The notes under the pieces: model-generated
The model's input: the letters and a program-made list of their open reading frames with translations, nothing else
Databases searched by the model: none
What the model was told of the DNA's origin: nothing
Shown here: one piece after another, positions 1-64,000 of the stretch
Layout: every line of letters begins with the position of its first letter
Numbering within the stretch: the first letter of the stretch is position 1
Assembly: GCF_015209745.1 (NCBI RefSeq)
Contig: NZ_CP063657.1
Coordinates: 310,001-374,000 of the forward strand
Direction: 5' to 3'
From: Lysobacter avium
Lineage (GTDB): Bacteria; Pseudomonadota; Gammaproteobacteria; Xanthomonadales; Xanthomonadaceae
DNA: 64,000 nt
Translations under genes and position numbers: made by a program

Positions 1-1104
1 CAAGTTCTGGTCAAGCACCTCGAACACCTCCGCGCCCAGGTTGTTGCGGGCGGCATGCTCTACACGCAGGCAGGTGTACGACTTGCCGTTGGTGTCGGGG
101 TGTTGAGTCAACGAGAACCGGGTGCCCGGTGCCTGGCGGCGCCACGTGCCGGCGGCGCGGATCAAGCGACCCGTGACATCGCTTGCCTCCATCTGCCGGC
201 TTGCCCGCAACGCGGCGTGCGCCTCGTCGGCCACACCGTACGGACCGCTGGTGTCGACGTCCTCGGTGGTGACGTCGCTGCCCGCCAGGACGCTCTGGCT
301 CGAGGCCGGGCGCAGCGTGCGGCTTCGGTAGTCCCAGCTGGCGCGGCTGATCGAGGCGGTCTGCCAGCGCCGGGTGTTGGCCCACTGCTGGATGCTGTCC
401 GCGCGCTCGGTGGCGTCGGCACGATGGAAGCGCACACTCCCGGCGTCCGCAAACGCTTCGGGATGGTCGCCCAGCACCAGCGTGTGGTTGCCCAGCGTCT
501 CGCCAGCGGTGTCGCCGGTGTGCTCGAACCAGTACGCGATGCCTTCCTCGGCGAGCAGGCGCTGGAGGAAGTGGAAATCGCTCTCGTGGTACTGCGTGGT
601 CAGGCTGCGGGTGCGATAGACCGACCGGTCGGAAAGCTCCCAGCGCCACGCCGGCGCCAGCGCCCCGGCCTGTGCGTAATCGGCGAAAAGGTCCTCGGCG
701 ATCTCGAGCACGCTCATGTCATGAAAGACGTAGCTGTCCGCCCGCTGGCGCAGGAACGCCAGCCAGGGCTCGATGACCACGCGGTAGCGGGCGATGCCGC
801 CGTTGCTGCCGACCCGCTCACAGGCGGTGATGTGACCGTGGAAGGGGCGGCGCTGGGAGGCGGATTCGGCGGTCAGCAGTTCCAGCAGGACCGGTTGGCC
901 GAGCAGTTCATCCAGCGGAAGGTGCGCGTCCACCGACAGCGCGTCCAGCTGCAGCCGATAGCCACCGTCGTCGACCGACTCCACGCCGTGAAGACTCTCC
1001 GCGACCAGCACGTCCCGACCCAATCCCGTATGCAGCTGCAGCAGACGATCGAACTGTCTTGGCGCGGCAGCGAGTGCGGTGAGCAAGGTGGCGCGAGCAT
1101 CCAT
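1..1104 (-). CDS. vgrG: Type VI secretion tip protein VgrG (partial; C-terminus off the left edge)
   Basis: VgrG trimers form the puncturing spike of the type VI secretion machine and often carry or dock effectors. The minus-strand frame starting at 1104 stays open for all 368 codons to the window edge, so only the N-terminal (gp27-like) part is present. The diagnostic stretch TTQYHESDFHFLQRLLAEEG lies near residues 170-190, followed by GIAYWFEHT and a LVLGDHP motif, all typical of the Rhs/Vgr family. An AGGGAG ribosome site precedes the ATG. It is divergent from the photolyase gene. Whether an effector domain or other T6SS genes follow cannot be seen. Confidence 0.9.
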   Translation of the reverse strand, partial: MDARATLLTALAAAPRQFDRLLQLHTGLGRDVLVAESLHGVESVDDGGYRLQLDALSVDAHLPLDELLGQPVLLELLTAESASQRRPFHGHITACERVGSNGGIARYRVVIEPWLAFLRQRADSYVFHDMSVLEIAEDLFADYAQAGALAPAWRWELSDRSVYRTRSLTTQYHESDFHFLQRLLAEEGIAYWFEHTGDTAGETLGNHTLVLGDHPEAFADAGSVRFHRADATERADSIQQWANTRRWQTASISRASWDYRSRTLRPASSQSVLAGSDVTTEDVDTSGPYGVADEAHAALRASRQMEASDVTGRLIRAAGTWRRQAPGTRFSLTQHPDTNGKSYTCLRVEHAARNNLGAEVFEVLDQNL

Positions 1105-1207
1105 GGCGGTCGTGTCTCCCTGGCGGCCGTCCTGGCCTGCCCCGCGCCGATCATAACCTCTCATTGGCGACGGCGGCAGGGGTCGCTGGCAGCCGCACAT
1201 CAAGCGG

Positions 1208-1237
1208 TGCATCCGCAGACGCTGCGACATTCGTAGA
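1208..1237 (+). promoter_or_regulatory. Candidate ECF (SigE/ChrR-type) promoter upstream of the photolyase
   Basis: TGCATCC at 1208-1214 is followed after 17 bases by CGTAGA at 1232-1237, about 85 bases before the photolyase ATG. The same heptamer with a 16-base spacer and CGTA recurs upstream of the desaturase operon and the fasciclin gene. The pairing with the nearby ECF sigma factor is inferred from the shared motif and the kind of genes that carry it. Confidence 0.55.
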
Positions 1238-1322
1238 CTGCGCCTGGCCACGACACCATTTGTCGCCCCGGCATGGATTCAATCTGTCCGGCGTTTGCAT
1301 GCGTCCACAGGGAGCACCATTG

Positions 1323-2735
1323 ATGGGTACCGCACTCGTATTGTTCCGCCGCGACCTGCGCCTGGAGGACAACCCGGCGTGGAGCACGGCCTGCGCGGAG
1401 AACGGCCGAGTGCTGGCGCTCTATGTCCACGCGCCTGAAGAAGAAGGGCAATGGGCACCCGGCGCGGCCAGTCGGTGGTGGCTGCACCACTCGTTGTCGC
1501 GGCTGGATTCGCGCCTGCGCGCCGCTGGCGGTCGCCTGCACGTCGCCCGCGGCGACACGCTGGAGGTCGTGCGCGAGCTGGCTGGCCAGACCGGCGCCAC
1601 CGCAGTCCATTGGAACCGGCTGTACGAGCCGGCCAGCATTGCCCGCGATTCAAACCTCAAGGCCGCACTGCGCGAGCAGGGCGTCGAGGCCCACAGCCAC
1701 AGCGGCGCGTTGTGGTCCGAGCCGTGGCAGGTGGAGACCAAGCAGGGCGGCCCGTACAAGGTGTTTTCGCCGTACTGGCGCAACCTGCGCCCGCGCCTGT
1801 CCGCCGCGCCACCCTTGCCGGTGCCGTCGATTGCCGCGTTTGCCCAGGCCAGCAATGGTTTGCCCGTGGAAGCGCTGGAGCTCAGCCCGCGCATCCACTG
1901 GACCGGCGGCCTGGCCGACACCTGGCAACCCGGAGAGGCCGGTGCCCACGAAATGCTGGAAATCTTCGCCGATGATGCGGTGAACGATTACGTCCAGTTG
2001 CGGGATCTGCCCGCCCGCCACGGCACGTCACGGTTGTCGCCGCACCTGCATTTCGGCGAGATTTCGCCGCGCCAGATCCACCATGAGCTGGACTCCCGAG
2101 CCCGCGCCAGCAGCGCGCGCCGCCGTCCGGATATCGAGCCCTATCTGCGCCAGCTGGGCTGGCGTGACTTCGCCCACCACCTGCTTTTCCACTTTCCGCA
2201 CACGCCGACCGAAAGTTTCAATCCGCGCTTCGCCCGTTTCCGCTGGGCCGATGCGGATCACGCGGTGCTGGGTCGCTGGCAACGCGGTCGCACCGGCATT
2301 CCCCTGGTGGACGCGGGCATGCGCGAGCTGTGGCATACGGGCTGGATGCACAACCGCGTGCGCATGATTGTCGCCAGTTTCCTGACCAAGAACCTGCGCC
2401 AGCATTGGCATCACGGTGCGCGCTGGTTATGGGACACCCTGGTGGATGCGGACCTGGCCAACAACACGCTGGGCTGGCAGTGGGTCGCCGGCACTGGCGC
2501 GGACGCGGCGCCGTATTTCCGTGTGTTCAACCCGGTAACCCAGTCAAGGAAGTTCGACGCCGAAGGCAGCTACCTGCGGCGGTGGCTGCCGGAGCTGGAG
2601 GACGCGGACGCCGGCTTGCTGCATGAGCCATGGAAGGATCCCGGCCTGCTGCGCCGCAGCGGTTATCCGGCGCCGATGGTGGACCTCGCACAGTCGCGAC
2701 AGAAGGCACTGGACGCCTACGCACGCCGCGGCTGA
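1323..2735 (+). CDS. phrB: Deoxyribodipyrimidine photo-lyase (cryptochrome/photolyase family)
   Basis: Flavoprotein that uses light to split UV-induced pyrimidine dimers in DNA. At 470 residues it has the usual family length. An N-terminal antenna domain opens with ALVLFRRDLRLEDNPAW. The FAD-binding half shows WRDFAHHLLFHFP near 280, then WHTGWMHNRVRMIVASFLTK near 337-356, and ANNTLGWQWVAGTGADAAPY near 378-397, which are typical of class I CPD photolyases. The ATG at 1323 follows an AGGGAG site at 1309-1314; a longer in-frame reading upstream lacks homology-like sequence. A candidate ECF promoter lies upstream and the sigma factor gene starts 87 bases downstream, as expected for a singlet-oxygen regulon. 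Confidence 0.95.
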   Translation: MGTALVLFRRDLRLEDNPAWSTACAENGRVLALYVHAPEEEGQWAPGAASRWWLHHSLSRLDSRLRAAGGRLHVARGDTLEVVRELAGQTGATAVHWNRLYEPASIARDSNLKAALREQGVEAHSHSGALWSEPWQVETKQGGPYKVFSPYWRNLRPRLSAAPPLPVPSIAAFAQASNGLPVEALELSPRIHWTGGLADTWQPGEAGAHEMLEIFADDAVNDYVQLRDLPARHGTSRLSPHLHFGEISPRQIHHELDSRARASSARRRPDIEPYLRQLGWRDFAHHLLFHFPHTPTESFNPRFARFRWADADHAVLGRWQRGRTGIPLVDAGMRELWHTGWMHNRVRMIVASFLTKNLRQHWHHGARWLWDTLVDADLANNTLGWQWVAGTGADAAPYFRVFNPVTQSRKFDAEGSYLRRWLPELEDADAGLLHEPWKDPGLLRRSGYPAPMVDLAQSRQKALDAYARRG

Positions 2736-2797
2736 ATCCAAATCATCGCGCCGCCCGTATGCAAGGCATCAAGGTCGACCGCAGCGTGCGGGCAGGC

Positions 2798-2825
2798 CAT
2801 CCATCGCTGCCGGCGGGAACGTATG
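2798..2825 (+). promoter_or_regulatory. Weak candidate autoregulatory ECF promoter at the sigma factor gene
   Basis: CATCC at 2798-2802 is followed after 17 bases by CGTATG at 2820-2825, the spacing seen at the photolyase. The bases before CATCC are GGC rather than GTG, so the match is poorer than at the other three sites. The -10-like element overlaps the ATG used for the sigma gene, so either this site is coincidental or translation starts further downstream. Confidence 0.25.
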
Positions 2826-3458
2826 ATGGCTCCAGACAACGCAGTCGCAAAGGTGGTGCCCCTCGGGGCCAAACGACACGTGAGCCAGACGCCGGGCGAA
2901 GCTGCTCCCGATCCGCGCTACTGGGCATTGCAGTTGTCCGCCGTGGCCGTGCAGCGCGACCGTGCCAGCTTCATGCGTATCTACGATTTTTTCGCGCCGC
3001 GGCTGCGGCGCTATCTGCGAAACCTCGGCGTGGCGGAACATCTGGCTGAAGAGCTGGTGCAGGACGCCTTGCTGACCCTTTGGCGGAAGGCCGCGCTGTT
3101 TGATCCGGCGCGCGCCAGCCTGAGCACCTGGCTGTTTCGTATCTCGCGCAATCTCTACATCGACCACGTGCGTCGAGAGCCGCATTGGACTCCGGTCCAG
3201 GAAGGCCTGGACCGCATGGACCTGCTCGAGTCGGATCGCCGTGACTCGCAACCCGAGTCCTTCACCGACCACGACACGCTCCACCAGGCGATCGACGGGC
3301 TGCCGCCGGTGCAGGCCAAGCTGGTGCGCATGTCCTATCTGGAAGCCAAGAGCCATGGCGAAATATCACGGGAGTTGGACATGCCGCTGGGAACGGTGAA
3401 ATCGTCCCTGCGGCGCGCGTTCGCGAAACTCCAGGCCAGCATGGGGAGCCCCGCATGA
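2823..3458 (+). CDS. rpoE: ECF RNA polymerase sigma factor, RpoE/SigE partner of ChrR
   Basis: Group IV sigma factor. Region 2 spans about residues 45-115 (RIYDFFAPRLRRYLRNLGV, then ELVQDALLTLWRKA), with LSTWLFRISRNLYIDHVRRE. Region 4 is near 158-208, with KSHGEISRELDMPLGTVKSS. It is followed by a 4-base overlapping ChrR-type anti-sigma gene, which places it with the R. sphaeroides RpoE group (ECF11), known to respond to singlet oxygen. Start is uncertain: tandem ATGs at 2823 and 2826 follow GGCGGGA, while GTG at 2880 is an alternative if the candidate promoter over 2820-2825 is real. The folded part begins after residue 35, so function is unaffected. Confidence 0.93.
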   Translation: MMAPDNAVAKVVPLGAKRHVSQTPGEAAPDPRYWALQLSAVAVQRDRASFMRIYDFFAPRLRRYLRNLGVAEHLAEELVQDALLTLWRKAALFDPARASLSTWLFRISRNLYIDHVRREPHWTPVQEGLDRMDLLESDRRDSQPESFTDHDTLHQAIDGLPPVQAKLVRMSYLEAKSHGEISRELDMPLGTVKSSLRRAFAKLQASMGSPA

Positions 3459-4138
3459 GGCCGAATCACCACCTCGACGACGCGACCGTGCTCAGCTATT
3501 CCGCCGGGGCTCTGCCGACGGCCATGAACGTGGTGGCATCGGCGCATCTTGAGCGCTGCCCGCATTGCCGCGGACGCGTTCATGTGGCCGAGCGGATTGG
3601 CGGTACCTTGATGCAGCAGCAGCGCGGCGAGGCTCCCCGCCAGGACGACCGCGACGCAATGCTGGCGCTGCTGGACCGCGAGCCGGAAACCGCTCCGGCG
3701 GCGACAGCGTTGGCAAGCAGGGCCGATGCTGCCGATGTGGTCGAGCCGCCGGATCGCGATCGACTGCCGACGGCGCTGCACCCCTGGTTCGGACCCTCCA
3801 TGCGCGCGCTGAAATGGCGTCGGATTGCGCCTGGCGTGCAACGCATCCGGGCCGGCAGCGTGGCGGGCGGTGAACTGATGCTGCTGCGCATTGCGCCGGG
3901 GAGCCGCCTGCCGCTGCACAGCCATGGCGGCACCGAGCTGACGATGATTCTCGATGGCGCCTATGACGACGTGCTGGGACATTTCGGCCCCGGTGATGTC
4001 GCCGACCTCGACGGCCAGACCCTGCATCAGCCAGTCACTGCGCCCGGTGTGCCCTGCGTCTGCGTTGCGGCCACCGACGCGCCGCTGGTGTTCTCCGGAT
4101 GGTTCGCCCGCAGGTTGCAGCCGCTGCTCGGCTTTTGA
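3455..4138 (+). CDS. chrR: ChrR-type zinc anti-sigma factor with C-terminal cupin
   Basis: Holds the upstream ECF sigma factor inactive and releases it under singlet-oxygen stress, by analogy with R. sphaeroides. The N-terminal anti-sigma domain has candidate zinc ligands at His6, His31, Cys35 and Cys38 (HLERCPHC at 31-38), the same numbering as the characterised protein. The C-terminal cupin at about 115-225 has HSHGGTE (His155, His157, Glu161) and His191 in LHQPV, matching a second metal site. At 227 residues the length fits. Its ATG overlaps the sigma stop, so expression is coupled. The role is strongly implied by residue conservation; the inducing signal is inferred. Confidence 0.95.
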   Translation: MRPNHHLDDATVLSYSAGALPTAMNVVASAHLERCPHCRGRVHVAERIGGTLMQQQRGEAPRQDDRDAMLALLDREPETAPAATALASRADAADVVEPPDRDRLPTALHPWFGPSMRALKWRRIAPGVQRIRAGSVAGGELMLLRIAPGSRLPLHSHGGTELTMILDGAYDDVLGHFGPGDVADLDGQTLHQPVTAPGVPCVCVAATDAPLVFSGWFARRLQPLLGF

Positions 4139-4162
4139 CGATCGGTCGCCGGACAGGAGCGG

Positions 4163-4191
4163 TGCATCCACACGGCCCTCTGGGCCGTATC
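4163..4191 (+). promoter_or_regulatory. Candidate ECF (SigE/ChrR-type) promoter of the lipid operon
   Basis: TGCATCC at 4163-4169 (within GCGGTGCATCC, an 11-mer also present upstream of the photolyase) is followed after 16 bases by CGTATC at 4186-4191. It lies 25 bases after the chrR stop and 31 bases before the desaturase ATG, so it would give the lipid operon its own transcript in addition to any read-through from rpoE-chrR. Confidence 0.55.
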
Positions 4192-4221
4192 GGTAATTGA
4201 AGACCCAACCGGTTGCCTCCG

Positions 4222-5226
4222 ATGACCACCCTCCCACCGCCGCCGATCCCGGCGGCCGGTCCCACCCGCGCCAGCGCGTCTTTGAAGACACCTGAGCGGA
4301 GCTTGCCGGCGATCCGCAGTCTGCGGAGCTGGTTTGACTCGGGTGCAGATACGGCATCCGATGGTGACAGCAGCGGGATGGACCGGATCGACTGGCTGCG
4401 CGCAACGCCGTTCATCGCCATGCACGTGGCCTGCGTCGCGGTGCTCTGGGTCGAGGTGTCCCCGGTGGCCCTGGCGGTGACCGCGGCGCTTTACGTAGTG
4501 CGGATGTTTGCGATCACGGCGTTCTACCACCGCTACTTTTCCCATCGCACCTTCCGCGCGCCACGTGCGGTGCAATTTCTGTTTGCCCTGATCGGTGCCT
4601 CATGCGTGCAGCGCGGACCACTGTGGTGGGCTGCCCATCACCGCACCCACCACCGCCACACCGATACCGCGCAGGATCCACACTCGCCGGCGGTGCGCGG
4701 GTTCTGGTGGAGCCACGTCGGATGGTTCCTGACTCCCCGCAATTTCCGCACCGACCTCTCGCGGGTGCCGGATCTGGCGAAGTATCCCGAGCTGCGCTGG
4801 CTGGATCGCTTTGATGTCGTGGTGCCGGTCGCGCTTGCCTTGAGTCTGTACGCACTGGGGTCCGGATTGCAGGCATTCGCTCCACACTGGGGTACCAGTG
4901 GCGGGCAGATGGTGGTCTGGGGTTTTTTCATTTCCACTACCTTTCTGTTCCACGCCACCGTGACGATCAATTCACTGGCGCACCGCTTTGGCTCGCGGCG
5001 TTTCGACACCCGCGACGACAGCCGCAACAACCTCTGGCTGGCGTTGCTCACCTTTGGCGAGGGCTGGCACAACAACCACCATTTTTTCCCCGGATCCAGC
5101 CGTCAGGGATTCCGCTGGTGGGAGGTCGACCTGACCTGGTACGGCCTCAAGCTCATGGCGGTGTTCGGCCTGGTCAGCGGGCTCAAGCCGGTTCCGGCGT
5201 GGGTGCTGGAAAAGGGGAGGCGCTGA
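4222..5226 (+). CDS. Membrane fatty acid (acyl-CoA/acyl-lipid) desaturase
   Basis: Di-iron membrane enzyme that introduces a double bond in fatty acyl chains, 334 residues, delta-9 type by sequence. The three histidine boxes are HRYFSH (103-108), HHRTHH (139-144) and WHNNHH (282-287), with hydrophobic segments around 55-95 and 200-245. The ATG at 4222 was chosen; a TTG nine bases earlier is also open. It is the first gene of a six-gene run and would supply the unsaturated acyl chains that cyclopropane-synthase-type enzymes downstream modify. Regiospecificity cannot be read from sequence. Confidence 0.92.
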   Translation: MTTLPPPPIPAAGPTRASASLKTPERSLPAIRSLRSWFDSGADTASDGDSSGMDRIDWLRATPFIAMHVACVAVLWVEVSPVALAVTAALYVVRMFAITAFYHRYFSHRTFRAPRAVQFLFALIGASCVQRGPLWWAAHHRTHHRHTDTAQDPHSPAVRGFWWSHVGWFLTPRNFRTDLSRVPDLAKYPELRWLDRFDVVVPVALALSLYALGSGLQAFAPHWGTSGGQMVVWGFFISTTFLFHATVTINSLAHRFGSRRFDTRDDSRNNLWLALLTFGEGWHNNHHFFPGSSRQGFRWWEVDLTWYGLKLMAVFGLVSGLKPVPAWVLEKGRR

Positions 5227-5229
5227 ACC

Positions 5230-6528
5230 ATGCGGATCGCTGTCGTCGGTTCCGGAATTGCAGGCCTCGCCTCGGCGTGGATGCTGTCGCGCCACCACGA
5301 GGTGGTGCTGTTTGAAGCCGATGACCGGCTTGGTGGCCATACCCACACCCACGACGTCGAGCAGGCCGGCCTCAGCTACCGCATCGACAGCGGTTTCATC
5401 GTCCACAACCCGTTGCACTACCCGTTGCTGACGCGATTGTTTGAGCAGCTTGGCGTTGCTTCCCAGCCAACCACAATGAGCTTCGCGGTTCACAACGAGG
5501 CGACGGGGCTGGAGTACAACGCAACCACGCTGGATACCCTGTTCTGCCAGCGCCGCAACCTGCTTTCGCCGCGGTTCCTGGGCATGGTTCGCGACCTGAC
5601 CCGTTTCTATCGCGAGGCGCCCTTGCTGCTGGAATCAGCGGACCCGGGTCCGACGCTGGGCGACTATCTGTCCGGTCGCGGCTACGGCGCTGCATTCCGC
5701 GACGAGCATCTCGTGCCGATGGCATCGGCGCTCTGGTCATCCCCTGCCGGGCAGGTCCTTGGATTCCCGGCGCGGTATCTGGTCCAGTTCATGGCCAACC
5801 ATCAGATGCTGCAGGTCAGCGGCCGTCCACAATGGCGCGTGGTACGCGGGGGCTCGGCGACCTACGTGGACGCACTGCGGGCCCAGTGGGATGTGCGCGA
5901 GCGACTGAACTGCCCGGTCCTCTCGGTGCGTCGCCATCGGCACGGGGTGACCGTGGAAAGCCTGGTCGGCAGCGAGGAGTTCGACCACGTCGTGTTGGCC
6001 TGCCATAGCGACCAGGCCCTGGCATTGCTGGCCGATGCCGACGAGCGCGAGCGCGACATCCTCGCCGCCATGCCGTACCAGGCCAATGAGGCCGTCCTGC
6101 ACACCGACGCGCGCGTGCTCCCCCGCCGACGCAAGGCCTGGGCGGCGTGGAATGCGTGGCTGCCACGTGACCCGGCCCAGGCCTGCACTGTCAGTTATTG
6201 CATGAACCTGTTGCAGGGCGTCCAGTCGCCGGAGCCGTTCGTGGTGACACTCAACCGCAGTGACGCGATCGATCCGGACAAGGTGCTGGCACGGATGCGC
6301 TACCACCATCCGAGCTACAGCCACACCTCGGTCGCAGCGCAGTCGCGCAAGCCCGAGATCCAGGGGCGGCGCAACACCTGGTTCGCCGGCGCCTACTGGG
6401 GCTGGGGCTTCCACGAAGACGGCATGCGCAGCGCGCTGGAGGTTGCCGCGGGACTGGGCGTGCGCTGGCCGCTCAGTCCGCTGGCGCCGGCAAGCGTGAC
6501 CGCCAGTGACGTGGCGTTGGTGACATGA
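5230..6528 (+). CDS. FAD-dependent amine-oxidase-like oxidoreductase of the lipid operon
   Basis: 432-residue flavoprotein. The N-terminal dinucleotide fold has VGSGIAGLASAW (Gly7, Gly9, Gly12), then FEADDRLGGHTHTHDVEQAG, as in the NAD(P)-binding/amine-oxidase family whose members sit beside DUF1365 and cyclopropane fatty acid synthase genes in many proteobacteria. A C-terminal FAD-contacting stretch WFAGAYWGWGFHEDGMRSA lies near 385. The gene begins 3 bases after the desaturase stop and its own stop overlaps the next start. A role in oxidising modified acyl chains is plausible, because a related flavoprotein belongs to the R. sphaeroides SigE regulon, but the substrate is unknown. Confidence 0.85.
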   Translation: MRIAVVGSGIAGLASAWMLSRHHEVVLFEADDRLGGHTHTHDVEQAGLSYRIDSGFIVHNPLHYPLLTRLFEQLGVASQPTTMSFAVHNEATGLEYNATTLDTLFCQRRNLLSPRFLGMVRDLTRFYREAPLLLESADPGPTLGDYLSGRGYGAAFRDEHLVPMASALWSSPAGQVLGFPARYLVQFMANHQMLQVSGRPQWRVVRGGSATYVDALRAQWDVRERLNCPVLSVRRHRHGVTVESLVGSEEFDHVVLACHSDQALALLADADERERDILAAMPYQANEAVLHTDARVLPRRRKAWAAWNAWLPRDPAQACTVSYCMNLLQGVQSPEPFVVTLNRSDAIDPDKVLARMRYHHPSYSHTSVAAQSRKPEIQGRRNTWFAGAYWGWGFHEDGMRSALEVAAGLGVRWPLSPLAPASVTASDVALVT

Positions 6529-7325
6529 GTGCCGTTGAGCCTGCCCCATCTGATGCGCACGCGGCATGGCCGTTGCTGAGCGCGGTGTATGAAGGAGTGG
6601 TCCGCCATCGCCGCCACGCACCCCACCCGCATGCCTTCAACTACCGGATTGCCCAGCTGTATCTGGATCTGGACGAGATCGAGCGGGTGTTCGCCCCGCG
6701 CTGGCTGTGGTCGGATGCGGGTCGCAACCTGGCCGAATTCCGTCGCAGCGACTATCTCGGACCGGCCGGTCTGCCGTTGGCCGAGGCGGTCCGTCAACGC
6801 GTCGACGCGGCGACGGGGCAGCGTCCCGACGGACCGATCCGGCTGCTGACCCACTTGCGCTATGCAGGGCTGGTGTTCAATCCGGTCAGCTTCTACTACT
6901 GCTTCGCCGCCGACGGGCTAACCCTGACAGCGGTCCTGGCGGAGATCACCAACACGCCATGGAAAGAGCGTCATGCCTACGTACTGCCGGTGGATACCGC
7001 GCAGTCCCACGGGCGCGCGTTGCATTGGGAATTTGCCAAGACGTTCCACGTATCACCCTTCATGCCGATGGACTGCCACTACGACTGGCGCTTTACCCCG
7101 CCCGGGGAGGACCTTCGCGTGCACATGCAGGTCAGCCATGACGGTCGGCCGAGCTTTGACGCGACCCTTGCGCTGGAGCGCCGGCCGCTGACCGGTGCGT
7201 CATTGGCGCGGGTCCTGTGGCGCTTTCCGCTGATGACCGCGCAGGTCGTGGGTGCAATCCACTGGCAGGCGCTGCGCCTGTGGCTGAAGCGCAACCCCGT
7301 CCACGACCACCCGTCCATCCATTGA
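6525..7325 (+). CDS. DUF1365 domain protein
   Basis: 266 residues. The opening YEGVVRHRRHAPHPHAFNYR and HLRYAGLVFNPVSFYYCF near 108-125 are hallmarks of DUF1365. The family has no settled biochemical function but is almost always next to the flavin oxidoreductase and a cyclopropane fatty acid synthase, as here. Translation is coupled by an ATGA overlap with the upstream gene, and the cfa-like start follows 14 bases after its stop. A role in making or handling modified fatty acids is inferred from this conserved context. Confidence 0.9.
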   Translation: MSAVEPAPSDAHAAWPLLSAVYEGVVRHRRHAPHPHAFNYRIAQLYLDLDEIERVFAPRWLWSDAGRNLAEFRRSDYLGPAGLPLAEAVRQRVDAATGQRPDGPIRLLTHLRYAGLVFNPVSFYYCFAADGLTLTAVLAEITNTPWKERHAYVLPVDTAQSHGRALHWEFAKTFHVSPFMPMDCHYDWRFTPPGEDLRVHMQVSHDGRPSFDATLALERRPLTGASLARVLWRFPLMTAQVVGAIHWQALRLWLKRNPVHDHPSIH

Positions 7326-7339
7326 GCCGCGAGTCGCCC

Positions 7340-8650
7340 ATGAGCCAGATTGCCGATGCCATTCCCCGCCCATCCCGTGCCGGCGCGCTCGACGGGATGC
7401 TGCGCGCGCAGTTGTTGCGAAGGCTGGACGGCCTGCAGCACGGACAGCTGATGCTGGTGGAGGACGGTGTCGAGCAGGTGTTCGGTAAGGCCGCGGTGGG
7501 ACAGGGCGCGCTGGTGGCGCGTGTAGAGGTGATCGACTCCGCGTTTTACCGCGCCGTCGCGGCCAACGGCAGCGTGGGCGCGGGGGAGGCATGGATGGAC
7601 GGCCTGTGGCGCAGCGACGACCTGGTCGCGCTGATCCAGCTGCTGGTCCGCAACCGCGACATGGTAGATGGCATGGAGGGGGGGCTGGCGCGGCTGGGCG
7701 GCATGGCCATGCGCGCGTGGCATTCGATGCGTCGTAATACCCGCAGCGGCAGCCGCCGCAACATCGCCGCGCACTACGACCTGGGCAACGACTTCTTCGG
7801 TCTGTTCCTGTCGTCGGACCTGATGTACTCCTCGGCGTTATGGACCGGGACGGCCGATACATTGGAGACCGCGTCCTACCGGAAACTGGAGCGCATCTGC
7901 CAGCAACTGGATCTGCGGTCCGGCGATCGTGTGGTCGAGATCGGCACCGGGTGGGGCGGCTTTGCGTTGCACGCAGCGAGGCATTACGGCTGCCACGTCA
8001 CCACCACCACGATTTCCGGCGAGCAGCATGCGCTGGCCAGCCGGCGCGTGGCCGAGGCGGGGCTGTCCGACCGGGTCACGCTGCTGCTGGAGGACTACCG
8101 GGACCTGGACGGCCGCTACGACAAGCTGGTGTCCATCGAGATGGTCGAGGCGATCGGCGCACAGTACCTCGACACGTATTTTTCCAGGATCGGCAGCCTG
8201 CTCAAACCCGACGGTCTGGCGCTGGTGCAGGCGATCACCATCGAAGACCACCGCTACGAGCAGGCGCTCAGGTCGGTGGACTTCATCAAGCGATTCGTAT
8301 TTCCCGGCAGCTTCATCCCCTCCATCAACGCGCTGCTCGCCGCCAAGACCCGGGCCAGTGACCTGGCCGTGGTGGAGCTGCACGACTTCGGCCACTCCTA
8401 CGCGTTGACTTTGCAGGCCTGGCGCGAGCGCTTCATGGCGCAACTGCCCCAGGTGCGCGCGCAGGGGTTTGATGAGCGCTTCCTCCGGATGTGGGAGTTC
8501 TATCTGGCGTACTGCGAAGGCGGCTTCCGTGAGCGCTCCATCGGCGTGGCACATCTGTTGCTCGCCAAGCCCGGGCATCGCCGCCCGGCAGCCGGTCAGG
8601 GCCAGGCGAACGGCACGGCGGGCGACGCCACACGCGGGGCCGCGGCATGA
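7340..8650 (+). CDS. cfa: Cyclopropane-fatty-acyl-phospholipid synthase family methyltransferase (first copy)
   Basis: S-adenosylmethionine-dependent enzyme acting on the double bond of membrane phospholipid acyl chains. 436 residues, with NIAAHYDLGNDFFGLFLSSD near 142 and the SAM-binding VEIGTGWGGFALHAARHYG near 199, both characteristic of the Cfa family. The ATG at 7340 follows the DUF1365 gene closely; the frame is open further upstream without family-like sequence. It could form cyclopropane rings, or methyl-branched acyl chains like the R. sphaeroides homologue that starts furan fatty acid synthesis. Sequence reading alone does not separate the two. Confidence 0.9.
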   Translation: MSQIADAIPRPSRAGALDGMLRAQLLRRLDGLQHGQLMLVEDGVEQVFGKAAVGQGALVARVEVIDSAFYRAVAANGSVGAGEAWMDGLWRSDDLVALIQLLVRNRDMVDGMEGGLARLGGMAMRAWHSMRRNTRSGSRRNIAAHYDLGNDFFGLFLSSDLMYSSALWTGTADTLETASYRKLERICQQLDLRSGDRVVEIGTGWGGFALHAARHYGCHVTTTTISGEQHALASRRVAEAGLSDRVTLLLEDYRDLDGRYDKLVSIEMVEAIGAQYLDTYFSRIGSLLKPDGLALVQAITIEDHRYEQALRSVDFIKRFVFPGSFIPSINALLAAKTRASDLAVVELHDFGHSYALTLQAWRERFMAQLPQVRAQGFDERFLRMWEFYLAYCEGGFRERSIGVAHLLLAKPGHRRPAAGQGQANGTAGDATRGAAA

Positions 8651-9429
8651 ATCCGTGGTCGCAGCTCGCGATGATCTGGCTGCTGGCAGCGCTGGTGATG
8701 ACGCTGGGCTGGCTGTGGCAACGGGCGAAAAGCAATGCCGGCATCGTGGACGTGCTGTGGGCGGCGAGCGTGGGCGCGAGCGCGGTGGTTCTCGCGATCA
8801 CCGGCGGCGGCGCGGTCGGGACCCGGGTCGCGTTGGCGGTATTGGGAGGCGCATGGGGCGGCCGGCTCGCGCTGCACCTGTGGGGCCGGGTCCGCAGTGA
8901 GCCCGAGGACGGCCGTTACCGGTACCTGCGCGCGCACTGGAACGGAAGCCAGCTCAAGTTCTTCGCGTTCTTCCAGGGCCAGGCGTTATTGATCGTCCTG
9001 TTTGCCTTGCCGTTTGTCGCCGTTGCCGGCAACCCGCGGGTGTCGGTCCCTTGGCTGGTTGCGGCAGGCTCCGTCTGGATCGTGAGCGTCTCGGGCGAAT
9101 CGCTTGCAGACCGCCAGCTGGATCGCTTCCGCAAGCATCCCGGCAACCAGGGAAAGACCTGCCGGGACGGCCTGTGGCGCTACTCGCGCCACCCCAACTA
9201 CTTCTTCGAGTGGGTGCATTGGTTCGCCTATGTGTGCCTCGCCGTGGGCTCGCCGATCGATTGGCTGGCGTGGGCCGGGCCGGTCGTGATGTACGTGTTC
9301 CTGCGCTGGATCAGCGGCGTGCCGTACACCGAAAAACAGGCCTTGCGCAGTCGTGGCGAGGACTACCGCCACTACCAGCGCACCACCTCGATGCTCATTC
9401 CCTGGTTTCCCAGGAGGGACACAGCATGA
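8647..9429 (+). CDS. DUF1295 (steroid 5-alpha-reductase-like) integral membrane protein
   Basis: 260 residues with about six hydrophobic segments. The C-terminal half carries GLWRYSRHPNYFFEWVHW near 175-192, the signature of DUF1295 and the wider isoprenylcysteine methyltransferase/steroid reductase membrane fold. Its start overlaps the upstream cfa stop and its stop overlaps the next methyltransferase start (ATGA both times). Homologues are often found in cfa-type operons. Reduction of an acyl double bond is a reasonable guess from the fold but is not shown. Confidence 0.88.
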   Translation: MNPWSQLAMIWLLAALVMTLGWLWQRAKSNAGIVDVLWAASVGASAVVLAITGGGAVGTRVALAVLGGAWGGRLALHLWGRVRSEPEDGRYRYLRAHWNGSQLKFFAFFQGQALLIVLFALPFVAVAGNPRVSVPWLVAAGSVWIVSVSGESLADRQLDRFRKHPGNQGKTCRDGLWRYSRHPNYFFEWVHWFAYVCLAVGSPIDWLAWAGPVVMYVFLRWISGVPYTEKQALRSRGEDYRHYQRTTSMLIPWFPRRDTA

Positions 9430-10499
9430 ACGCCACCACTTCCGAGCTGGCCGTGGACCGTCCAGCCCCCGGCCTGCTGGGGCAGGCCGAACTGGGTCGG
9501 ATTCCCGATGGTGTGTTGCGCCTGGGTATCCGACGCCTGTGCGCGCAGCGATTGCGCGAGGAGCGCGAAGGAGGGGTTGCGGGCCAGGCCGCGCGCTACG
9601 CAGAGCGTATGGCCATGCTCAGGCACAGCCCGGTCGCCATCCATACCGAGGCCGCCAACGCCCAGCACTACGAGTTGCCGCCGGGCTTTTTTGAGCTTTG
9701 CCTGGGCAAGCGCCTGAAGTACTCCAGTTGCTACTACCCGCGCGGCGATGAATCCCTGGACGAGGCGGAGGAGGCGATGCTGGCGCTGTATTGCGAGCGC
9801 GCCGAGCTGGCCGACGGGCAGGACATCCTGGAGCTGGGCTGTGGCTGGGGATCGCTGACCCTGTGGATGGCCGAGCACTACCCGGCCGCACGCATCGTCG
9901 CCGTATCCAACTCGCATCAGCAGCGCGAGCATATCCTCGCGCGCTGCCGCGAACGCGGCCTCGCCAATGTGCAGGTGCGCACCTGCGATGTGAACCTTCT
10001 CGAGCTGGATGGCGCGGCCTTCGACCGCTGCGTGACCATCGAGATGTTCGAGCACATGCGCAACTACGAAACCTTGTTGGGCCGCATCGGTGATTGGCTG
10101 CGTCCGGGCGGCAAACTGTTCGTCCACATCTTCGCCCACCAGCACCTGATGTATCCGTTCGAGACGCACGGCGATGACAACTGGATGGGCCGGCACTTCT
10201 TCACCGGCGGGCTGATGCCGGCCGCCGACACGCTGCTGTGGTTCCAGTCCAGCCTGCGCATCGACCAGCGCTGGCATCTGGACGGCACCCATTACCAGCG
10301 CACCGCCAATCACTGGCTGGCCAACCAGGACGCGCAGCGCGACGCCGTGATGCGGGTGCTCACCCAGGCCTACGGCCAGCAAGGAGCGGCGCTGTGGTTC
10401 CAGCGCTGGCGCATGTTCTGGATGTCGTGCTCGGAGCTGTTCGGCTTCGACGATGGCCAGCAGTGGCTGGTTGCGCATTACCGCTTCGTGCGTCCCTGA
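9426..10499 (+). CDS. Cyclopropane-synthase-like SAM methyltransferase (second, shorter copy)
   Basis: 357 residues. It shows NAQHYELPPGFFELCLGKRL near 78-97, YSSCYYP, the SAM motif LELGCGWGSLTLWMAEHYP near 135-153, and FEHMRNYETLL near 207, placing it in the Cfa/coclaurine-N-methyltransferase-like branch. It is distinct from the longer enzyme two genes upstream, so the pair is not a simple recent duplication. It is the last gene of the tightly overlapping run that begins at 4222. Its substrate could be the same unsaturated lipid, a product of the first enzyme, or something unrelated. Confidence 0.88.
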   Translation: MNATTSELAVDRPAPGLLGQAELGRIPDGVLRLGIRRLCAQRLREEREGGVAGQAARYAERMAMLRHSPVAIHTEAANAQHYELPPGFFELCLGKRLKYSSCYYPRGDESLDEAEEAMLALYCERAELADGQDILELGCGWGSLTLWMAEHYPAARIVAVSNSHQQREHILARCRERGLANVQVRTCDVNLLELDGAAFDRCVTIEMFEHMRNYETLLGRIGDWLRPGGKLFVHIFAHQHLMYPFETHGDDNWMGRHFFTGGLMPAADTLLWFQSSLRIDQRWHLDGTHYQRTANHWLANQDAQRDAVMRVLTQAYGQQGAALWFQRWRMFWMSCSELFGFDDGQQWLVAHYRFVRP

Positions 10500-10740
10500 T
10501 CGCAATGCGGTCTGGGGCGTGCAACTTGTGTGGCCGATCAAGGCGCAATAACTGATCGCCTGCGCTGTGGGAGCGGGTGCGCGATCTCCGTTATCCGATG
10601 GACCGTGTGCAAAAGATGCCGCAGGACGGAACTCCCTGAACCACGCCCGCAGCAGTACGGCGAAGCGGCACCAATTGCCTTGCGTTGCACCGCCTCGACC
10701 CGCATTTGTGCACTGTTGAACCGTTTTCCAGGAGACCCGC

Positions 10741-11190
10741 ATGAGCCAGTACCGCAAAGACCCCGATGCCATCCAACAGCTGACGCTCGAGCAGTTCCGC
10801 GTCACCCAGCAATCGGGCACCGAAGCGCCCGGCAGCGGCGAGTACCTCCACCACAACGCGCCCGGCATCTATGTGGATGTCGTGTCCGGTGAGCCGCTGT
10901 TCGCGTCGGCGGACAAGTTCGACGCGGCCTGCGGCTGGCCCAGCTTCACCAAGCCGATCGAACCGGCCCACGTCAGCGAGGTGCGCGACACCAGCCATGG
11001 CATGGTCCGGGTCGAGGTGCGCTCCACCCACGGCGACAGCCATCTGGGTCACGTGTTCCCCGATGGGCCACCGGATCGCGGCGGGCTGCGGTATTGCATC
11101 AACTCGGCCTCGCTGCGCTTCATTCCGCGCGACCAGATGCAGGCCCAGGGGTACGGCGACTACCTCGACCAGGTGGAGGGCGGGCGATGA
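10741..11190 (+). CDS. msrB: Peptide methionine-R-sulfoxide reductase MsrB
   Basis: Reduces the R-epimer of methionine sulfoxide in oxidised proteins; 149 residues. Catalytic Cys119 sits in [12 protein letters not shown] and a candidate resolving Cys64 in [13 protein letters not shown], with [15 protein letters not shown] before it. The CxxC pairs that bind zinc in many MsrBs are absent ([11 protein letters not shown] replaces them), so this is the zinc-free form. An AGGAG site at 10731-10735 lies six bases before the ATG. The 241 bases upstream of this gene hold no gene I can support. Its stop overlaps msrA. Confidence 0.95.
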
Positions 11191-11726
11191 GCACGGAACG
11201 CGCAGTACTCGCCGGCGGCTGCTTCTGGGGCATGCAGGACCTGATCCGCCGCCAGGAAGGCGTGGTGTCCACGCGTGTGGGCTACACCGGCGGCGAGATA
11301 GCCAACGCCACCTATCGCAACCATGGCAACCACGCCGAGGCCATCGAGATCGTGTTCGACCCGGCGCGGACCAGCTACCGCAAACTGCTGGAGTTCTTCT
11401 TCCAGATCCACGACCCCTCGACGGTGGACCGGCAGGGCAACGACCGGGGCGCGTCCTACCGCTCGGCGATCTTCACCACCTCCGACGAGCAGCGCCGGGT
11501 CGCGCTGGACACCATCGCCGATGTCGACGCATCAGGCCTGTGGCCGGGGAAAGTCGTTACCGAAGTCGTGCCTGCCGGTGATTTCTGGGAGGCCGAACCC
11601 GAGCACCAGGATTACCTGGAGCGCATTCCGCATGGATATACCTGCCACTTCATCCGCCCGGGCTGGACGCTGCCGCGGCGCGGGTCTGCGGGCGGAAGCG
11701 ACGCCGGGCCCACGCAGCAGACTTGA
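11187..11726 (+). CDS. msrA: Peptide methionine-S-sulfoxide reductase MsrA
   Basis: Reduces the S-epimer of methionine sulfoxide, complementing MsrB. 179 residues with catalytic Cys12 in [27 protein letters not shown] near 32-51 and [20 protein letters not shown] near 75-94, all family hallmarks. The ATGA overlap with msrB gives coupled production of both stereospecific repair enzymes. No resolving-cysteine tail is seen, so recycling probably relies on internal cysteines or thioredoxin directly. Location beside the SigE-type lipid operon fits an oxidative-damage repair role. Confidence 0.96.
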
Positions 11727-11797
11727 AACCCGTCGCAACGGACCTACGTTGGCAATGGGGCCCAGTTCACGCCCCGAAGCAGACAAAGGAGACAGTC

Positions 11798-12280
11798 ATG
11801 AGCAAGATCGTGCGTAATCCGCAATGGTCCGGCGATGGCAGCAGCCAGGACCCTTTGCGACAGCTGGTTGATCGAATCTTCGATGGGGCGTTTTCCTCGT
11901 CGACGGCGACGGACGAATCCTCGGTGGTCACCAGCCGCTGGACTCCGCGGGTGGATATCAAGGAAGAGGCGGATCGTTTCGTGCTTTACGCCGATATCCC
12001 CGGCGTCGACCCGGCTGAAATCGAAGTCCAGATGGACAAGGGGATGTTGACGATCAAGGGTGAACGCAGCAGCGATAACGTCCAGGAGAGCGAGAAATTT
12101 TCCCGCGTTGAACGCCGTTATGGCGCATTCCACCGGCGTTTCGCGCTGCCTGACAGTGCCGACCCCGAAGCGATTTCCGCCCACGGTGAAAACGGCGTAC
12201 TGGAAATCAGTATCCCCAAACGTCCGGAAACCACGCCGCGCCGAATCCAGGTGGGTGCGCGTAAAACCGGTGACGCCTGA
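11798..12280 (+). CDS. Hsp20/alpha-crystallin small heat-shock protein
   Basis: ATP-independent holdase, 160 residues. The alpha-crystallin domain spans about 46-150, with VDIKEEADRFVLYADIPGVD, then MDKGMLTIKGERS and the terminal-strand motif NGVLEISIPKRPE. The C-terminal tail lacks a clear IxI/V anchor beyond RRIQVG. The ATG follows an AAAGGAG-like site at 11785-11791. It lies 71 bases after msrA in the same direction, so it may be co-transcribed or have its own promoter; no convincing sigma-32 promoter is visible. Confidence 0.95.
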   Translation: MSKIVRNPQWSGDGSSQDPLRQLVDRIFDGAFSSSTATDESSVVTSRWTPRVDIKEEADRFVLYADIPGVDPAEIEVQMDKGMLTIKGERSSDNVQESEKFSRVERRYGAFHRRFALPDSADPEAISAHGENGVLEISIPKRPETTPRRIQVGARKTGDA

Positions 12281-12290
12281 TCGGATGCCC

Positions 12291-12319
12291 GGCGGCGGCC
12301 TTTGTATCGGACCGCCGCC
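12291..12319. other. GC hairpin between converging hsp20 and lipoprotein genes
   Basis: GGCGGCGG at 12291-12298 pairs with CCGCCGCC at 12312-12319 across a 13-base loop. It lies between two converging genes and could stop transcription, but there is no run of T after it on either strand. Confidence 0.3.
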
Positions 12320-12349
12320 GCTTCCATTGGGCCGGCACTAACTTGGGCG

Positions 12350-12727
12350 CTATCGTTCCGGCCCGTCACAAGCCTTACCCGCGGGGGCGTCCTCCGCACT
12401 GACGCACAGGTCGAATCCTGTCAGACCGGCGATCTGCCTGCTGTCACCGCGGGCGACTGTAAAGCGCTCGATCGGGTCGGATTCACAGCTGCCCGACGGG
12501 GTCTGATCCGGACCGGAAGTCGGCGCACAACCGTGCGCATATACGCTGTAGTGGCACGAACCGCTGGCGCTGCGCAGGCATTCGAAACGGGCGACGCCCG
12601 CCTGCGTTGTGGCCTGACTGTAGAGGGTGTCGGTGCCGTCCACGGTGGTGCGGGTGACGTAGCTGCTGCCGCCGATGTCGCAGCCGAACAGCGACAGCAC
12701 GAAATAGATCAGGGCCAGGAACTTCAT
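12350..12727 (-). CDS. Small predicted lipoprotein of unknown function
   Basis: 125 residues starting MKFLALIYFVLSLFGCDIGG. The short hydrophobic leader ending LFGC looks like a lipoprotein signal, so the mature protein would be membrane-anchored from Cys16. The remainder has several further cysteines (ECLRSASGSCHYSVYAHGC and beyond), suggesting a small disulfide-bonded periplasmic domain. A GAGG ribosome site precedes the ATG by six bases. It lies 79 bases downstream of the LytTR response regulator on the same strand and may share its transcript. I do not recognise the family. Confidence 0.7.
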   Translation of the reverse strand: MKFLALIYFVLSLFGCDIGGSSYVTRTTVDGTDTLYSQATTQAGVARFECLRSASGSCHYSVYAHGCAPTSGPDQTPSGSCESDPIERFTVARGDSRQIAGLTGFDLCVSAEDAPAGKACDGPER

Positions 12728-12806
12728 GGGTCACCTCGCGCAAGCGTGGATGGGTGGGCCGGATGCCGGAGTGCCTTCTGCACGCGGTAGCGTCGTCCGG
12801 CGGCGA

Positions 12807-13583
12807 TTACATGTGCCGGAACAGGGTCATGAAAGGCGCGCTGACAGCCAGGGTTTCCGGCCGCGTCTTCAGGCGCACGGTGCCGCGGCCGCTGTCGTCT
12901 CGGACGACGCCGGCGATGGCGCGCAGGTTGACGATGGTGGAGCGGTGGATCTGCTTGAACGTGTCCGGGTCGACCACCGTCAGCAGCTCCTTGATCGGAG
13001 TGCGCAGCAGCGCCTCGCCCTCGGCGGTCATCACCGTGGTGTACTTGTTGTCGGCGCGGAAATAGGCGACGTCCTCAACCAGGATCAGCCGGGTTTCGCG
13101 GCCGGCGCTGGCGGTGATCCAGGTCAACGGCGGCGGCGCATCGACGGCGCGGGCGACGGGCGCGAGCCGTTGCAACAGGGTGGCCAAAGTGGCCGCGTCG
13201 TTGTTGCCGCTGCGCGCCTGCAAGCGCTGCACCGTGGCCGCCAAGCGTTCGGCGGTGATCGGCTTGAGCAGGTAGTCGACCGCGCCGCGCTCGAAGGCAT
13301 CGATGGCGTACTGGTCGTAGGCGGTGACAAACACGATTTGCGTGCGCGGGCTGACTTCGGCCGCAGCCGTCGCGACTTCAAGGCCGGTCAGCCCGGGCAT
13401 GCGGATGTCGAGGAAGGCGACGTCCGGACGGTGTTCGGCCATCGCCTCCAGCGCGCTCGCACCGTCCTCGCACTCGGCAAGGATGTGCAGCTCCGGCCAG
13501 GCCTGCGCCAGACGCTCAACCAGGGCCTGGCGCAGCAAGGCTTCGTCCTCGGCGATGATGCAGGTGGTGACGGGCTCAGTCAT
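12807..13583 (-). CDS. LytTR-family response regulator (AlgR/LytR type)
   Basis: 258-residue DNA-binding response regulator. The receiver domain at 5-120 has the acidic pocket Glu12/Asp13 and phosphoacceptor Asp59 in VAFLDIRMPG. A LytTR domain at about 150-258 includes AYFRADNKYTTVMTAEGEAL and FKQIHRSTIVNLRAI. AGGAGG lies six bases before the ATG. Its start overlaps the end of the sensor kinase gene by 8 bases, so the two form one coupled system. Targets are unknown; the adjacent lipoprotein and DUF genes are candidates only by position. Confidence 0.95.
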   Translation of the reverse strand: MTEPVTTCIIAEDEALLRQALVERLAQAWPELHILAECEDGASALEAMAEHRPDVAFLDIRMPGLTGLEVATAAAEVSPRTQIVFVTAYDQYAIDAFERGAVDYLLKPITAERLAATVQRLQARSGNNDAATLATLLQRLAPVARAVDAPPPLTWITASAGRETRLILVEDVAYFRADNKYTTVMTAEGEALLRTPIKELLTVVDPDTFKQIHRSTIVNLRAIAGVVRDDSGRGTVRLKTRPETLAVSAPFMTLFRHM

Positions 13584-14829
13584 GGCGGGCCTCCTGGACG
13601 ATCGTGGCGGGCACGGTGATCGTCGCGGCCACGCCGGCGGGGAAGTTGGCGACCACCGCCAGGGCGGCGTCGCTGCCGTAGACCAGGCGCAGGCGTTCGC
13701 GCACGTTCTTCAGTCCGATGCCGGTGCCGCTGGTGCGGCTGTTGAAGCCCTCGCCATCGTCGGCGACGGTCACCGCGACGACACCATCGCTGCGCCGCGC
13801 GCGGATCCATACCGTGCCGCCGCCGGTACGTGGCTCCAGGCCGTGCTTGATCGCGTTCTCGACCAGCGTCTGCAGCATCATTGGCGGCAGCGCGGTGGCG
13901 CGCAGGTTCTCCGGCAGGTCGACCTGCACCGACAGGCGCGGTCCCATGCGGATCTTGAGGATCTCCAGGTAGGCCAGCGCGCGTTCCAGTTCCTCACCCA
14001 GGGTGGACAACTCGTTTTGCGTGCGTGGCAGCGAGTGGCGCAGGTACTGGATGAGGTGACCGAGCATCTCGTCGGCGCGCGCCGGGTCGCTGCGGGTCAG
14101 CAACTGCGCGCTGGCCAGGGTGTTGTAGAGGAAGTGCGGTTCGACCTGCGCGTGCAGCAGGCTCAGCTTGGCGACGGTGAGCTCCTTCTCGGTGGCCGTC
14201 TGCGCTGCATCCGCGCGCTCGTTGCGGCGGCGTTCGGCAACCCGCCGGGTGATCGCCCGTGTGATCGCCTCCGCGTTCTCGAAGTTGGTCGCGTCGTCGA
14301 ACAGGAACCAGTCGCTCCATGCCAGTGTCTCGGGCTCGCAGATCAGGGTGAGACTGCCGGTATCGCCACCGGGGGTGACCGTGGCCAGGATCTGGTTGCG
14401 CGGTGCGCCGAACCACAGCATCGGGTTCCAGCGACCCAGCGGACGATCCAGGTACGCCTCGGGTCGTCCCGCGGTGGCCCGTATCTGCAGGCTGTCGCGT
14501 GCGCTCTCCACTTCAACGATGCGGGGCAGTTCGCGGATGGCGGCATCGACCAGATCAAACGCCTCGCCGGCCTCGAACGGAATCTCGACCTGGCGGCGGT
14601 GACGGTTACCCAGCGTGGTCCGGTCGATGCGGTCGGCGATCAGGCGCACCCGGCCGACGTGCGAGAGCGCGCCGATCACCACCAGTGCCATGACGATCAT
14701 GCCGGCGACCGTGATCGGCCATTCCAGGCGCCCGATCAACGGCAGTTCCGACCACAGCCCCGCGAACAGCAGGATGGCCAGCAGCCACGCCAGGGCGATA
14801 CGGATGACGAAGAACAGGCCCTTGATCAC
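13576..14829 (-). CDS. LytS/AlgZ-type sensor histidine kinase
   Basis: 417 residues if translation starts at GTG 14829 (VIKGLFFVIRIALAWLL). Two to three N-terminal membrane segments lie within residues 1-60. The kinase core holds QVEPHFLYNTLASAQLL near 231-247 (phospho-accepting His), typical of the HisKA_6 family paired with LytTR regulators, and a C-terminal ATPase domain with LVENAIKHGLEPR and TGIGLKNVRERLRL. The frame stays open far upstream but without recognisable sequence. No periplasmic sensor domain is evident, so the stimulus is probably intramembrane or cytoplasmic. Confidence 0.9.
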   Translation of the reverse strand: MIKGLFFVIRIALAWLLAILLFAGLWSELPLIGRLEWPITVAGMIVMALVVIGALSHVGRVRLIADRIDRTTLGNRHRRQVEIPFEAGEAFDLVDAAIRELPRIVEVESARDSLQIRATAGRPEAYLDRPLGRWNPMLWFGAPRNQILATVTPGGDTGSLTLICEPETLAWSDWFLFDDATNFENAEAITRAITRRVAERRRNERADAAQTATEKELTVAKLSLLHAQVEPHFLYNTLASAQLLTRSDPARADEMLGHLIQYLRHSLPRTQNELSTLGEELERALAYLEILKIRMGPRLSVQVDLPENLRATALPPMMLQTLVENAIKHGLEPRTGGGTVWIRARRSDGVVAVTVADDGEGFNSRTSGTGIGLKNVRERLRLVYGSDAALAVVANFPAGVAATITVPATIVQEARHD

Positions 14830-14987
14830 GAAGAGGTTCCGACGGCTGGGGATTTCCGTGGAGCATAGTGACCCCGCCGGCGCAGCGGAGTGCCGCTGCG
14901 ACCAAGCCGAGATTGTCGCGACGGAACCGCGGGATAGGCGGATGAAGCGACCCGCGGCGCCCGCGTTTGCAGCGCAGGTGCGTCCTC

Positions 14988-15251
14988 TCAGCGCACGACC
15001 ACCGTGGTCGCCTTGTTGGCCACGATGTAGTGCTGCAGGTCCTCGACCTCGCGCAGCTTGCCGATCGCGCGCTGGGCGAACTTGCGCGTGGTGATGCGCA
15101 CGTGGCAATTCAGGAACGGCGCGTCCGGATCCTTGCCCTTGGACGAATACACCACGCGGCCGTCGCGGTCCCAGCCCAGCACCAGGCGCTGCTGCTGGTT
15201 GCTGGTCTGGTAGATCCAGCCCTTGTGGATATCGCTTTCGGCCATCGCCAT
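14988..15251 (-). CDS. Conserved-looking small protein of unknown function
   Basis: 87 residues from ATG 15251 (MAMAESDIHKGWIYQ); an in-frame ATG at 15308 would add 19 residues but has no ribosome site. The composition is that of a real soluble protein (LVLGWDRDGRVVYSSKGKD, then CHVRITTRKFAQRAIGKLRE) with alternating charged and hydrophobic residues. It lies upstream of the LytTR kinase on the same strand, separated by about 160 bases that contain no gene. I do not recognise a domain and give no function. Confidence 0.6.
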   Translation of the reverse strand: MAMAESDIHKGWIYQTSNQQQRLVLGWDRDGRVVYSSKGKDPDAPFLNCHVRITTRKFAQRAIGKLREVEDLQHYIVANKATTVVVR

Positions 15252-15421
15252 GGTGTTGGTCCCGATCATCAAGGTCGCGTCGGCGAATGCGTCGCGTGCA
15301 GCAAACATGATGACAGCGCGCCCGTAGCGGTTCCAACATTGCGGGCGCCAACGCGAACAATGGCATGCTCAACGGATCGCCGATTATTGCCTTCGGCCTG
15401 CGCTGATTCCGAGAGCCCCCC

Positions 15422-16834
15422 ATGACGACACGTGCCGCCCGCCTGGACGAGCAACTGCAACGGATGCGTGCCGCCCACGCCGAGGATCCGATGCCGTCGT
15501 GGCCGGTACGCGCGGCGCGCCTGCGTACGCTGCGGACGATGCTGACCGAGCAACGCGAGGCATTTTCCAGGGCCATCTCCGCAGACTTCGGTCAGCGCCC
15601 GGCGGAAGAGACAGACCTGCTGGAACTGTTCCCCAGCCTGTCGGGGGTCCGCCACGCCCTGCGCCATGGGCGGCGCTGGATGCGGCCACGCAAGCGCCTG
15701 GCCGGGCTGGCGTTCCTGCCCGGGCGCACCGAATTGCGTCCGCAGCCGCTGGGGGTGGTCGGCATCATCGTGCCGTGGAACTACCCGCTCTACCTCGCCA
15801 TCGGGCCGCTGGTGGACGCGCTGGCCGCGGGCAACCGCGTAATGCTGAAAATGAGCGAGTTCACGCCGCGCTTCTCCGCCTTGCTGGCCGCGCAGGTCGC
15901 CCGCTATTTCCAGCCCGACGAGGTCGCGGTCGTGACCGGCGGCGTCGAGGTGGCCGAGGCGTTTTCCGCGCTGCCCTTCGACCACCTGCTGTTTACCGGA
16001 TCGACCGCAGTCGGCCACCACGTGATGCGCGCCGCCGCCGCCAACCTGACGCCGGTGACCCTGGAACTGGGCGGCAAGTCGCCGGCGATCATCGGCCCGG
16101 GGGCCCGCTTCGAGGACGCGGTCGAGCGCATCGTGTTCGGCAAGATGGTGAATGCGGGCCAGACCTGCATCGCGCCGGATTACGTGCTGTTGCCGCGCGC
16201 ACGGGTCAACGAGTTCATCGGCGTGGCCTGCTCGGTGATGGCGCGGATGTATCCCGGGCTGGAGCGTAATACCCAGTACGCCAGCATCATTTCGGACCGC
16301 CAGTACCAGCGTTTGGTCGCGTTGCGCGACGACGCCGTGGCGGCCGGCGCACGCGAACACCCGCTGGGCGACACGCCAGCCGATCCGGTGCGCCGGCTGC
16401 TTCCGCCGCTATTGCTGAGTGGCGTCAGCGACGCGATGGAGGTGATGCGCGAGGAGATCTTCGGGCCGCTGCTGCCGCTGGTGCCCTACGACAGCTTCGA
16501 GGAGGCGATTGCCTACGTGACCGCGCGGCCGCATCCGCTGGCGCTGTACGTGTTCGACGAGGATTCGCAGCGCATTGATGCGGTGCTGGCCAAGACCCAG
16601 GCCGGTGGGGTGACCGTCAACGACACGCTGTTTCATATCGCCCAGCATGGCCTGCCGTTCGGCGGGGTGGGTCCGTCGGGTATGGGCAGCTACCACGGGG
16701 AAGCGGGGTTTCAGCGCTTCTCGCACATGAAATCGATCTTCCGCCAGTCGCGTTTCACCGCGGTGGGCCTGCTCAACCCGCCCTACGGCGCGCGTTTCCG
16801 CCGGATGCTGGACCTGCTGCTCAAGCGCGGCTGA
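15422..16834 (+). CDS. calB: NAD(P)-dependent aldehyde dehydrogenase, coniferyl aldehyde dehydrogenase type
   Basis: 470 residues. Oxidises an aldehyde to the acid. The catalytic residues are recognisable: Glu in LELGGKSPAIIGP near 215 and the nucleophilic Cys in NAGQTCIAPDYVLLP near 249. PLGVVGIIVPWNYPLYLAIG near 116-135 is the cofactor region, and the QTCIAPDY variant is typical of the coniferyl-aldehyde dehydrogenase branch. The C-terminus GMGSYHGEAGFQRFSHMKSI is also typical. The symbol reflects that branch; aliphatic or other aromatic aldehydes could equally be the substrate. It stands alone, 102 bases before the SDR gene. Confidence 0.85.
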   Translation: MTTRAARLDEQLQRMRAAHAEDPMPSWPVRAARLRTLRTMLTEQREAFSRAISADFGQRPAEETDLLELFPSLSGVRHALRHGRRWMRPRKRLAGLAFLPGRTELRPQPLGVVGIIVPWNYPLYLAIGPLVDALAAGNRVMLKMSEFTPRFSALLAAQVARYFQPDEVAVVTGGVEVAEAFSALPFDHLLFTGSTAVGHHVMRAAAANLTPVTLELGGKSPAIIGPGARFEDAVERIVFGKMVNAGQTCIAPDYVLLPRARVNEFIGVACSVMARMYPGLERNTQYASIISDRQYQRLVALRDDAVAAGAREHPLGDTPADPVRRLLPPLLLSGVSDAMEVMREEIFGPLLPLVPYDSFEEAIAYVTARPHPLALYVFDEDSQRIDAVLAKTQAGGVTVNDTLFHIAQHGLPFGGVGPSGMGSYHGEAGFQRFSHMKSIFRQSRFTAVGLLNPPYGARFRRMLDLLLKRG

Positions 16835-16936
16835 ATAAGCGCAGGAGTCCTCGCGACCAGCACCGACGGCCCCGCGCTGCTTGATTGTCGGCGCTGACGG
16901 CGCCATAGAAAGAAGAACCCCTTCACGGAGTCGACC

Positions 16937-17608
16937 ATGAAAACCGTCCTAATCACCGGCGCCAATCGCGGCATCGGCCTCGCCCTGACCCGCCAGTACA
17001 GCGCCCGCGGCGACAAGGTGATTGCCGCCTGCCGCCAGTCCAGCGATGCGCTGGAAAAGACGGGCGTGCAGGTGGAGGCGGGTGTGGACGTCACCGATGA
17101 CGCCGCGCTGACAGGCCTGGCTCAGCGCCTCGGCGACACCCGCCTGGATGTGCTCGTGCTCAACGCCGGCATCATGACCCGCGAGGCCTTTGGCGAGATC
17201 CAGACCGATGGTTGGGAGGACATGCGACGCCAGTTCGAGGTCAATGCAATGGGCCCGCTGCGGGTCGCGCAGGCGCTTTCGGGCCACCTGGCCGAGGACG
17301 CGAAGATCGGCATCATCACCAGCCGGATGGGATCGATGGCTGACAACGGATCGGGCGGCCGCTACGGCTACCGTGCGTCCAAGGCGGCGGTCAACGCGAT
17401 CGGCAAGTCGCTGGCCGTGGACATGGAGTCGCGCGGTGTCGCGGTGTTCCTGCTGCATCCGGGCTTCGTCGCCACCGACATGGTGGGTGGCAAGGGCGAG
17501 GTCAGCCCTGAGCACGCCGCCGCGCAACTGGTCGAGCGACTGGACAAGCTGACGCTGGGTGAGACCGGCACGTTCTGGCACGCCAACGGTACCGAGCTGC
17601 CCTGGTAA
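16937..17608 (+). CDS. Short-chain dehydrogenase/reductase (SDR), C-factor-like
   Basis: 223-residue Rossmann-fold oxidoreductase. Cofactor motif TGANRGIG at 7-14, then VLNAGIM near 75, the catalytic Ser region ITSRMGSM near 126-133, and YGYRASKAA with Tyr/Lys near 144-148. It resembles short C-factor (CsgA)-like and carbonyl-reductase SDRs. A GGAG-like site precedes the ATG. It converges with the lipoprotein gene on the opposite strand, 30 bases away. The substrate cannot be told from sequence. Confidence 0.88.
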   Translation: MKTVLITGANRGIGLALTRQYSARGDKVIAACRQSSDALEKTGVQVEAGVDVTDDAALTGLAQRLGDTRLDVLVLNAGIMTREAFGEIQTDGWEDMRRQFEVNAMGPLRVAQALSGHLAEDAKIGIITSRMGSMADNGSGGRYGYRASKAAVNAIGKSLAVDMESRGVAVFLLHPGFVATDMVGGKGEVSPEHAAAQLVERLDKLTLGETGTFWHANGTELPW

Positions 17609-17638
17609 ACCCGCCGCCGCCTTGGCGCCGACGAGCGA

Positions 17639-18280
17639 CTACTTCGCTTTTGGCGCGAAGCGGAACGTGCCGCTGATCGGCCGCGTGTCGCCCTGCTCGT
17701 CGGCAAACAGGCCGTCGAACTGGCCATCCACCGCGACCACCTTCGTGCTGTGGGTGCCCTCTTCCGTCTCCACCGACTTGATGGTCAGGGTGCCCGACTG
17801 CGAGGTGAACTCGCCAGCCAGCCCGGTGTCCTTGCCCAAGGGGATGGTCACCGCCGCGCTGTCCGCGCCGGAGACCTCGCTGGCGAGCTGGTAATTGCCC
17901 GGCGCCGTGTTACCGGCGGCAATTTCCACCGTGAGCAGGCCAAAACTGGCGAGCGCCTGCTCGCGTTGCGCCTCGGGATCGGCCTCCTTGCCGGCCGCTT
18001 TAGCCGCCGCCGTATTCACCCAGCCGGTGGCCATCCGGAAACTCAGCGGCGCATCCGCGTAGCCGGGCAGCATGCCGGCGGACGCGGTGGCGTCCAGCTT
18101 CCAGCCCTCGCTGGCGAGCGTGAGCCCGTTGCTGTTCTTGGACGCCTTGCTGCCCGAACCGGTCGGCGACGTATCCGCGTCGCTGCCGCAACCGGCCAGG
18201 CCTGCCGCCGCGATCGCCAGCGCCGCGGGGAGCAACAGCTGGGTGAGCTTCCTGAAACGGTGGGTCGTGGGTGCAGTCAT
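17639..18280 (-). CDS. Predicted lipoprotein of unknown function
   Basis: 213 residues. The leader ends LAIAAAGLAGC with a lipobox cysteine near 31, followed by a Ser/Gly/Lys-rich linker (GSGSKASKNS). The mature domain contains beta-rich sequence (GNYQLASEVSGADSAAVTIP, and SGTFRFAPKAK at the end). AAGGAG precedes the ATG by seven bases. It is transcribed away from the isoaspartyl dipeptidase gene. I do not recognise the family; an envelope location is well supported and nothing more. Confidence 0.8.
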   Translation of the reverse strand: MTAPTTHRFRKLTQLLLPAALAIAAAGLAGCGSDADTSPTGSGSKASKNSNGLTLASEGWKLDATASAGMLPGYADAPLSFRMATGWVNTAAAKAAGKEADPEAQREQALASFGLLTVEIAAGNTAPGNYQLASEVSGADSAAVTIPLGKDTGLAGEFTSQSGTLTIKSVETEEGTHSTKVVAVDGQFDGLFADEQGDTRPISGTFRFAPKAK

Positions 18281-18547
18281 GACGTGACTCCTTCGGCAAT
18301 GGGATCAATGTTGTCGGAACGGGCGGGGAATCCGCCCGATGCAGAACTGAAGACACGAGCTTTGCCGCCGGTTCCGGACATCCGCCGACCCGCGGCTCCG
18401 GCATGACCGATAAGGTCGCCACCGTGGAATACTGGAGCATGCGCGCTGGCGCGGCCTCGACCCTGCCCGCACCCGTTCCTCTGTACGGTGCGCATTGTCA
18501 GGATGACCGCCACCGTCGGCGGCATCTTCCCAGAGGGTCTTTCCAAC

Positions 18548-19732
18548 GTGCCAGAGTCACCGCTGCTTCTGCTCCGCAACGCCGACGTGCACGCCCCGGC
18601 CCACCTGGGTTGGCAGGACCTGCTGATCGGCGGTGGCAGGATCCTCGCGATGCAGCCTTCCCAGGATGCCGCCGGGTCGCCGCCCACCCATACCACCTCG
18701 ATCGATCTTCACGGCCGTCGCGTGCTGCCCGGCTTGATCGATGGCCATACCCACATCACAGGAGGCGGCGGCGAGGCCGGCGCCCACACCCGCGTGCCAC
18801 CGGTGCCGCTGTCGCGCTTTACCCTGGCCGGAATCACCACCGTGGTCGGCCTGCTGGGCACCGACGACACCACGCGCTCCACCCGCGAACTGGTAGCGAC
18901 CGTCAACGGCCTGCGCAACGAGGGCATGAACGCCTACGCCTACACCGGTGGTTACCACCTGCCGGTGGCGACGGTGACCGGCAGCGTGCGCGACGACCTG
19001 GCCTTCATCGACTGCCTGATCGGCGTCGGCGAGCTGGCGATCTGCGACCACCGCTCCAGCCAGCCAACCCGTGACGAGCTGCTGCGGGTCGCCGCCGATG
19101 CCCACGTCGGCGGCTTGCTGACCGGCAAGGCCGGCATCCTGCATTTGCACCTGGGCGACGGCCCGCGCGGACTGGCGCAGGTGCGCGAGGCGCTGGACGC
19201 CAGCGAGATTCCCGCGCGCGTGTTCAACCCGACCCATGTCAACCGTCGCCGCGCGCTGTTCGAGGAAGCGCTCGAGCTTGCGCGCCGCGGCTGCACCATC
19301 GACATCACCGCCTTTCCCGTCGCCGCCGACGAGGACGCCTGGGCGGCCGATGAGGCGCTGCTGCGCTACCTGGCCAGCGGCGCACCTGCCGAGCAGGTCA
19401 CGATCAGTTCCGATGGCGGCGGTTGTTTGCCGGTGTTCGATGATCAGGGCCGCATGCTCAGCATGGACATCGGCGCGCCGGACTCGTTGCACAGGACGCT
19501 CAAGACGCTGCTGGCGCGGGGCGAGGAACTGGCGCGCGTGCTGCCGGCGTTCACCAGCAACCCGGCGCGCCTGTTGCGGCTGGAAAGCAAGGGGCGGGTC
19601 GCGCAGGGCGCGGACGCGGATCTGTTGATTCTGGATGAGGACGACAATGTGAGTGATGTACTGATTTCCGGTCGCTGGTTCGTGCGCGATGGCCAGGCGG
19701 TCATCCGCGGCACCTTCGAGGGCGCGCGCTGA
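18548..19732 (+). CDS. iadA: Isoaspartyl dipeptidase (beta-aspartyl peptidase), metal-dependent
   Basis: Amidohydrolase that cleaves beta-aspartyl dipeptides; in this operon the likely substrate is beta-Asp-Arg released from cyanophycin. From GTG 18548 (394 residues) the metal ligands fall at His67 and His69 (DGHTHITGGGGEAG), His201 (ILHLHLGD) and His230 (NPTHVNRR), nearly the E. coli numbering, which supports this start; an upstream ATG at 18488 is the alternative. Position 162, the carboxylated lysine of the E. coli enzyme, is Glu (GVGELAICDHRS). The catalytic Asp is in ISSDGGG near 289. Its stop overlaps the cyanophycinase ATG. Confidence 0.92.
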   Translation: MPESPLLLLRNADVHAPAHLGWQDLLIGGGRILAMQPSQDAAGSPPTHTTSIDLHGRRVLPGLIDGHTHITGGGGEAGAHTRVPPVPLSRFTLAGITTVVGLLGTDDTTRSTRELVATVNGLRNEGMNAYAYTGGYHLPVATVTGSVRDDLAFIDCLIGVGELAICDHRSSQPTRDELLRVAADAHVGGLLTGKAGILHLHLGDGPRGLAQVREALDASEIPARVFNPTHVNRRRALFEEALELARRGCTIDITAFPVAADEDAWAADEALLRYLASGAPAEQVTISSDGGGCLPVFDDQGRMLSMDIGAPDSLHRTLKTLLARGEELARVLPAFTSNPARLLRLESKGRVAQGADADLLILDEDDNVSDVLISGRWFVRDGQAVIRGTFEGAR

Positions 19733-20574
19733 TGTGCCCCAGTCCCGTCCCCGACGGCGTCGACCGCGGCTGGATCATCCCCATCGGGGGCGGCGAGGAG
19801 AAGGAAAGCAATCCGCAGATACTCAAGCGCTTCGTCGACCTGTGCGGCGGCGATGCGGCCGACATCGTGGTGCTGCCGACCGCCAGTCGCCTGGTGGAGA
19901 CCGGCGAGCGCTACGAGGCGCTGTTCTCCGGGCTCGGCGCGGCGCGGGTGACCACGATCGATTTCGACACCCGCCGCGACTGCAACGAGCCCTCGCGGCT
20001 GGAACGCATCGCCCAGGCCAGCGGCATCTTCATGACCGGCGGCAACCAGCTGCGCCTGTCGACGATCGTGGGCGGCACGCCGGTGGCCAAACTCATCCGC
20101 CTGCGCAATGCCGAGGGCGTGCATGTGGCCGGCACCAGCGCCGGGGCGAGCTTCATCAGTGAGCACATGATCGCCTTCGGCGAGGAGGGCCCCACTGCCG
20201 TCGCGGGGGGCGTTCGCCTGGCGCCGGGGCTCGGCCTGACCAACCGGTTCATCATCGACCAGCACTTTCGCGAGCGCGACCGGATGGGTCGCCTGATGAC
20301 GGCGCTGGCCTACAACCCGTTTGCCGTGGGCCTGGGCCTGGACGAGGACACCGCGGCCTTCATCGGCCCCGACAACGTGCTGGAAGTGGAGGGCAGCGGT
20401 GGCATCACCGTGCTGGATGCCAGCGACATCAGCTTCACCTCGATGGACGTGGTGGATGAGGGGCAACCGGTCTCCATGTTGGGCCTGGTCCTGCACCAGC
20501 TCGTCGCGGGCAACACCTTCCATCTCAGTACCCGCCAGGCCTCGGCCGGCCGGTTGGCTCGCCAGAAGAGGTAA
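19732..20574 (+). CDS. cphB: Cyanophycinase
   Basis: Serine exopeptidase (peptidase family S51) that cuts cyanophycin, the Asp-backbone/Arg-sidechain storage polymer, into beta-Asp-Arg dipeptides. 280 residues, beginning WIIPIGGGEEKE near 14, with GGNQLRL near 103 and the nucleophile Ser136 in AGTSAGASFIS, followed by IIDQHFRERDRMGRL near 174. It sits between the dipeptidase that would finish the job and the synthetase that makes the polymer. The ATG shares a base with the iadA stop (TGATG). Confidence 0.96.
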   Translation: MCPSPVPDGVDRGWIIPIGGGEEKESNPQILKRFVDLCGGDAADIVVLPTASRLVETGERYEALFSGLGAARVTTIDFDTRRDCNEPSRLERIAQASGIFMTGGNQLRLSTIVGGTPVAKLIRLRNAEGVHVAGTSAGASFISEHMIAFGEEGPTAVAGGVRLAPGLGLTNRFIIDQHFRERDRMGRLMTALAYNPFAVGLGLDEDTAAFIGPDNVLEVEGSGGITVLDASDISFTSMDVVDEGQPVSMLGLVLHQLVAGNTFHLSTRQASAGRLARQKR

Positions 20575-20578
20575 CCCC

Positions 20579-23368
20579 ATGCGGATCCGCAATCGTTCGG
20601 TTTTCCTTGGTCCTTCGCTGTACGCGCATTTTCCGGTCATCCGCCTGGAGCTCGACCTGGGCGCGCTGGAGGCATGGCCGACGGTCCGGCTCGGTGCGGA
20701 GTTCATCGACGGCCTGGTGGCGGCACTGCCGGGGCTGGACGAGCACGGCTGCTCCTACCGCGAACCCGGCGGTTTCCTGCGCCGCCTGCGCGAGGACGAG
20801 GGGACGTGGCTGGGCCACGTGCTCGAGCATGTCGCGATCGAGCTGCAGAATGTGGCCGGTGCGGACGTGACCTTCGGCAGGACGCGCGGCACCGGCGAGC
20901 CGGGCGTGTATTCGGTGGTCTACGAGTACAAGCAGAAGGACGAGGGCCTGGAAGCCGGCGAGTTGGCGATGCGCCTGCTGACCTCGCTGCTGCCGGCGGA
21001 ACTGCAGACCGCGGGCATCCTTCCCGACGGCTGGGAGTGGTCTTCGGCGCGTGACGAATTCATCCGCTTCGCCCAGCGCCGGGCGCTGGGTCCGTCCACC
21101 AGCGCGATCGTCGCTGCCGCCCAGGCGCGTGACATCCCGTGGATGCGCCTGAACGATCACTCGCTGGTCCAGTTGGGCTACGGCAAGTACCAGCAACGCA
21201 TCCAGGCGACCGTGACCGGGAGGACCTCGCACATCGCGGTGGAACTTGCCGGCGACAAGGACGAAACCAACCAGATCCTCGGTGCGCTCGGCCTGCCGGT
21301 GCCGCGCCAGGCGCTGGTCCAGACCGAGGAGCTGGCGCTCAGGGCCGCCCGTCGCATTGGCTACCCGGTCGTGACCAAGCCCTACAACGGCAACCACGGC
21401 CGCGGCATCTCGATCCACCTGACCAACGAGGCCGAAGTGCGCGAAGGCTTCCATCTTGCGCAGGCGGTCTCGCGCTCGGTGATTGTGGAGACCTTTGTCC
21501 CCGGCGACGACCACCGCCTGCTCGTGATCAACGGCGAGCTTGTCGCGGCGACGCGGCGCACGCCGGGCCACATCATCGGCGACGGCCAACACGACGTCGC
21601 CCAACTGGTGGAGCTCGTCAATGCGGACCCGCGTCGCGGCGTTGGCCACGAGAAAGTGCTGACCCGGCTGGAGCTCGACGCGCAGGCGCTGACGATGCTG
21701 GAGCGCGTCGGCTACACGCCCGGCTCGGTACCGGCCGCCGATGAGGTCGTCTACCTGCGCTCCACCGGCAACCTGTCCACCGGCGGCACCGCCACCGATG
21801 TCACCGACATCATCCACCCCGACAACCGCGACATGGCGGTGCGTGCGGTTCAGGCAATCGGCCTGGACGTCGGCGGCGTCGACTTCCTTACCGAGAACAT
21901 CGCCGAGAGCTACAAGAGCGATGGCGGCGGCATCTGCGAGGTCAACGCCGCGCCAGGTTTCCGCATGCACGTCGCGCCGAGCGAAGGCATGGCGCGCGAT
22001 GTCGCCGGCCCGGTGGTGGACATGCTGTTCCCGCCCGGATCGCCCTCGCGGGTGCCGATCGCGGCGGTCACCGGCACCAACGGCAAGACCACCACCGCCC
22101 GGATGCTCGCCCACATCACCAAGATGGCCGGCTACACGCCCGGGCTGACCACCACCGACGGGGTCTACATCGACGGCCAGCGCACGGTGGAAGGCGACAT
22201 GACCGGCCCGGTGTCGACCCGCATGGTGCTGGCCGACCCGCACATTGACATGGCGGTGCTGGAAGTCGCGCGCGGCGGCCTGCTGCGCGCGGGCATGGGC
22301 GTGCCCTACGTGGACGTCGGCGCCGTGCTCAACGTGGCGGCCGACCACCTCGGCATGAAGGGCATCGACACCCTGGAGCAACTGGCCGAGGTCAAGCGCA
22401 TCGTCGCCGAGGTCGCGCGCGATTGCGCGGTGCTCAACGCCGACGATCCGATGGTGCTGAAGATGGCCGCCTATACCGATGCGGCCACCATCTGCTACGT
22501 CACCACCAACCCGCAGCATCCGCTGGTGCGCGAGCACATCCGCGCCGGTGGTCGCGCGTGCGCGCTGGAGGCCGGCATCAACGGCCAGATGATCACCCTG
22601 TACGACAAGGGCAGCCACATCCCGCTGCTGTGGACGCACCTGGTGCCGGCGACGCTGGAAGGGCGGGCGATGCACAACGTGCAGAACGCGATGTTCGCCG
22701 CCGCGATGGCGTTCTCGATGGGCATCAAGCTCGATGCCATCCGGCAGGGCCTGCGCACCTTCGACACGACGTTCTTCCAGGCCCCGGGGCGGATGAACGT
22801 GTTCGCCGAGCACCCCTTCAAGGTGATCTTCGACTACGCGCACAACGCGCACGCGGTCGGCGCAATGGCCGACCTGGCCCAGCGCATGGAAGTGGGCGGG
22901 CGACGCATCGTGGTGATCGCCGGCCCGGGCGACCGCCGCGACGAGGACCTGCGCGCGATCGCCGACGCTGTTGCCGGCCGCTTCGACCACTACATCTGCC
23001 GCCGCGACGACAACCTGCGCGGCCGCGATGGTGACGAGGTGCCCCGCATCCTGGCCAAGGCACTTCTCGCCCAAGGCGTGGACGAGGCGCAGGTCAGCAT
23101 CATCAACGAGGAGGAGGCCGCGATCGATGCTGCCCTGCGTATGGGCGAGCCCGGTGACCTGGTGCTGATCTTCGCCGATGCGCTGGTCCGCTCGTGGAAG
23201 CAGGTGATCAAGTTCCAGGCTGAAGGCGAGCCGTCGGCACCGCTCCGGCCCGAGGTGCCGGTGACGGCCGAGCCGGCCGATGAATCCATCCCTGCCTCGC
23301 TGGCCGATTACGAGGATCTTGTGCGCGATGAGCGCGGCGTGCGCCTGGCACGCGAGGAGAACGACTGA
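20579..23368 (+). CDS. cphA: Cyanophycin synthetase
   Basis: Builds the Asp-Arg polymer cyanophycin with ATP. 929 residues in three parts: an N domain at 1 to about 160 (SVFLGPSLYAHFPVIRLELD), an ATP-grasp domain at about 215-480 that adds Asp to the backbone (VVTKPYNGNHGRGISIH near 262, VETFVPGDDHRLLVINGEL near 303), and a Mur-ligase-like domain at about 490-900 that adds Arg (VTGTNGKTTTARML near 496, VFDYAHN-type stretch FDYAHNAHAVGAM near 750). The start follows cphB by four bases with GAGG upstream. The frame is open earlier but within cphB. Confidence 0.96.
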   Translation: MRIRNRSVFLGPSLYAHFPVIRLELDLGALEAWPTVRLGAEFIDGLVAALPGLDEHGCSYREPGGFLRRLREDEGTWLGHVLEHVAIELQNVAGADVTFGRTRGTGEPGVYSVVYEYKQKDEGLEAGELAMRLLTSLLPAELQTAGILPDGWEWSSARDEFIRFAQRRALGPSTSAIVAAAQARDIPWMRLNDHSLVQLGYGKYQQRIQATVTGRTSHIAVELAGDKDETNQILGALGLPVPRQALVQTEELALRAARRIGYPVVTKPYNGNHGRGISIHLTNEAEVREGFHLAQAVSRSVIVETFVPGDDHRLLVINGELVAATRRTPGHIIGDGQHDVAQLVELVNADPRRGVGHEKVLTRLELDAQALTMLERVGYTPGSVPAADEVVYLRSTGNLSTGGTATDVTDIIHPDNRDMAVRAVQAIGLDVGGVDFLTENIAESYKSDGGGICEVNAAPGFRMHVAPSEGMARDVAGPVVDMLFPPGSPSRVPIAAVTGTNGKTTTARMLAHITKMAGYTPGLTTTDGVYIDGQRTVEGDMTGPVSTRMVLADPHIDMAVLEVARGGLLRAGMGVPYVDVGAVLNVAADHLGMKGIDTLEQLAEVKRIVAEVARDCAVLNADDPMVLKMAAYTDAATICYVTTNPQHPLVREHIRAGGRACALEAGINGQMITLYDKGSHIPLLWTHLVPATLEGRAMHNVQNAMFAAAMAFSMGIKLDAIRQGLRTFDTTFFQAPGRMNVFAEHPFKVIFDYAHNAHAVGAMADLAQRMEVGGRRIVVIAGPGDRRDEDLRAIADAVAGRFDHYICRRDDNLRGRDGDEVPRILAKALLAQGVDEAQVSIINEEEAAIDAALRMGEPGDLVLIFADALVRSWKQVIKFQAEGEPSAPLRPEVPVTAEPADESIPASLADYEDLVRDERGVRLAREEND

Positions 23369-25116
23369 ACCTCCCGCCGACCGCGCCGATCGATGAGCTG
23401 TTCGACAGTTCCCGTCGCCTGACCGGACCGAACCGCTACTTCGGCGGCTGCGGCGCGGTGCTGGAGGTCTTTGAAACCTCGCCTGCGCTTTGCGCGCAGT
23501 GGGCCGCGGGCGTGCGGACCATGCGCGCCCACCTGGGCTGGCCGGATGCGGAGGTCGTCCTTGACATCCACCGGGCCGGCGCCGCGCTGGCGATGGCCGC
23601 GCCGCAGGACATGCTCTACACCGCCACCGAGGTCAACGAATGGGCCTGGCAGCGGGTTGCCCCCAACGCCGCTCACTGTGCGCTGCCGCATGCGCCCGCC
23701 CATCCCGCCAGCTGGGACGACGAGCTCGCGAGGCACACGCTGCGGCACCTTGCCGCCGATGAGGCCAATCCGCGTGCAATGTCCCTGATGCAGGCGGCCA
23801 ACGCGCGCGGGCTGCCGGCGTTCTTGGATGACGATGGCCTGACGCTGGGCGCAGGCGAGGGCGGTCGGAACTGGGCGCTGGACGCGCTGCCAGACGATGT
23901 GGCCTGGCCCGATCTGCACGACATCCCCACTGTCCTGGTGACCGGCTCCAACGGCAAGACCACCAGCGTGCGGCTGCTGGCCGCGCTGTTTGAACAGGCC
24001 GGCAAGACCGCGGGCTTCAACTGCACCGACGGCGTGTTTGTCGGCGACGCACGCGTTGCCCAGGGCGACTACTCCGGCCCCAACGGCGCCCGGCGGGTGC
24101 TGCGCGATACCCGCGTGCAGGCAGCGATCCTGGAAACGGCGCGCGGAGGCATCCTGCGCCGGGGTCTGGCCGTGCAGCATGCCCACGCCGGGCTGGTCAC
24201 CAACGTCAGCGCCGACCATTTCGGCGAGTACGGCGTGCACGACCTGTCCGACCTGGCCGATGCCAAGCTCGTCGTCGCCCGGGCCGTGAACGCCGATGGC
24301 GTGCTGGTGCTCAATGCCGACGATCCGCTGCTGGTGGAGAAATCCGCATCGCTTGCGTGCCCGCTCGCGTGGTTCTCGTTGGACGATCGCAATACGGTAC
24401 TGGTGGCGCATCGCCGGAGCGGCGGCGCTACCTGCGGAGTGGACGACGGCGTCCTGACATTGCGCGTGGACGGCCAGCGCCACCGCCTCGGCGAGGTGGC
24501 CGCGATGCCGCTGACGCTGGAGGGCAGCGCGCGTTACAACATCGCGAACCTGGCCGGGGCGGCGCTGCTGGCGGCAACCCAGGGAGTATCAGTGCGGGCC
24601 ATTGCCACCGTGCTGATGCAGTTCGGCGGTTCGCGCGAGGACAATCCCGGCCGCCTGGAGCGCTGGCACATCCGCGGGGCCGACGTCCTGCTTGATTACG
24701 CACACAACCCGGACGGCCTGGCCGGCCTGCTCGCGGTTGCCGCGCGGCTGCGCCAGCAACGCGGTGCGCGTCTGGGCCTGCTGCTCGGCCAGGCCGGTAA
24801 CCGCGACGACGATGCCATCCGCGACCTGGCCCGAACCGCGGCGGCAGTGCTGCCCGATCTGGTCGTGCTCAAGGATCTGGACGGCTACATCCGCGGTCGA
24901 CGCGCCGGCGAGGTGCCGGAGATTCTGCGCGGGCAGTTATTGCTGCAAGGCCTGCCCGAGTCGCGCCTGCAGACGATCCTGCCCGAGGTCGAGGCGGCGC
25001 AGGCGATCCTCGCATGGTCCCGGCCGGGCGACGTGCTGGTGTTGCCGGTGCACAACCTCGCCGCGCGCGCGGAGCTGATCGAGTGGTTGCAAGACAACGG
25101 CGGCGTGTCCGGCTAG
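23365..25116 (+). CDS. CphA-like Mur ligase lacking the ATP-grasp domain; apparent CTG start
   Basis: 583 residues from CTG 23365. A short N part (RRLTGPNRYFGGCGAVLEVF near 15-34) resembles the start of cyanophycin synthetase. The rest is a Mur-ligase unit with TVLVTGSNGKTTSVRLLAAL near 189-208, ETARGGILRRG, and DVLLDYAHNPDGLAGLL; no ATP-grasp region is present. No in-frame ATG, GTG or TTG exists between the stop at 23326 and GTG 23458, which would cut into the conserved N part. CTG 23365 has a clean AGGAG five bases upstream and overlaps the cphA stop (CTGA). It may add Arg or act on dipeptides; the exact reaction is unknown. Confidence 0.85.
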   Translation: MNLPPTAPIDELFDSSRRLTGPNRYFGGCGAVLEVFETSPALCAQWAAGVRTMRAHLGWPDAEVVLDIHRAGAALAMAAPQDMLYTATEVNEWAWQRVAPNAAHCALPHAPAHPASWDDELARHTLRHLAADEANPRAMSLMQAANARGLPAFLDDDGLTLGAGEGGRNWALDALPDDVAWPDLHDIPTVLVTGSNGKTTSVRLLAALFEQAGKTAGFNCTDGVFVGDARVAQGDYSGPNGARRVLRDTRVQAAILETARGGILRRGLAVQHAHAGLVTNVSADHFGEYGVHDLSDLADAKLVVARAVNADGVLVLNADDPLLVEKSASLACPLAWFSLDDRNTVLVAHRRSGGATCGVDDGVLTLRVDGQRHRLGEVAAMPLTLEGSARYNIANLAGAALLAATQGVSVRAIATVLMQFGGSREDNPGRLERWHIRGADVLLDYAHNPDGLAGLLAVAARLRQQRGARLGLLLGQAGNRDDDAIRDLARTAAAVLPDLVVLKDLDGYIRGRRAGEVPEILRGQLLLQGLPESRLQTILPEVEAAQAILAWSRPGDVLVLPVHNLAARAELIEWLQDNGGVSG

Positions 25117-25131
25117 TGGCTCCGGTCGGCG

Positions 25132-26463
25132 TTACCAGCTGTCTTCCAGCATGCGCGGCTTGCACGCCAGGTAGCCGCCGAACGCCAGCACCACCAGCGT
25201 CCCGGTCAGGAAGGCGAACGGCCACAGCCATCCGCCGCTGACCTCGTTCAACACCCCGAACAGCAACGGCCCGGCGCAGCTCAGGGCATAGCCCAGGCCC
25301 TGGGTGAACCCCGACAGGGCGGTCGAACCGGCCGGCGTGCGGGTGCGCTGGTTGATCAGGGTCAGCGCCAGCGGGAAGGTGCTCGGTCCCAACCCGAGCA
25401 GCGCGACCCACAGCAGGGTCAGCGTCATTGGCGCCAGCAGCAGGCCGGTGAAGGCGGTCAGGTGGATCACGCAGCACGCGAGCACCACCGGGAAGGGATT
25501 GCGCATGCGCACCGCCACCACCGGCATCACGAAGCTGCTGAGCAGCCCGAGCGACGAGTACACGCCGACCATCGTCCCGCCCAGCAACGCGCTGCCGCCG
25601 GCGTCGGTCAGGATCCGGGGCAGCCAGGTGAACATGGAATAGGTCACCAGCGAGGTCATGCCGAACATCAGCGACATGCCCCAAGCGACCGGCGACCGCC
25701 ACACGCGACCCGACGGCGGCGGCGCGGCAAACTCGGGCGCCTCATCACCGCTGGCCACCGACCGGGCGTGGATCGCGGCCAGCGTGCGGGCCTGCGCGGA
25801 GCGGCCGTAGCGTTCCTGGTACAGCACGATCGCCCAGGGCAGCGCTGCCGCCACCGCGACCAGCGACCACGCGCCCAGCGATATCCGCCAGCCGACCGCG
25901 TTCGCCACCGGCACCGCGGCCAGCGCCGGCAGGATCGTGCCGAGTTGCAGCAGGGTGATGTACATCGCGCTGATGCCGCCCACGCGGTCGCCGAAGTAGC
26001 GTTTGACCAGCGGCGGCAGCACGACGTTGCCGATGCCCATGCCCGACAGCGCAATCGCCGAGGTCAGCAGCAATTGCGTCGTGTTGTCGGCAAAGCCGCG
26101 CCCGAGCAGGCCTCCGGCGGCCAGCAGCATCGCCAGCAGCGCGGTGCGCTCCAGTCCCAGTCGATGGGCGATGGCGGGGGTCGCCACGCCGAACACCGCA
26201 AACGCCGCCGTCGGCACGATGCCGAACACCCCGGTCATGGTCGGACCGAACTGGAAGGTCTCGCCCAACCGGTCCAGCAGCGGTGTCAGGGATGTCACTG
26301 CAGTGCGCAGGTTGAGCGCGGACAGCGCGATGGCGATCAGCACCAGGCCGCGTCCCCGCCATACCGGCAGAGGCGCGCCCGGGGCGACGGGGAAGGGGCG
26401 CGAGGCCGGATCGGGTGGGGTGGGACGGGCCATCTGCGCCTGCATTGCTGCCGAGGCGGTCAC
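25132..26463 (-). CDS. MFS transporter, CynX/NimT-like
   Basis: 443 residues with about twelve membrane helices. The first helix region ALSALNLRTAVTSLTPLLDR near 48-67 is typical of the CynX/NimT (cyanate/2-nitroimidazole) branch of major facilitators. A proline-rich N-terminal tail of about 35 residues precedes it (MARPTPPDPASRPFPVAPG). It converges with the CphA-like ligase gene 15 bases away. Substrate cannot be assigned; cyanate transport should not be assumed because the subfamily is broad. Confidence 0.85.
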   Translation of the reverse strand: MTASAAMQAQMARPTPPDPASRPFPVAPGAPLPVWRGRGLVLIAIALSALNLRTAVTSLTPLLDRLGETFQFGPTMTGVFGIVPTAAFAVFGVATPAIAHRLGLERTALLAMLLAAGGLLGRGFADNTTQLLLTSAIALSGMGIGNVVLPPLVKRYFGDRVGGISAMYITLLQLGTILPALAAVPVANAVGWRISLGAWSLVAVAAALPWAIVLYQERYGRSAQARTLAAIHARSVASGDEAPEFAAPPPSGRVWRSPVAWGMSLMFGMTSLVTYSMFTWLPRILTDAGGSALLGGTMVGVYSSLGLLSSFVMPVVAVRMRNPFPVVLACCVIHLTAFTGLLLAPMTLTLLWVALLGLGPSTFPLALTLINQRTRTPAGSTALSGFTQGLGYALSCAGPLLFGVLNEVSGGWLWPFAFLTGTLVVLAFGGYLACKPRMLEDSW

Positions 26464-26607
26464 GCCATCGCGAACGGCATTATATCGGCGCTCGCAGGGC
26501 CGGAGCGTGCTCTTTCAGCCATGTGGTTGCCTGCCTGCGCTATCGCCAACCCGCGGTGGCTTCTATGCTCGACGACCGACGCGGCTTGCAGCAGGACGAG
26601 TCACAGG

Positions 26608-27996
26608 ATGGAAACGGAGGTTCAAACGCCGGCCTCGGAGAGCCTGTTCGCTCCGCGCTACCGCGCGCTCACGGTGGGATCGGTCGCGCTCATCGTGTTG
26701 TACGCGTTCGAGGCGCTGGCGGTGGCCACGGCCATGCCCGTGGTCGCCCAGGCGCTCGACGGCCTGCCGCTGTATGCGATGGCGTTTGGCAGCACGCTTG
26801 CCGCCGCGGTGGTGGGCATGGTCGCCAGTGGCCCCTGGGCGGATCGTCGCGGGCCGCGCGCCCCGCTGCAGCACGGCATCGCCTGGTTCGCGGTCGGCCT
26901 GGTCGTGGCCGGGCTCGCCCCGACGATGTGGGTGCTGCTGCTTGGCCGCGTGGTGCAGGGATTTGGCGGCGGTTTGATGTCGGTCGCGCTGTATGTCGTG
27001 GTCGGCCGCGCCTACCCGCCGCAACTGCGAGCGCGGATCTTTGCCGCCTTCGCCGCCGCGTGGGTCCTGCCAGCAATTGTCGGGCCAGCGCTCAGTGGCC
27101 TGATCGTGGAGTTCCTTGGCTGGCGCTGGGTGTTCCTGCTGGTGCCGCTCCTGGCTGGCCTGGCCGCGGCGATGGTGCTGCCGCCCCTGCGCGGCATCGG
27201 CCCCCTGCCCGATCACGCGCCCGCTTCGGGCGCCAGCAACCGGCAGCGAATCGTGCTCGCCGGCGGCGCGGCCGGCAGCGCCCTGTTGCTCAGCTACGCC
27301 GGCCAGCAGCGCGGCTGGATCGCCCTGGGGCTGATGGCGGTATCGCTGGCCGGGCTGTTGGCAAGCATGTTGCAGCTCTTGCCCACCGGCACCCTGCGCG
27401 CCGCGCGCGGGTTGCCGACGGTCATCGCGATGCGCGGCATCGCCTCGGCCGCGTTCTTCGGGACCGAAGTGTTCCTGCCGCTGCTGCTCACGCGCGAGCG
27501 CGGCCTCTCGCCCACCTTTGCCGGGATGGCACTCACCGTCGGCGCACTGGGCTGGTCGCTGGGGTCGTGGAATCGTGGCCGGATGCGCGCGCCGGCTCCC
27601 GGGCGCGTGCTGCAGGCGGGCATGGCGCTGATGCTGGTCGGGGTGCTCGCGGTTTCGGCGGCGGTGCTGCCCTGGGTGCCGCTTGCCGTGGGCGTCGTCG
27701 GCTGGATCGTCGCCGGAGTGGGCATGGGGACGGTCTACCCGAGCCTGTCGATCCTGACCCTGGAGCTCTCGCCACCCGAACGCCAGGGCGCCAACGCCTC
27801 CGCGCTGCAGCTGTGCGATGCACTGTTTACCGCCACCATGCTCGCCGTGGGCGGCTCGCTGTTCGCGCTGCTGCTGGAGCGCTCCGCGCTGGCTGCCTAC
27901 CTTGCGGGATTTGCCATTACCGTCAGCCTGGCCGTGCTCGGGCTGGCGCTGGCGCCGCGCGTGCTGCCCGCGCCGGCCCGCGGCCGGGACGACTAA
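26608..27996 (+). CDS. MFS transporter, drug:H+ antiporter-like
   Basis: 462 residues, twelve to fourteen predicted helices. Start at ATG 26608 (METEVQTPASESLFAPRYRA). VGMVASGPWADRRGPRAPLQ near 71-90 carries the loop 2-3 motif of major facilitators, and VLPAIVGPALSGLIVEFLGW near 153-172 resembles the motif C region of drug antiporters. It is divergent from the CynX-like gene across 144 bases. The substrate is unknown. Confidence 0.88.
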   Translation: METEVQTPASESLFAPRYRALTVGSVALIVLYAFEALAVATAMPVVAQALDGLPLYAMAFGSTLAAAVVGMVASGPWADRRGPRAPLQHGIAWFAVGLVVAGLAPTMWVLLLGRVVQGFGGGLMSVALYVVVGRAYPPQLRARIFAAFAAAWVLPAIVGPALSGLIVEFLGWRWVFLLVPLLAGLAAAMVLPPLRGIGPLPDHAPASGASNRQRIVLAGGAAGSALLLSYAGQQRGWIALGLMAVSLAGLLASMLQLLPTGTLRAARGLPTVIAMRGIASAAFFGTEVFLPLLLTRERGLSPTFAGMALTVGALGWSLGSWNRGRMRAPAPGRVLQAGMALMLVGVLAVSAAVLPWVPLAVGVVGWIVAGVGMGTVYPSLSILTLELSPPERQGANASALQLCDALFTATMLAVGGSLFALLLERSALAAYLAGFAITVSLAVLGLALAPRVLPAPARGRDD

Positions 27997-28062
27997 AGAT
28001 CCCTGCGTCCAGACCGATAGCGTAAGGAAGCCCGGCCATCTGTGTGGCCGTTGGAGTAGCCC

Positions 28063-29277
28063 GTGCGCCCGGTTGCAGCAAGCGATGTAGAGCTCGGTTC
28101 GCCACTGGCGTGGTCGGTATACGACCGCGACCGCAAGCTGCTGTTCGTGGAAGGAATGGTTCTGGCGAGCCAGGAGCAACTCGACGTCGTACTCGAGCGC
28201 GGCATGGTGGTGCCGGACACCGATGCCAACGCGGGTGTGCTGATCGACGGCTATGAGCACCTCGCCGGCGACGGGACCGACCCCGACGCCGCCGAGGCGG
28301 AACCCGACGACGCCCTCGCCGACGACGCGCCGCCGGAACCGCCGGTATTCCGCGAGATGCAGCTGCTCCGCCATGAACTCGCGCTCGTGCACCAGCACCT
28401 TCTGCTGGGCAGCGGTGAGGACCTGGGCGACCAGTTGCTCGCAATCGCCGAATGGCTGCGCGCCCTGGTGGCCCGCGATGCGGATGCGGCGCTGGCCGCG
28501 ATGCAGTTGGAGGTCACCGACGATTGCCACGTTGCGCGCCAGCTGCACGCGGCCACCCTGTGCGAACTGCTGGTGCGCTCGCGTGACTGGGACGAGCAGG
28601 AGAGCCTGTCGGTTATAGCCGCGGCACTGAGTTACGACGTCGCCCTGGGGCCGGTCGCGGGCGCGATGAACAAGCAGCAGTCGGGGTTGTCGGCGGAGCA
28701 GCAGGCGGTCGTCACCGGTCATCCGCAAGCCAGCGTCGAGCTGCTGCAGCTCGCCGGGGTGGCCGATCCGGTCTGGCTGGTGGCGATCCTGCAGCACCAC
28801 GAGCGCATCGACGGCAGTGGTTACCCCAATCGCCTGTCGGGCGACGCAATCAGTCGCGCGGCGCGGAAGCTGGCGATCGTCGACATCTACTCGGCGATGG
28901 TCCGGCCACGTGCCTATCGCGAAGCGGTGCACGCCCGGCACGCCCTGCGCAGCCTGTTCCTGGAGCGTGGCAAGGCGGTGGATGAGACCCTGGCTAGCCT
29001 GCTGGTGCGGGAGATCGGCGTATTCCCGCCAGGCACGCCGGTGCGGCTGGCCAACGGCGAGGTGGGGGTGGTCCTGCGGCGTGGGCGCGGCGCGTCGCAT
29101 CCGGTGGTCGCGCGCTTGATCAACGCCAATGGCACCCTGGCCGCATTGGCGGCGCAGCGCGACACCGCGATGGAGGCATACGCGATCACCGAAACCGTGC
29201 CGCCGCGCAAGTACGCCGCGCTGGTGGCCAGCGCCAGTGAGCTGTGGTGCAGCGACCGCGCCGTACTGCGCCCGTAG
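28063..29277 (+). CDS. HD-GYP domain protein, probably catalytically degenerate
   Basis: 404 residues, GTG start with GGAG seven bases upstream. A variable N part carries an acidic low-complexity stretch near 75-98 (DPDAAEAEPDDALADDAPPE). The C-terminal HD-GYP-type core has LQHHERIDGSGYPNRLSG near 243-260 and KLAIVDIYSAMVRPRAYREA. HD-GYP proteins normally hydrolyse cyclic di-GMP, but the canonical HD dyad (HDIGK) reads ALSYDVALGP near 187-196, with Tyr for His and Val for Ile/Gly-Lys. It may therefore bind the nucleotide or act as a signalling partner instead of an enzyme. Confidence 0.8.
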   Translation: MRPVAASDVELGSPLAWSVYDRDRKLLFVEGMVLASQEQLDVVLERGMVVPDTDANAGVLIDGYEHLAGDGTDPDAAEAEPDDALADDAPPEPPVFREMQLLRHELALVHQHLLLGSGEDLGDQLLAIAEWLRALVARDADAALAAMQLEVTDDCHVARQLHAATLCELLVRSRDWDEQESLSVIAAALSYDVALGPVAGAMNKQQSGLSAEQQAVVTGHPQASVELLQLAGVADPVWLVAILQHHERIDGSGYPNRLSGDAISRAARKLAIVDIYSAMVRPRAYREAVHARHALRSLFLERGKAVDETLASLLVREIGVFPPGTPVRLANGEVGVVLRRGRGASHPVVARLINANGTLAALAAQRDTAMEAYAITETVPPRKYAALVASASELWCSDRAVLRP

Positions 29278-29359
29278 CGTCCACCGTGGTCAGCATGACG
29301 GCCCCTGCACGAGGCCGCGTGGCACGATGCCAAGTACGCCCTTTGCCCGGAACACGACG

Positions 29360-29944
29360 ATGACTGCCCACGACCCGGAATTCGATCCCGACGACAATTT
29401 CGCCAACGGCCTGGAGTCCGGCACCGGCGTGGACCTGGAGTCGGCCGACACCCGCGAGGCGCTGGTCTGGCAGTTGCTGCTGCTGATCAATCCGGGCGAC
29501 GAGGAGTCTGCCCTGCAGCAGTTCTCCGCCTATCGCGAGGCGCTGGAGGCCGCGGGCCCCGAGGAGGTCGAGCCGCTGTGGCTGCTGAAGGACCTGATCG
29601 ACTGGAAGTCGGGGTTCTTCGTCGACGAGGATGACGCGGTCTCGTTCATCGATACCATCACCGAACTGGCGGCGCGATGGAACGTGGTGATCGACTGGGG
29701 CGTGGAGGATGCCAGCGACGAGGATTTCCTCGCCGAGGCAGAAGTGCCATCGCTGATGGCTGTCGCCGCGGACCGCCTGCGCGAATACGGCTACAGCCTG
29801 TGGACCTGGAACACGGCCAGCGGCCCGCACGGCGAGGAAGGCGTCCACGCCGGCTGGATCACCCTGTCCAGCGACGATGAGGCGATGCAGGAAGTGGCCC
29901 AGGCGCTGGAGATCGAAGTGCGTCCGGCCAGCGACCCGTTCTGA
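29360..29944 (+). CDS. Acidic cytoplasmic protein, DUF6630-like
   Basis: 194 residues with strong negative charge. No signal peptide or membrane segment. The region ALVWQLLLLINPGDEESALQ near 34-53 and WVIDWG-type stretch (NVVIDWGVEDASDEDFLAEA near 110-129), then YGYSLWTWNT, resemble the family annotated DUF6630 in Xanthomonadaceae. ATG 29360 lies 82 bases after the HD-GYP gene and the genes may be co-transcribed. No function can be given from sequence; the family label is from memory and moderately sure. Confidence 0.75.
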   Translation: MTAHDPEFDPDDNFANGLESGTGVDLESADTREALVWQLLLLINPGDEESALQQFSAYREALEAAGPEEVEPLWLLKDLIDWKSGFFVDEDDAVSFIDTITELAARWNVVIDWGVEDASDEDFLAEAEVPSLMAVAADRLREYGYSLWTWNTASGPHGEEGVHAGWITLSSDDEAMQEVAQALEIEVRPASDPF

Positions 29945-30004
29945 TTGCCGCTTGCGATTCGCGCGTGGCACACAGCGTCAGTCCGGCTGTTCACGCGAGG
30001 GCGC

Positions 30005-30724
30005 CTAGGGTTCGTCGCGGCGGTCGCCGTACCACATCTCCAGTTCGTCCCTGGAGTGCAACATCCGCCGCCCCCGCCACAGGAAACGCCCCAGCAAACG
30101 CAGCTGGTAGCCCAGCGAATGGGTGCGCAGCTTGCGCGCCGAGGTCATCACCACCTCGTGCACGATCACCAGCCGGCCGTGCCGGGCCAGCGCGCGACCC
30201 ATCGCCACGTCCTCGCCGGCGTAATAGCGCTCATCAAAACCGCCGATCGCCTTGAACGCGGCGCGCGTGCAGAACAGGCTGCAGCCTGGTGTCACGCCCA
30301 CCAGGCGGAACACGTGGATCATCAGCCACTGGCCGATGCGCTCGTGCAGCCGCGTGGGTCCGATCAGCTTCACGCCGGCGCCGCCACCGGACGCACCCCC
30401 GCGCAGCGCCCGCAGAGCCGCTGCCAGATAGTCGGGATTGATCAGGGTGTCGGCGTCGATGAAGAACAGCCAGTCGCCGTTTGCGGCATGCCCGCCGCTG
30501 TTGCGCGACGCGGCGATCTGGCGGTGGTGCACCTGCACCACGCGCGCGCCGTGCTCGCAGGCGATGCCCGCGGTGTCGTCGGTGGAGGCGTCATCGACCA
30601 CGATGACCTCGTAGTCGGCGCGCAACTCGCGCGCGCTTGCGTGGATCGCTTGCAGGCACGCGGCGATCAGGCGCTGCTCGTTGTGCGCGGGCACGATGAA
30701 GCTCAGGTGCGGATCGTCTGCCAT
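30005..30724 (-). CDS. Family 2 glycosyltransferase
   Basis: 239 residues from ATG 30724 (MADDPHLSFIVPAHNEQRLI). GT-A fold nucleotide-sugar transferase: VIVVDDASTDDTAGIA near 40-55, AASRNSGGHAANGDWLFFID near 73-92 with the metal-binding DAD in FIDADT, and GGFDERYYAGEDVAMGRAL near 163. No long membrane segment follows, so it is probably a soluble or peripheral enzyme. No other polysaccharide genes lie nearby, so donor and acceptor are unknown. It converges with the DUF6630-like gene. Confidence 0.88.
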   Translation of the reverse strand: MADDPHLSFIVPAHNEQRLIAACLQAIHASARELRADYEVIVVDDASTDDTAGIACEHGARVVQVHHRQIAASRNSGGHAANGDWLFFIDADTLINPDYLAAALRALRGGASGGGAGVKLIGPTRLHERIGQWLMIHVFRLVGVTPGCSLFCTRAAFKAIGGFDERYYAGEDVAMGRALARHGRLVIVHEVVMTSARKLRTHSLGYQLRLLGRFLWRGRRMLHSRDELEMWYGDRRDEP

Positions 30725-31040
30725 CCGGCGATGGTGGCACGGGGCCGCGGGAGGGCTTGCGAACGCCGCTTCCATCGCTGGCATGCGGGGCTGCCGGCGC
30801 CACGTACGGCTTGCAGAACGCGTTTCTGTTAAGGTTGAGGATTGGAATCGCGCGGTCCTCGCTGCATCTTCGCCCATCGTGGCGCTAACGGACCGTTTTT
30901 GCGGCGTTGCCCGTTCAGGTGTTGCTTCCCTGTCGCGGTCCCGCAGCGTGGCGTCGTAGTGGCACCGCCGGTGCACCAATCCGACGCGGCCTGCCGTCCT
31001 TCCGCCTTGCATCCGCCGTCGTCACTTATCGGAGAAGTCC
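30725..31040. other. Intergenic region between divergent glycosyltransferase and symporter genes
   Basis: 316 bases without a supportable gene. It must hold the promoters of two divergent genes. The only clear regulatory candidate is a sigma-54-like element at 30960-30975, listed separately. Short frames here have no ribosome sites or protein-like sequence. Confidence 0.6.
30960..30975 (+). promoter_or_regulatory. Candidate sigma-54 promoter for the symporter gene
   Basis: TGGCAC at 30960-30965, five bases, then GTGCA at 30971-30975. It keeps the invariant GG (-24) and GC (-12) with ten bases between, and differs from TGGCAC-N5-TTGCA at one base. It would start transcription about 54 bases before the TTG. 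The element is also part of a small inverted repeat (GCACC/GGTGC), so chance is possible. Confidence 0.35.
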
Positions 31041-32720
31041 TTGGCTGTTCCCGCGTTCGAGTTCAACCAGCTGCAATCGTCCACTGTCTTGCTGCTGCTG
31101 CTGGCCTTCTACGGCGGGACCTTCCTGATCTCCACGCGCATCGGCCGACGCAAGGAAAACGTCGACGGCTACATGACCTCCAGCAGCCAGGTCGGCTTCG
31201 GCGTATCGGCCGCCAGCATGACCGCGACCTGGATCTGGGCGGCCTCGTTCTACGCCGCGGCGACTTCGGGCTACAAGTACGGCATCTCCGGGCCGATCCA
31301 CTACGGCCTGTGGGGCGCGCTGATGATCCTGTTCATCTACCCCTTCGGGCGGCGCTTCCGCGCACTCGCGCCAGAGGCGCACACGCTGGCGGAGATCATG
31401 CACGCCCGCCACGGGCGCTCCAGCCAGTTGATCCTCGCCGGCTCCAACATCGTCGGCAGCGTGATCAGCCTGATGGCGAACTTCACCGCCGCCGGGGCGC
31501 TGGTGGCGATGCTCTCGCCGCTGGATTTCGTCCACGGCGTCCTGATCGCCGGTATCGGGACGCTGTCCTACACGCTGTGGTCCGGGTTTCGCGCATCGCT
31601 GCTGACGGACGTGGTCCAGGTGGCGGCGATGATGGGCTCTGCGGCACTGATCATCCCGCTGGTCTTTTTCAGCGCGGGCGGCACGGAGATATTCACCCAG
31701 GGCTGGGAGCGGATCAGCGCGGAGCAGTCGACGTTCTTCTCCAAACAGGCATTCCTGGAGCAGGGCGCGCCGTATTTCGTCGCCGTGCTGGCCTACGCGA
31801 TCGGCAACCAGACCATTGCCCAGCGCCTGTTCGCCGTGCGCGAGGACCTGATCAAGCCCACATTCCTGGCAGCCACGGTCAGCTACGGCGCCACGGTGAT
31901 CGGGCTGGGCATGATCGGCGTGTTCGCGTTGATGATCGGCATGAGCCCGGCCGATGGCGACCACAACAATCTGATCCCGCAGATGGCCTCGACCTACCTG
32001 TCGCCGCTGGTGGTGGGGATCTTCTTCATCATGGTGATCGGCTCGCTGTCCTCCACCGCCGACTCGGACCTGTCGGCGCTGTCCTCGATCATGATGACCG
32101 ACATCTATGGCAAGAACCTGGCGCGCGGCAAGGTGCGTCCAACGACGATGCTCTGGGTCGGCCGCATCACCATGATCGTGGCGACCACCGCCGGCCTGAT
32201 CTTCGCCAGTTTCCGCATCGACATCCTGGACCTGCTGGTTTTCGTCGGCGCGCTGTGGGGATCGATCGTGTTCCCGGTGATCGCCAGCGTTTACTGGAAC
32301 AAGGTCACCAACCGCGCCTTTACGGTCGCCGTCGCGGTGTCGCTGGTTTTCTTCATCGTCGCGCGCTTCCAACTGGTCCCGATCGAAGGTGCGCTGGCGG
32401 TCCTGCTGGAGGTGTTTGCCGCGGTAGGCGCCGGCGTGGTGCTGGGACTGATGGCGTTCGGCTTCTTCGGCAAGCGCACCGGACTGACCGTTGGTGTGGT
32501 GGCCGCGCTCGCACTCGTCGTGCCGATGGTCGGGTTCCTGCGCGACTACCCGGTACTGCTGGCATCCCTCAACGCGTACGGTGTCAGCACCATGGTCTGC
32601 TCCGCGCTGAGCGTCGGCAACCACAAACCCTTCGACTTCAACCTGATCGCCAAGCGGGTGACCGCGTTCCAGGAGGACGAGCCTGATGTGGCGGCCATCA
32701 TGTCCAGGTCTGACAACTGA
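31041..32720 (+). CDS. Sodium:solute symporter family protein
   Basis: 559 residues, about thirteen hydrophobic segments, SSS family. RRKENVDGYMTSSSQVGFGV near 33-52, then TATWIWAASFYAAATSGYKY near 59-78 and the sodium-site region SLSSTADSDLSALSSIMMTD near 335-354 are typical. TTG start with GGAG six bases upstream; no in-frame ATG would preserve helix 1. A 43-residue membrane peptide follows 11 bases later, a pattern seen for two-part symporters of this family. The substrate is not evident (urea, amino acid or organic acid are all possible). Confidence 0.88.
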   Translation: MAVPAFEFNQLQSSTVLLLLLAFYGGTFLISTRIGRRKENVDGYMTSSSQVGFGVSAASMTATWIWAASFYAAATSGYKYGISGPIHYGLWGALMILFIYPFGRRFRALAPEAHTLAEIMHARHGRSSQLILAGSNIVGSVISLMANFTAAGALVAMLSPLDFVHGVLIAGIGTLSYTLWSGFRASLLTDVVQVAAMMGSAALIIPLVFFSAGGTEIFTQGWERISAEQSTFFSKQAFLEQGAPYFVAVLAYAIGNQTIAQRLFAVREDLIKPTFLAATVSYGATVIGLGMIGVFALMIGMSPADGDHNNLIPQMASTYLSPLVVGIFFIMVIGSLSSTADSDLSALSSIMMTDIYGKNLARGKVRPTTMLWVGRITMIVATTAGLIFASFRIDILDLLVFVGALWGSIVFPVIASVYWNKVTNRAFTVAVAVSLVFFIVARFQLVPIEGALAVLLEVFAAVGAGVVLGLMAFGFFGKRTGLTVGVVAALALVVPMVGFLRDYPVLLASLNAYGVSTMVCSALSVGNHKPFDFNLIAKRVTAFQEDEPDVAAIMSRSDN

Positions 32721-32731
32721 GGAGCGGAAAA

Positions 32732-32863
32732 ATGCGTGACATCCTGATGACCGCGTATGTGCTGGTATGGCCCACGATCGTGCTGGTGATGATGGTGATC
32801 ATGGGCGTGGGGCTGTATCGCGACATGCGTGCCGCGAAACGCAGTGGGGACGAACTGGTCTGA
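32732..32863 (+). CDS. Small single-span membrane protein, putative symporter small subunit
   Basis: 43 residues: one long hydrophobic helix at about 7-28 (MTAYVLVWPTIVLVMMVIMG) followed by a positive, charged tail (LYRDMRAAKRSGDELV). A GGAG site at 32720-32723 precedes the ATG. It starts 11 bases after the sodium symporter stop. Small single-helix partners encoded directly after SSS-family transporters are known, and this one fits in size and place. Expression and pairing are inferred. Confidence 0.7.
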   Translation: MRDILMTAYVLVWPTIVLVMMVIMGVGLYRDMRAAKRSGDELV

Positions 32864-33038
32864 CTGCACGCCGCGCTGTGCGCCGGTTCGCTAGGATTTC
32901 CCGGCCGCCACTGCCAACGGAATACTGCGTGCCCCCGATCATTGCCTGCCAGCAGCTCACGCCCACGCGCGGAACTTCCTCCCCCATCGGCATTTTGCCG
33001 CCGGCGCAGTCACTCCGCATCGGCCGGGAACAGAGCGC

Positions 33039-33830
33039 ATGATCCTGGCGACAATCCAGGCCAACCCGGTACTGGGTGCCCTTTGTGGTGGCCTGATCGC
33101 AGCAGGGGCGACCGCGCTGGGCACACTGCCGGCGTGGTTCTCGCGCGGCATCAGCGAACGCTTCCAGGACGCGCTGTTGGGATTCGGAGCCGGCGTAATG
33201 CTGGCCGCGAGCGCTTTCTCGCTGGTCCTGCCCGGCCTGCAGGCGGCCGGGGAGAGCGGGCTGGGGCCGTGGAGCTCCGGGTCCCTGGTCGGTGCCGCGA
33301 TCCTGGCCGGCGCACTGGCGATCATGCTGATGGAGCGCTGGGTTCCGCACGAACATTTCATCAAGGGACCGGAAGGTCCGTCGCCGGCCCGCCTGAAACG
33401 CGCGTGGTTGTTCGTCTTCGCGATCTGCCTGCACAACCTGCCCGAGGGACTCGCGATCGGCGCCGCATTCGCCTCCGGCCACGCACACGGCGTATTGCTG
33501 ACCACTGGCATCGCGATCCAGGACCTGCCCGAGGGCCTGGTGGTGGCGATCGCGCTGATGGCGGTCGGTTATGACCGCACCCGCGCCGTACTGGTGGGAG
33601 CGGGTTCGGGACTGATCGAACCGGTCGGAGCCGTGTTGGGCGCCAGCGTGCTGGTCGCGGCGCCGTTGCTGTTGCCAGTGGGCCTGGGCTTCGCCGCCGG
33701 GGCGATGCTGTTCGTGGTCAGCCACGAGATCATTCCCGAGTCGCACCGCCAGGGACACGAACAGCACGCCACCTCGGGGCTGATGGTCGGCTTCGTGCTG
33801 ATGATGCTGCTGGATACCGCCCTTGGCTGA
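33039..33830 (+). CDS. ZIP-family metal transporter
   Basis: 263 residues, eight predicted helices. The two metal-binding helices read CLHNLPEGLAIGAAFASGH near 135-153 and IAIQDLPEGLVVAIALM near 162-178, with VSHEIIPESHRQGHEQH near 228-244. ZIP proteins bring zinc or other divalent metals into the cytoplasm; HNLPEG and SHEIIPE are the expected ligand motifs. The second helix has QDLPEG where some ZIPs carry HxxPEG. No metal regulator lies beside it, so which metal is carried is unknown. Confidence 0.92.
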   Translation: MILATIQANPVLGALCGGLIAAGATALGTLPAWFSRGISERFQDALLGFGAGVMLAASAFSLVLPGLQAAGESGLGPWSSGSLVGAAILAGALAIMLMERWVPHEHFIKGPEGPSPARLKRAWLFVFAICLHNLPEGLAIGAAFASGHAHGVLLTTGIAIQDLPEGLVVAIALMAVGYDRTRAVLVGAGSGLIEPVGAVLGASVLVAAPLLLPVGLGFAAGAMLFVVSHEIIPESHRQGHEQHATSGLMVGFVLMMLLDTALG

Positions 33831-33866
33831 GGCGCGCGGACAGTCCGGTTTGTCAAAACCGCGTGA

Positions 33867-33895
33867 TGCATCCATGCAGGACCCGCACCCGTAAC
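33867..33895 (+). promoter_or_regulatory. Candidate ECF (SigE/ChrR-type) promoter of the fasciclin gene
   Basis: TGCATCC at 33867-33873, 16 bases, then CGTAAC at 33890-33895, about 58 bases before the fasciclin ATG. Heptamer, spacing and CGTA match the site before the desaturase operon almost exactly. Fasciclin proteins belong to the R. sphaeroides SigE regulon as I recall it, which supports the assignment. Confidence 0.55.
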
Positions 33896-33952
33896 AAGGG
33901 ACATGGTGGCGATTGCCGTCGCCATTTCCCCCAACCGGTACGGAGTTTCCCC

Positions 33953-34594
33953 ATGAACACCAAGATGCTGCTTCCCCTGGCCCTGACCACCGCCCTCGCC
34001 GCGACCCTGTCGATGTCAGCCTGCGCGCAGAAGACCGATGCCGATACCAGCGCTCCGACCGCGATGAGCGACAACACCGCAGCGCCCCAGCGCGCCGACA
34101 GCATGTCCGCAGACCGCATGCCCGCCGATACCATGGTTGACGCCGTAACCGCCGGTGACATCGTCGATACCGCCAGCCAGTCCCCCGACCACAGCACCCT
34201 GGTCGCCGCGGTCAAGGCCGCCGACCTGGTCGGGACGCTGCAAGGCGCCGGTCCGTTCACCGTGTTCGCACCCACCAACGCCGCGTTCGACAAGCTGCCC
34301 GAAGGCACCGTGGACACGCTGCTGAAGCCCGAGAACAAGGCCGACCTCGCCGGCATCCTCACCTACCACGTGGTGTCGGGTTCAGTGGATGCGGCCACCT
34401 TGACCGATCAGATCAAGGACGCAGGTGGCAAGGCGGAGCTGACGACGGTCAATGGCGCGACGCTGACCGCGGAAGTCGCCAACGGCGGCGTGAAGCTGAC
34501 GGATGCCAAGGGCAACAGCGCGATGGTGACCACCGCCGACCTGATGGCGAGCAACGGCGTGATCCACGTCATCGACGCCGTACTGCTGCCGTAA
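33953..34594 (+). CDS. Fasciclin-domain lipoprotein
   Basis: 213 residues. A lipoprotein leader ends TLSMSAC (Cys near 23), then an acidic/Thr-rich linker, then one fasciclin (FAS1) domain from about 65 to the end: SPDHSTLVAAVKAADLVGTL, GPFTVFAPTNAAFDKLPEGT, ILTYHVVSGSVD and NGVIHVIDAVLLP are its characteristic blocks. It would sit on the periplasmic face of a membrane. A candidate ECF promoter and a downstream terminator make it a monocistronic unit, probably under the ChrR-controlled sigma factor. Confidence 0.93.
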   Translation: MNTKMLLPLALTTALAATLSMSACAQKTDADTSAPTAMSDNTAAPQRADSMSADRMPADTMVDAVTAGDIVDTASQSPDHSTLVAAVKAADLVGTLQGAGPFTVFAPTNAAFDKLPEGTVDTLLKPENKADLAGILTYHVVSGSVDAATLTDQIKDAGGKAELTTVNGATLTAEVANGGVKLTDAKGNSAMVTTADLMASNGVIHVIDAVLLP

Positions 34595-34649
34595 ACCCTG
34601 CGACAACTGCCTTTGTCGCGACCGTTCCCGTCTTCGGTCGCGGCATCCA

Positions 34650-34674
34650 GGGGACGGTCCCGGCCGTCCCCTTT
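34650..34674 (+). terminator. Rho-independent terminator after the fasciclin gene
   Basis: GGGGACGG (34650-34657) pairs with CCGTCCCC (34664-34671) around a six-base loop, followed by TTT. The stem is strong and the T run short. It also faces the converging MFS gene. Confidence 0.65.
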
Positions 34675-34726
34675 CTGCGTCTGCAGTCGGCGGACCTGCA
34701 GTGCCGGACTCGCGTGACGCCGCGTT

Positions 34727-36334
34727 CTATAGGGCGGAAACCGCAAGCGCTCGCTGGATGTCCTCCAGTCGCCGCCCGCGGGTTTCCACGCCGTGGCGCG
34801 CCAGCATCAGGCCGGAAACCGCCATCGCCAGCGCGATCAGCAGCGCGGACAGCGCGATGTGCTCGAACAAGCCCAGCACTCCCAAACCGGCTCCGAGGAT
34901 GCCGCCAAACTTGGAGCTGGCCGCGATCATGCCCGCGCCGGTGCCGCGCACATGGGCCGGGTAGATCTCTGCGGCGTAGGGAATCAGCATCGCAATCACC
35001 CCGCCGCTGCTGACCAGCAATGCGGCCGTGGCCAGCGTGGTCGCGGCGACCGAGCGCAGTCCGCCCAGGTCGATCAACGCGAATGCGGCCAGGGCCAGCG
35101 CCGTCAGCGCGATGAACGCCACCAGCGCCTTGATCGTGCTCCAGCAGTGGTAGAGCCACACCACCACACCGATGCCGGGCAGGGCCAGCAGTGCTGACTG
35201 GGCGAGCAGCGCACTCGCGGCGCTCGCATCCACGCCGAGCCTGACCAGATTCACCGGCAGCCACAGTACGAAGCCGAACGTGACCAGACCCCAGCCGATT
35301 CCGCACATCGCCAGCCCGGCGCCGATCCGCGCGTGTGGGCCGCGCAGCAACCGCCCCGGGGCACTGGGAACGGTCCGCGCACCCAACGCCGTGGCAGTCG
35401 CTGCAACCGCGTCGCGCTCGACCGGGACCGCGCCGGAGAACCTGGCCAGCACGGCACGCGCCTGGTGCGGCAGGCCAGCGGCGGATAGAAACCGCGGCGA
35501 CTCGGGAATGAAGCGGTTGAGGAAAATGATCAGTGCGCCCGTGGGCAGGCCCAGCAGCCACAACGCGCGCCAACTGAACAACGGTTCCAGCCAGGTGGCC
35601 GCTGCCGCCGCGGCCAGGTAACCGGCCGACGTGCCGATGCCTCCCAAAGCGACCAGCAGCCAGCCGCGGTGCGCGGTGGGAATGATTTCCGCCATCAGGG
35701 TGAAGGTGATCGGCAACAGGCCGCCGGCGGAAGCGCCCATCAGGAAGCACATCGCCAGGTTCCAGCCAAACGCCGGCATCGCCCCGCAGATGGCCGTACC
35801 CATGAACATCAACGCCGACAACAGGATGGCCGCGCGGCGTCCGTAGACATCGGCCAGCCGTCCCCACAGCAGCGAGCCGACGGTGGTGCCCATCAACGCC
35901 ACCAGAGCGAGCCAGCCGGCCGATCGGGTGCTGATGCCGTACTCCGCGGTCAGCCCCGGGATCACGAAACCGGTGGTGGCGGGCTTCATCACATCGACGG
36001 TCAGCGCCACCACCAGCACCGCGACGACCTGCCAGTGCTCGCGATTGAGCGCGACCGAATCGGCGAGGTGGAACTGCAGGTGCTTGCCGCCGGCCAATAC
36101 GTGGCGCATCTGCCCCAGCCGTGGCATCAGGCCATGGAAGGCCAATCCCAGCCCCAGCGGGATCAGCGCCATCCCGGTCAGCATCCAGCCATCCATCGCC
36201 ATGCCGACCATCTGCCAGCCGGTGTGCCGGCCCATCAGGAACATCGGCAGGTGCGAGAGCACGCCGCCCACCAACAGCGCGCAGCCTGCCCAGAAGGCAG
36301 GCGGATGGTGGAACGACAGCTCGCCGGATTTCAC
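34727..36334 (-). CDS. MFS transporter with an N-terminal membrane extension
   Basis: 535 residues from a GTG codon. The transporter core begins near residue 100 (VVALTVDVMKPATTGFVIPG) and shows GSLLWGRLADVYGRRAAILL near 152-171, the classical loop 2-3 motif, and FIPESPRFLSAAGLPHQARA near 267 as in metabolite:H+ symporters. About 95 residues with two or three hydrophobic segments precede the core (FWAGCALLVGGVLSHLPMFL), which is unusual; a later start such as the methionines near 42-51 is possible. The substrate is unknown. Confidence 0.85.
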   Translation of the reverse strand: MKSGELSFHHPPAFWAGCALLVGGVLSHLPMFLMGRHTGWQMVGMAMDGWMLTGMALIPLGLGLAFHGLMPRLGQMRHVLAGGKHLQFHLADSVALNREHWQVVAVLVVALTVDVMKPATTGFVIPGLTAEYGISTRSAGWLALVALMGTTVGSLLWGRLADVYGRRAAILLSALMFMGTAICGAMPAFGWNLAMCFLMGASAGGLLPITFTLMAEIIPTAHRGWLLVALGGIGTSAGYLAAAAAATWLEPLFSWRALWLLGLPTGALIIFLNRFIPESPRFLSAAGLPHQARAVLARFSGAVPVERDAVAATATALGARTVPSAPGRLLRGPHARIGAGLAMCGIGWGLVTFGFVLWLPVNLVRLGVDASAASALLAQSALLALPGIGVVVWLYHCWSTIKALVAFIALTALALAAFALIDLGGLRSVAATTLATAALLVSSGGVIAMLIPYAAEIYPAHVRGTGAGMIAASSKFGGILGAGLGVLGLFEHIALSALLIALAMAVSGLMLARHGVETRGRRLEDIQRALAVSAL

Positions 36335-36365
36335 CGGATGCCGGCCGGCGCGAGCGACACGGAGC

Positions 36366-36632
36366 CTACTGGTCGTCCGTGCCAGCCACGGTGTCCAGGA
36401 AGTAGGGCTCGACCGTGCCGCTGAACTTCATGGTCATTGCGTTGCCGCGGCGGTCCAGTGACTTGCCCACCGGCAGGCGCACCCAACCTTCGCTGACGCA
36501 GTACTCCTCCACGTTGGTCTTCTCCTCGCCGTTGAAGCGGATGCCGATGCCGCGCTCGAACATCGATTCGTCGTAGTGCGGGCTGCGCGGATTGGTGGCG
36601 AGGCGGTCGGGCGGGGTGTTGGGGTCGGTCAT
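36366..36632 (-). CDS. DUF3297 family protein
   Basis: 88 residues, cytoplasmic. The sequence follows the DUF3297 pattern closely: TPPDRLATNPRSPHYDESM near 6-24, ERGIGIRFNGEEKTNVEEYC near 26-45 and RLPVGKSLDRRGNAMTMKFS. Family members have about this length and no established function. It lies 31 bases after the start of the MFS gene on the same strand and may be transcribed with it. No clear ribosome site is seen before the ATG. Confidence 0.93.
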   Translation of the reverse strand: MTDPNTPPDRLATNPRSPHYDESMFERGIGIRFNGEEKTNVEEYCVSEGWVRLPVGKSLDRRGNAMTMKFSGTVEPYFLDTVAGTDDQ

Positions 36633-36978
36633 GACAAGCGCTCTTTGCGTCTGGAGATGGAGGGCGCGCGAGGGCGCCGCTGGACAGGATAATGGTCGCG
36701 ACGCCTGTGCGGCACCATTTGGCTTGCGCCGGGCTGACGCCGCTCCGGTAAGCGGCTGCGGTCCTGAACGCCCGCCCGGTCCAAGGTACGAACTTGTTGC
36801 AATCCCGGCGTGCTGGCAGTACGGTGCGCTTTGCTGTTTGCCAGGGTCACCGTGAATCGTGGCCCGATGCTGTAGATCCCTGATCCGCTACATCGTTGCA
36901 CCTCGCTTACTCCTTGCAACCAGCATCTCGCCGCATTCATTGCGGTACTTCAAAAACACTGTTCCAAGGAGCAAGAAA
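36633..36978. other. Intergenic region including the cold-shock gene leader
   Basis: 346 bases without a supportable gene between divergent DUF3297 and cold-shock genes. Cold-shock genes of this type usually have a long untranslated leader that folds differently at low temperature; the AT-richer stretch from about 36890 to 36978, unlike the rest of the window, fits such a leader. A weak -35/-10 pair (TTGCAA near 36797, TACGGT near 36820, spacer 17) could be the promoter. Confidence 0.45.
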
Positions 36979-37188
36979 ATGTCAGACCGCGAAACCGGTA
37001 CCGTCAAGTGGTTCAACGATGCAAAGGGCTTCGGCTTCATCTCCCGTGAGAATGGCGAGGACGTGTTCGTTCACTTCCGCGCTATCCAGGGCCAGGGCTT
37101 CAAGTCCCTGCAGGAAGGCCAGAAGGTCAGCTTCACCGTCACCCAGGGCCAGAAGGGCCTGCAGGCTGACGCGGTAGAAGCCGTCTAA
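36979..37188 (+). CDS. cspA: CspA-family cold-shock protein
   Basis: 69 residues, single OB-fold that binds single-stranded RNA and DNA and acts as an RNA chaperone. RNP1 (KGFGFI at about 16-21) and RNP2 (VFVHF at about 29-33) are intact, within [26 protein letters not shown] lies ten bases before the ATG (36967-36972). The upstream frame is open but is leader, not protein. Followed by a strong terminator. Confidence 0.97.
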
Positions 37189-37235
37189 GCACCGATCAAC
37201 TGCAGTCGCCTCGGCGATCGCATGCGATAAAAGGG

Positions 37236-37263
37236 AAACCCGGCTTCGGCCGGGTTTCTTTTT
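37236..37263 (+). terminator. Rho-independent terminator of the cold-shock gene
   Basis: AAACCCGGC (37236-37244) pairs with GCCGGGTTT (37249-37257) around a TTCG tetraloop, followed by CTTTTT. This is a textbook intrinsic terminator. Confidence 0.93.
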
Positions 37264-37285
37264 GCCCGGCGTTTGGGCGCCTGGC

Positions 37286-37612
37286 TCAGTGGCCCGGGGC
37301 TGGTGCGGGCTGCTCCTCGGGGTCCAGTCGCCGTATCAGTACGATCCGGTCCAGCCAGACGTCGGTGTTGGCCACGCTTTCGGGCTGGTACATCGCCGGC
37401 TGGGAAAGACGGACCCTGGCGTTGGTGCCTTCCTTGCCATCGGGGCCAAAGAACAGTTGCGCGGAAGGCCGCACCACGACAATCCCCTCGATCTCTTCTC
37501 CGTCCTCCATCAACAGGCTGACGTGGGCGCCGCCGGGCAACTGCTCGATGCGCTCCTGGATCCGTTCAATGGCTGCGGGATCGGTGTGGACGGTCTGTGC
37601 TTTGCGGGACAT
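37286..37612 (-). CDS. DUF3247 family protein
   Basis: 108 residues from ATG 37612 (MSRKAQTVHTDPAAIERIQE), chosen because GGAG lies six bases upstream; the ATG at 37624 lacks one. Contains GGAHVSLLMEDGEEIEGIVV near 27-46 and a C-terminal DVWLDRIVLIRRLDPEE, as in DUF3247, a family found mainly in Xanthomonadaceae. The short beta-strand-rich body resembles a small Sm/SH3-like fold, but that is only an impression. It faces the cold-shock terminator. Confidence 0.88.
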   Translation of the reverse strand: MSRKAQTVHTDPAAIERIQERIEQLPGGAHVSLLMEDGEEIEGIVVVRPSAQLFFGPDGKEGTNARVRLSQPAMYQPESVANTDVWLDRIVLIRRLDPEEQPAPAPGH

Positions 37613-37745
37613 GGCGGACTCCATCGGGATCTGCGCTCGACGCTAACCGGGGGGGCGGCAATGGGCGGTGAAACCACTCCACGCCTGCATCACCGCGGCG
37701 TGCCAATACTGGCGCTACCCATCCTCAGCCAGGCAGGAGTCGCCC

Positions 37746-38813
37746 ATGGCCCGCCCGATCTGGACCGGCACGTTGTCCTTCGGTCTGTTGAACATCCCCG
37801 TGTCGCTGATGGCCGGTGAGCGCCGCACCGACATCTCCCTTCGCATGCTCGATTCGCGCGACCAGACCCCGATCCGCTACGAGCGCGTCAATTCCTCCAC
37901 CGGCGAGGAAGTCGCCTGGAAGGACATCGTCAAGGCGTTCGAATACGACAAGGGCAGTTACGTCGTGCTCGAGCCCGAGGATATCCGCTCGGCGGCGCCG
38001 GAGAGCCACGACGCGATCGAGGTGGAGTCCTTCATCGAGGCCAGCCAGATCGATCCGCGCTATTTCGAGAAGCCCTACGTGCTCGTGCCGGCCAAGAAAG
38101 CCGAGAAGGGCTACGTGCTCCTGCGCGAGGCGCTCAACGCGACCGGACGCATTGGGGTTGCGCGCGTGGTCATCCGCACCCGTGAGAGCCTTTGCGCGGT
38201 GATTCCGCACGGCGATGCGCTGCTGCTTCTGATGATGCGCTTCCCGCAGGAGCTGGTGGACATCGACGAATACCGGATCCCCGAAGGCAAGCCGGAGGAC
38301 TATCGCATCTCCGCCAGGGAGCAGAAGGTCTCCGAGCAGCTGATCGACGCGATGTCGGGTGACTGGGATCCGGAGGAATACCACGACGAGTTCCGGCAAC
38401 GCCTGCACGACGTGATCGCCAAGCGGGTGAAGGACCACAAGGTGGTCGAGCGTCCGGAGGAAGAGCCGGCGGTCGGCGAGGATGCCGCGACCAACGTGGT
38501 CGACTTCATGTCACTGCTGCAGAAGAGCATCGAGCGCAAGCAGCGAACCCCGGCGGCAGAGAAAACCGCGACATCAAAGAGCGCCAGGAAAACAGCGGCG
38601 GCGAAGAAGAAGTCGGCGACTAAGGCGCCTGCCGGGAAAGCGAAAAAGGCCGAGGCCCGCACCGGCCCGAAGAAGAAGGCAGCCAGCGCCAAGTCGACGA
38701 AAGCGAAGAAGACCGCGTCCGGCAAGTCGAAAGGCGCGGACGGAAAATCCAGCGGCGCCGAGGCGTCAACGAGCGCCGCCAAGAGCGCCACCAAACGCCG
38801 CAAGGTGGCCTGA
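37746..38813 (+). CDS. ku: Ku protein, non-homologous end joining
   Basis: Binds DNA double-strand ends as a ring and recruits LigD. 355 residues: the Ku core at about 1-255 starts MARPIWTGTLSFGLLNIPVS and includes EPEDIRSAAPESHDAIEVES near 78 and LLLMMRFPQELVDIDEYRIP near 158. From about residue 265 the tail is very rich in Lys, Ala and Ser (RKTAAAKKKSATKAPAGKAK), as in extended bacterial Ku proteins where it binds DNA non-specifically. GGAG lies six bases before the ATG. LigD follows after eight bases. Confidence 0.96.
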   Translation: MARPIWTGTLSFGLLNIPVSLMAGERRTDISLRMLDSRDQTPIRYERVNSSTGEEVAWKDIVKAFEYDKGSYVVLEPEDIRSAAPESHDAIEVESFIEASQIDPRYFEKPYVLVPAKKAEKGYVLLREALNATGRIGVARVVIRTRESLCAVIPHGDALLLLMMRFPQELVDIDEYRIPEGKPEDYRISAREQKVSEQLIDAMSGDWDPEEYHDEFRQRLHDVIAKRVKDHKVVERPEEEPAVGEDAATNVVDFMSLLQKSIERKQRTPAAEKTATSKSARKTAAAKKKSATKAPAGKAKKAEARTGPKKKAASAKSTKAKKTASGKSKGADGKSSGAEASTSAAKSATKRRKVA

Positions 38814-38821
38814 GGTCGTCC

Positions 38822-41344
38822 GTGGGTCTGCAGGAATATGCCCGCAAACGCAGGTTCGGCGACACCCCCGAGCCCGATGACGGGGCCGTGGGGAAGACGG
38901 GGCAGCGCCCCATCTTCGTGGTCCAGCTGCACCATGCCCGCGCGCGCCATTACGACTTCCGCCTGGAAGCCGATGGCGTGCTGAAAAGCTGGGCGGTGCC
39001 AAAAGGGCCTTCGCTGCGGGTGGGTGAGAAACGTCTGGCGGTGGAGGTCGAGGACCATCCGCTGGACTACGCCGACTTTGCCGGCGACATTCCGGCCGGG
39101 AATTACGGCGCCGGACACGTGCAGATCTTCGACCACGGGGTCTGGGCGTGCGACGGCGACCCGCTGGAAGGGCTGGCCAAAGGCAAGCTGGATTTCGTGC
39201 TCGAGGGCGAGAAGCTCCGCGGTGGCTGGAAGCTGATCCGCACCGCCAAACGGGCCAGCAAGCCGCAGTGGCTGCTGCTGAAGCGCGATGACGCGTATGC
39301 CGCCGACCTCGAGGCCGATGACCTGCTCGCGGACGGGGCCGGTGCACCGGTTCGCGCGGGCAAAAAGTCGGGCAGGCAAGCCAGCCCCCCGCGACCCGCG
39401 CAGCCCGGATCAGCCGCCAAGGCGTCCAGGCCGCGCAAAACGAAAGGCCGGGTGGACTGGAAGGCGCGCGCCCGGTCGCTTGAGGGGGCCAAGCCCCTGA
39501 AGGGCGGCACGGAAATCGCGCCGCAGCTGGCCACGCTTCAGGCCGCACCGCCGGGCGGTGACGACTGGCTGCACGAGCTCAAATGGGACGGCTATCGTCT
39601 GCTGGCGACGATCGATGACGGCCGCGTCCGGCTGCGCTCGCGCAACGGCCTGGACTGGACCGGCGAGCATCCCGTCATCGTGGATGCGCTGGAGCGTCTG
39701 GGCCTCGATTCGGCCAGCCTGGATGGCGAACTGATCGCCCTGGATGCCAAGGGCAATGACAGCTTCAGTACCCTGCAGCACACGCTCAAGGGAACGGCCC
39801 GGGGCGACCTGCGCTACGTGGTGTTCGATCTGCCCACCCTGGCCGGCATCGACCTCACCGCCACCCGGCTGGATGAGCGCAAGGGCTTGCTGGCCGAACT
39901 GCTGGACACGGCTGGAACGCCCGGGGCGCTGCTCTACAGCGAGCATGTCACCGGCCACGGCGCCGAGGTCTTCGCAGCAAGCCGCACCCAAGGGATGGAA
40001 GGCATCATCAGCAAGGCCGCGGATGCCCGCTACACACCCGGGCGCTCGCACAGCTGGCTGAAGATCAAGCACGCCCAGGGCGACGAGTTCGTGGTGGTGG
40101 GCTTCATGCCGCCCCAGCGCTCCCGGATCGGATTTGCGTCCTTGCTCCTGGCCACCCGCCGAGAGGGCGAGCTCGTCTACGTGGGGCGCGTCGGTACCGG
40201 CTTCGACGACGCTACCTTGCGTGGGCTGGCAGCGCGGCTGAAGCCGATGGTGCGCAAGCAGCCGACCGTGCCGCTGCCGGCCCACGTCGCCTTCCCGGTG
40301 GGGAACGCGGTGTGGGTGAAGCCGGAAATCGTGGTGGAGGTCGCGTTCCGCGGTTGGGGCAAGGAAGGGCTGCTGCGCCAGGCCAGCTATCAGCGGCTGC
40401 GCGAGGACAAGAGCGCGGACGAGGTCGGTTCCGCGGCCCCTGCAAGCGCCCGTTCCCAGAACAAAAAGGAGGACCCCAAAATGGCCGCGATCAGCAGCCC
40501 CGACCGGGTGGTGTACCCCGATGCGGGCATCACCAAACAGGAAGTCGCCGATTACTACACCGCCATCGCCGACTGGCTGTTGCCCGAGGTGGCCGGTCGA
40601 CCGCTCTCTTTGCTGCGGTGTCCGGACGGGATCGCCGGGGAGTGCTTCTTCCAGAAGCACCACGCGGAGGCATTCGGCGACAGCGTGCATGCGATATCGG
40701 TCCGCGCCAAGGACGGTGGCAAGTCCAATTACATGGTGGTCCGCGATGTCGAGGGACTGCGGGGCCTGGTGCAGATGGGCACACTGGAATTGCACCCATG
40801 GGGGGCGCGCGGCGACGACCTGGAGCATCCCGACCGGCTGGTGTTCGACCTTGATCCCGGTGATGGCGTGGCGTGGAAAGCCGTCGTCGCCGCCGCGCGC
40901 GACGTGCGCGACCGGCTCGAGGAACTGGGCATGCAGTCCTTCGTTCGCCTGACGGGGGGCAAGGGGATCCATGTGGTGGTTCCCATCGCGCCCGGCCCGA
41001 GCTGGACGCAGGCCAAGACGTTCTGCGAGGGATTCGCCGATGCGATGGCCAGCAGCGCGCCGGAGCGTTATGTCGCCACCGCGTCCAAGGCCTTGCGCGA
41101 TGGCGTGGTCTTCATCGACTGGCTACGCAACAGCCGCGGCGCTACCAGCGTTGCCAGCTGGTCGCTGCGCGCGCGGCCGGGCGCGCCGGCGGCAGTGCCG
41201 CTGCGCTGGAGCGAGCTGGGCCGCACGGCGTCTGGTGCGGACTATCCACTCGCGCGGGCATTGAGGCGCGCGTCCAGTCTGGGCAGCGACCCGTGGGAAG
41301 GCTGGAGCGACGCGGTAGAACAGTCACTGGTGGACTGGTCCTGA
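38822..41344 (+). CDS. ligD: Multifunctional DNA ligase D (phosphoesterase-ligase-polymerase)
   Basis: Repairs double-strand breaks with Ku. 840 residues, GTG start. Phosphoesterase domain at about 35-160 (QLHHARARHYDFRLEADGVL near 39, GNYGAGHVQIFDHG near 94); ATP-dependent ligase at about 225-540 with the nucleophilic Lys in ELKWDGYRLLATIDDG near 254; polymerase/primase at about 558-840 starting PDRVVYPDAGITKQEVADYY, with DLDPGDGVAWKAVVAAARDV near 678. The order phosphoesterase-ligase-polymerase is that of Pseudomonas aeruginosa LigD. A low-complexity linker (SAAKASRPRKTKGR) joins the first two. Confidence 0.97.
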   Translation: MGLQEYARKRRFGDTPEPDDGAVGKTGQRPIFVVQLHHARARHYDFRLEADGVLKSWAVPKGPSLRVGEKRLAVEVEDHPLDYADFAGDIPAGNYGAGHVQIFDHGVWACDGDPLEGLAKGKLDFVLEGEKLRGGWKLIRTAKRASKPQWLLLKRDDAYAADLEADDLLADGAGAPVRAGKKSGRQASPPRPAQPGSAAKASRPRKTKGRVDWKARARSLEGAKPLKGGTEIAPQLATLQAAPPGGDDWLHELKWDGYRLLATIDDGRVRLRSRNGLDWTGEHPVIVDALERLGLDSASLDGELIALDAKGNDSFSTLQHTLKGTARGDLRYVVFDLPTLAGIDLTATRLDERKGLLAELLDTAGTPGALLYSEHVTGHGAEVFAASRTQGMEGIISKAADARYTPGRSHSWLKIKHAQGDEFVVVGFMPPQRSRIGFASLLLATRREGELVYVGRVGTGFDDATLRGLAARLKPMVRKQPTVPLPAHVAFPVGNAVWVKPEIVVEVAFRGWGKEGLLRQASYQRLREDKSADEVGSAAPASARSQNKKEDPKMAAISSPDRVVYPDAGITKQEVADYYTAIADWLLPEVAGRPLSLLRCPDGIAGECFFQKHHAEAFGDSVHAISVRAKDGGKSNYMVVRDVEGLRGLVQMGTLELHPWGARGDDLEHPDRLVFDLDPGDGVAWKAVVAAARDVRDRLEELGMQSFVRLTGGKGIHVVVPIAPGPSWTQAKTFCEGFADAMASSAPERYVATASKALRDGVVFIDWLRNSRGATSVASWSLRARPGAPAAVPLRWSELGRTASGADYPLARALRRASSLGSDPWEGWSDAVEQSLVDWS

Positions 41345-41542
41345 TCGCTTCCGCGTTTTCCTGTGGCGACGCCCGTTTCACACAATCGCGCCGCTGCGTC
41401 GGAGACGATCACGGCATCCCGCTCGAGGCTTCCCGCATGACGTCATCCATCGCTCGCCAATCCCGTTCCGCGTTCGCGACATTCCGTCCTGGCGACCGGG
41501 TGCAGCAATGATTACCGGCGGTCCGACCGCGAGGGGGCGCGC

Positions 41543-42301
41543 ATGTTGAGGGGCGTGTTGCTGTTCCTCGCCGGCGCCCTGGTGGGTGCGAATATCGTTT
41601 ATTTCGTGATGAGTCGCCGCCCGCCTGCCCCGGCAGCGGCGCCGGTGCCCGCGCTGTCGGAGATTCGCCGCGAGCCAATACCGGTGGAACCCCTTGACGG
41701 CCCGGAGAGCGCCGACACCCCACTGAAGCCCGAGCTGGTCCGAGTCGACCCGAAGCGCGTCGCGCCCCAGGGGGTATCGCCCGATGCGGACATCGGCCAT
41801 GCCGGCACGGAAGTCCAGCCGACCGCCCCCCGCAGCGCCGCCGACATCGCGGCCGCCAGCCGGTTGAAGCTGATCGTTCCAGTGCGCGGCGTCACTCCGG
41901 ACCAACTCAGCAACACCTATGAAGATGCGCGCGGCAGCGGCCGTGTCCACGAAGCGATCGACATCATGGCCAAGCGCGGCACCCCGGTGCTGGCCGTTGC
42001 CGACGGGGAGGTGGAGAAGCTCTTCACCAGCGACCGCGGTGGGCTGACCCTCTACCAGTTCGAGCCCAGCGGTCGTTACGCCTACTACTACGCCCACCTT
42101 GACCGCTACGCCGACGACCTCGAGGAAGGCCAAGCACTGAAGCAGGGCGACGTGATCGGTTATGTGGGCAGCACCGGCAATGCCAGCGACGACGCGCCGC
42201 ACCTGCACTTCGGCATCTTCGAACTGGACGAGGAGCGGCTGTGGTGGAAGGGCACCGCGATCAATCCGTATCCGGTGTTGACCGGCCAACGGCCGCAGTA
42301 G
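41543..42301 (+). CDS. M23-family (LytM) metallopeptidase, membrane-anchored
   Basis: 252 residues. An N-terminal hydrophobic helix at about 4-23 (GVLLFLAGALVGANIVYFVM) anchors it to the inner membrane, followed by a proline-rich linker. The peptidase domain at about 115-245 has HEAIDIMAKRGTPVLAVADG near 138 (zinc His and Asp) and APHLHFGIFELDE near 218 (HxH). These residues suggest an active peptidoglycan endopeptidase. It has no ribosome site stronger than GGGGGC; the ATG is in TTCTCGC-type context. No partner genes lie beside it. Confidence 0.92.
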   Translation: MLRGVLLFLAGALVGANIVYFVMSRRPPAPAAAPVPALSEIRREPIPVEPLDGPESADTPLKPELVRVDPKRVAPQGVSPDADIGHAGTEVQPTAPRSAADIAAASRLKLIVPVRGVTPDQLSNTYEDARGSGRVHEAIDIMAKRGTPVLAVADGEVEKLFTSDRGGLTLYQFEPSGRYAYYYAHLDRYADDLEEGQALKQGDVIGYVGSTGNASDDAPHLHFGIFELDEERLWWKGTAINPYPVLTGQRPQ

Positions 42302-42357
42302 CGAAGGGCCGCTCGCGCGGCGTGTGCGGCGCCGAAATGCGGCATTGCCCACCCGGC

Positions 42358-43014
42358 TCAGGGGCGTTCGAAACTGGCAATCTCATCAATGCGCGCCTGT
42401 GCCTGGCGCAGGCTGTGACCGGTGGCGCTGTTGTCCATCCAGCGCGCAAGGCGCGCACGTTCCGGGCCCCGAGACCATCGGTGGAACCAGATCGTCCCGA
42501 TCAGGCCAACCACCCCTGCGGCGACGCTGAGGTATTCCCAGGGGTAGAACCACGCTGGGCGGGCCTGCCCTCCAAGTGCGGCGAGCAGGACCACCACCGG
42601 TACCCATAGCACCCACCACGACAGACCGACCACCGCGCCGCTCAGCACATGAAAGCGACGCAGGCGGGCCAGCTGTTTCTGGATATGCAGTACGGGCGCG
42701 GCGTAGTCGATCTGGCCGATCAGGCCCAGGGTGATGCCGCCGCTGATCATCACCGCCACGCCATAGGCATGCAGGACGATCCCGGCAACAAGCGTCCCGG
42801 ACTGCGGTGGGTAGCCGTTCCAGCCCGTCACGCCGAGCGCCAGACAGGCGAGTCCTAACAGCATTTGCGCGACCTGGCCCCACTGCAGGGGACGCAGGTG
42901 CCTGCGCGCCTTCTCCAGCGTTCGCTCCGTGAGCATGCGCGTGCCCAGCGCATTTTGCTGCTGCAGCCGGGCATCCAGTGAGTGCCATGCCTGCCTGAGG
43001 TCATCGAGTTCCAT
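42358..43014 (-). CDS. Four-helix membrane protein in operon with an ECF sigma factor
   Basis: 218 residues. A cytoplasmic N part of about 45 residues (MELDDLRQAWHSLDARLQQQ) is followed by four hydrophobic segments near 47-67, 78-100, 125-150 and 160-180 and a charged C tail. Its start lies 33 bases after the ECF sigma stop on the same strand. Position suggests a membrane anti-sigma factor, but no zinc-binding HxxxCxxC motif is present, so this would be an atypical one. Otherwise unrecognised. Confidence 0.75.
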   Translation of the reverse strand: MELDDLRQAWHSLDARLQQQNALGTRMLTERTLEKARRHLRPLQWGQVAQMLLGLACLALGVTGWNGYPPQSGTLVAGIVLHAYGVAVMISGGITLGLIGQIDYAAPVLHIQKQLARLRRFHVLSGAVVGLSWWVLWVPVVVLLAALGGQARPAWFYPWEYLSVAAGVVGLIGTIWFHRWSRGPERARLARWMDNSATGHSLRQAQARIDEIASFERP

Positions 43015-43047
43015 AAGGTGTCTCCGAGGGTGGGGCGCGTGCGCCGT

Positions 43048-43596
43048 TTACGCGATCTGCTCGCGGATCCGCTGTTTCAGGCGGCCGATCTTGGTCGCCA
43101 CGTTGCCCGGGGTGATGCCGAGGATCTCGGCAATGTCGCGATGGCTGCGATCGTCCAGATACAACAGCATCAGCGCGCGGTTGAGCGGGTCGAGTCGGCG
43201 GATCAGCGCTTGCAGGGTGTGCAAGGCCAGGGTGTCTTCGGGAGAGGCCGCAGCCTGATCGGGAACCGCCGCGATGGCGTGATCATCCACATCCAGGTGG
43301 TGACGTCGACGCCGGCTGCTGCTGCGCAACTGCGAGATCGCGACGTTCAGCGCGATCCGGTACATCCACGTCGAGAACCGGCTCCGCTCGGGATCAAATT
43401 CCGGGAATGCGCGCCACAGTTGCAGGCTGATGTCCTGCACCAGGTCGCGCTGGTCGTCGGTGTCCCGGCAATAGCTGTAGGCGATCTTGAGCACGATGCC
43501 GCGGTGCTGTTCCAGCTTCGCGGTGAACGCGGCCTGCCGGGCGTGCGGCTCACCGGTGCCTGACGTCATCGCGTAGGGTGCGCTCATCGTGTCCAT
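43048..43596 (-). CDS. ECF-family RNA polymerase sigma factor
   Basis: 182 residues. Region 2 near 25-95 (RDLVQDISLQLWRAFPEFDP, STWMYRIALNVAISQLRS) and region 4 near 125-180 (ALMLLYLDDRSHRDIAEILG, ITPGNVATKIGRLKQRI). A basic run RSSSRRRRHH follows region 2. It is not close to the ChrR-partner sigma factor in this window. The adjacent membrane protein is the likely regulator. Target genes are unknown. Confidence 0.93.
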   Translation of the reverse strand: MDTMSAPYAMTSGTGEPHARQAAFTAKLEQHRGIVLKIAYSYCRDTDDQRDLVQDISLQLWRAFPEFDPERSRFSTWMYRIALNVAISQLRSSSRRRRHHLDVDDHAIAAVPDQAAASPEDTLALHTLQALIRRLDPLNRALMLLYLDDRSHRDIAEILGITPGNVATKIGRLKQRIREQIA

Positions 43597-43716
43597 GGAA
43601 AGTGATTCGCCCGGTGAGGCGGAATATCACACCGGCAGTACGAGTCGTTGTTTACCGCCGCCGTTTCAGCTCAGGCACCACGGTCGCCGCCGTCCAGACG
43701 GGGGGGAGAACCCCGA

Positions 43717-44385
43717 CTAGTCCAGCAGCGGCGCGAGTGCTGTCCAGACATGGTCGCGCAACTGTGGCTGCGCGGCGGCGGTGGGGTGCAGGTTGTCGTC
43801 CTGGTAAGCATCGCGATCGGCGGCGAACGGCTGCAACAGGAACGGCACCAGGGCGACGTTGAATCGATTCGCCAGCGTGCGGTAGTTCTGCTCGAACGCG
43901 CGGGTATAGCTCGCGCCGAGGTTGGGCGGCATCTGCATGCCGATCAGCAGCACCTTGGCACCCGCGCCGTGCGCCGCGCCGATCATGAAGGCGAGATTGT
44001 CCGCGCTGCGCGCCGTGGGTAGCCCACGCAGGCCGTCGTTGGCACCCAGGGCGATCACCACAACTTCGGGGCGTTCACGGACCACGGCGTCGAGGATCCG
44101 TGAGCGACCGCCGGCGGTGGTTTCTCCGCTGATGCTGGCGTTCACCACCCGCCACTGCGGCTTCTGCCTGGCGATCCGCTCCGCGGTCAGCGCGACCCAG
44201 CCCTGCTCGGCGGCCATCCCATAGCCGGCGGACAGCGAGTCGCCCATCACCAGAACCGTCTTCGTTGCAGGCGCAGCGCTTGCGGGCGCGAACGTGGCCA
44301 GTACTACGGCAATTACCAGCAGCAGCATCGCCCAGGCAGCGCCGGATTGAATGCGCCGCCCACCAGCCTCATATCGTGGCGTCAT
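43717..44385 (-). CDS. tesA: TesA-like SGNH/GDSL arylesterase, secreted
   Basis: 222 residues from ATG 44385. A signal peptide with a hydrophobic stretch at about 20-34 ends near ASAAP. Block I GDSLSAGYGMAAEQGW holds nucleophile Ser50, block III contains GANDGLRGL near 113-121, and DDNLHPTAAAQ near 200 supplies the Asp/His pair. This is the TesA (acyl-CoA thioesterase I/lysophospholipase L1) family. It is divergent from a YbbA-type ABC ATPase, the arrangement seen in many gammaproteobacteria. Periplasmic location follows from the signal. Confidence 0.92.
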   Translation of the reverse strand: MTPRYEAGGRRIQSGAAWAMLLLVIAVVLATFAPASAAPATKTVLVMGDSLSAGYGMAAEQGWVALTAERIARQKPQWRVVNASISGETTAGGRSRILDAVVRERPEVVVIALGANDGLRGLPTARSADNLAFMIGAAHGAGAKVLLIGMQMPPNLGASYTRAFEQNYRTLANRFNVALVPFLLQPFAADRDAYQDDNLHPTAAAQPQLRDHVWTALAPLLD

Positions 44386-44483
44386 GGAACCGGATGCCGC
44401 GGTTCTGCGTACTGTCACCATCGCTCTCCCATCCGAACAACCGTCGCCCAACCGCACCGCGCGGCCGTGACCCAGGAGCCATC

Positions 44484-45254
44484 ATGGCCGATCACCCCCT
44501 GCCCGCCGATGAAGCCGCGACGCCAATTGCTCCCGCTGCGGCTGTTGATGGCAGTGATGCCGGAGCGCGTGCAGCGGCGCTGAGCGTGCGCGGGCTGGGC
44601 AAGCGCGTGCCCCTGCCGACCGGCGAGCTGACCATCCTGGATGGCATCACGTTCACGATCGATGCCGGCGACACCATTGCCATCGTCGGCGCCTCCGGCT
44701 CGGGCAAGAGCACCCTGCTGTCGCTGATGGCCGGCCTGGACACGCCCAGCAGCGGCGATGTCGAGCTCGACGGCGAGTCGCTGTCCACGCTGGACGAGGA
44801 CGGCCGGGCGAGGGTGCGCGGGGAGAAGGTCGGCTTCGTGTTCCAGAACTTCCAGTTGCTGCCCTCGCTGACCGCGCTGGAGAACGTGATGTTGCCGCTG
44901 GAACTGCGCGGCGACCGCGACGCGGAGGGTCCGGCGCGCGCGATCCTGGGGCAGGTCGGCCTCGGCGAGCGCCTTGGCCACTACCCGCGGCAGCTGTCGG
45001 GCGGCGAGCAGCAACGCGTCGCGCTGGCGCGCGCCTTCGTGACCCGGCCGTCGCTGCTGTTCGCCGACGAGCCGACCGGCAACCTCGACAGTCGCACCGG
45101 CCAGGCCATCATCGAGTTGCTGTTCGAGCTCAACGCGCAGGCCGGCACGACGCTGGTGCTGGTGACCCATGACGACCACCTGGCCGACCGCTGCGGACGG
45201 CGCCTGCGCCTGGACGGTGGACGACTGGTCGCTACCGGGCCGCAGGCGGCATGA
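44484..45254 (+). CDS. ybbA: ABC transporter ATP-binding protein, YbbA-like
   Basis: 256 residues with a 30-residue Ala-rich N extension. Walker A GASGSGKSTLLSLMAGLD near 71-88, signature LSGGEQQRVALARAF near 172-186 and Walker B LLFADEPTGNLDSRTG near 192-207. It resembles the LolD/MacB-type ATPases that work with FtsX-like permeases. AGGAGC lies before the ATG. Its stop overlaps the start of the FtsX-domain permease (ATGA), so the two form one transporter. With the divergent tesA it forms the tesA/ybbAP locus. Confidence 0.94.
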   Translation: MADHPLPADEAATPIAPAAAVDGSDAGARAAALSVRGLGKRVPLPTGELTILDGITFTIDAGDTIAIVGASGSGKSTLLSLMAGLDTPSSGDVELDGESLSTLDEDGRARVRGEKVGFVFQNFQLLPSLTALENVMLPLELRGDRDAEGPARAILGQVGLGERLGHYPRQLSGGEQQRVALARAFVTRPSLLFADEPTGNLDSRTGQAIIELLFELNAQAGTTLVLVTHDDHLADRCGRRLRLDGGRLVATGPQAA

Positions 45255-47821
45255 GCGCCGCCCGGGCTGCGCGGCCGCGCAGCGGCGCTCTGAAGGTCAC
45301 CGCGCTGGCATGGCGCCAGCTGCGACGCGACCTCAAGGCTGGAGACATCCGCATCCTGCTGGCCGCGCTGGTGCTGGCTGTGCTGGCCGTGACAGCGGTC
45401 GGTTTCGTCACCGATCGGGCGGAGCGTGCGCTGGCCATCGAAGCCAATCGCCTGCTCGGCGGCGATGCGGTGGTGCGCGGCGATTCGCCGATCGCTTCGG
45501 GCATTGCCGACACGGCAGCCGCGCTCGACCTGAAACAGACCACGACGGTCGAACTCAACACCATGATCAGCGTCGGCGGCGGCGTGGATGCCCGCCTGCA
45601 GCTGGGCGACCTGCGCGCGCTGGGCAACGGATTCCCGCTGCGCGGCGTGTTCCGCATCGTCGGTGCGGACGGCGTGGAGCGTGATGCTGCCGCCATCCCC
45701 GCGCCTGGCACCGCATGGCTGAGCCGCGCGGGTGCCAGCACGCTGGATGCGGACGTCGGCGACACGATCGTGGTCGGCGAGTCGCGCTTCACCCTCGCCG
45801 CGTTGGTCGCTGCCGAGCCGGATGCCGCGCTGGACTACTTCAACATCGCGCCGAAGGTGTTCATCAGCCTCGCGGACCTGCCGGACACCGGCCTGGTGCA
45901 GGAAGGCAGCCGGATCGGTTACCGGCTGGTCGTGGCCGGGCAGGCCGGTGCGGTGGACCGGTTCGTCAACACGGTCAAGCCAGTGCTTGCCCGGGGCCAG
46001 CGGCTGGAAACCGCGGGCGATGCGCGTCCGGAGATCCGCGCGGCACTGGACCGCGCCGGACGCTTCCTCGGCCTTGCCGCGCTGGTCTCGGTGGTGATGG
46101 CGGCGGTGGCCGTCGCGATGGCGGCGCGGCAGCACAGCCAGCGTCATCTGTCGGGGACGGCGGTGATGCGGTGCCTGGGCGCCAGCCAGGCCACCTTGGC
46201 GGGCATCCATATCGGCGAGTTGCTGATGCTGGGACTGATGGCCAGCACGGTCGGGGTCGCCTTGGCGTTCGCGCTGCAATGGGGCATCGGCCTGTGGCTG
46301 GCGCCGGTGCTGGGCATGACCATTCCGCCCGCGGGCTGGGCGCCGGCACTGCACGGTTTTGCGGTTGGACTGGTCGTGCTGATGGCGTTTGGTGCGCCGC
46401 CGGTGCTGGCGCTGCGCCGTGTACCCGCACTGCGGGTGCTGCGCCGCGATCTCGACCCGACCGAGCCCAGTGCATGGCTGGTGGCCGCCGCCGGCCTGGC
46501 CGGCCTGGCCGCGCTGCTGTGGTGGAAGGCCGGCTCGGCCGCGCTGGGGATCGCCATGCTCGGCGGACTGGTCGCCACCGCGGCGGTGCTCGGCGCGCTG
46601 GGCTGGGGGATGATCGTGTTGCTGCGCCGTCTGCGACCGCGCCTGCGCGGCAGCCTGCGCTACGGGCTGGCCAACGTCAGCCGCCGACCGGCAACCAGCA
46701 TCGCCCAGATCGCATCGCTCGGCCTGGGCCTGATGGCGCTGCTGCTGTTGACCTTCGTGCGCACCGACCTGCTGGACCGCTGGCAGCTCCAGCTTGCCGC
46801 CGACGCGCCCAACCGGTTCATCATCAACGTCCAGGATGACCAGATCGATCCGGTGGCGAAGTTCATCGCCGGCCAGGGCATGGCCGCTCCCACGCTGTAT
46901 CCCATGATCCGCGCCCGCCTGGTGGCCCACAACGGCGCGCCGGTGGTCCGGGCGACCGACGCTGACACTGATGACGCGACGGCCGAACCGAGCGACGGTC
47001 CCGACCGGCGCCGCACCGAGCGTGAGTTCAACCTGTCCATGGCCGCGACGCTGGACGACGACAACCGCGTCGTTGCCGGCCGCTTCTGGGACGGCGTGCC
47101 GGCAACGCCGGAGATCTCGGTCGAGGCCGGGTATGCAAAATCGCTGCAGTGGAAGCTGGGCGATACCGCGTCGTTCGATATCGCCGGTCAGCCGTTCACA
47201 GCCACGATCACCAGCCTGCGCGAGGTCGACTGGACCAGCTTCCGGCCGAACTTCTTCGTCGTCGCCTCCCCGGGTTCGCTGGACGGCTTCCCGGCCAGCC
47301 ACATCACCGCGGTCAGCGTTCCGCCGGAGCAGACCCGCTTCACCGCGCAACTCGTCGGCCAATTCCCCAACCTGACCGTGATCGACATCGACGCGGTGCT
47401 CTCGCAGGTCCGGGCGACCGCCGACCAGGTGTCGGTGGTGGTCGAGGTGGTGTTCTGGTTTTCGCTGGCCACCGGGGTGCTGGTGTTGCTGGCGGCGGTC
47501 AGCGCGAGCCAGGACGAGCGCCTGCTGGAAGGCGGGGTGATGCGCGTTCTGGGCGGCAGCCGGCGTCAATTGCGGCTCGCGCAGGCGTCGGAATTCGCCG
47601 TCGTCGGCCTGTTGTCCGGGGTGGTCGCCGCAGTCGCCGCGTCCGTGCTGGCGGGCGTGGTGGCGGTGCGCGTGTTCGATCTTCCCTGGCAGCCCAACTG
47701 GTCGATGGCGCTTGCCGGCGCGGTGCTGGGCACGCTCGCCGCGCTGGTCGCGGGCATGTTCGCCACCCGCAAGGTGCTGGACGCACCGCCCTCGCAGACG
47801 CTGCGCGAGCTGCAGGGCTGA
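45251..47821 (+). CDS. ybbP: FtsX-domain ABC permease, YbbP-like
   Basis: 856 residues with about ten membrane helices in two FtsX-type units. Helix 1 follows DLKAGDIRILLAALVLAVLA near 28. The first FtsX block near 265-400 contains GTAVMRCLGASQATLAGIHI, and the second near 720-850 contains LEGGVMRVLGGSRRQLRLAQ. A large periplasmic domain lies near 500-700. Family members act with a YbbA ATPase on envelope lipids or lipoproteins, probably as mechanotransmission pumps; the substrate is not known. The gene is coupled to ybbA by a 4-base overlap. Confidence 0.93.
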   Translation: MSAARAARPRSGALKVTALAWRQLRRDLKAGDIRILLAALVLAVLAVTAVGFVTDRAERALAIEANRLLGGDAVVRGDSPIASGIADTAAALDLKQTTTVELNTMISVGGGVDARLQLGDLRALGNGFPLRGVFRIVGADGVERDAAAIPAPGTAWLSRAGASTLDADVGDTIVVGESRFTLAALVAAEPDAALDYFNIAPKVFISLADLPDTGLVQEGSRIGYRLVVAGQAGAVDRFVNTVKPVLARGQRLETAGDARPEIRAALDRAGRFLGLAALVSVVMAAVAVAMAARQHSQRHLSGTAVMRCLGASQATLAGIHIGELLMLGLMASTVGVALAFALQWGIGLWLAPVLGMTIPPAGWAPALHGFAVGLVVLMAFGAPPVLALRRVPALRVLRRDLDPTEPSAWLVAAAGLAGLAALLWWKAGSAALGIAMLGGLVATAAVLGALGWGMIVLLRRLRPRLRGSLRYGLANVSRRPATSIAQIASLGLGLMALLLLTFVRTDLLDRWQLQLAADAPNRFIINVQDDQIDPVAKFIAGQGMAAPTLYPMIRARLVAHNGAPVVRATDADTDDATAEPSDGPDRRRTEREFNLSMAATLDDDNRVVAGRFWDGVPATPEISVEAGYAKSLQWKLGDTASFDIAGQPFTATITSLREVDWTSFRPNFFVVASPGSLDGFPASHITAVSVPPEQTRFTAQLVGQFPNLTVIDIDAVLSQVRATADQVSVVVEVVFWFSLATGVLVLLAAVSASQDERLLEGGVMRVLGGSRRQLRLAQASEFAVVGLLSGVVAAVAASVLAGVVAVRVFDLPWQPNWSMALAGAVLGTLAALVAGMFATRKVLDAPPSQTLRELQG

Positions 47822-47842
47822 GTCAGCCCGTCATGGCGCCCG

Positions 47843-48097
47843 TCATTGCCTGATGGTCTCGTCGGCGGAAAACCGCCTGGCGTATTCGCGCTCGGCGGTC
47901 ACGCGCTCCACCTCCGCGTCGGCCATCTCCATCGCCGCATACACGGCGTAGGCCAACTCGCCGTCACGGCGGCCCGTCTCGAAAAGCCGGTAGCGCTGGG
48001 TATCGCCCCCGGCGTTTTCCGGGTACTGGGCGGGCGGCTGCCCGTCGAGGTCGACTTCGCTGTTGTCGATGGTGCCGCCGATGAAGAGTGCTCGCAT
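47843..48097 (-). CDS. Small conserved-looking protein of unknown function
   Basis: 84 residues from ATG 48097 (MRALFIGGTIDNSEVDLDGQ), with GGAG ten bases upstream. The frame is open further upstream, but only basic low-complexity sequence lies there. The body is soluble and acidic, ending in ADAEVERVTAEREYARRFSA, probably helical. It lies between converging ybbP and divergent rsmC-like genes. I do not recognise the family. Confidence 0.65.
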   Translation of the reverse strand: MRALFIGGTIDNSEVDLDGQPPAQYPENAGGDTQRYRLFETGRRDGELAYAVYAAMEMADAEVERVTAEREYARRFSADETIRQ

Positions 48098-48234
48098 GGT
48101 GGTTCGTCTCCGCTGCGGGGGTGGGGCCAGACTGTCGCGCTCGACGTTGGCTCGCGATGAAACCCGCGTTGTCGGGGCATGAACGAGCAGGCGCGCAGCA
48201 ACCGCCACGGTAAACTGCGCGGATCTTCCTACCG

Positions 48235-49362
48235 ATGCACACCGTGGCCACTGACGACCTCGCGCTGGAAACCCTGATGCTGCCCTTTGAACGCGGCCTG
48301 CTGGCCTGGCCGGAGGAGGGCGGGGCGCTGTTCCTGCGCGCGCGTGACGGTTGGCCCCTGCACCAGCGCCCGCTGCCCGGCCTGGTGTGCGAACAGAGCT
48401 TCAAGCCCGACGCCGATGCCCTGGTGCGGGCGGGCCTGACCCTGGTCGCGCCTGACAACACGGCCCGCTATCCGCTGGTGCTGGTGCTGCCGCCGCGCCA
48501 GCGCGAGGAATTGCGCGCGCTGTATGCCCGCGCCGTGGAGCGGGTGGCCCCGGGTGGCCGGGTGGTCGCCTGTGTGAGCAACAAAGAGGGCGCCCGTTCC
48601 GCCCAGGACGACCTGCGCAAGCTTGCCGGTGCGGTCGGCGACCTGACCAAGAACAAGTGCCGCGTGTTCTGGACCGCGCCGCTGCACGTCGATGACAGTG
48701 CGGCGTCGCTGGACACCGCGTTGCAGGCGCAGTGGCTGCAGCTGGATGCGTCGCGGCCTGTCGCCGGCGGGCGGTTCATCAGCCGTCCGGGCGTGTTCGC
48801 CTGGGACCGCATCGACCCGGCCTCGGCCCTGTTGGCGGCGCAGCTGCCGGCTGACCTCGCCGGCGCGGCCGCCGATCTTGGCGCGGGTTTTGGCTACCTG
48901 TCGGCCGAGTTGCTGGCGCGCTGCCCGTCGATCACCGCGCTGGATCTCTACGAAGCCGAGGCGCGTGCTCTTGAGCTGGCGCGAACCAATCTGGGCGCGG
49001 TCGACACCACCGTCAGGCTCGACTACCACTGGCACGACGTCACCGCTGGCCTGCCTAAGCAGTACGACGTGATCATCAGCAATCCGCCGTTCCACACCCA
49101 GGGCAGCAGCTACCGACCGGACATCGGTCGCCGGTTCATCGCCGTGGCCGCCGAAGCGCTCAAGCCTGGCGGCCGGCTGTGGATGGTCGCCAACCGCCAC
49201 CTGCCCTACGAGGCCGTGCTGACCGACAGTTTCGGCAGCGTGCGAACCGTAGCCCAGCACGACGGATTCAAGATCATCGAGGCGGTCAAGGCCATGCCCG
49301 CCCGTCCCGCGCCGCCGGAACGGCCGTTCGTGCGCACGAGGCCCGGGGACCGCTCGCTGTGA
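48235..49362 (+). CDS. rsmC: RsmC-like 16S rRNA guanine-N2 methyltransferase
   Basis: 375 residues; SAM-dependent methyltransferase whose family modifies G1207 of 16S rRNA. An N-terminal methyltransferase-like half without clear SAM motif (residues 1-180) is followed by the catalytic half with AADLGAGFGYLSAELLARCP near 211-230 and ISNPPFHTQGSSYRPDIGRR near 280-299; NPPF is the guanine amino-group motif. The two-half architecture is that of RsmC and RlmG. Its stop overlaps a pseudouridine synthase start. RlmG (23S) activity cannot be excluded. Confidence 0.85.
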   Translation: MHTVATDDLALETLMLPFERGLLAWPEEGGALFLRARDGWPLHQRPLPGLVCEQSFKPDADALVRAGLTLVAPDNTARYPLVLVLPPRQREELRALYARAVERVAPGGRVVACVSNKEGARSAQDDLRKLAGAVGDLTKNKCRVFWTAPLHVDDSAASLDTALQAQWLQLDASRPVAGGRFISRPGVFAWDRIDPASALLAAQLPADLAGAAADLGAGFGYLSAELLARCPSITALDLYEAEARALELARTNLGAVDTTVRLDYHWHDVTAGLPKQYDVIISNPPFHTQGSSYRPDIGRRFIAVAAEALKPGGRLWMVANRHLPYEAVLTDSFGSVRTVAQHDGFKIIEAVKAMPARPAPPERPFVRTRPGDRSL

Positions 49363-50066
49363 AGCTGGTCAAGCTGATCGCCAACCTGGGGTATGGCAGC
49401 CGCAAACAGGTCGCGCTGATGTTCCGCGAGGGTCGCATCACCGACGCCGACGGCGAGGTGCTGTACGCGGACGACAAAGTTCCCCACGCCGCGATCCGCA
49501 TCGACGACGAGCCGCTCGATCCGCCGGCCGGCCTGGTGCTGATGCTGCACAAACCCACGGGTTACACGTGTTCGACCAGGGATCCCGGCCGGGTGATCTA
49601 CGACCTGCTGCCGCCCCGTTTCCGCCTGCGCTCGCCGCTGCTGTCACCGGTCGGGCGGCTGGATCGCGAGACCAGCGGGTTGCTGCTGATGACCGATGAC
49701 GGCCAGTTGCTGCACCGGATCACCTCGCCCAAAACAGGGCTCGCGAAGGTTTACGAGGCCACCCTGGCCCAGGACCTGCGCGGCGACGAGGCGGCGGTGT
49801 TCGCCAGTGGCACCTTGATGCTGGAGTCGGAAAAAACCCCGCTCGCTCCCGCGCCCATGGTCGTCGATGGCCCGCGCCAGGCACGGCTGACCCTGACCGA
49901 GGGCCGCTACCACCAGGTCCGGCGGATGTTCGCCGCGGTCGGCAACCACGTCGACGCCCTGCATCGCAGCCAGGTTGGCGGTCTCGCTCTGGACGGACTC
50001 CCCGAAGGCGAGTGGCGGCTGCTGGATGGCGTTGATCTCGACCGCCTGTTCGGTGCCGTGGACTGA
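49359..50066 (+). CDS. rsuA: RsuA-family 16S rRNA pseudouridine synthase
   Basis: 235 residues, GTG start overlapping the rsmC-like stop. An S4-like RNA-binding N part (KLVKLIANLGYGSRKQVALM near 2-21) precedes the catalytic domain with LMLHKPTGYTCSTRD near 64, the catalytic Asp in VGRLDRETSGLLLMTDDG near 98-115, and EGRYHQVRRMFAAVGNHVDA near 190. The HKPxGxTCS pattern and size fit RsuA (U516 of 16S rRNA), though RluE/RluF relatives are similar. Coupling to a 16S methyltransferase supports the small subunit as target. Confidence 0.88.
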   Translation: MKLVKLIANLGYGSRKQVALMFREGRITDADGEVLYADDKVPHAAIRIDDEPLDPPAGLVLMLHKPTGYTCSTRDPGRVIYDLLPPRFRLRSPLLSPVGRLDRETSGLLLMTDDGQLLHRITSPKTGLAKVYEATLAQDLRGDEAAVFASGTLMLESEKTPLAPAPMVVDGPRQARLTLTEGRYHQVRRMFAAVGNHVDALHRSQVGGLALDGLPEGEWRLLDGVDLDRLFGAVD

Positions 50067-50144
50067 GTTCGCGCTCCGTGTCGAACGTCCATGCCAGGAC
50101 CGCTGGAGTGCTGGCGCCGTGCGCGCGCCATCCGCAGCTGACGC

Positions 50145-50585
50145 TTATTTGTCCAGGCTGCGATCGGAGCGGACCTTGAGCCGCATGAAGACCCGGAAAA
50201 CCAGCCAGTTGATCACCGCCAGCGCGACGGCGAACCCCCACGCGCTCATGGCCGCAGCCGCGCCGATCGCGCCGACGATCCAGATGCTGGCCGCCGATGC
50301 CGTCCCCGACACCGTGTCGTCGTGTTTGAGGATCGCTCCGCCGCCGACAAAGCCAATCCCCGTCATCAGCCCTTGCAGCAGCCGCGCCTTTGCCTCCGGG
50401 CCCGCCCCGTCGATGAAGTAGAGCCCGAGCAACATGTAGGCGCATGCGCCCACCGCGACCAGCGGGAAGGTCCGCACCCCGACCAGGTCGCTGTGCCGTT
50501 CCCGGTTCCATGCGACCGGAAAGGCCAGTACCAGCGAGGCCACCAGTGCCACGTAGGGCTGGAATTCATGCCACCCAAGTTGCAT
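50145..50585 (-). CDS. MgtC/SapB-family membrane protein
   Basis: 146 residues with four hydrophobic segments. VALVASLVLAFPVAWNRERH near 12-31, LVGVRTFPLVAVGACAYMLL near 34-53 and GLMTGIGFVGGGAILKHDDT near 72-91 match the MgtC/SapB family. The C-terminal cytoplasmic ACT-like domain of virulence MgtC proteins is absent, as in short SapB-like members. It is divergent from the DUF421 gene across 131 bases. Function (magnesium stress, acid adaptation or other) is not settled for short members. Confidence 0.9.
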   Translation of the reverse strand: MQLGWHEFQPYVALVASLVLAFPVAWNRERHSDLVGVRTFPLVAVGACAYMLLGLYFIDGAGPEAKARLLQGLMTGIGFVGGGAILKHDDTVSGTASAASIWIVGAIGAAAAMSAWGFAVALAVINWLVFRVFMRLKVRSDRSLDK

Positions 50586-50716
50586 GCGTTGAAGTCCGTC
50601 AGCAGAGGTTGCATCTTGGTTTGGCAGCAGTGATCACGACGTAGTGATGGCGATTCTCACGCGGTCGATCCGGCCAGCGCCCTAACGTTGTCGTCCCTGC
50701 CCCGGCAGGAATCGTG

Positions 50717-51199
50717 ATGAATCTATCGGCTGACTGGTCTGATCTGCTCCGCGTGGTTGTTGTCGGCAGCTGCGCCTATCTGGCGCTGGTGGTTCTGCTG
50801 CGCGGATACGGCAAGCGCACCCTCAGCAAGATCAACGCCTTCGACTTTGTCGTGACCATTGCCTTGGGGTCGATCCTCGCCACGATCCTGCTGAGCAAGT
50901 CGGTGTCGCTGCTGGAGGGTGTCACCGCATTGGTCGTGCTCATGTCGTGGCAGTTTGCGTTCAGCTGGCTCGCGGCCCGCTCAAGCCGGGTACGGAAAAT
51001 TATCGCCAGCGAGCCGCGCCTGCTTGCCCATGATGGCGAGCTGCTCACCTCGGCGCTGCGGGACGAGCGGATTGCCGCCGACGAGGTGATGCAGGCGCTT
51101 CGCAATCACGGCTTCCAACGTCTGCACGAGGTCCGGTGCGTGGTTCTGGAGCCGGATGGAACGCTGAGCGTGATCGGCCGGGACACCCCGGCTGCCTGA
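50717..51199 (+). CDS. DUF421 (YetF-like) membrane protein
   Basis: 160 residues. Two or three N-terminal helices (VVVVGSCAYLALVVLLRGYG near 13-32, FDFVVTIALGSILATILLSK near 43-62) precede a cytoplasmic DUF421 domain of about 70 residues (SEPRLLAHDGELLTSALRDE near 96-115, HEVRCVVLEPDGTLSVIGR near 137-155). AGGA precedes the ATG by six bases; a GTG three bases earlier is less well placed. The family has no assigned activity in proteobacteria. Confidence 0.92.
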   Translation: MNLSADWSDLLRVVVVGSCAYLALVVLLRGYGKRTLSKINAFDFVVTIALGSILATILLSKSVSLLEGVTALVVLMSWQFAFSWLAARSSRVRKIIASEPRLLAHDGELLTSALRDERIAADEVMQALRNHGFQRLHEVRCVVLEPDGTLSVIGRDTPAA

Positions 51200-51284
51200 T
51201 CGTTTCGGCCGCACTTTCTGACGGCAGCATCACGGAACGGGGCGAATGATCGGGGGCCACTCCTCCATCACGCAGGACCCGGCC

Positions 51285-53423
51285 ATGGCCCGCACACCCA
51301 CCCCCGACGACGCTTCCCGCATGCCGCCGAATCCTGACGCACATGCAACGGAAGACGCCGCCGACCACCAGCGCGGCAACGGCGACGAGCCCCAGCAGAT
51401 GGTCGCGGGCCAGCACGCCACGATGACCACCAACCAGGGTCTCGACATCAGCGACAACCAGAATTCGCTGAAGGCCAGTCCGCGGGGCCCGGTGCTGCTG
51501 GAAGACTTCATCCTGCGCGAGAAGATCCAGCACTTCGACCACGAACGCATTCCCGAGCGCATCGTCCATGCCCGCGGGTCCGCCGCGCACGGCCATTTCA
51601 AGCTGACCCGATCGCTGGCGGACTACACCACGGCGAAGATCCTGACCGAAGTCGGTGAGGAAACGCCGCTGTTCACCCGGTTTTCCACCGTCGCCGGCGG
51701 CAGTGGCTCGGTCGACACCCCGCGCGACGTGCGCGGCTTCGCGGTGAAGTTCTACACCAAGGAAGGCAACTGGGACCTGGTCGGCAACAACATCCCCGTG
51801 TTCTTCATCCAGGACGCGATGAAGTTTCCCGACCTTGTCCACGCGGTGAAGATGGAGCCCGACCGCGGCTACCCGCAGGCCGCCAGCGCCCATGACACGT
51901 TCTGGGATTTCGTCTCCCTGACCCCGGAGACCTTCCACACCGTGATCTGGGCGATGAGCGACCGCGCCATCCCGCGCTCGTTCCGGATGGTGGAAGGATT
52001 CGGCATCCACTCCTTCCGCCTGATCAACGCGGCGGGCAAGAGCACCTTCGTCAAGTACCACTGGCGGCCCCTGCTGGGCCTGCAATCCACGGTGTGGGAC
52101 GAGTCGGCCAAGCTGCAGGCCGCCGACAACGACTTCCTTCGCCGGGACCTGTTTGAAGCCATCCAGGCCGGCAAGCACCCGCAGTGGGAGTTGGCGGTCC
52201 AGCTGTTTACCCAGGAGGAAGCGGACGGCTTCCCGTTCGACCACCTCGACTCCACCAAGCTGATCCCCGAGGAACTCGTGCCGCTGACGGTCATCGGCAC
52301 GATGACGCTGGACCGTTGGCCGGACAACTTCTTCGCCGAAACCGAGCAGGTCGCGTTCTGCCCCTCGCACCTCGTTCCGGGGATGGACTTCAGCAACGAC
52401 CCGCTGCTGCAGGGCCGTCTGTTCTCCTACCCCGACACCCAGCTGTCGCGGCTGGGGTCGGTCAACTTCCACCAGTTGCCGATCAACGCGCCCAAGTGCC
52501 CGTTTGCCAACCAGCAGCGCGATGGCCACATGCAGATGCAGATCCCCAAGGGCCGGGTGAATTACGAGCCCAGCTCGCTGGATCCGACATCGGCCCGCGC
52601 CACGCCCGACGGATTCCGCAGCTTCGCCGAACGCGTCGGCACTGGCGATGTGGACGATGCGCCGAAAAGCCGGATCCGCGCAGAAAGCTTCGCCGACCAC
52701 TACAGCCAGGCGCGCCAGTTCTACCGCAGCCAGACGAAATACGAGCAGGCCCATATCGCCTCGGCGTTCGTGTTCGAGAACTCCAAGGTCGAGACCCTGC
52801 ACATCCGTGAACGCGTGGTCGGGCACCTGCGCCACATCGACGAGGACCTGGCCCAGCGCGTCGCCGACGGGTTGGGAATGGAGACGCTGCCCGATGCGCC
52901 GCCAACCGCGGTCCCGGCACGCGACATGCCCGAATCGCCGGCCCTGCAGATCATCGGCAAGATGAAGGACACCCTGGACGGTCGCAGCGTGGGGATCCTG
53001 ATCAACGATGGCAGCGCAGCAGCGACCGTCCAGTCCATACGCCAGGCGGCCGAAAGCGCCGGGGCAATGGTCAAGATCGTCGCGCCCAAGGTCGGTGGAG
53101 CGACCCTGGACGACGGCAGCAAGCTCGCCGCCGATGGCCAGCTGGCGGGCACGCCGTCGATGGTGTTCGACGCGGTGGCCGTGATCCTGTCGGACGACGG
53201 TGCCATCGCGTTGCTGGGAGAGAGCGCCGCGATCGACTTCGTGCGCGACGCCTTCGGTCACCTCAAGGCGATTGCCGCCGATGCCGGCGCGCAGAAGCTG
53301 CTGGACCGCGCCGGGATCGAGAAGGACGCCGGCATCGTCGCGGCCAGCGATGTCGATGCCTTCATCAAGGCTGCCAAAACCCGCCAATGGGAGCGCGAGA
53401 AGAAAGTCCGGATGCTGGCGTAG
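51285..53423 (+). CDS. katE: Large-subunit catalase (HPII type)
   Basis: Monofunctional haem catalase, 712 residues from ATG 51285 (AGGA seven bases upstream; ATG 51246 is the alternative). Catalytic His near 95 in RIVHARGSAAHGHFKL, catalytic Asn in NWDLVGNNIPVFFIQDA near 162-178, and the haem-ligating Tyr near 381 in RLFSYPDTQLSRLG. A C-terminal flavodoxin-like domain from about 545 (LDGRSVGILINDGSAAATVQ) marks the large-subunit clade. It detoxifies hydrogen peroxide in the cytoplasm. It stands alone, with no OxyR gene or recognisable site beside it. Confidence 0.97.
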   Translation: MARTPTPDDASRMPPNPDAHATEDAADHQRGNGDEPQQMVAGQHATMTTNQGLDISDNQNSLKASPRGPVLLEDFILREKIQHFDHERIPERIVHARGSAAHGHFKLTRSLADYTTAKILTEVGEETPLFTRFSTVAGGSGSVDTPRDVRGFAVKFYTKEGNWDLVGNNIPVFFIQDAMKFPDLVHAVKMEPDRGYPQAASAHDTFWDFVSLTPETFHTVIWAMSDRAIPRSFRMVEGFGIHSFRLINAAGKSTFVKYHWRPLLGLQSTVWDESAKLQAADNDFLRRDLFEAIQAGKHPQWELAVQLFTQEEADGFPFDHLDSTKLIPEELVPLTVIGTMTLDRWPDNFFAETEQVAFCPSHLVPGMDFSNDPLLQGRLFSYPDTQLSRLGSVNFHQLPINAPKCPFANQQRDGHMQMQIPKGRVNYEPSSLDPTSARATPDGFRSFAERVGTGDVDDAPKSRIRAESFADHYSQARQFYRSQTKYEQAHIASAFVFENSKVETLHIRERVVGHLRHIDEDLAQRVADGLGMETLPDAPPTAVPARDMPESPALQIIGKMKDTLDGRSVGILINDGSAAATVQSIRQAAESAGAMVKIVAPKVGGATLDDGSKLAADGQLAGTPSMVFDAVAVILSDDGAIALLGESAAIDFVRDAFGHLKAIAADAGAQKLLDRAGIEKDAGIVAASDVDAFIKAAKTRQWEREKKVRMLA

Positions 53424-53595
53424 CGTCGTCTGCTGCGGCAGCAACGCGGCGACTGCAGGTACCCGCACGCCCGGTACGGACCCAATTGGTTCCCGCGTAA
53501 GCACGTCGCGTCGGGAGTGCACGCGGATGCCTGACGCGTGCGCCGTTCAGCCCGGATCGTGTGGGGCAGGCAGAAATCGTCGAAAATGACCGGTT

Positions 53596-54672
53596 ATGAG
53601 CCCCGCCCACCATCGCGACGTCGCCGGTCGTACATCGGTTGCGTCCAACCAGTCCCGCTACCAGGCCTCGATCCGCCTGTCCGTCGCCCCGATGATGGAC
53701 TGGACCGATTCCCACTGCCGTGTCTTCCATCGCCTGCTTGCGCCCAACGCGCGCCTGTATTCGGAGATGGTCCACGCCAATGCGGTGATCCATGGCGACC
53801 AGGGGCGGTTGCTGGCGATGGACCCGGTCGAGCACCCCGTCGCGCTGCAACTGGGTGGCAGCGAGCCGGAGTTGCTCGCGCAGGCGGCGCGCATCGGCGC
53901 GCATACCGGATTTGACGAGATCAACCTCAACTGCGGTTGCCCCTCCGATCGGGTCCAGGCCGGCCGGTTCGGCGCCTGCCTGATGCGCGAGCCGGCGCTG
54001 GTCGCCGCATCGGTCAAGGCGATGATCGGCAGCTGCGACGTCCCGGTAACGGTCAAATGCCGCCTCGGGGTCGACGATGACCATGACTACGGCCGCTTCC
54101 GCGCCTTCATCGACGAGGTCGCCGATGCGGGCTGCACTATGTTTGTCGTGCACGCGCGCAACGCGTGGCTGAAAGGCCTGTCGCCCAAGGAGAACCGCGA
54201 TGTGCCGCCGCTGCGCTACGACTGGGCGTACCGGCTCAAGGCAGAACGCCCGGACCTGCAGGTGATCGTCAACGGCGGCATCAACGACGCCGATGAGGCC
54301 ACCATGCACCTGGATCATGTTGACGGCGCGATGCTCGGTCGCGCCGCCTACCACGACCCCTACCTGCTGCACCGGCTGGATGTGGCGTGGTTTGGCGGCG
54401 AGCTTCGCTCGCGCGCCGAGTTGTTGCGCGCCTACCGACCGTATGTGGAGGCGCAACTGGAGCGCGGGGTGTACCTAAAGCACATCGTCCGTCATGTGCT
54501 GGGGTTGTTCGCCGGCCAGCACGGCGGCCGCGCATTCCGCCAGGTACTCAGCGAGGGCGCACACAAACCTGGCGCCGACTGGTCGCTGATCGAACGCGCG
54601 GTGGCCATCACCGGGTCCTTTGCATACGATGCCGCGGCCTCCATTCCTTCTTCCGCCACGGGCCGCCCATGA
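53596..54672 (+). CDS. dusA: tRNA-dihydrouridine synthase A
   Basis: FMN enzyme that reduces uridine in the D-loop of tRNA. 358 residues. LSVAPMMDWTDSHCRVFHRL near 28-47 is the DusA-type FMN site, followed by EINLNCGCPSDRVQAGRFGA near 113-132 with the catalytic Cys three residues further (FGACLM), VPVTVKCRLGVDD near 148 and VNGGINDADEATMHLDHVDG near 224. The MMDWTD variant distinguishes DusA from DusB/C. Its stop overlaps the CtlX-like gene (ATGA). Confidence 0.96.
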   Translation: MSPAHHRDVAGRTSVASNQSRYQASIRLSVAPMMDWTDSHCRVFHRLLAPNARLYSEMVHANAVIHGDQGRLLAMDPVEHPVALQLGGSEPELLAQAARIGAHTGFDEINLNCGCPSDRVQAGRFGACLMREPALVAASVKAMIGSCDVPVTVKCRLGVDDDHDYGRFRAFIDEVADAGCTMFVVHARNAWLKGLSPKENRDVPPLRYDWAYRLKAERPDLQVIVNGGINDADEATMHLDHVDGAMLGRAAYHDPYLLHRLDVAWFGGELRSRAELLRAYRPYVEAQLERGVYLKHIVRHVLGLFAGQHGGRAFRQVLSEGAHKPGADWSLIERAVAITGSFAYDAAASIPSSATGRP

Positions 54673-55592
54673 TCACGCGAGACACAGCCAGCTTCCTCCA
54701 AATCGCCACCACGGCGGCGCCCGACTTCGGCCCAGCGACCGCCCGCGCCGCCTTCATGGTGGCCCCCGACGGTTTCCAGCTGGCCGAGCAGTCCGCCGCC
54801 GACAACCGCTACATGGCGCCGGCCGACGGCTTCGATGCCGCCCGCGCATCGGCCCAGCACCGCGACCTGCAGCGTGCGATCTCGCAGGTACTGCCGACCG
54901 TGTGTTTCGCCGGCGATCCCGAAACGCCGGACGCGCTGTTCCCGAACAATGTCTTCGGCACCGCGCGGGTGGACGGGCAGGCGCGCTACGTCATCGGCCG
55001 CATGCGCCACCCGGTGCGCCAGCGTGAAGCCGGGCGCGCGGACATCCGCGGGTTCTTCGGCGATGTGCTCGGCTACGCACCCGTCGACCTCTCGGAGCAG
55101 CCACACCCCTGCGAGTTGACCGGTGCCCTGGTGATCGATCGCGCTCGCGGACTGGGATTCGCCGGCTTGTCGGAGCGCTGCGACGAGCAGGGCGCGCGCC
55201 TGATGCACGAAGCTTTCGGCTTGCGCGCCACCCTGATGTTCGACCTCGCCCCCGGCGAGTACCACACCAATGTGGTGCTGGCGGTACTGGCCGGGCGCGC
55301 GGCGGTGATCTGCCCGCGCGGGTTTGCCGATGCTTCGGTGATCCGGGCGCTCGACTCGCTGTATGGCCCGCGCGCGATCCAGCTCGCGCCGGGCGAGCAC
55401 GCTGCTTTCGCCGGCAACTGCATCGCCCTGTCCGATGATCGCGTCTGGATGAGTGCGCACGCCGGCCGCTCCCTGCAGCCGTCGACCCGCGAGGCGTTCG
55501 CGGCCGCCGGCTTCACCGTGGACACCGTCGAGCTGGACGCGATCGAGGCCGGCGGCGGCTCGCTGCGCTGCTGCATCGGAGAAGTGTTCTGA
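54669..55592 (+). CDS. ctlX: Citrulline/arginine hydrolase-like guanidino-modifying enzyme (CtlX type)
   Basis: 307 residues, amidinotransferase/arginine deiminase superfamily. The substrate-binding Asn pair region FPNNVFGTARVDG near 95-107, the catalytic His in APGEYHTNVVLAVLAGRAAV near 195-214 and a C-terminal Cys in GGGSLRCCIGEVF at the end supply the expected Cys-His-acid set. Length and the RCCIGE ending fit the family annotated CtlX, implicated in citrulline or arginine breakdown. Translation is coupled to dusA, although the functions have no obvious link. Confidence 0.82.
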   Translation: MITRDTASFLQIATTAAPDFGPATARAAFMVAPDGFQLAEQSAADNRYMAPADGFDAARASAQHRDLQRAISQVLPTVCFAGDPETPDALFPNNVFGTARVDGQARYVIGRMRHPVRQREAGRADIRGFFGDVLGYAPVDLSEQPHPCELTGALVIDRARGLGFAGLSERCDEQGARLMHEAFGLRATLMFDLAPGEYHTNVVLAVLAGRAAVICPRGFADASVIRALDSLYGPRAIQLAPGEHAAFAGNCIALSDDRVWMSAHAGRSLQPSTREAFAAAGFTVDTVELDAIEAGGGSLRCCIGEVF

Positions 55593-55649
55593 GTTGACGT
55601 CGCGCGCCCGGCGGGTCCAGTCTGAATGGCCCGTGGATGTAAAAAAAAA

Positions 55650-55666
55650 GTTCAGACCGGATTCAC
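55650..55666 (+). promoter_or_regulatory. Possible PhoP-type direct repeat before the PepSY gene
   Basis: GTTCAG (55650-55655), five bases, ATTCAC (55661-55666): hexamer direct repeats with an 11-base period, as in PhoP-family boxes, just after a run of nine A. It lies about 63 bases before the PepSY ATG and upstream of phoP, where autoregulation is common. Only a weak consensus match. Confidence 0.3.
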
Positions 55667-55728
55667 TGCCTCGTCCCGAGAATGAATCGCTGAAATCCGA
55701 AGCTGCCGACGCGCTCCGTCCGTTCAAC

Positions 55729-56130
55729 ATGCCCAGCTCTACCGTTCTTGCTGCCATATGCCTGACGCTTCTTGCGGCCACCACCGCGGTCGCCGGCAGC
55801 GCGGTGGCGCAGACCCGTGACAAGGCGCGCGAGCCGGACCGGGAACGCGTCATCCGCGACGAGGGGCGGAGCGGTCACAGCAGCGCCAGCCACCGCGAAC
55901 TCTCCGATGCGGTGCGCCGGGTCGAGCGCCGCACCGGCGGCCAGGTCCTCAGTGCCGAACGCGTGCCCTACGATGGCCGGGACGTCAGCCGGGTCAAGAT
56001 CGTTGATTCCAGTGGGCGGGTGCGGGTCTACGTCGATGATCCGGCGCGCGGCGGCAACGAGCCGCCCAGCCGCGGCGGGCCACAGTCGCCATCGCAGCGT
56101 CCTGTCTCTACACGCCGCGCCGACAACTGA
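55729..56130 (+). CDS. PepSY-domain exported protein preceding the PhoP/PhoQ pair
   Basis: 133 residues. A signal peptide (STVLAAICLTLLAATTAVAG near 4-23) ends near SAVAQT. A single PepSY-like domain follows at about 53-103 (LSDAVRRVERRTGGQVLSAE, VSRVKIVDSSGRVRVYVDDP), then a Pro/Ser-rich tail. Small PepSY proteins are often encoded just before PhoP/PhoQ-type systems and may modulate the sensor from the periplasm. It lies 66 bases before the response regulator. An earlier open frame is not protein-like. Confidence 0.85.
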   Translation: MPSSTVLAAICLTLLAATTAVAGSAVAQTRDKAREPDRERVIRDEGRSGHSSASHRELSDAVRRVERRTGGQVLSAERVPYDGRDVSRVKIVDSSGRVRVYVDDPARGGNEPPSRGGPQSPSQRPVSTRRADN

Positions 56131-56196
56131 GGCATCATCTTGGTGGCATGACCCGCCTGTTCAGGTGGAGCGACACACAAGTCTCAAGGAGTATCC

Positions 56197-56880
56197 ATGC
56201 GAATCCTGCTGGTGGAAGACGAAGCGCCGTTGCGCGAGACCCTCGCGGCCCGCCTGAAACGCGAAGGGTATGCAGTGGATGCCGCCCAGGACGGCGAAGA
56301 GGGCCTGTACATGGGCCGCGAAGTCCCGTTCGATCTCGGCATCATCGATCTGGGCCTGCCCAAGATGTCGGGCATGGAACTGATCCAGGCCCTGCGCGAC
56401 GAGGGCAAGAAATTTCCCATCCTGATCCTGACCGCGCGTTCCAGCTGGCAGGACAAGGTCGAAGGCCTCAAGCACGGCGCGGACGACTACCTGGTCAAGC
56501 CCTTCCACGTCGAGGAATTGCTGGCCCGGATCAACGCGCTGGTCCGCCGCGCCGCCGGCTGGAGCAAGCCGACCCTGGAATGCGGTCCGGTGACCCTCGA
56601 CTTGGCGGCGCAGACCGTCAGCGTGGACGACGCGAACGTCGACCTCACCAGCTACGAGTACAAGGTGCTGGAGTACCTGATGATGCACGCCGGTGAACTG
56701 GTCTCCAAGGCCGACCTCACCGAGCACATCTACCAGCAGGACTTCGACCGTGACTCCAACGTGCTGGAGGTCTTCATCGGCCGCCTGCGCAAGAAGCTGG
56801 ATCCCGAAGGCACCCTGAAACCGATCGAGACGGTGCGTGGCCGTGGTTACCGCTTTGCCCTGCCGCGCAGCGGCGAGTAG
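56197..56880 (+). CDS. phoP: OmpR-family response regulator, PhoP-like
   Basis: 227 residues. Receiver domain at 1-115 with Glu7/Asp8 and phosphoacceptor Asp51 (LGIIDLGLPKMSG), Lys in DDYLVKPFHVEELLARI near 98-114. Winged-helix DNA-binding domain at about 130-225 with VDLTSYEYKVLEYLMMHAGE and SNVLEVFIGRLRKKL. The PhoQ-like kinase follows after 24 bases. The PhoP label rests on subfamily resemblance and the PepSY-PhoP-PhoQ order. Confidence 0.94.
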   Translation: MRILLVEDEAPLRETLAARLKREGYAVDAAQDGEEGLYMGREVPFDLGIIDLGLPKMSGMELIQALRDEGKKFPILILTARSSWQDKVEGLKHGADDYLVKPFHVEELLARINALVRRAAGWSKPTLECGPVTLDLAAQTVSVDDANVDLTSYEYKVLEYLMMHAGELVSKADLTEHIYQQDFDRDSNVLEVFIGRLRKKLDPEGTLKPIETVRGRGYRFALPRSGE

Positions 56881-56904
56881 TTCCGCCCCGGGTACCCTGC
56901 ACGC

Positions 56905-58302
56905 ATGAGCCGGGCGCAGCCCAGCTCCCTGCAGGCGCGCCAACTGCTCGCAGCCAGTCTTGGCCTCGTCGCGTTCCTGGCGCTTGCCGGCGTAGCGCTG
57001 GACCGGGCGTTCCTGGACACCGCCGAGAGCAACCTCTACCAGCGCATGCGCAGCTACGCGCTGGCCTACGCGGACAGCGATTTTGCCCGCGATGGCACCT
57101 TCATCCCGCCCTACATGCCGCCCGATCCGCGTTTCGACCGGCCCGGCAGCGGCCTGTACGCCGAGGTCGTGCTGCCCAACGGCCTGGAGTGGAACTCGTC
57201 CTCCTCGGTCGGCCCGCTGCTCCCCGAAGGGCGCCTGCTGGAAGCCCGCTCGGAGATCTTCGAGGGCCCGCTGGAAATTACCGAGATCAGCGGCGAGCCG
57301 GGCCAGGCGTACCGCTATGGCCGCGGCCTGATCTACGCCAGCGGCGACGATCCCGACGCGGAATTTCCGTACACGATCTACATCCTGGAGGACACCGCCG
57401 CGCTGAGCCGCCAGGTGGAGGTCTTCCGCCGCGCTTTGTGGCGCTACCTGGGCGGCGCGGGGCTTGTACTGCTGCTGCTGCAGGGCCTGATCCTGCGCTG
57501 GAGCCTGCATCCCCTGCGGCGGGTGATCGAGGAGCTCAAGCAGGTCCAGCGCGGGGTGACCTCGCGCATGAGCGAGCGCCATCCGCGCGAGCTGGAGCCG
57601 CTGGCCGAGAGCATCAACGCGTTCATCGAAAGCGAGCGCGAGAACCTGGACCAGCAGCGCAATACCTTGGCCGATCTGGCCCACAGCCTGAAGACGCCGT
57701 TGGCCGTGCTGCGCACTCGCCTGGATGACGACGCGCCGGAGACGGAACTGCGCGAGGACGTCGCCACCCAGTTGCAGCGGATGAGCGACCTGGTGTCTTA
57801 CCAGCTGGCACGCGCGGCGTCCGGCGGCCATGCGCTGTTCTCCGCTCCGGTGGATGTGGAGCCGCATGCCGAAGCACTGGTGCAAAGCCTGGAGAAGGTT
57901 TACGCCGCGAAGGGTGCGCTGTGCGAGTTCGATCTTGCACCGGGCGTGCAGTTCCACGGCGAAGTCGGTGACCTCCAGGAGCTGCTGGGCAACCTGCTGG
58001 AGAACGCGTTCAAGTGGGCGCGCTCGCGCGTATTGTTGACGGTCAAGCCCGGCGAAGTCGCCCCCAACCGCAGGCCGGGCCTGTTGATCACCGTGGATGA
58101 CGATGGACCGGGCATCGCCCCGGAGAAGGTCGCCCTGGTCTTGCAGCGCGGCGTGCGCGGCGACGAGCGCGTGCAGGGTCACGGTATCGGCCTGGCGATC
58201 GTGCAGGACATCATCCGCAGCTATCGCGGCACGCTCGACGTCGGGGCCTCGGAAGAGCTTGGTGGCGCCAAGTTCGAGGTGCGTCTGCCGCCGCGGATCT
58301 GA
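56905..58302 (+). CDS. phoQ: Sensor histidine kinase, PhoQ-like
   Basis: 465 residues. Helix 1 near 14-32, a periplasmic sensor domain at about 35-170 rich in Pro, Asp and Glu (PPYMPPDPRFDRPGSGLYAE), helix 2 near 180-200 (LGGAGLVLLLLQGLILRWSL), a HAMP-like linker, then the dimerisation His near 259 in LADLAHSLKTPLAVLRTRLD and an ATPase domain with LLGNLLENAFKWARSRVLL and VQGHGIGLAIVQDIIRSYRG. The acidic periplasmic domain fits a cation or peptide sensor. Convergent with mtfA, six bases away. Confidence 0.94.
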   Translation: MSRAQPSSLQARQLLAASLGLVAFLALAGVALDRAFLDTAESNLYQRMRSYALAYADSDFARDGTFIPPYMPPDPRFDRPGSGLYAEVVLPNGLEWNSSSSVGPLLPEGRLLEARSEIFEGPLEITEISGEPGQAYRYGRGLIYASGDDPDAEFPYTIYILEDTAALSRQVEVFRRALWRYLGGAGLVLLLLQGLILRWSLHPLRRVIEELKQVQRGVTSRMSERHPRELEPLAESINAFIESERENLDQQRNTLADLAHSLKTPLAVLRTRLDDDAPETELREDVATQLQRMSDLVSYQLARAASGGHALFSAPVDVEPHAEALVQSLEKVYAAKGALCEFDLAPGVQFHGEVGDLQELLGNLLENAFKWARSRVLLTVKPGEVAPNRRPGLLITVDDDGPGIAPEKVALVLQRGVRGDERVQGHGIGLAIVQDIIRSYRGTLDVGASEELGGAKFEVRLPPRI

Positions 58303-58308
58303 GTCGCA

Positions 58309-59052
58309 TCAAGCCGCGGCGAAGGGTGCAGCGCCGTACAGGCGGACCAGGTGCGCCGCCACCTCGGGCATGGCCTTGTGCAGCGTGGCCGGATCGCTGA
58401 AGTGGTACTCGGTGACCACCGCGAAGAACTCCTCCGGCGCCTCGGCCGCGTAGGGATCGATCGCGCTTGGCAGCCCCGCTTCCACGTTTGCCACCAGCCC
58501 CTCGTAGGCATGCTGGAAATCGCCCGCCCATTCCAGCTGCCAGTCGCGCGGCAGCGGCGGAGTGCCATCGAGCACGCCGTCAAGCGCGTCCAGCTTGTGG
58601 GCGATTTCGTGGGCGGCCACGCAGAACCCGGCGCGCGGATTGGCGCAGTCCGCCATGACATCCGCCCAGGACAGGATCACCGGGCCCGCCTCCCAGGCCT
58701 CGCCGATCAACTCGTCGCTGCCTTCGTGCAGCACACCGGCGGCGTCCATGTGGCTGCGCTCGACCCGGAACGCGTCCGGGTAGACGATCAGCTGCGACCA
58801 GCCGTGCAATCCCTCCTCGCCGAACTCCAGCAGCGGCAGGCAGCATAGAGCAGCGAGCATCGCGCGCTGCGTCCGACCGAGCTGAAGCCCGGCCACCGGC
58901 GTGATGGTCTTCTCGTTGAGGAAGAGGGAGGCGAGTGCGTGCAGACGCTGGTCCCGTTCGCCGTCCAGCGCGGCGACCCACGGGAGCGCAACGCGCACTT
59001 CGGCCCAGACCGACGCATCGATGGGCGCCGGAGGGCGCCACCAGCGGCGCAT
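58309..59052 (-). CDS. mtfA: MtfA-family zinc-dependent peptidase
   Basis: 247 residues from ATG 59052. The HExxH zinc motif is in FCVAAHEIAHKLDALDG near 140-156, with LFLNEKTITPVAGLQLGRTQ near 42 and EEFFAVVTEYHFSDPATLHK near 213-232 supplying the third ligand region. In E. coli MtfA binds the repressor Mlc and has aminopeptidase activity, linking it to sugar uptake; no Mlc gene is visible here. A longer open frame exists upstream, but family sequence begins near MRRWWRPP. Confidence 0.93.
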   Translation of the reverse strand: MRRWWRPPAPIDASVWAEVRVALPWVAALDGERDQRLHALASLFLNEKTITPVAGLQLGRTQRAMLAALCCLPLLEFGEEGLHGWSQLIVYPDAFRVERSHMDAAGVLHEGSDELIGEAWEAGPVILSWADVMADCANPRAGFCVAAHEIAHKLDALDGVLDGTPPLPRDWQLEWAGDFQHAYEGLVANVEAGLPSAIDPYAAEAPEEFFAVVTEYHFSDPATLHKAMPEVAAHLVRLYGAAPFAAA

Positions 59053-59132
59053 CAGACGGATCACAGGATTTGGATCAAAGCACTTTGAAGCGATGGGTCC
59101 GGCGCAACCCAGCCCGGCAAAAGGGATGCGTC

Positions 59133-59393
59133 CTAGCGGAACATGCCCGGCAGGAAACTGTGCCAACGGGTCGACTGGGACCGGTTGGTCGGCAGATCGC
59201 CGTGGATGTCAGGGGTCAGCTTGCTCTCACGCGAAGGCGCCGTGCGGTCGGCGGCGGCGGCCGCCGGGGCTTCGCGCTCAGCGCTGCTGCCCGGGGGACA
59301 ATCGGAGCCATCGGGTGCACTCATGCTGCCCTCGCCGGCCACTGCCGCCGAGCTCATCAAGGCGATCAACAGGAACATGGAGATCCGGAGCAT
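59133..59393 (-). CDS. Small exported protein of unknown function
   Basis: 86 residues. A signal peptide is clear (MLRISMFLLIALMSSAAVAG at 1-20), and the mature part is short, Ala/Ser/Pro-rich and without a recognisable fold, ending THRWHS-like (TRWHSFLPGMFR). It lies 80 bases upstream of mtfA on the same strand and is divergent from birA. It may be a genuine small periplasmic protein; no function is proposed. Confidence 0.55.
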   Translation of the reverse strand: MLRISMFLLIALMSSAAVAGEGSMSAPDGSDCPPGSSAEREAPAAAAADRTAPSRESKLTPDIHGDLPTNRSQSTRWHSFLPGMFR

Positions 59394-59565
59394 AGGCACC
59401 TCGGTCGGCCGGGCAGGTCCCAGCCAGTGCTTGACTATAACGCGAAACGACTTGACGAATATGACCCGACGTCATATGGATGGGAGCTGGGTATTGTTCC
59501 GTTACAGGCTTGGACCAGAAGCCTGCGTCAGCAGCCCGGCGCGCCACTCGCGCATAATCGGTCGC

Positions 59566-60624
59566 ATGGCAGCTCCACCCACCACTGTCGGCGCGTCGAG
59601 CGCGGAAAGTCCAGCCAACGAGCCGGCGGACGAGCGCGCGCTGCTCGCCCGCCTCATTGAGGGACCGATCCCGGCTGACGCCCGGGCCGGGAATGACGGG
59701 TCGGACGCCGCCGCCCTCTGGCAACGCGTCCAGGACCTGCAGCGAGCAGGGGTTCCGATCGACGAAGAGATCGACGGCGGCTATCGGCTGACTCAACCCT
59801 TCGACCTCCTCGACAACCACGCCATTGTCGGGGCGCTGCCCGCGCCGGTACGGGCGCGAATCGCCTCGCTGGAAGTCGCCTGGGTACTGGGCTCCACCAA
59901 CAGCGAGCTGCAACGACGTCCGGGCGCCGCGGATGGCGCGGCCAGCGTGCTGCTCGCCGAACGCCAGACGGCTGGTCGCGGCCGCCGCGGCAAGGAGTGG
60001 AGTTCGCCACTGGGCGCCCATGTTTACCTGTCGCTGGCGCGCACGTTCGGTGGTGGCTGGGCACGGCTGGGTGGACTGAGCCTGGTGGCCGGCGTGGCTA
60101 CGGTTGATGCGCTCCACGCACTCGGTTACGGCATGGTGCGGCTGAAATGGCCGAACGATCTGGTCGTCCCGGCGGCGGATGGCGACCTGCGCAAGCTGGG
60201 CGGGCTGCTCGTCGACGGCGGCGGCGACCACGCCGGACCCGCGCGTGCGGTGATCGGGCTTGGCTTGAACGTACGCATGCCGGAGCGCTTCGGTGTCCTT
60301 ATCGACCAGTCCTGGTGCGATCTGGCGCAACTGCCGGTTGCCACGCCGCCGCGCAGTGCCATCGCGGCGGCGATCATCGCGCGCTGGGTACCGGCGCTGG
60401 ATGAGTTCAACCGGGACGGGCTTTGCGGATTCCTGACTCGCTACGCGGCAATGGACGCGATCGCCGGCCAGCCGGTGCGGATCAGCAGCGAAACCAGCTG
60501 CATCGACGGGGTGGCCCTTGGACTGGCGGGAGACGGCTCCCTGCGCGTACGGACGGGCGATGGCGCCGAGCGCTGTTTCCACGCCGGCGAGGTGAGCGTG
60601 CGCAGGGTCAAGGCGGATTCATGA
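59566..60624 (+). CDS. birA: Bifunctional biotin ligase/biotin operon repressor BirA
   Basis: Attaches biotin to acetyl-CoA carboxylase; 352 residues. An N-terminal winged-helix region at about 20-90 (ALWQRVQDLQRAGVPIDEEI) suggests repressor function too. The catalytic domain has the biotinyl-AMP loop TAGRGRRGKEWSSP near 135-148, RLKWPNDLVV near 192 and GLGLNVRMPE near 231, with a C-terminal SH3-like domain. An N-terminal tail of about 25 residues is Ala/Pro/Glu-rich. Coupled to coaX by an ATGA overlap. Confidence 0.95.
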   Translation: MAAPPTTVGASSAESPANEPADERALLARLIEGPIPADARAGNDGSDAAALWQRVQDLQRAGVPIDEEIDGGYRLTQPFDLLDNHAIVGALPAPVRARIASLEVAWVLGSTNSELQRRPGAADGAASVLLAERQTAGRGRRGKEWSSPLGAHVYLSLARTFGGGWARLGGLSLVAGVATVDALHALGYGMVRLKWPNDLVVPAADGDLRKLGGLLVDGGGDHAGPARAVIGLGLNVRMPERFGVLIDQSWCDLAQLPVATPPRSAIAAAIIARWVPALDEFNRDGLCGFLTRYAAMDAIAGQPVRISSETSCIDGVALGLAGDGSLRVRTGDGAERCFHAGEVSVRRVKADS

Positions 60625-61376
60625 GCGTGCAGCGCTGGGTACTCGACCTTGGCAACACGCGCCTGAAAATCGCTCCGCTGCAGGCGAACGGCGAAGCAGG
60701 CGAGTCGATCGCCCTGGAGCATCGCGGTGCCGATATGGCCGCATTGGCGGCCCGCCTGCCGCCGGAGATGGAGGTCGCCTATCTCGCCAGTGTTACCGAT
60801 GAAGCTTTGCGGGTCGGGCTGCTGGATGTGCTGGCGGCGCGCTGCCAACGCATTTCGCTGGCCCGCACCCAGCGTCGTTGGGGCGATCTGCGGATCGCCT
60901 ACGCCGATCCGGCGCGGCTGGGAGTCGACCGTTTTCTTGCAATGATTGCCGCTCGCGCTCATGCCGCGCGCGTCGAGCATGAACCGGTGCTGGTATGCGG
61001 TGTGGGCACGGCCCTGACCCTGGACCTGATTGACGCGCAGGGGCAACACCTTGGCGGGCGCATCGCGCCATCGCCCACTGTGATGCGCCAGGCGCTCAAC
61101 CGGCAGGTGGCACAACTGCCGGCCTGCGGTGGCAGCTACGTCGAGTTCGCCGTCGACACGCCCGATGCCCTGGCTTCCGGATGCGTCGGAGCAGCGCTGG
61201 GCCTGATCCAGCGCAGCCTGGCGGATGCCGGGTCGCGCCTGGGCACTGCGCCAGCGCTGTATCTGCATGGCGGTGGCGGGGAGGAGCTGCGGTCGTTGCT
61301 GCCGCAGGCCCGCTGGTCGCCGCGTCTGGTCCTGGAGGGCCTCGCGCAATGGGCCGCGATCGAGAAACCGGCTTGA
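60621..61376 (+). CDS. coaX: Type III pantothenate kinase
   Basis: First step of coenzyme A synthesis from pantothenate. 251 residues: phosphate-binding DLGNTRLK at 9-16, DPARLGVDRFLAMIAARAHA near 98-117 (pantothenate site), GVGTALTLDLID near 133-144 and SPTVMRQALN near 155. CoaX needs a monovalent cation and is not feedback-inhibited by CoA. Overlaps birA; the SPOR gene begins 37 bases later, so the three probably share a transcript. Confidence 0.96.
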   Translation: MSVQRWVLDLGNTRLKIAPLQANGEAGESIALEHRGADMAALAARLPPEMEVAYLASVTDEALRVGLLDVLAARCQRISLARTQRRWGDLRIAYADPARLGVDRFLAMIAARAHAARVEHEPVLVCGVGTALTLDLIDAQGQHLGGRIAPSPTVMRQALNRQVAQLPACGGSYVEFAVDTPDALASGCVGAALGLIQRSLADAGSRLGTAPALYLHGGGGEELRSLLPQARWSPRLVLEGLAQWAAIEKPA

Positions 61377-61413
61377 GCCCGCCTGCGCGGAACCGACGGC
61401 TACAATCGCCGCC

Positions 61414-62154
61414 ATGTTGATACGCGCCCTCGTCATCCTGCTGCTGGTACTCAACCTGGGCGTCGCGCTGTGGGGGGTGTTGGCGGCCGGCCCGGCACCG
61501 ACTGCCGCGCCGGTCGATATCCCGCCGGGTGTGGAGCGCCTGCAACTGGTGACCGAGCTCGCCGAGCCGAGCAAGCCGGCACCTGTAAGGGAGCCAACGA
61601 TCCCGCTCGATATCGTCCAGTGCGCGGCTTTCGGCCCCTACGACACCGCGGAGGTAGCGTCAGCCGTGGGCAAGCGCGTGCAGCTTGAAGGTCTGGTCGA
61701 CGGTGAAGCCGCTGTGGCTGTGCTCACGACCGCGGTCCGCGCGGAGCCGGGGCGCCCGCCGCGCAGCTGGCGGGTCCTGTTGCCGCCTTTGCCCAGCGCG
61801 GCCGAGACCGACATCGTGGCCAAGCGCATTGTTGCCGCCGGCTTCAAGGACTACTACGTCATCCGCGACGGCGTCGACGCGAACGCGATTGCGCTGGGCC
61901 TGTTCCGTAACGAGCAGGCGGCGCGGGCACGCGCGGAAACGCTGCGCAAGGCGGGGTTTGACGCTGCCGTCGACCCGGTGGGAGCCGGCCCGGAAGAGTA
62001 CTGGCTGGATGTGGGCGCCGATGCGGCTTTCATTGCTGAAGCGGTTCGAAGTCAACTGGGCGCCGCGCGCACGCAGCCGATCGATTGCGAAAGTCTGGCT
62101 CCGTCTGCCGGACCCGAAGCGGTGGTAGTGGGGGATAATCCCGCGGCGCGGTAG
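61414..62154 (+). CDS. SPOR-domain membrane protein
   Basis: 246 residues. One N-terminal helix at about 2-24 (LIRALVILLLVLNLGVALWG) and a Pro-rich periplasmic linker. A SPOR-like unit lies near 110-195 (SWRVLLPPLPSAAETDIVAK, DYYVIRDGVDANAIALGLFR, RARAETLRKAGFDAAVDPVG). SPOR domains bind denuded glycan at division septa, so a septal location is likely. This gene follows birA-coaX in Xanthomonadaceae. It ends 12 bases before the tRNA-Thr region. Confidence 0.85.
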   Translation: MLIRALVILLLVLNLGVALWGVLAAGPAPTAAPVDIPPGVERLQLVTELAEPSKPAPVREPTIPLDIVQCAAFGPYDTAEVASAVGKRVQLEGLVDGEAAVAVLTTAVRAEPGRPPRSWRVLLPPLPSAAETDIVAKRIVAAGFKDYYVIRDGVDANAIALGLFRNEQAARARAETLRKAGFDAAVDPVGAGPEEYWLDVGADAAFIAEAVRSQLGAARTQPIDCESLAPSAGPEAVVVGDNPAAR

Positions 62155-62166
62155 AATGGGAGTTTC

Positions 62167-62242
62167 GCCGGCTTAGCTCAGTTGGTAGAGCAACCGCCTT
62201 GTAAGCGGTAGGTCGTCAGTTCGACTCTGACAGCCGGCACCA
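62167..62242 (+). tRNA. tRNA-Thr (anticodon TGT)
   Basis: 76 bases forming a complete cloverleaf: acceptor GCCGGCT/AGCCGGC, D arm GCTC..GAGC, anticodon stem ACCGC/GCGGT with loop CTTGTAA (anticodon TGT, reads ACA/ACG threonine codons), T arm GTCAG/CTGAC with TTCGACT, and an encoded CCA end. It stands alone, not in a cluster, 16 bases before the arginase ATG. Confidence 0.97.
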
Positions 62243-62258
62243 AGGCATGGAGGTCAGC

Positions 62259-63182
62259 ATGAAGCGCAGCTACTCACCCGTCTCGATCATCGGTGCACCC
62301 ACGGACGTGGGCGCGGGTCACCAGGGCGGACGCCTGGGCCCGGAGGCGCTTCGTATCGCCGGTCTTGGCGAAGCCCTGCAGGCGCGCGGCGTCGATGTCG
62401 TCGATCGCGGCAACCTGGACGGACCTCGCAATCCCTGGACCGGACCGGTTGATGGCTACCGCCACATCGACGAAGTCACCGAGTGGAACCGGCTGGCGAT
62501 GGAAGCGGTGTATGCCGAACTTTCCGCAGGCCGCATGCCGATCCTGCTCGGTGGCGATCACTGCCTGGGCATCGGTTCGGTCACCGCGGTGGCGCGCCAT
62601 TGCCGCGAAACCGGCAAGAAGCTGCGCCTGCTGTGGCTGGATGCGCACGCCGACTTCAACACCAGCGAGGTGACCCCGTCGGGCAATATCCACGGCATGC
62701 CGGTCGCCTGCCTGTGCGGTCTGGGCCCACGCTCGCTCACGCATCTGGGGGGCGACGCGCCGGCGATGGATGCCTCGGCTGTGCGCCAGGTAGGCATCCG
62801 CTCGGTCGATGATGGCGAGAAAAAGCTCATAAAGGAACATGGTCTGGACGTCTACGACATGCGCTACATCGACGAGGTCGGCATGAAGCGGGTCATGGAA
62901 GAGGCGCTGGCGGGAATGGACGATGACACCCACCTGCATGTCAGCTTCGATGTCGACTTCCTCGACCCCAGCGTGGCTCCAGGCGTCGGCACGACGGTGC
63001 CTGGCGGTCCCAACTACCGTGAAGCGCAACTGGTTATGGAGATGATCGCCGACAGCGGACGGATGGCATCGCTGGACATCATGGAGCTCAATCCCATCCT
63101 TGATCGCGACAACATGACGGCACTGGTGGCGGTCGATCTGGTGGAAAGCCTGTTCGGTAAATCCACGCTGATGCGGGCCTGA
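62259..63182 (+). CDS. rocF: Arginase
   Basis: Hydrolyses arginine to ornithine and urea with a di-manganese centre. 307 residues from ATG 62259, chosen because GGAGG lies five bases upstream (ATG 62247 has none). Metal ligands: GGDHCLG with His101, DAHADFN with Asp128, His130 and Asp132, and DVDFLDP with Asp231 and Asp233. GNIHGMPVACLCGLG near 143 is the substrate loop. It begins 16 bases after the tRNA and may be on the same primary transcript. It could feed on arginine freed from cyanophycin. Confidence 0.95.
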   Translation: MKRSYSPVSIIGAPTDVGAGHQGGRLGPEALRIAGLGEALQARGVDVVDRGNLDGPRNPWTGPVDGYRHIDEVTEWNRLAMEAVYAELSAGRMPILLGGDHCLGIGSVTAVARHCRETGKKLRLLWLDAHADFNTSEVTPSGNIHGMPVACLCGLGPRSLTHLGGDAPAMDASAVRQVGIRSVDDGEKKLIKEHGLDVYDMRYIDEVGMKRVMEEALAGMDDDTHLHVSFDVDFLDPSVAPGVGTTVPGGPNYREAQLVMEMIADSGRMASLDIMELNPILDRDNMTALVAVDLVESLFGKSTLMRA

Positions 63183-63200
63183 ACGCCGGCCCGGTTTTTT
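63174..63200 (+). terminator. Rho-independent terminator overlapping the arginase stop
   Basis: CGGGCC (63174-63179) pairs with GGCCCG (63188-63193) around an eight-base loop that contains the stop codon, followed by G and six T. Confidence 0.75.
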
Positions 63201-63341
63201 ACCTTGGTTGCACGGTGGTGCACGCCGACTTCACATCCGGTCACGCGATGATGTCGCCAAGGTCGCAGACATAAGCGATCCGATCCATTCCACCCAGGTG
63301 AGCCGGCCATTCTGGTCGGCCCCGGCTAACAGGAGAAAGCG

Positions 63342-63494
63342 ATGAAGCGTGTTATTGCCCTGATGATGGTGTCGATGTTTTCGCTCGGAATGCTGACCGC
63401 GTGCAACACCATGGCCGGTGCCGGCCAGGACGTGCAGAAGGCTGGCGAGAAGGTTGAGAAGAAGGCCGAGGACTGCAAGGACGGTCGTTGCTGA
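63342..63494 (+). CDS. ecnA: Entericidin A/B-family small lipoprotein
   Basis: 50 residues. The lipoprotein signal MKRVIALMMVSMFSLGMLTAC ends in a lipobox (LTAC), with the short amphipathic tail QDVQKAGEKVEKKAEDC typical of entericidins. AGGAG (63331-63335) lies six bases before the ATG. Entericidin-like peptides are stress-associated envelope lipoproteins, some described as an antidote/toxin pair; here there is one gene only. The gene is followed by a terminator and so forms its own unit. Confidence 0.9.
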   Translation: MKRVIALMMVSMFSLGMLTACNTMAGAGQDVQKAGEKVEKKAEDCKDGRC

Positions 63495-63543
63495 TTTCGA
63501 TTTGAACGATTGAGCCGCTGCATGCGGCTTGAGCGTGACAGGG

Positions 63544-63565
63544 AGCCGGGGCAACCCGGCTTTTT
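63544..63565 (+). terminator. Rho-independent terminator of the entericidin gene
   Basis: AGCCGGG (63544-63550) pairs with CCCGGCT (63555-63561) around a GCAA tetraloop, followed by TTTT. Confidence 0.9.
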
Positions 63566-63706
63566 GTTGTCTGGGAAACAGCGACGTTCAGGATGATGAA
63601 GGGTCTCGTGACGCGGCGATGACTCGCCCTGAACATGCATTCTGCGAAGGTGGATGCGTGGTCAACGAACCGCATTTTCCCCCATAGATATACGAGGTTA
63701 GACACC

Positions 63707-63907
63707 ATGAACAAGGACATCATTGCCGGCAAGTGGACCCAGGTGAAAGGCAAGGCGAAGGCCAAGTGGGGCGACCTGACCGACGACGTGTTCGACGTTG
63801 CCGAAGGCAACTCGGAGTATCTGGCGGGCAAGCTGCAGGAGCAGTACGGCTGGACCCGCGAGCGCGCCGAGGAAGAAGTGTCGAACTTCGGCCGCACGCT
63901 TGATTGA
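63707..63907 (+). CDS. CsbD-family stress protein
   Basis: 66 residues, fully hydrophilic: [20 protein letters not shown] near 2-21, then [20 protein letters not shown] and [12 protein letters not shown], the standard CsbD pattern. CsbD proteins are abundant under general or osmotic stress and have no known activity. A weak ribosome site (GAGG at 63694-63697) lies nine bases before the ATG. A terminator follows, so it is monocistronic. Confidence 0.95.
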
Positions 63908-63969
63908 TTGCACAGTGGGTTGCACGGCCGTGCTGACAGCCGACGGTTGACGTCGCAAGTCGCATAGCC

Positions 63970-63997
63970 AACGGGCCGGGAAACCGGCCCGTTTTTT
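63970..63997 (+). terminator. Rho-independent terminator of the csbD-like gene
   Basis: AACGGGCCGG (63970-63979) pairs with CCGGCCCGTT (63984-63993) around a GAAA tetraloop, continuing into TTTT. A strong intrinsic terminator at the right edge. Confidence 0.93.
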
Positions 63998-64000
63998 ATT

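Follow-up and report, generated by a model that had tools for sequence, protein, structure and literature searches.

The motif TGCATCC-N16/17-CGTA, which recurs in the 64,000 nucleotides of Lysobacter avium DNA analyzed here (the window), is very probably a two-box promoter recognized by RNA polymerase with the ECF11-type sigma factor encoded in the window. On sequence grounds we put this reading at about 90% for the sigma gene itself, a lipid operon and a fasciclin gene, with a photolyase gene as a probable further target. The sequence and position of the sites, their 16-base spacing, their conservation at orthologues and the presence of an anti-sigma factor with all of its metal ligands are observed directly. 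The regulon is best read as one of an already known kind with a lineage variant of the -35 box, mostly (T/C)GCATCC. The features involved are as follows.

1208-1235, + strand: probable photolyase promoter, TGCATCC-N17-CGTA (-35 box 1208-1214, -10 box 1232-1235), 87 bases upstream of the start codon
1323-2735, + strand: DNA photolyase/cryptochrome-family gene (Pfam FAD_binding_7 and DNA_photolyase)
2733-2759, + strand: autoregulatory promoter of the sigma gene, TGAATCC-N16-CGTA(TGC), 63 bases before ATG 2823, assigned by conservation
2823-3458, + strand: ECF sigma factor of the ECF11/RpoE type (Pfam regions r2 and r4; nearest solved chain 2q1z_A)
3455-4138, + strand: ChrR anti-sigma factor, zinc anti-sigma domain plus cupin (NCBIfam TIGR02451; 2z2s_B)
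4163-4189, + strand: lipid operon promoter, TGCATCC-N16-CGTA, 32 bases before ATG 4222, conserved
4222-5226, + strand: fatty acid desaturase (Pfam FA_desaturase)
5230-6528, + strand: FAD-dependent amine oxidase-like oxidoreductase (Pfam Amino_oxidase)
6525-7325, + strand: DUF1365 protein (Pfam)
7322-8650, + strand: cyclopropane-fatty-acyl-phospholipid synthase-like gene, start uncertain (Pfam CMAS on 7217-8650; NCBIfam NF008686 matches below its cut-off)
8647-9429, + strand: DUF1295 protein (Pfam)
9051-10499, + strand: frame with a second CMAS-type methyltransferase (Pfam CMAS over residues 201-440 of 482), whose gene probably begins after 9429
33867-33893, + strand: fasciclin promoter, TGCATCC-N16-CGTA, 59 bases before ATG 33953
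33953-34594, + strand: fasciclin-domain protein gene (Pfam Fasciclin)

An exact pattern scan of the window returned TGCATCC-N16/17-CGTA three times, as the first-pass annotation had reported, always on the + strand and upstream of a start codon (1323, 4222 and 33953); 100 shuffles gave a mean of 0.02. When TG[ACG]ATCC-Nk-CGTA was scanned on both strands with k from 12 to 21, N16 matches were found at 2733, 4163 and 33867 and an N17 match at 1208, and there were none on either strand at k=12-15 or 18-21. Sixteen bases is thus the rule for this motif, in the window and in relatives, and the 17-base spacer of the photolyase site is the exception. The shared flank noted for the sites at 1208 and 4163 is real and one base longer than the 11 described (AGCGGTGCATCC, 12 bases), but Lysobacter sp. 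A03 and L. antarcticus do not retain it at the lipid site. The genome of L. avium has five exact matches compared with one for the reversed control, a small set. Of the two outside the window, the N16 match precedes rpoH and the N17 match falls within a coding gene, on the strand opposite to that gene. A looser pattern gave 15 matches compared with 7 for the control, and its 10 extra matches all fall inside mechanically called reading frames of more than 150 codons; the three window sites do so too, and this comparison is therefore of little weight.

The sigma gene is preceded by its own site at 2733-2759, where both boxes and the distance to chrR are kept in the two nearest relatives. The TGA of this box doubles as the stop codon of the photolyase gene in the window, so three of the box bases would be conserved in near relatives by that alone. 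The first-pass annotation had instead placed a weaker copy, CATCC-N17-CGTA, at 2798-2823. Its letters are present, but the nearest relatives (L268 and L269) do not keep the -35 half, the spacer is 17 bases and the -10 box overlaps the start codon, and it was rejected as the sigma promoter. Across the family, ATCC-N16-CGTA, for the most part as TGCATCC, precedes the sigma gene in 17/17 loci, 15 of them with (T/C)GCATCC. Among the named loci it does so in 76 of the 77 with enough upstream sequence (L291, L292 and L300 were too short), always with N16, compared with 0/77 for the reversed control; the one usable locus in which no site was found is L317. The -35 box is TGCATCC, CGCATCC or TGAATCC in 67/76 named sites, and TGAATCC accounts for 10 of the 16 named loci closest to the window by ChrR identity. 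The spacer profile of the ChrR loci has 42 sites at N16, compared with 0-2 at each of the other spacers between 8 and 26; reversing the boxes gave 0-2, and 29 rpoH loci of other genomes gave 0 at N16. Both boxes are also kept in the footprints of L268, L269, L363 and L364.

The assignment of the sigma factor to ECF11/RpoE-ChrR draws on the protein pair as well as the promoter. Its best solved chain is RpoE (2q1z_A, E=2.5e-29), followed by SigK (4nqw_A, 3.7e-12), and it is adjacent to a ChrR that scores 169.9 bits against TIGR02451 (cut-off 124.5) and E=2.4e-32 against 2z2s_B. The eight ChrR ligands H6, H31, C35, C38, H155, H157, E161 and H191 are invariant in 13 sequences and coincide by alignment with the metal ligands listed in PMC6852236. 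In a tree built from the window and 39 loci chosen out of 80, the sigma-chrR pair groups with Rhodanobacter and Luteibacter rows (96/98). The window lineage appears to have a Rhodanobacter-type ChrR switch; a lateral origin was considered but not retained, as the pair may also be an old paralogue.

The strength of the other sites varies. The desaturase operon is preceded by ATCC-N16-CGTA in 43/44 loci of relatives, and the predicted conservation upstream of its orthologues is borne out. The photolyase site, which is the weakest and only a probable promoter, keeps its N17 form in Lysobacter sp. A03 and L. antarcticus. Elsewhere it is rare (3/18 named loci; 2/18 ChrR genomes, own included). The NCBIfam models for this gene match only below their cut-offs. 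The exact N16 site near rpoH lies 100 bases upstream of the gene. In a survey of 50 rpoH loci (G104 had no rpoH match), a site with at most 1 mismatch and at most 350 bases upstream was found in 0/16 other ChrR-positive and 1/33 ChrR-negative genomes.

Several known systems resemble the one in the window. Rhodobacter sphaeroides RpoE-ChrR (ECF11) likewise pairs its sigma factor with a ChrR that has all eight metal ligands, and its regulon as given in Table 1 of PMC7074977 includes photolyase, cyclopropane synthase, an RSP_1091-type protein and the fasciclin RSP_1409. The fasciclin entry is in line with the first-pass annotation. The window differs in its desaturase-led operon and in its -35 box, GCATCC. 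Shewanella RpoE2-ChrR and Pseudomonas syringae PSPTO_1043 share the two boxes and the 16-base gap from the -35 hexamer to CGTA (PMC4336711, Table 1; PMC5507510, Table 3). Their -35 box is TGATCC, a consensus that does not define the system. The window sites have TGCATCC or TGAATCC instead, TGATCC occurs among the 76 named sites only in Pseudomonas tremae (as GTGATCC), and one P. syringae site, tctD, already reads gcATCC (PMC5507510). The motif looks like the Lysobacterales form of this published TGATCC-N16-CGTA promoter. In Stenotrophomonas maltophilia sigmaEc-ChrR-ChrA, the gene order, the lipid genes and the kind of sites are the same. The lipid operon is, however, divergent from the sigma gene and the ChrA gene follows chrR; upstream of its sigma gene, the locus of strain D457 (L321) carries two divergent sites, at the place that PMC11832516 gives for the divergent smlt2375. 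That paper gives a sigmaEc box logo (Fig. 6) and RNA-seq changes by which the orthologous transcripts depend on ChrR and sigma (rpoEc 45-fold, smlt2375-2367 165- to 697-fold), and its main text names no fasciclin and no photolyase.

Which sigma factor reads the fasciclin promoter? The motif is present at 25 of 30 fetched family RskA loci, 29 of the 30 in ChrR-negative genomes. These SigK-RskA loci (ECF18/ECF19, with an MPT83-type fasciclin) share the promoter and some have a neighbouring fasciclin, but they have RskA in place of ChrR. A mpt83-sigK-rskA cassette and a SigK site conserved even in Gram-negatives are described in PMC7509140. The family counts are 89 motif matches compared with 28 control matches in 18 ChrR genomes, own included, and 274 compared with 173 in 101 ChrR-negative genomes. 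The motif was proposed to be the recognition sequence of the ChrR-partner sigma factor. This is supported for the sigma gene and the lipid operon, but the sequence is not private to that factor. Since it is also found at SigK-RskA loci and before fasciclins of genomes with no detected ChrR, the motif alone is not enough to mark out the genome-wide regulon of a single sigma factor, a possibility raised in the first-pass annotation.

It could be argued that a SigK-like ECF sigma factor reads the fasciclin gene, and perhaps the photolyase gene, and that the ChrR partner targets only the sigma gene and lipid operon. The fasciclin site is present in 16/24 RskA-only genomes, and in G099 and G024 the fasciclin directly follows rskA and the motif. 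We consider this improbable for L. avium, whose genome has no match to RskA (PF10099) and no clearly SigK-like ECF factor among its 8 region-2 matches. The SigK cysteine pair, Cys in 30/30 family SigK proteins, is replaced by A156 and S206 in the window sigma factor. The best other match to SigK (L176; 67.8 bits, 29.6%) scores below the window sigma factor itself (77.4 bits) and was taken as an ordinary RpoE because its neighbour reads as RseA. ChrR-only genomes retain the fasciclin site in 8/12, own included; conservation before orthologous fasciclin genes is thus partial, with 4/12 lacking it. In L289, L290 and L293 a fasciclin with its own site lies divergent beside sigma-chrR, and fasciclins are placed under RpoE-ChrR in R. 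sphaeroides (RSP_1409; PMC7074977, Table 1) and reportedly in Azospirillum (PMC10949492, citing another paper). Of the two switches, only that of the ChrR partner was detected in the genome.

The fasciclin protein has an N-terminus that reads like a secretion signal, and its site is kept in L363, L364 and part of the family. Taking one fasciclin per genome, the best match (for the tandem pairs of G002 and G023, the front gene; two in G035), the motif was found in 25/37 genomes having ChrR or RskA compared with 1/31 having neither, a contrast confounded by the more distant fasciclins that most genomes with neither system carry. Since the promoter recurs at relatives' SigK-RskA loci, the fasciclin promoter is perhaps served by whichever switch a genome carries. 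More broadly, RpoE-ChrR and SigK-RskA of Lysobacterales may have come to read the same promoter, (T/C)GCATCC-N16-CGTA, with the fasciclin promoter staying while genomes swap the switch; we hold this at slightly less than even odds. A residual preference between the two may lie in the bases that follow the -35 box (AA against G/C). One promoter common to two ECF switches is possibly a new point. The motif was rejected as a phylum-wide SigK promoter, being present at only 3/30 fetched RskA loci in the phylum sample; the best word pair in 30 phylum RskA upstream regions reached 6/30, compared with 3 in one shuffle. A tendency of ChrR and RskA to exclude each other (one genome has both, compared with 4.8 expected; p=0.04, kinship uncorrected) was too weak to retain.

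Two conserved boxes are by themselves no proof of a promoter, and the motif could be a transcription factor binding site. The fixed 16-base spacing, the position upstream of starts, the adjacency to sigma genes and the likeness to Shewanella promoters, two of which have mapped transcription starts (PMC4336711), and to P. syringae sites identified by ChIP-seq (PMC5507510) make this very improbable. Chance or composition is less probable still: one of the five own-genome matches is inside a gene and the reversed control matches 201 times across 119 family genomes, which shows that isolated exact matches arise by chance, but the excess over shuffles, the orthologue conservation and the spacer peak practically exclude it for the sigma, lipid and fasciclin sites. 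The rpoH site and, in part, the photolyase site may be such chance matches.

The preferred reading, a promoter of the ECF11-type sigma factor, suggests the following mechanism, in which binding, transcription starts and signal are inferred. Inactivation of ChrR, presumably by singlet oxygen or organic peroxide, would free the sigma factor. With it, the promoter at 2733-2759 would drive the sigma gene itself, that at 4163-4189 the membrane-lipid operon, that at 33867-33893 the fasciclin gene and, probably, that at 1208-1235 the photolyase gene. S. maltophilia sigmaEc was without effect on singlet-oxygen tolerance (PMC11832516), so the signal may differ.

These results yield a usable, fixed-spacing definition of the promoter behind a stress regulon. 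The order concerned is large and counts Lysobacter, Stenotrophomonas, Luteimonas and Rhodanobacter among its members. The results also move the predicted start of the sigma gene's own transcription to the promoter at 2733-2759. If the rpoH site is true, it would create a sigma cascade as in Rhodobacter. The promoter motif alone does not reveal the sigma factor in charge. If the ChrR and SigK-RskA switches share one promoter, regulons can swap sensors while the target promoters remain unchanged, and this would explain how the photo-oxidative response of R. capsulatus could depend on a SigK-RskA-like pair replacing RpoE-ChrR.

The first-pass annotation described three sites with the motif TGCATCC-N16/17-CGTA, and these were borne out. 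All three are on the plus strand, against 0.02 expected from shuffles.

Genes downstream of the three sites (sequence reading, families by Pfam)
1208, plus strand: motif site 87 bases upstream of the photolyase start codon at 1323
4163, plus strand: motif site 32 bases upstream of the fatty acid desaturase start codon at 4222
33867, plus strand: motif site 59 bases upstream of the fasciclin protein start codon at 33953

A search of both strands of the window for TG[ACG]ATCC-Nk-CGTA (k=12-21) gave N16 at 2733, 4163 and 33867, N17 at 1208, and no others. The site at 2733-2759 is the conserved one before the ECF sigma gene (2823-3458). A weaker copy at 2798 had been proposed as the sigma-gene site, which was misplaced: its CATCC half is not conserved in a three-way alignment of the window, Lysobacter sp. 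A03 and L. antarcticus, and 2798 was rejected as the sigma promoter. In the same alignment both boxes at 2733-2759 are kept while the spacer varies, and the two relatives have TGAATCC-N16-CGTATGC at the same distance from chrR as in the window. In the window the TGA of this -35 box is the photolyase stop codon, which alone is enough to conserve three bases. However, TGAATCC is also found upstream of the sigma gene in eight further named loci, and in six of these (L270, L273, L275, L279, L282 and L283) the photolyase comes after chrR instead.

Of 119 family genomes, 18 have ChrR (E up to 1e-10), the window's own among them, and the same 18 have the window-type sigma factor (E up to 1e-25). The locus regions of the other 17 were compared, that of G104 in two pieces, and ATCC-N16-CGTA is upstream of the sigma gene in 17/17, with TGCATCC as the -35 form in 14 and CGCATCC, GGCATCC and GGGATCC in one each. 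Named genomes, some of which may be the same species as family genomes, were scanned by ChrR alignment and the best 80 of 224 loci were taken; 77 were usable, as the upstream sequence of L291, L292 and L300 was too short. A site on the sigma strand, always N16, was found in 76 of the 77 (all except L317), and the reversed-box control in none. The -35 forms are TGCATCC (52), TGAATCC (10), CGCATCC (5), GGCATCC (4) and five others. The spacing is sharply defined: a count of GCATCC-Nk-CGTA for k=8-26 over 210 kb of ChrR loci gave 42 matches with a spacer of 16 and 0-2 with each of the others.

The nearest solved structures to the window's sigma and anti-sigma factors are R. sphaeroides RpoE and ChrR, respectively; the anti-sigma factor is above the NCBIfam ChrR-family cut-off, and all eight metal ligands named for ChrR in a review (PMC6852236) are invariant across 13 aligned sequences. 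The promoters reported for Shewanella RpoE2 (PMC4336711) and P. syringae PSPTO_1043 (PMC5507510) are TGATCC-N16-CGTA, which has ATCC-N16-CGTA in common with the window, but the bases before ATCC differ. In S. maltophilia, RNA-seq done once showed raised transcripts of the sigma gene and of the orthologous lipid cluster (nine genes) in a chrR mutant, which fell again without the sigma factor (PMC11832516). A logo of the sigma-factor box was published in the same paper, so the Stenotrophomonas form of the motif may already be in print. Two divergent sites lie upstream of the sigma gene of S. maltophilia D457 (L321). We infer all functional steps from sequence. The assignment of the core sites to the window's sigma factor is well supported.

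In a tree the window's sigma-ChrR pair (2823-4138) falls with rows from Rhodanobacter/Luteibacter (support 96/98), apart from most of the Lysobacteraceae, and the pair was not found in four other sampled genomes of its genus, which suggests a lateral gain or hidden paralogy. The window also has a second ECF-type sigma gene (43048-43596, minus strand) with a weak match to SigK (28.5 bits, L173).

The genes said to be marked by the motif fared differently. The lipid operon claim stood: with GC, GA or GG accepted before ATCC, a site is upstream of the desaturase in 43 of the 44 named loci where its start is in view. The photolyase claim is weak, and this site is the least certain of all. It was found in 3 of 18 named loci with the start in view (the two near relatives, N17, and L298, N16) and, from the best photolyase match per genome, in 2 of 18 ChrR genomes (the window's own and G117). 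In nine named loci the photolyase starts within about 45 bases past chrR, where the sigma promoter may drive it. Genes for methionine sulfoxide reductase A and Hsp20 (11094-12280) come after the lipid operon and run in its direction. Both could plausibly act in oxidative damage; the window scan showed no motif belonging to either. The gene divergent from the photolyase promoter (1-1104, minus strand) matches Phage_GPD and is presumably VgrG-like.

A scan of the whole genome (2.85 Mb) found the exact motif five times and its reversed control once; for the looser GCATCC form the counts were 15 and 7. Two of the five exact sites are outside the window. One (N17, L005) is within an amidase gene (Amidase_2), on the opposite strand to it; a PAAR protein adjoins this gene, an arrangement that resembles type VI secretion. 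The other (N16) is located 100 bases upstream of rpoH (L001 1501-1527, genome 219496-219522), between genes that we take to be udg and rpoH. It is reminiscent of rpoHII, a member of the R. sphaeroides RpoE regulon. Examination of the 16 other ChrR-positive genomes did not show this site, and 29 rpoH loci from other genomes had no GCATCC-N16-CGTA.

The motif was read as the recognition sequence of the ChrR-partner sigma factor, and this is well supported at the core sites, but the motif cannot be taken as exclusive to one sigma factor. It is raised in the 18 ChrR genomes (89 versus 28 control) and also in the 101 without detected ChrR (274 versus 173). The latter excess is chiefly in the 55 with a fasciclin match (197 versus 106; 77 versus 67 in the other 46), and several ChrR-negative genomes have a fasciclin gene with an upstream site. 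Most of these have RskA, the SigK anti-sigma factor, which was detected (PF10099) in 32 of 119 family genomes and not in the window's genome. Of 30 RskA loci, from 30 of the 32 genomes (G019 also has ChrR), 25 have GCATCC-N16-CGTA in front of sigK, behind rskA or close by, and in two it is directly followed by fasciclin; L184, L185, L187, L188 and L189 lack it. At these loci 32 matches have a spacer of 16, and other spacers 0-2.

Fasciclin genes were compared across 68 genomes. The site lies upstream in 8 of the 12 that have ChrR only (the window's included), in 16 of the 24 that have RskA only, in the single one that has both and in 1 of the 31 that have neither; the reversed pattern is in 0 of 69 fasciclin upstream regions. 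This is co-occurrence and not a controlled test, because the genomes with neither system mostly hold more distant fasciclins. Of 12 further regions from 11 named ChrR-bearing genomes, eight have TGCATCC-N16-CGTA, which is absent from L365, L367, L372 and L375. The one genome with a site and neither system is G040 (L169, CGCATCC form; motif count 6 versus 1 control), where a third sigma factor may be at work or an anti-sigma factor may have escaped detection.

Fasciclins are reported under RpoE-ChrR in R. sphaeroides (RSP_1409; PMC7074977, Table 1) and, by another paper cited in PMC10949492, in Azospirillum. Mycobacterial mpt83/mpt70 are controlled by SigK-RskA (PMC9861118), and an mpt83-sigK-rskA cassette is described in which the SigK site is conserved, in Gram-negatives too (PMC7509140). 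R. capsulatus RpoE-ChrR is described as closer to SigK-RskA than to its R. sphaeroides counterpart, with the reason left open (PMC7074977). Promoter sharing among ECF groups in general was already known (PMC3817407); a statement of one promoter common to ChrR and RskA systems was not found in the literature searched, with most subscription journals outside its coverage.

When 185 ChrR-locus and 28 RskA-locus distinct sites were compared, the identical cores being built into the search, ChrR-locus sites favoured AA after the -35 box (A in 66% and 62%), and in RskA-locus sites G was the preferred first base (71%). The two sets also differ at the third base after -35 and the second after CGTA. 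Most of the recognition-helix stretch PLGTVKSx(L/I)RR is common to the window-type sigma factor and SigK. The SigK cysteine pair, present in 30/30 family SigK proteins, is absent from the window's sigma factor. A wider sample had RskA in 107 of 349 genomes; of 30 loci examined, all have the cysteine pair and only three the motif. On this comparison the sharing is characteristic of this family or order and not of SigK at large.
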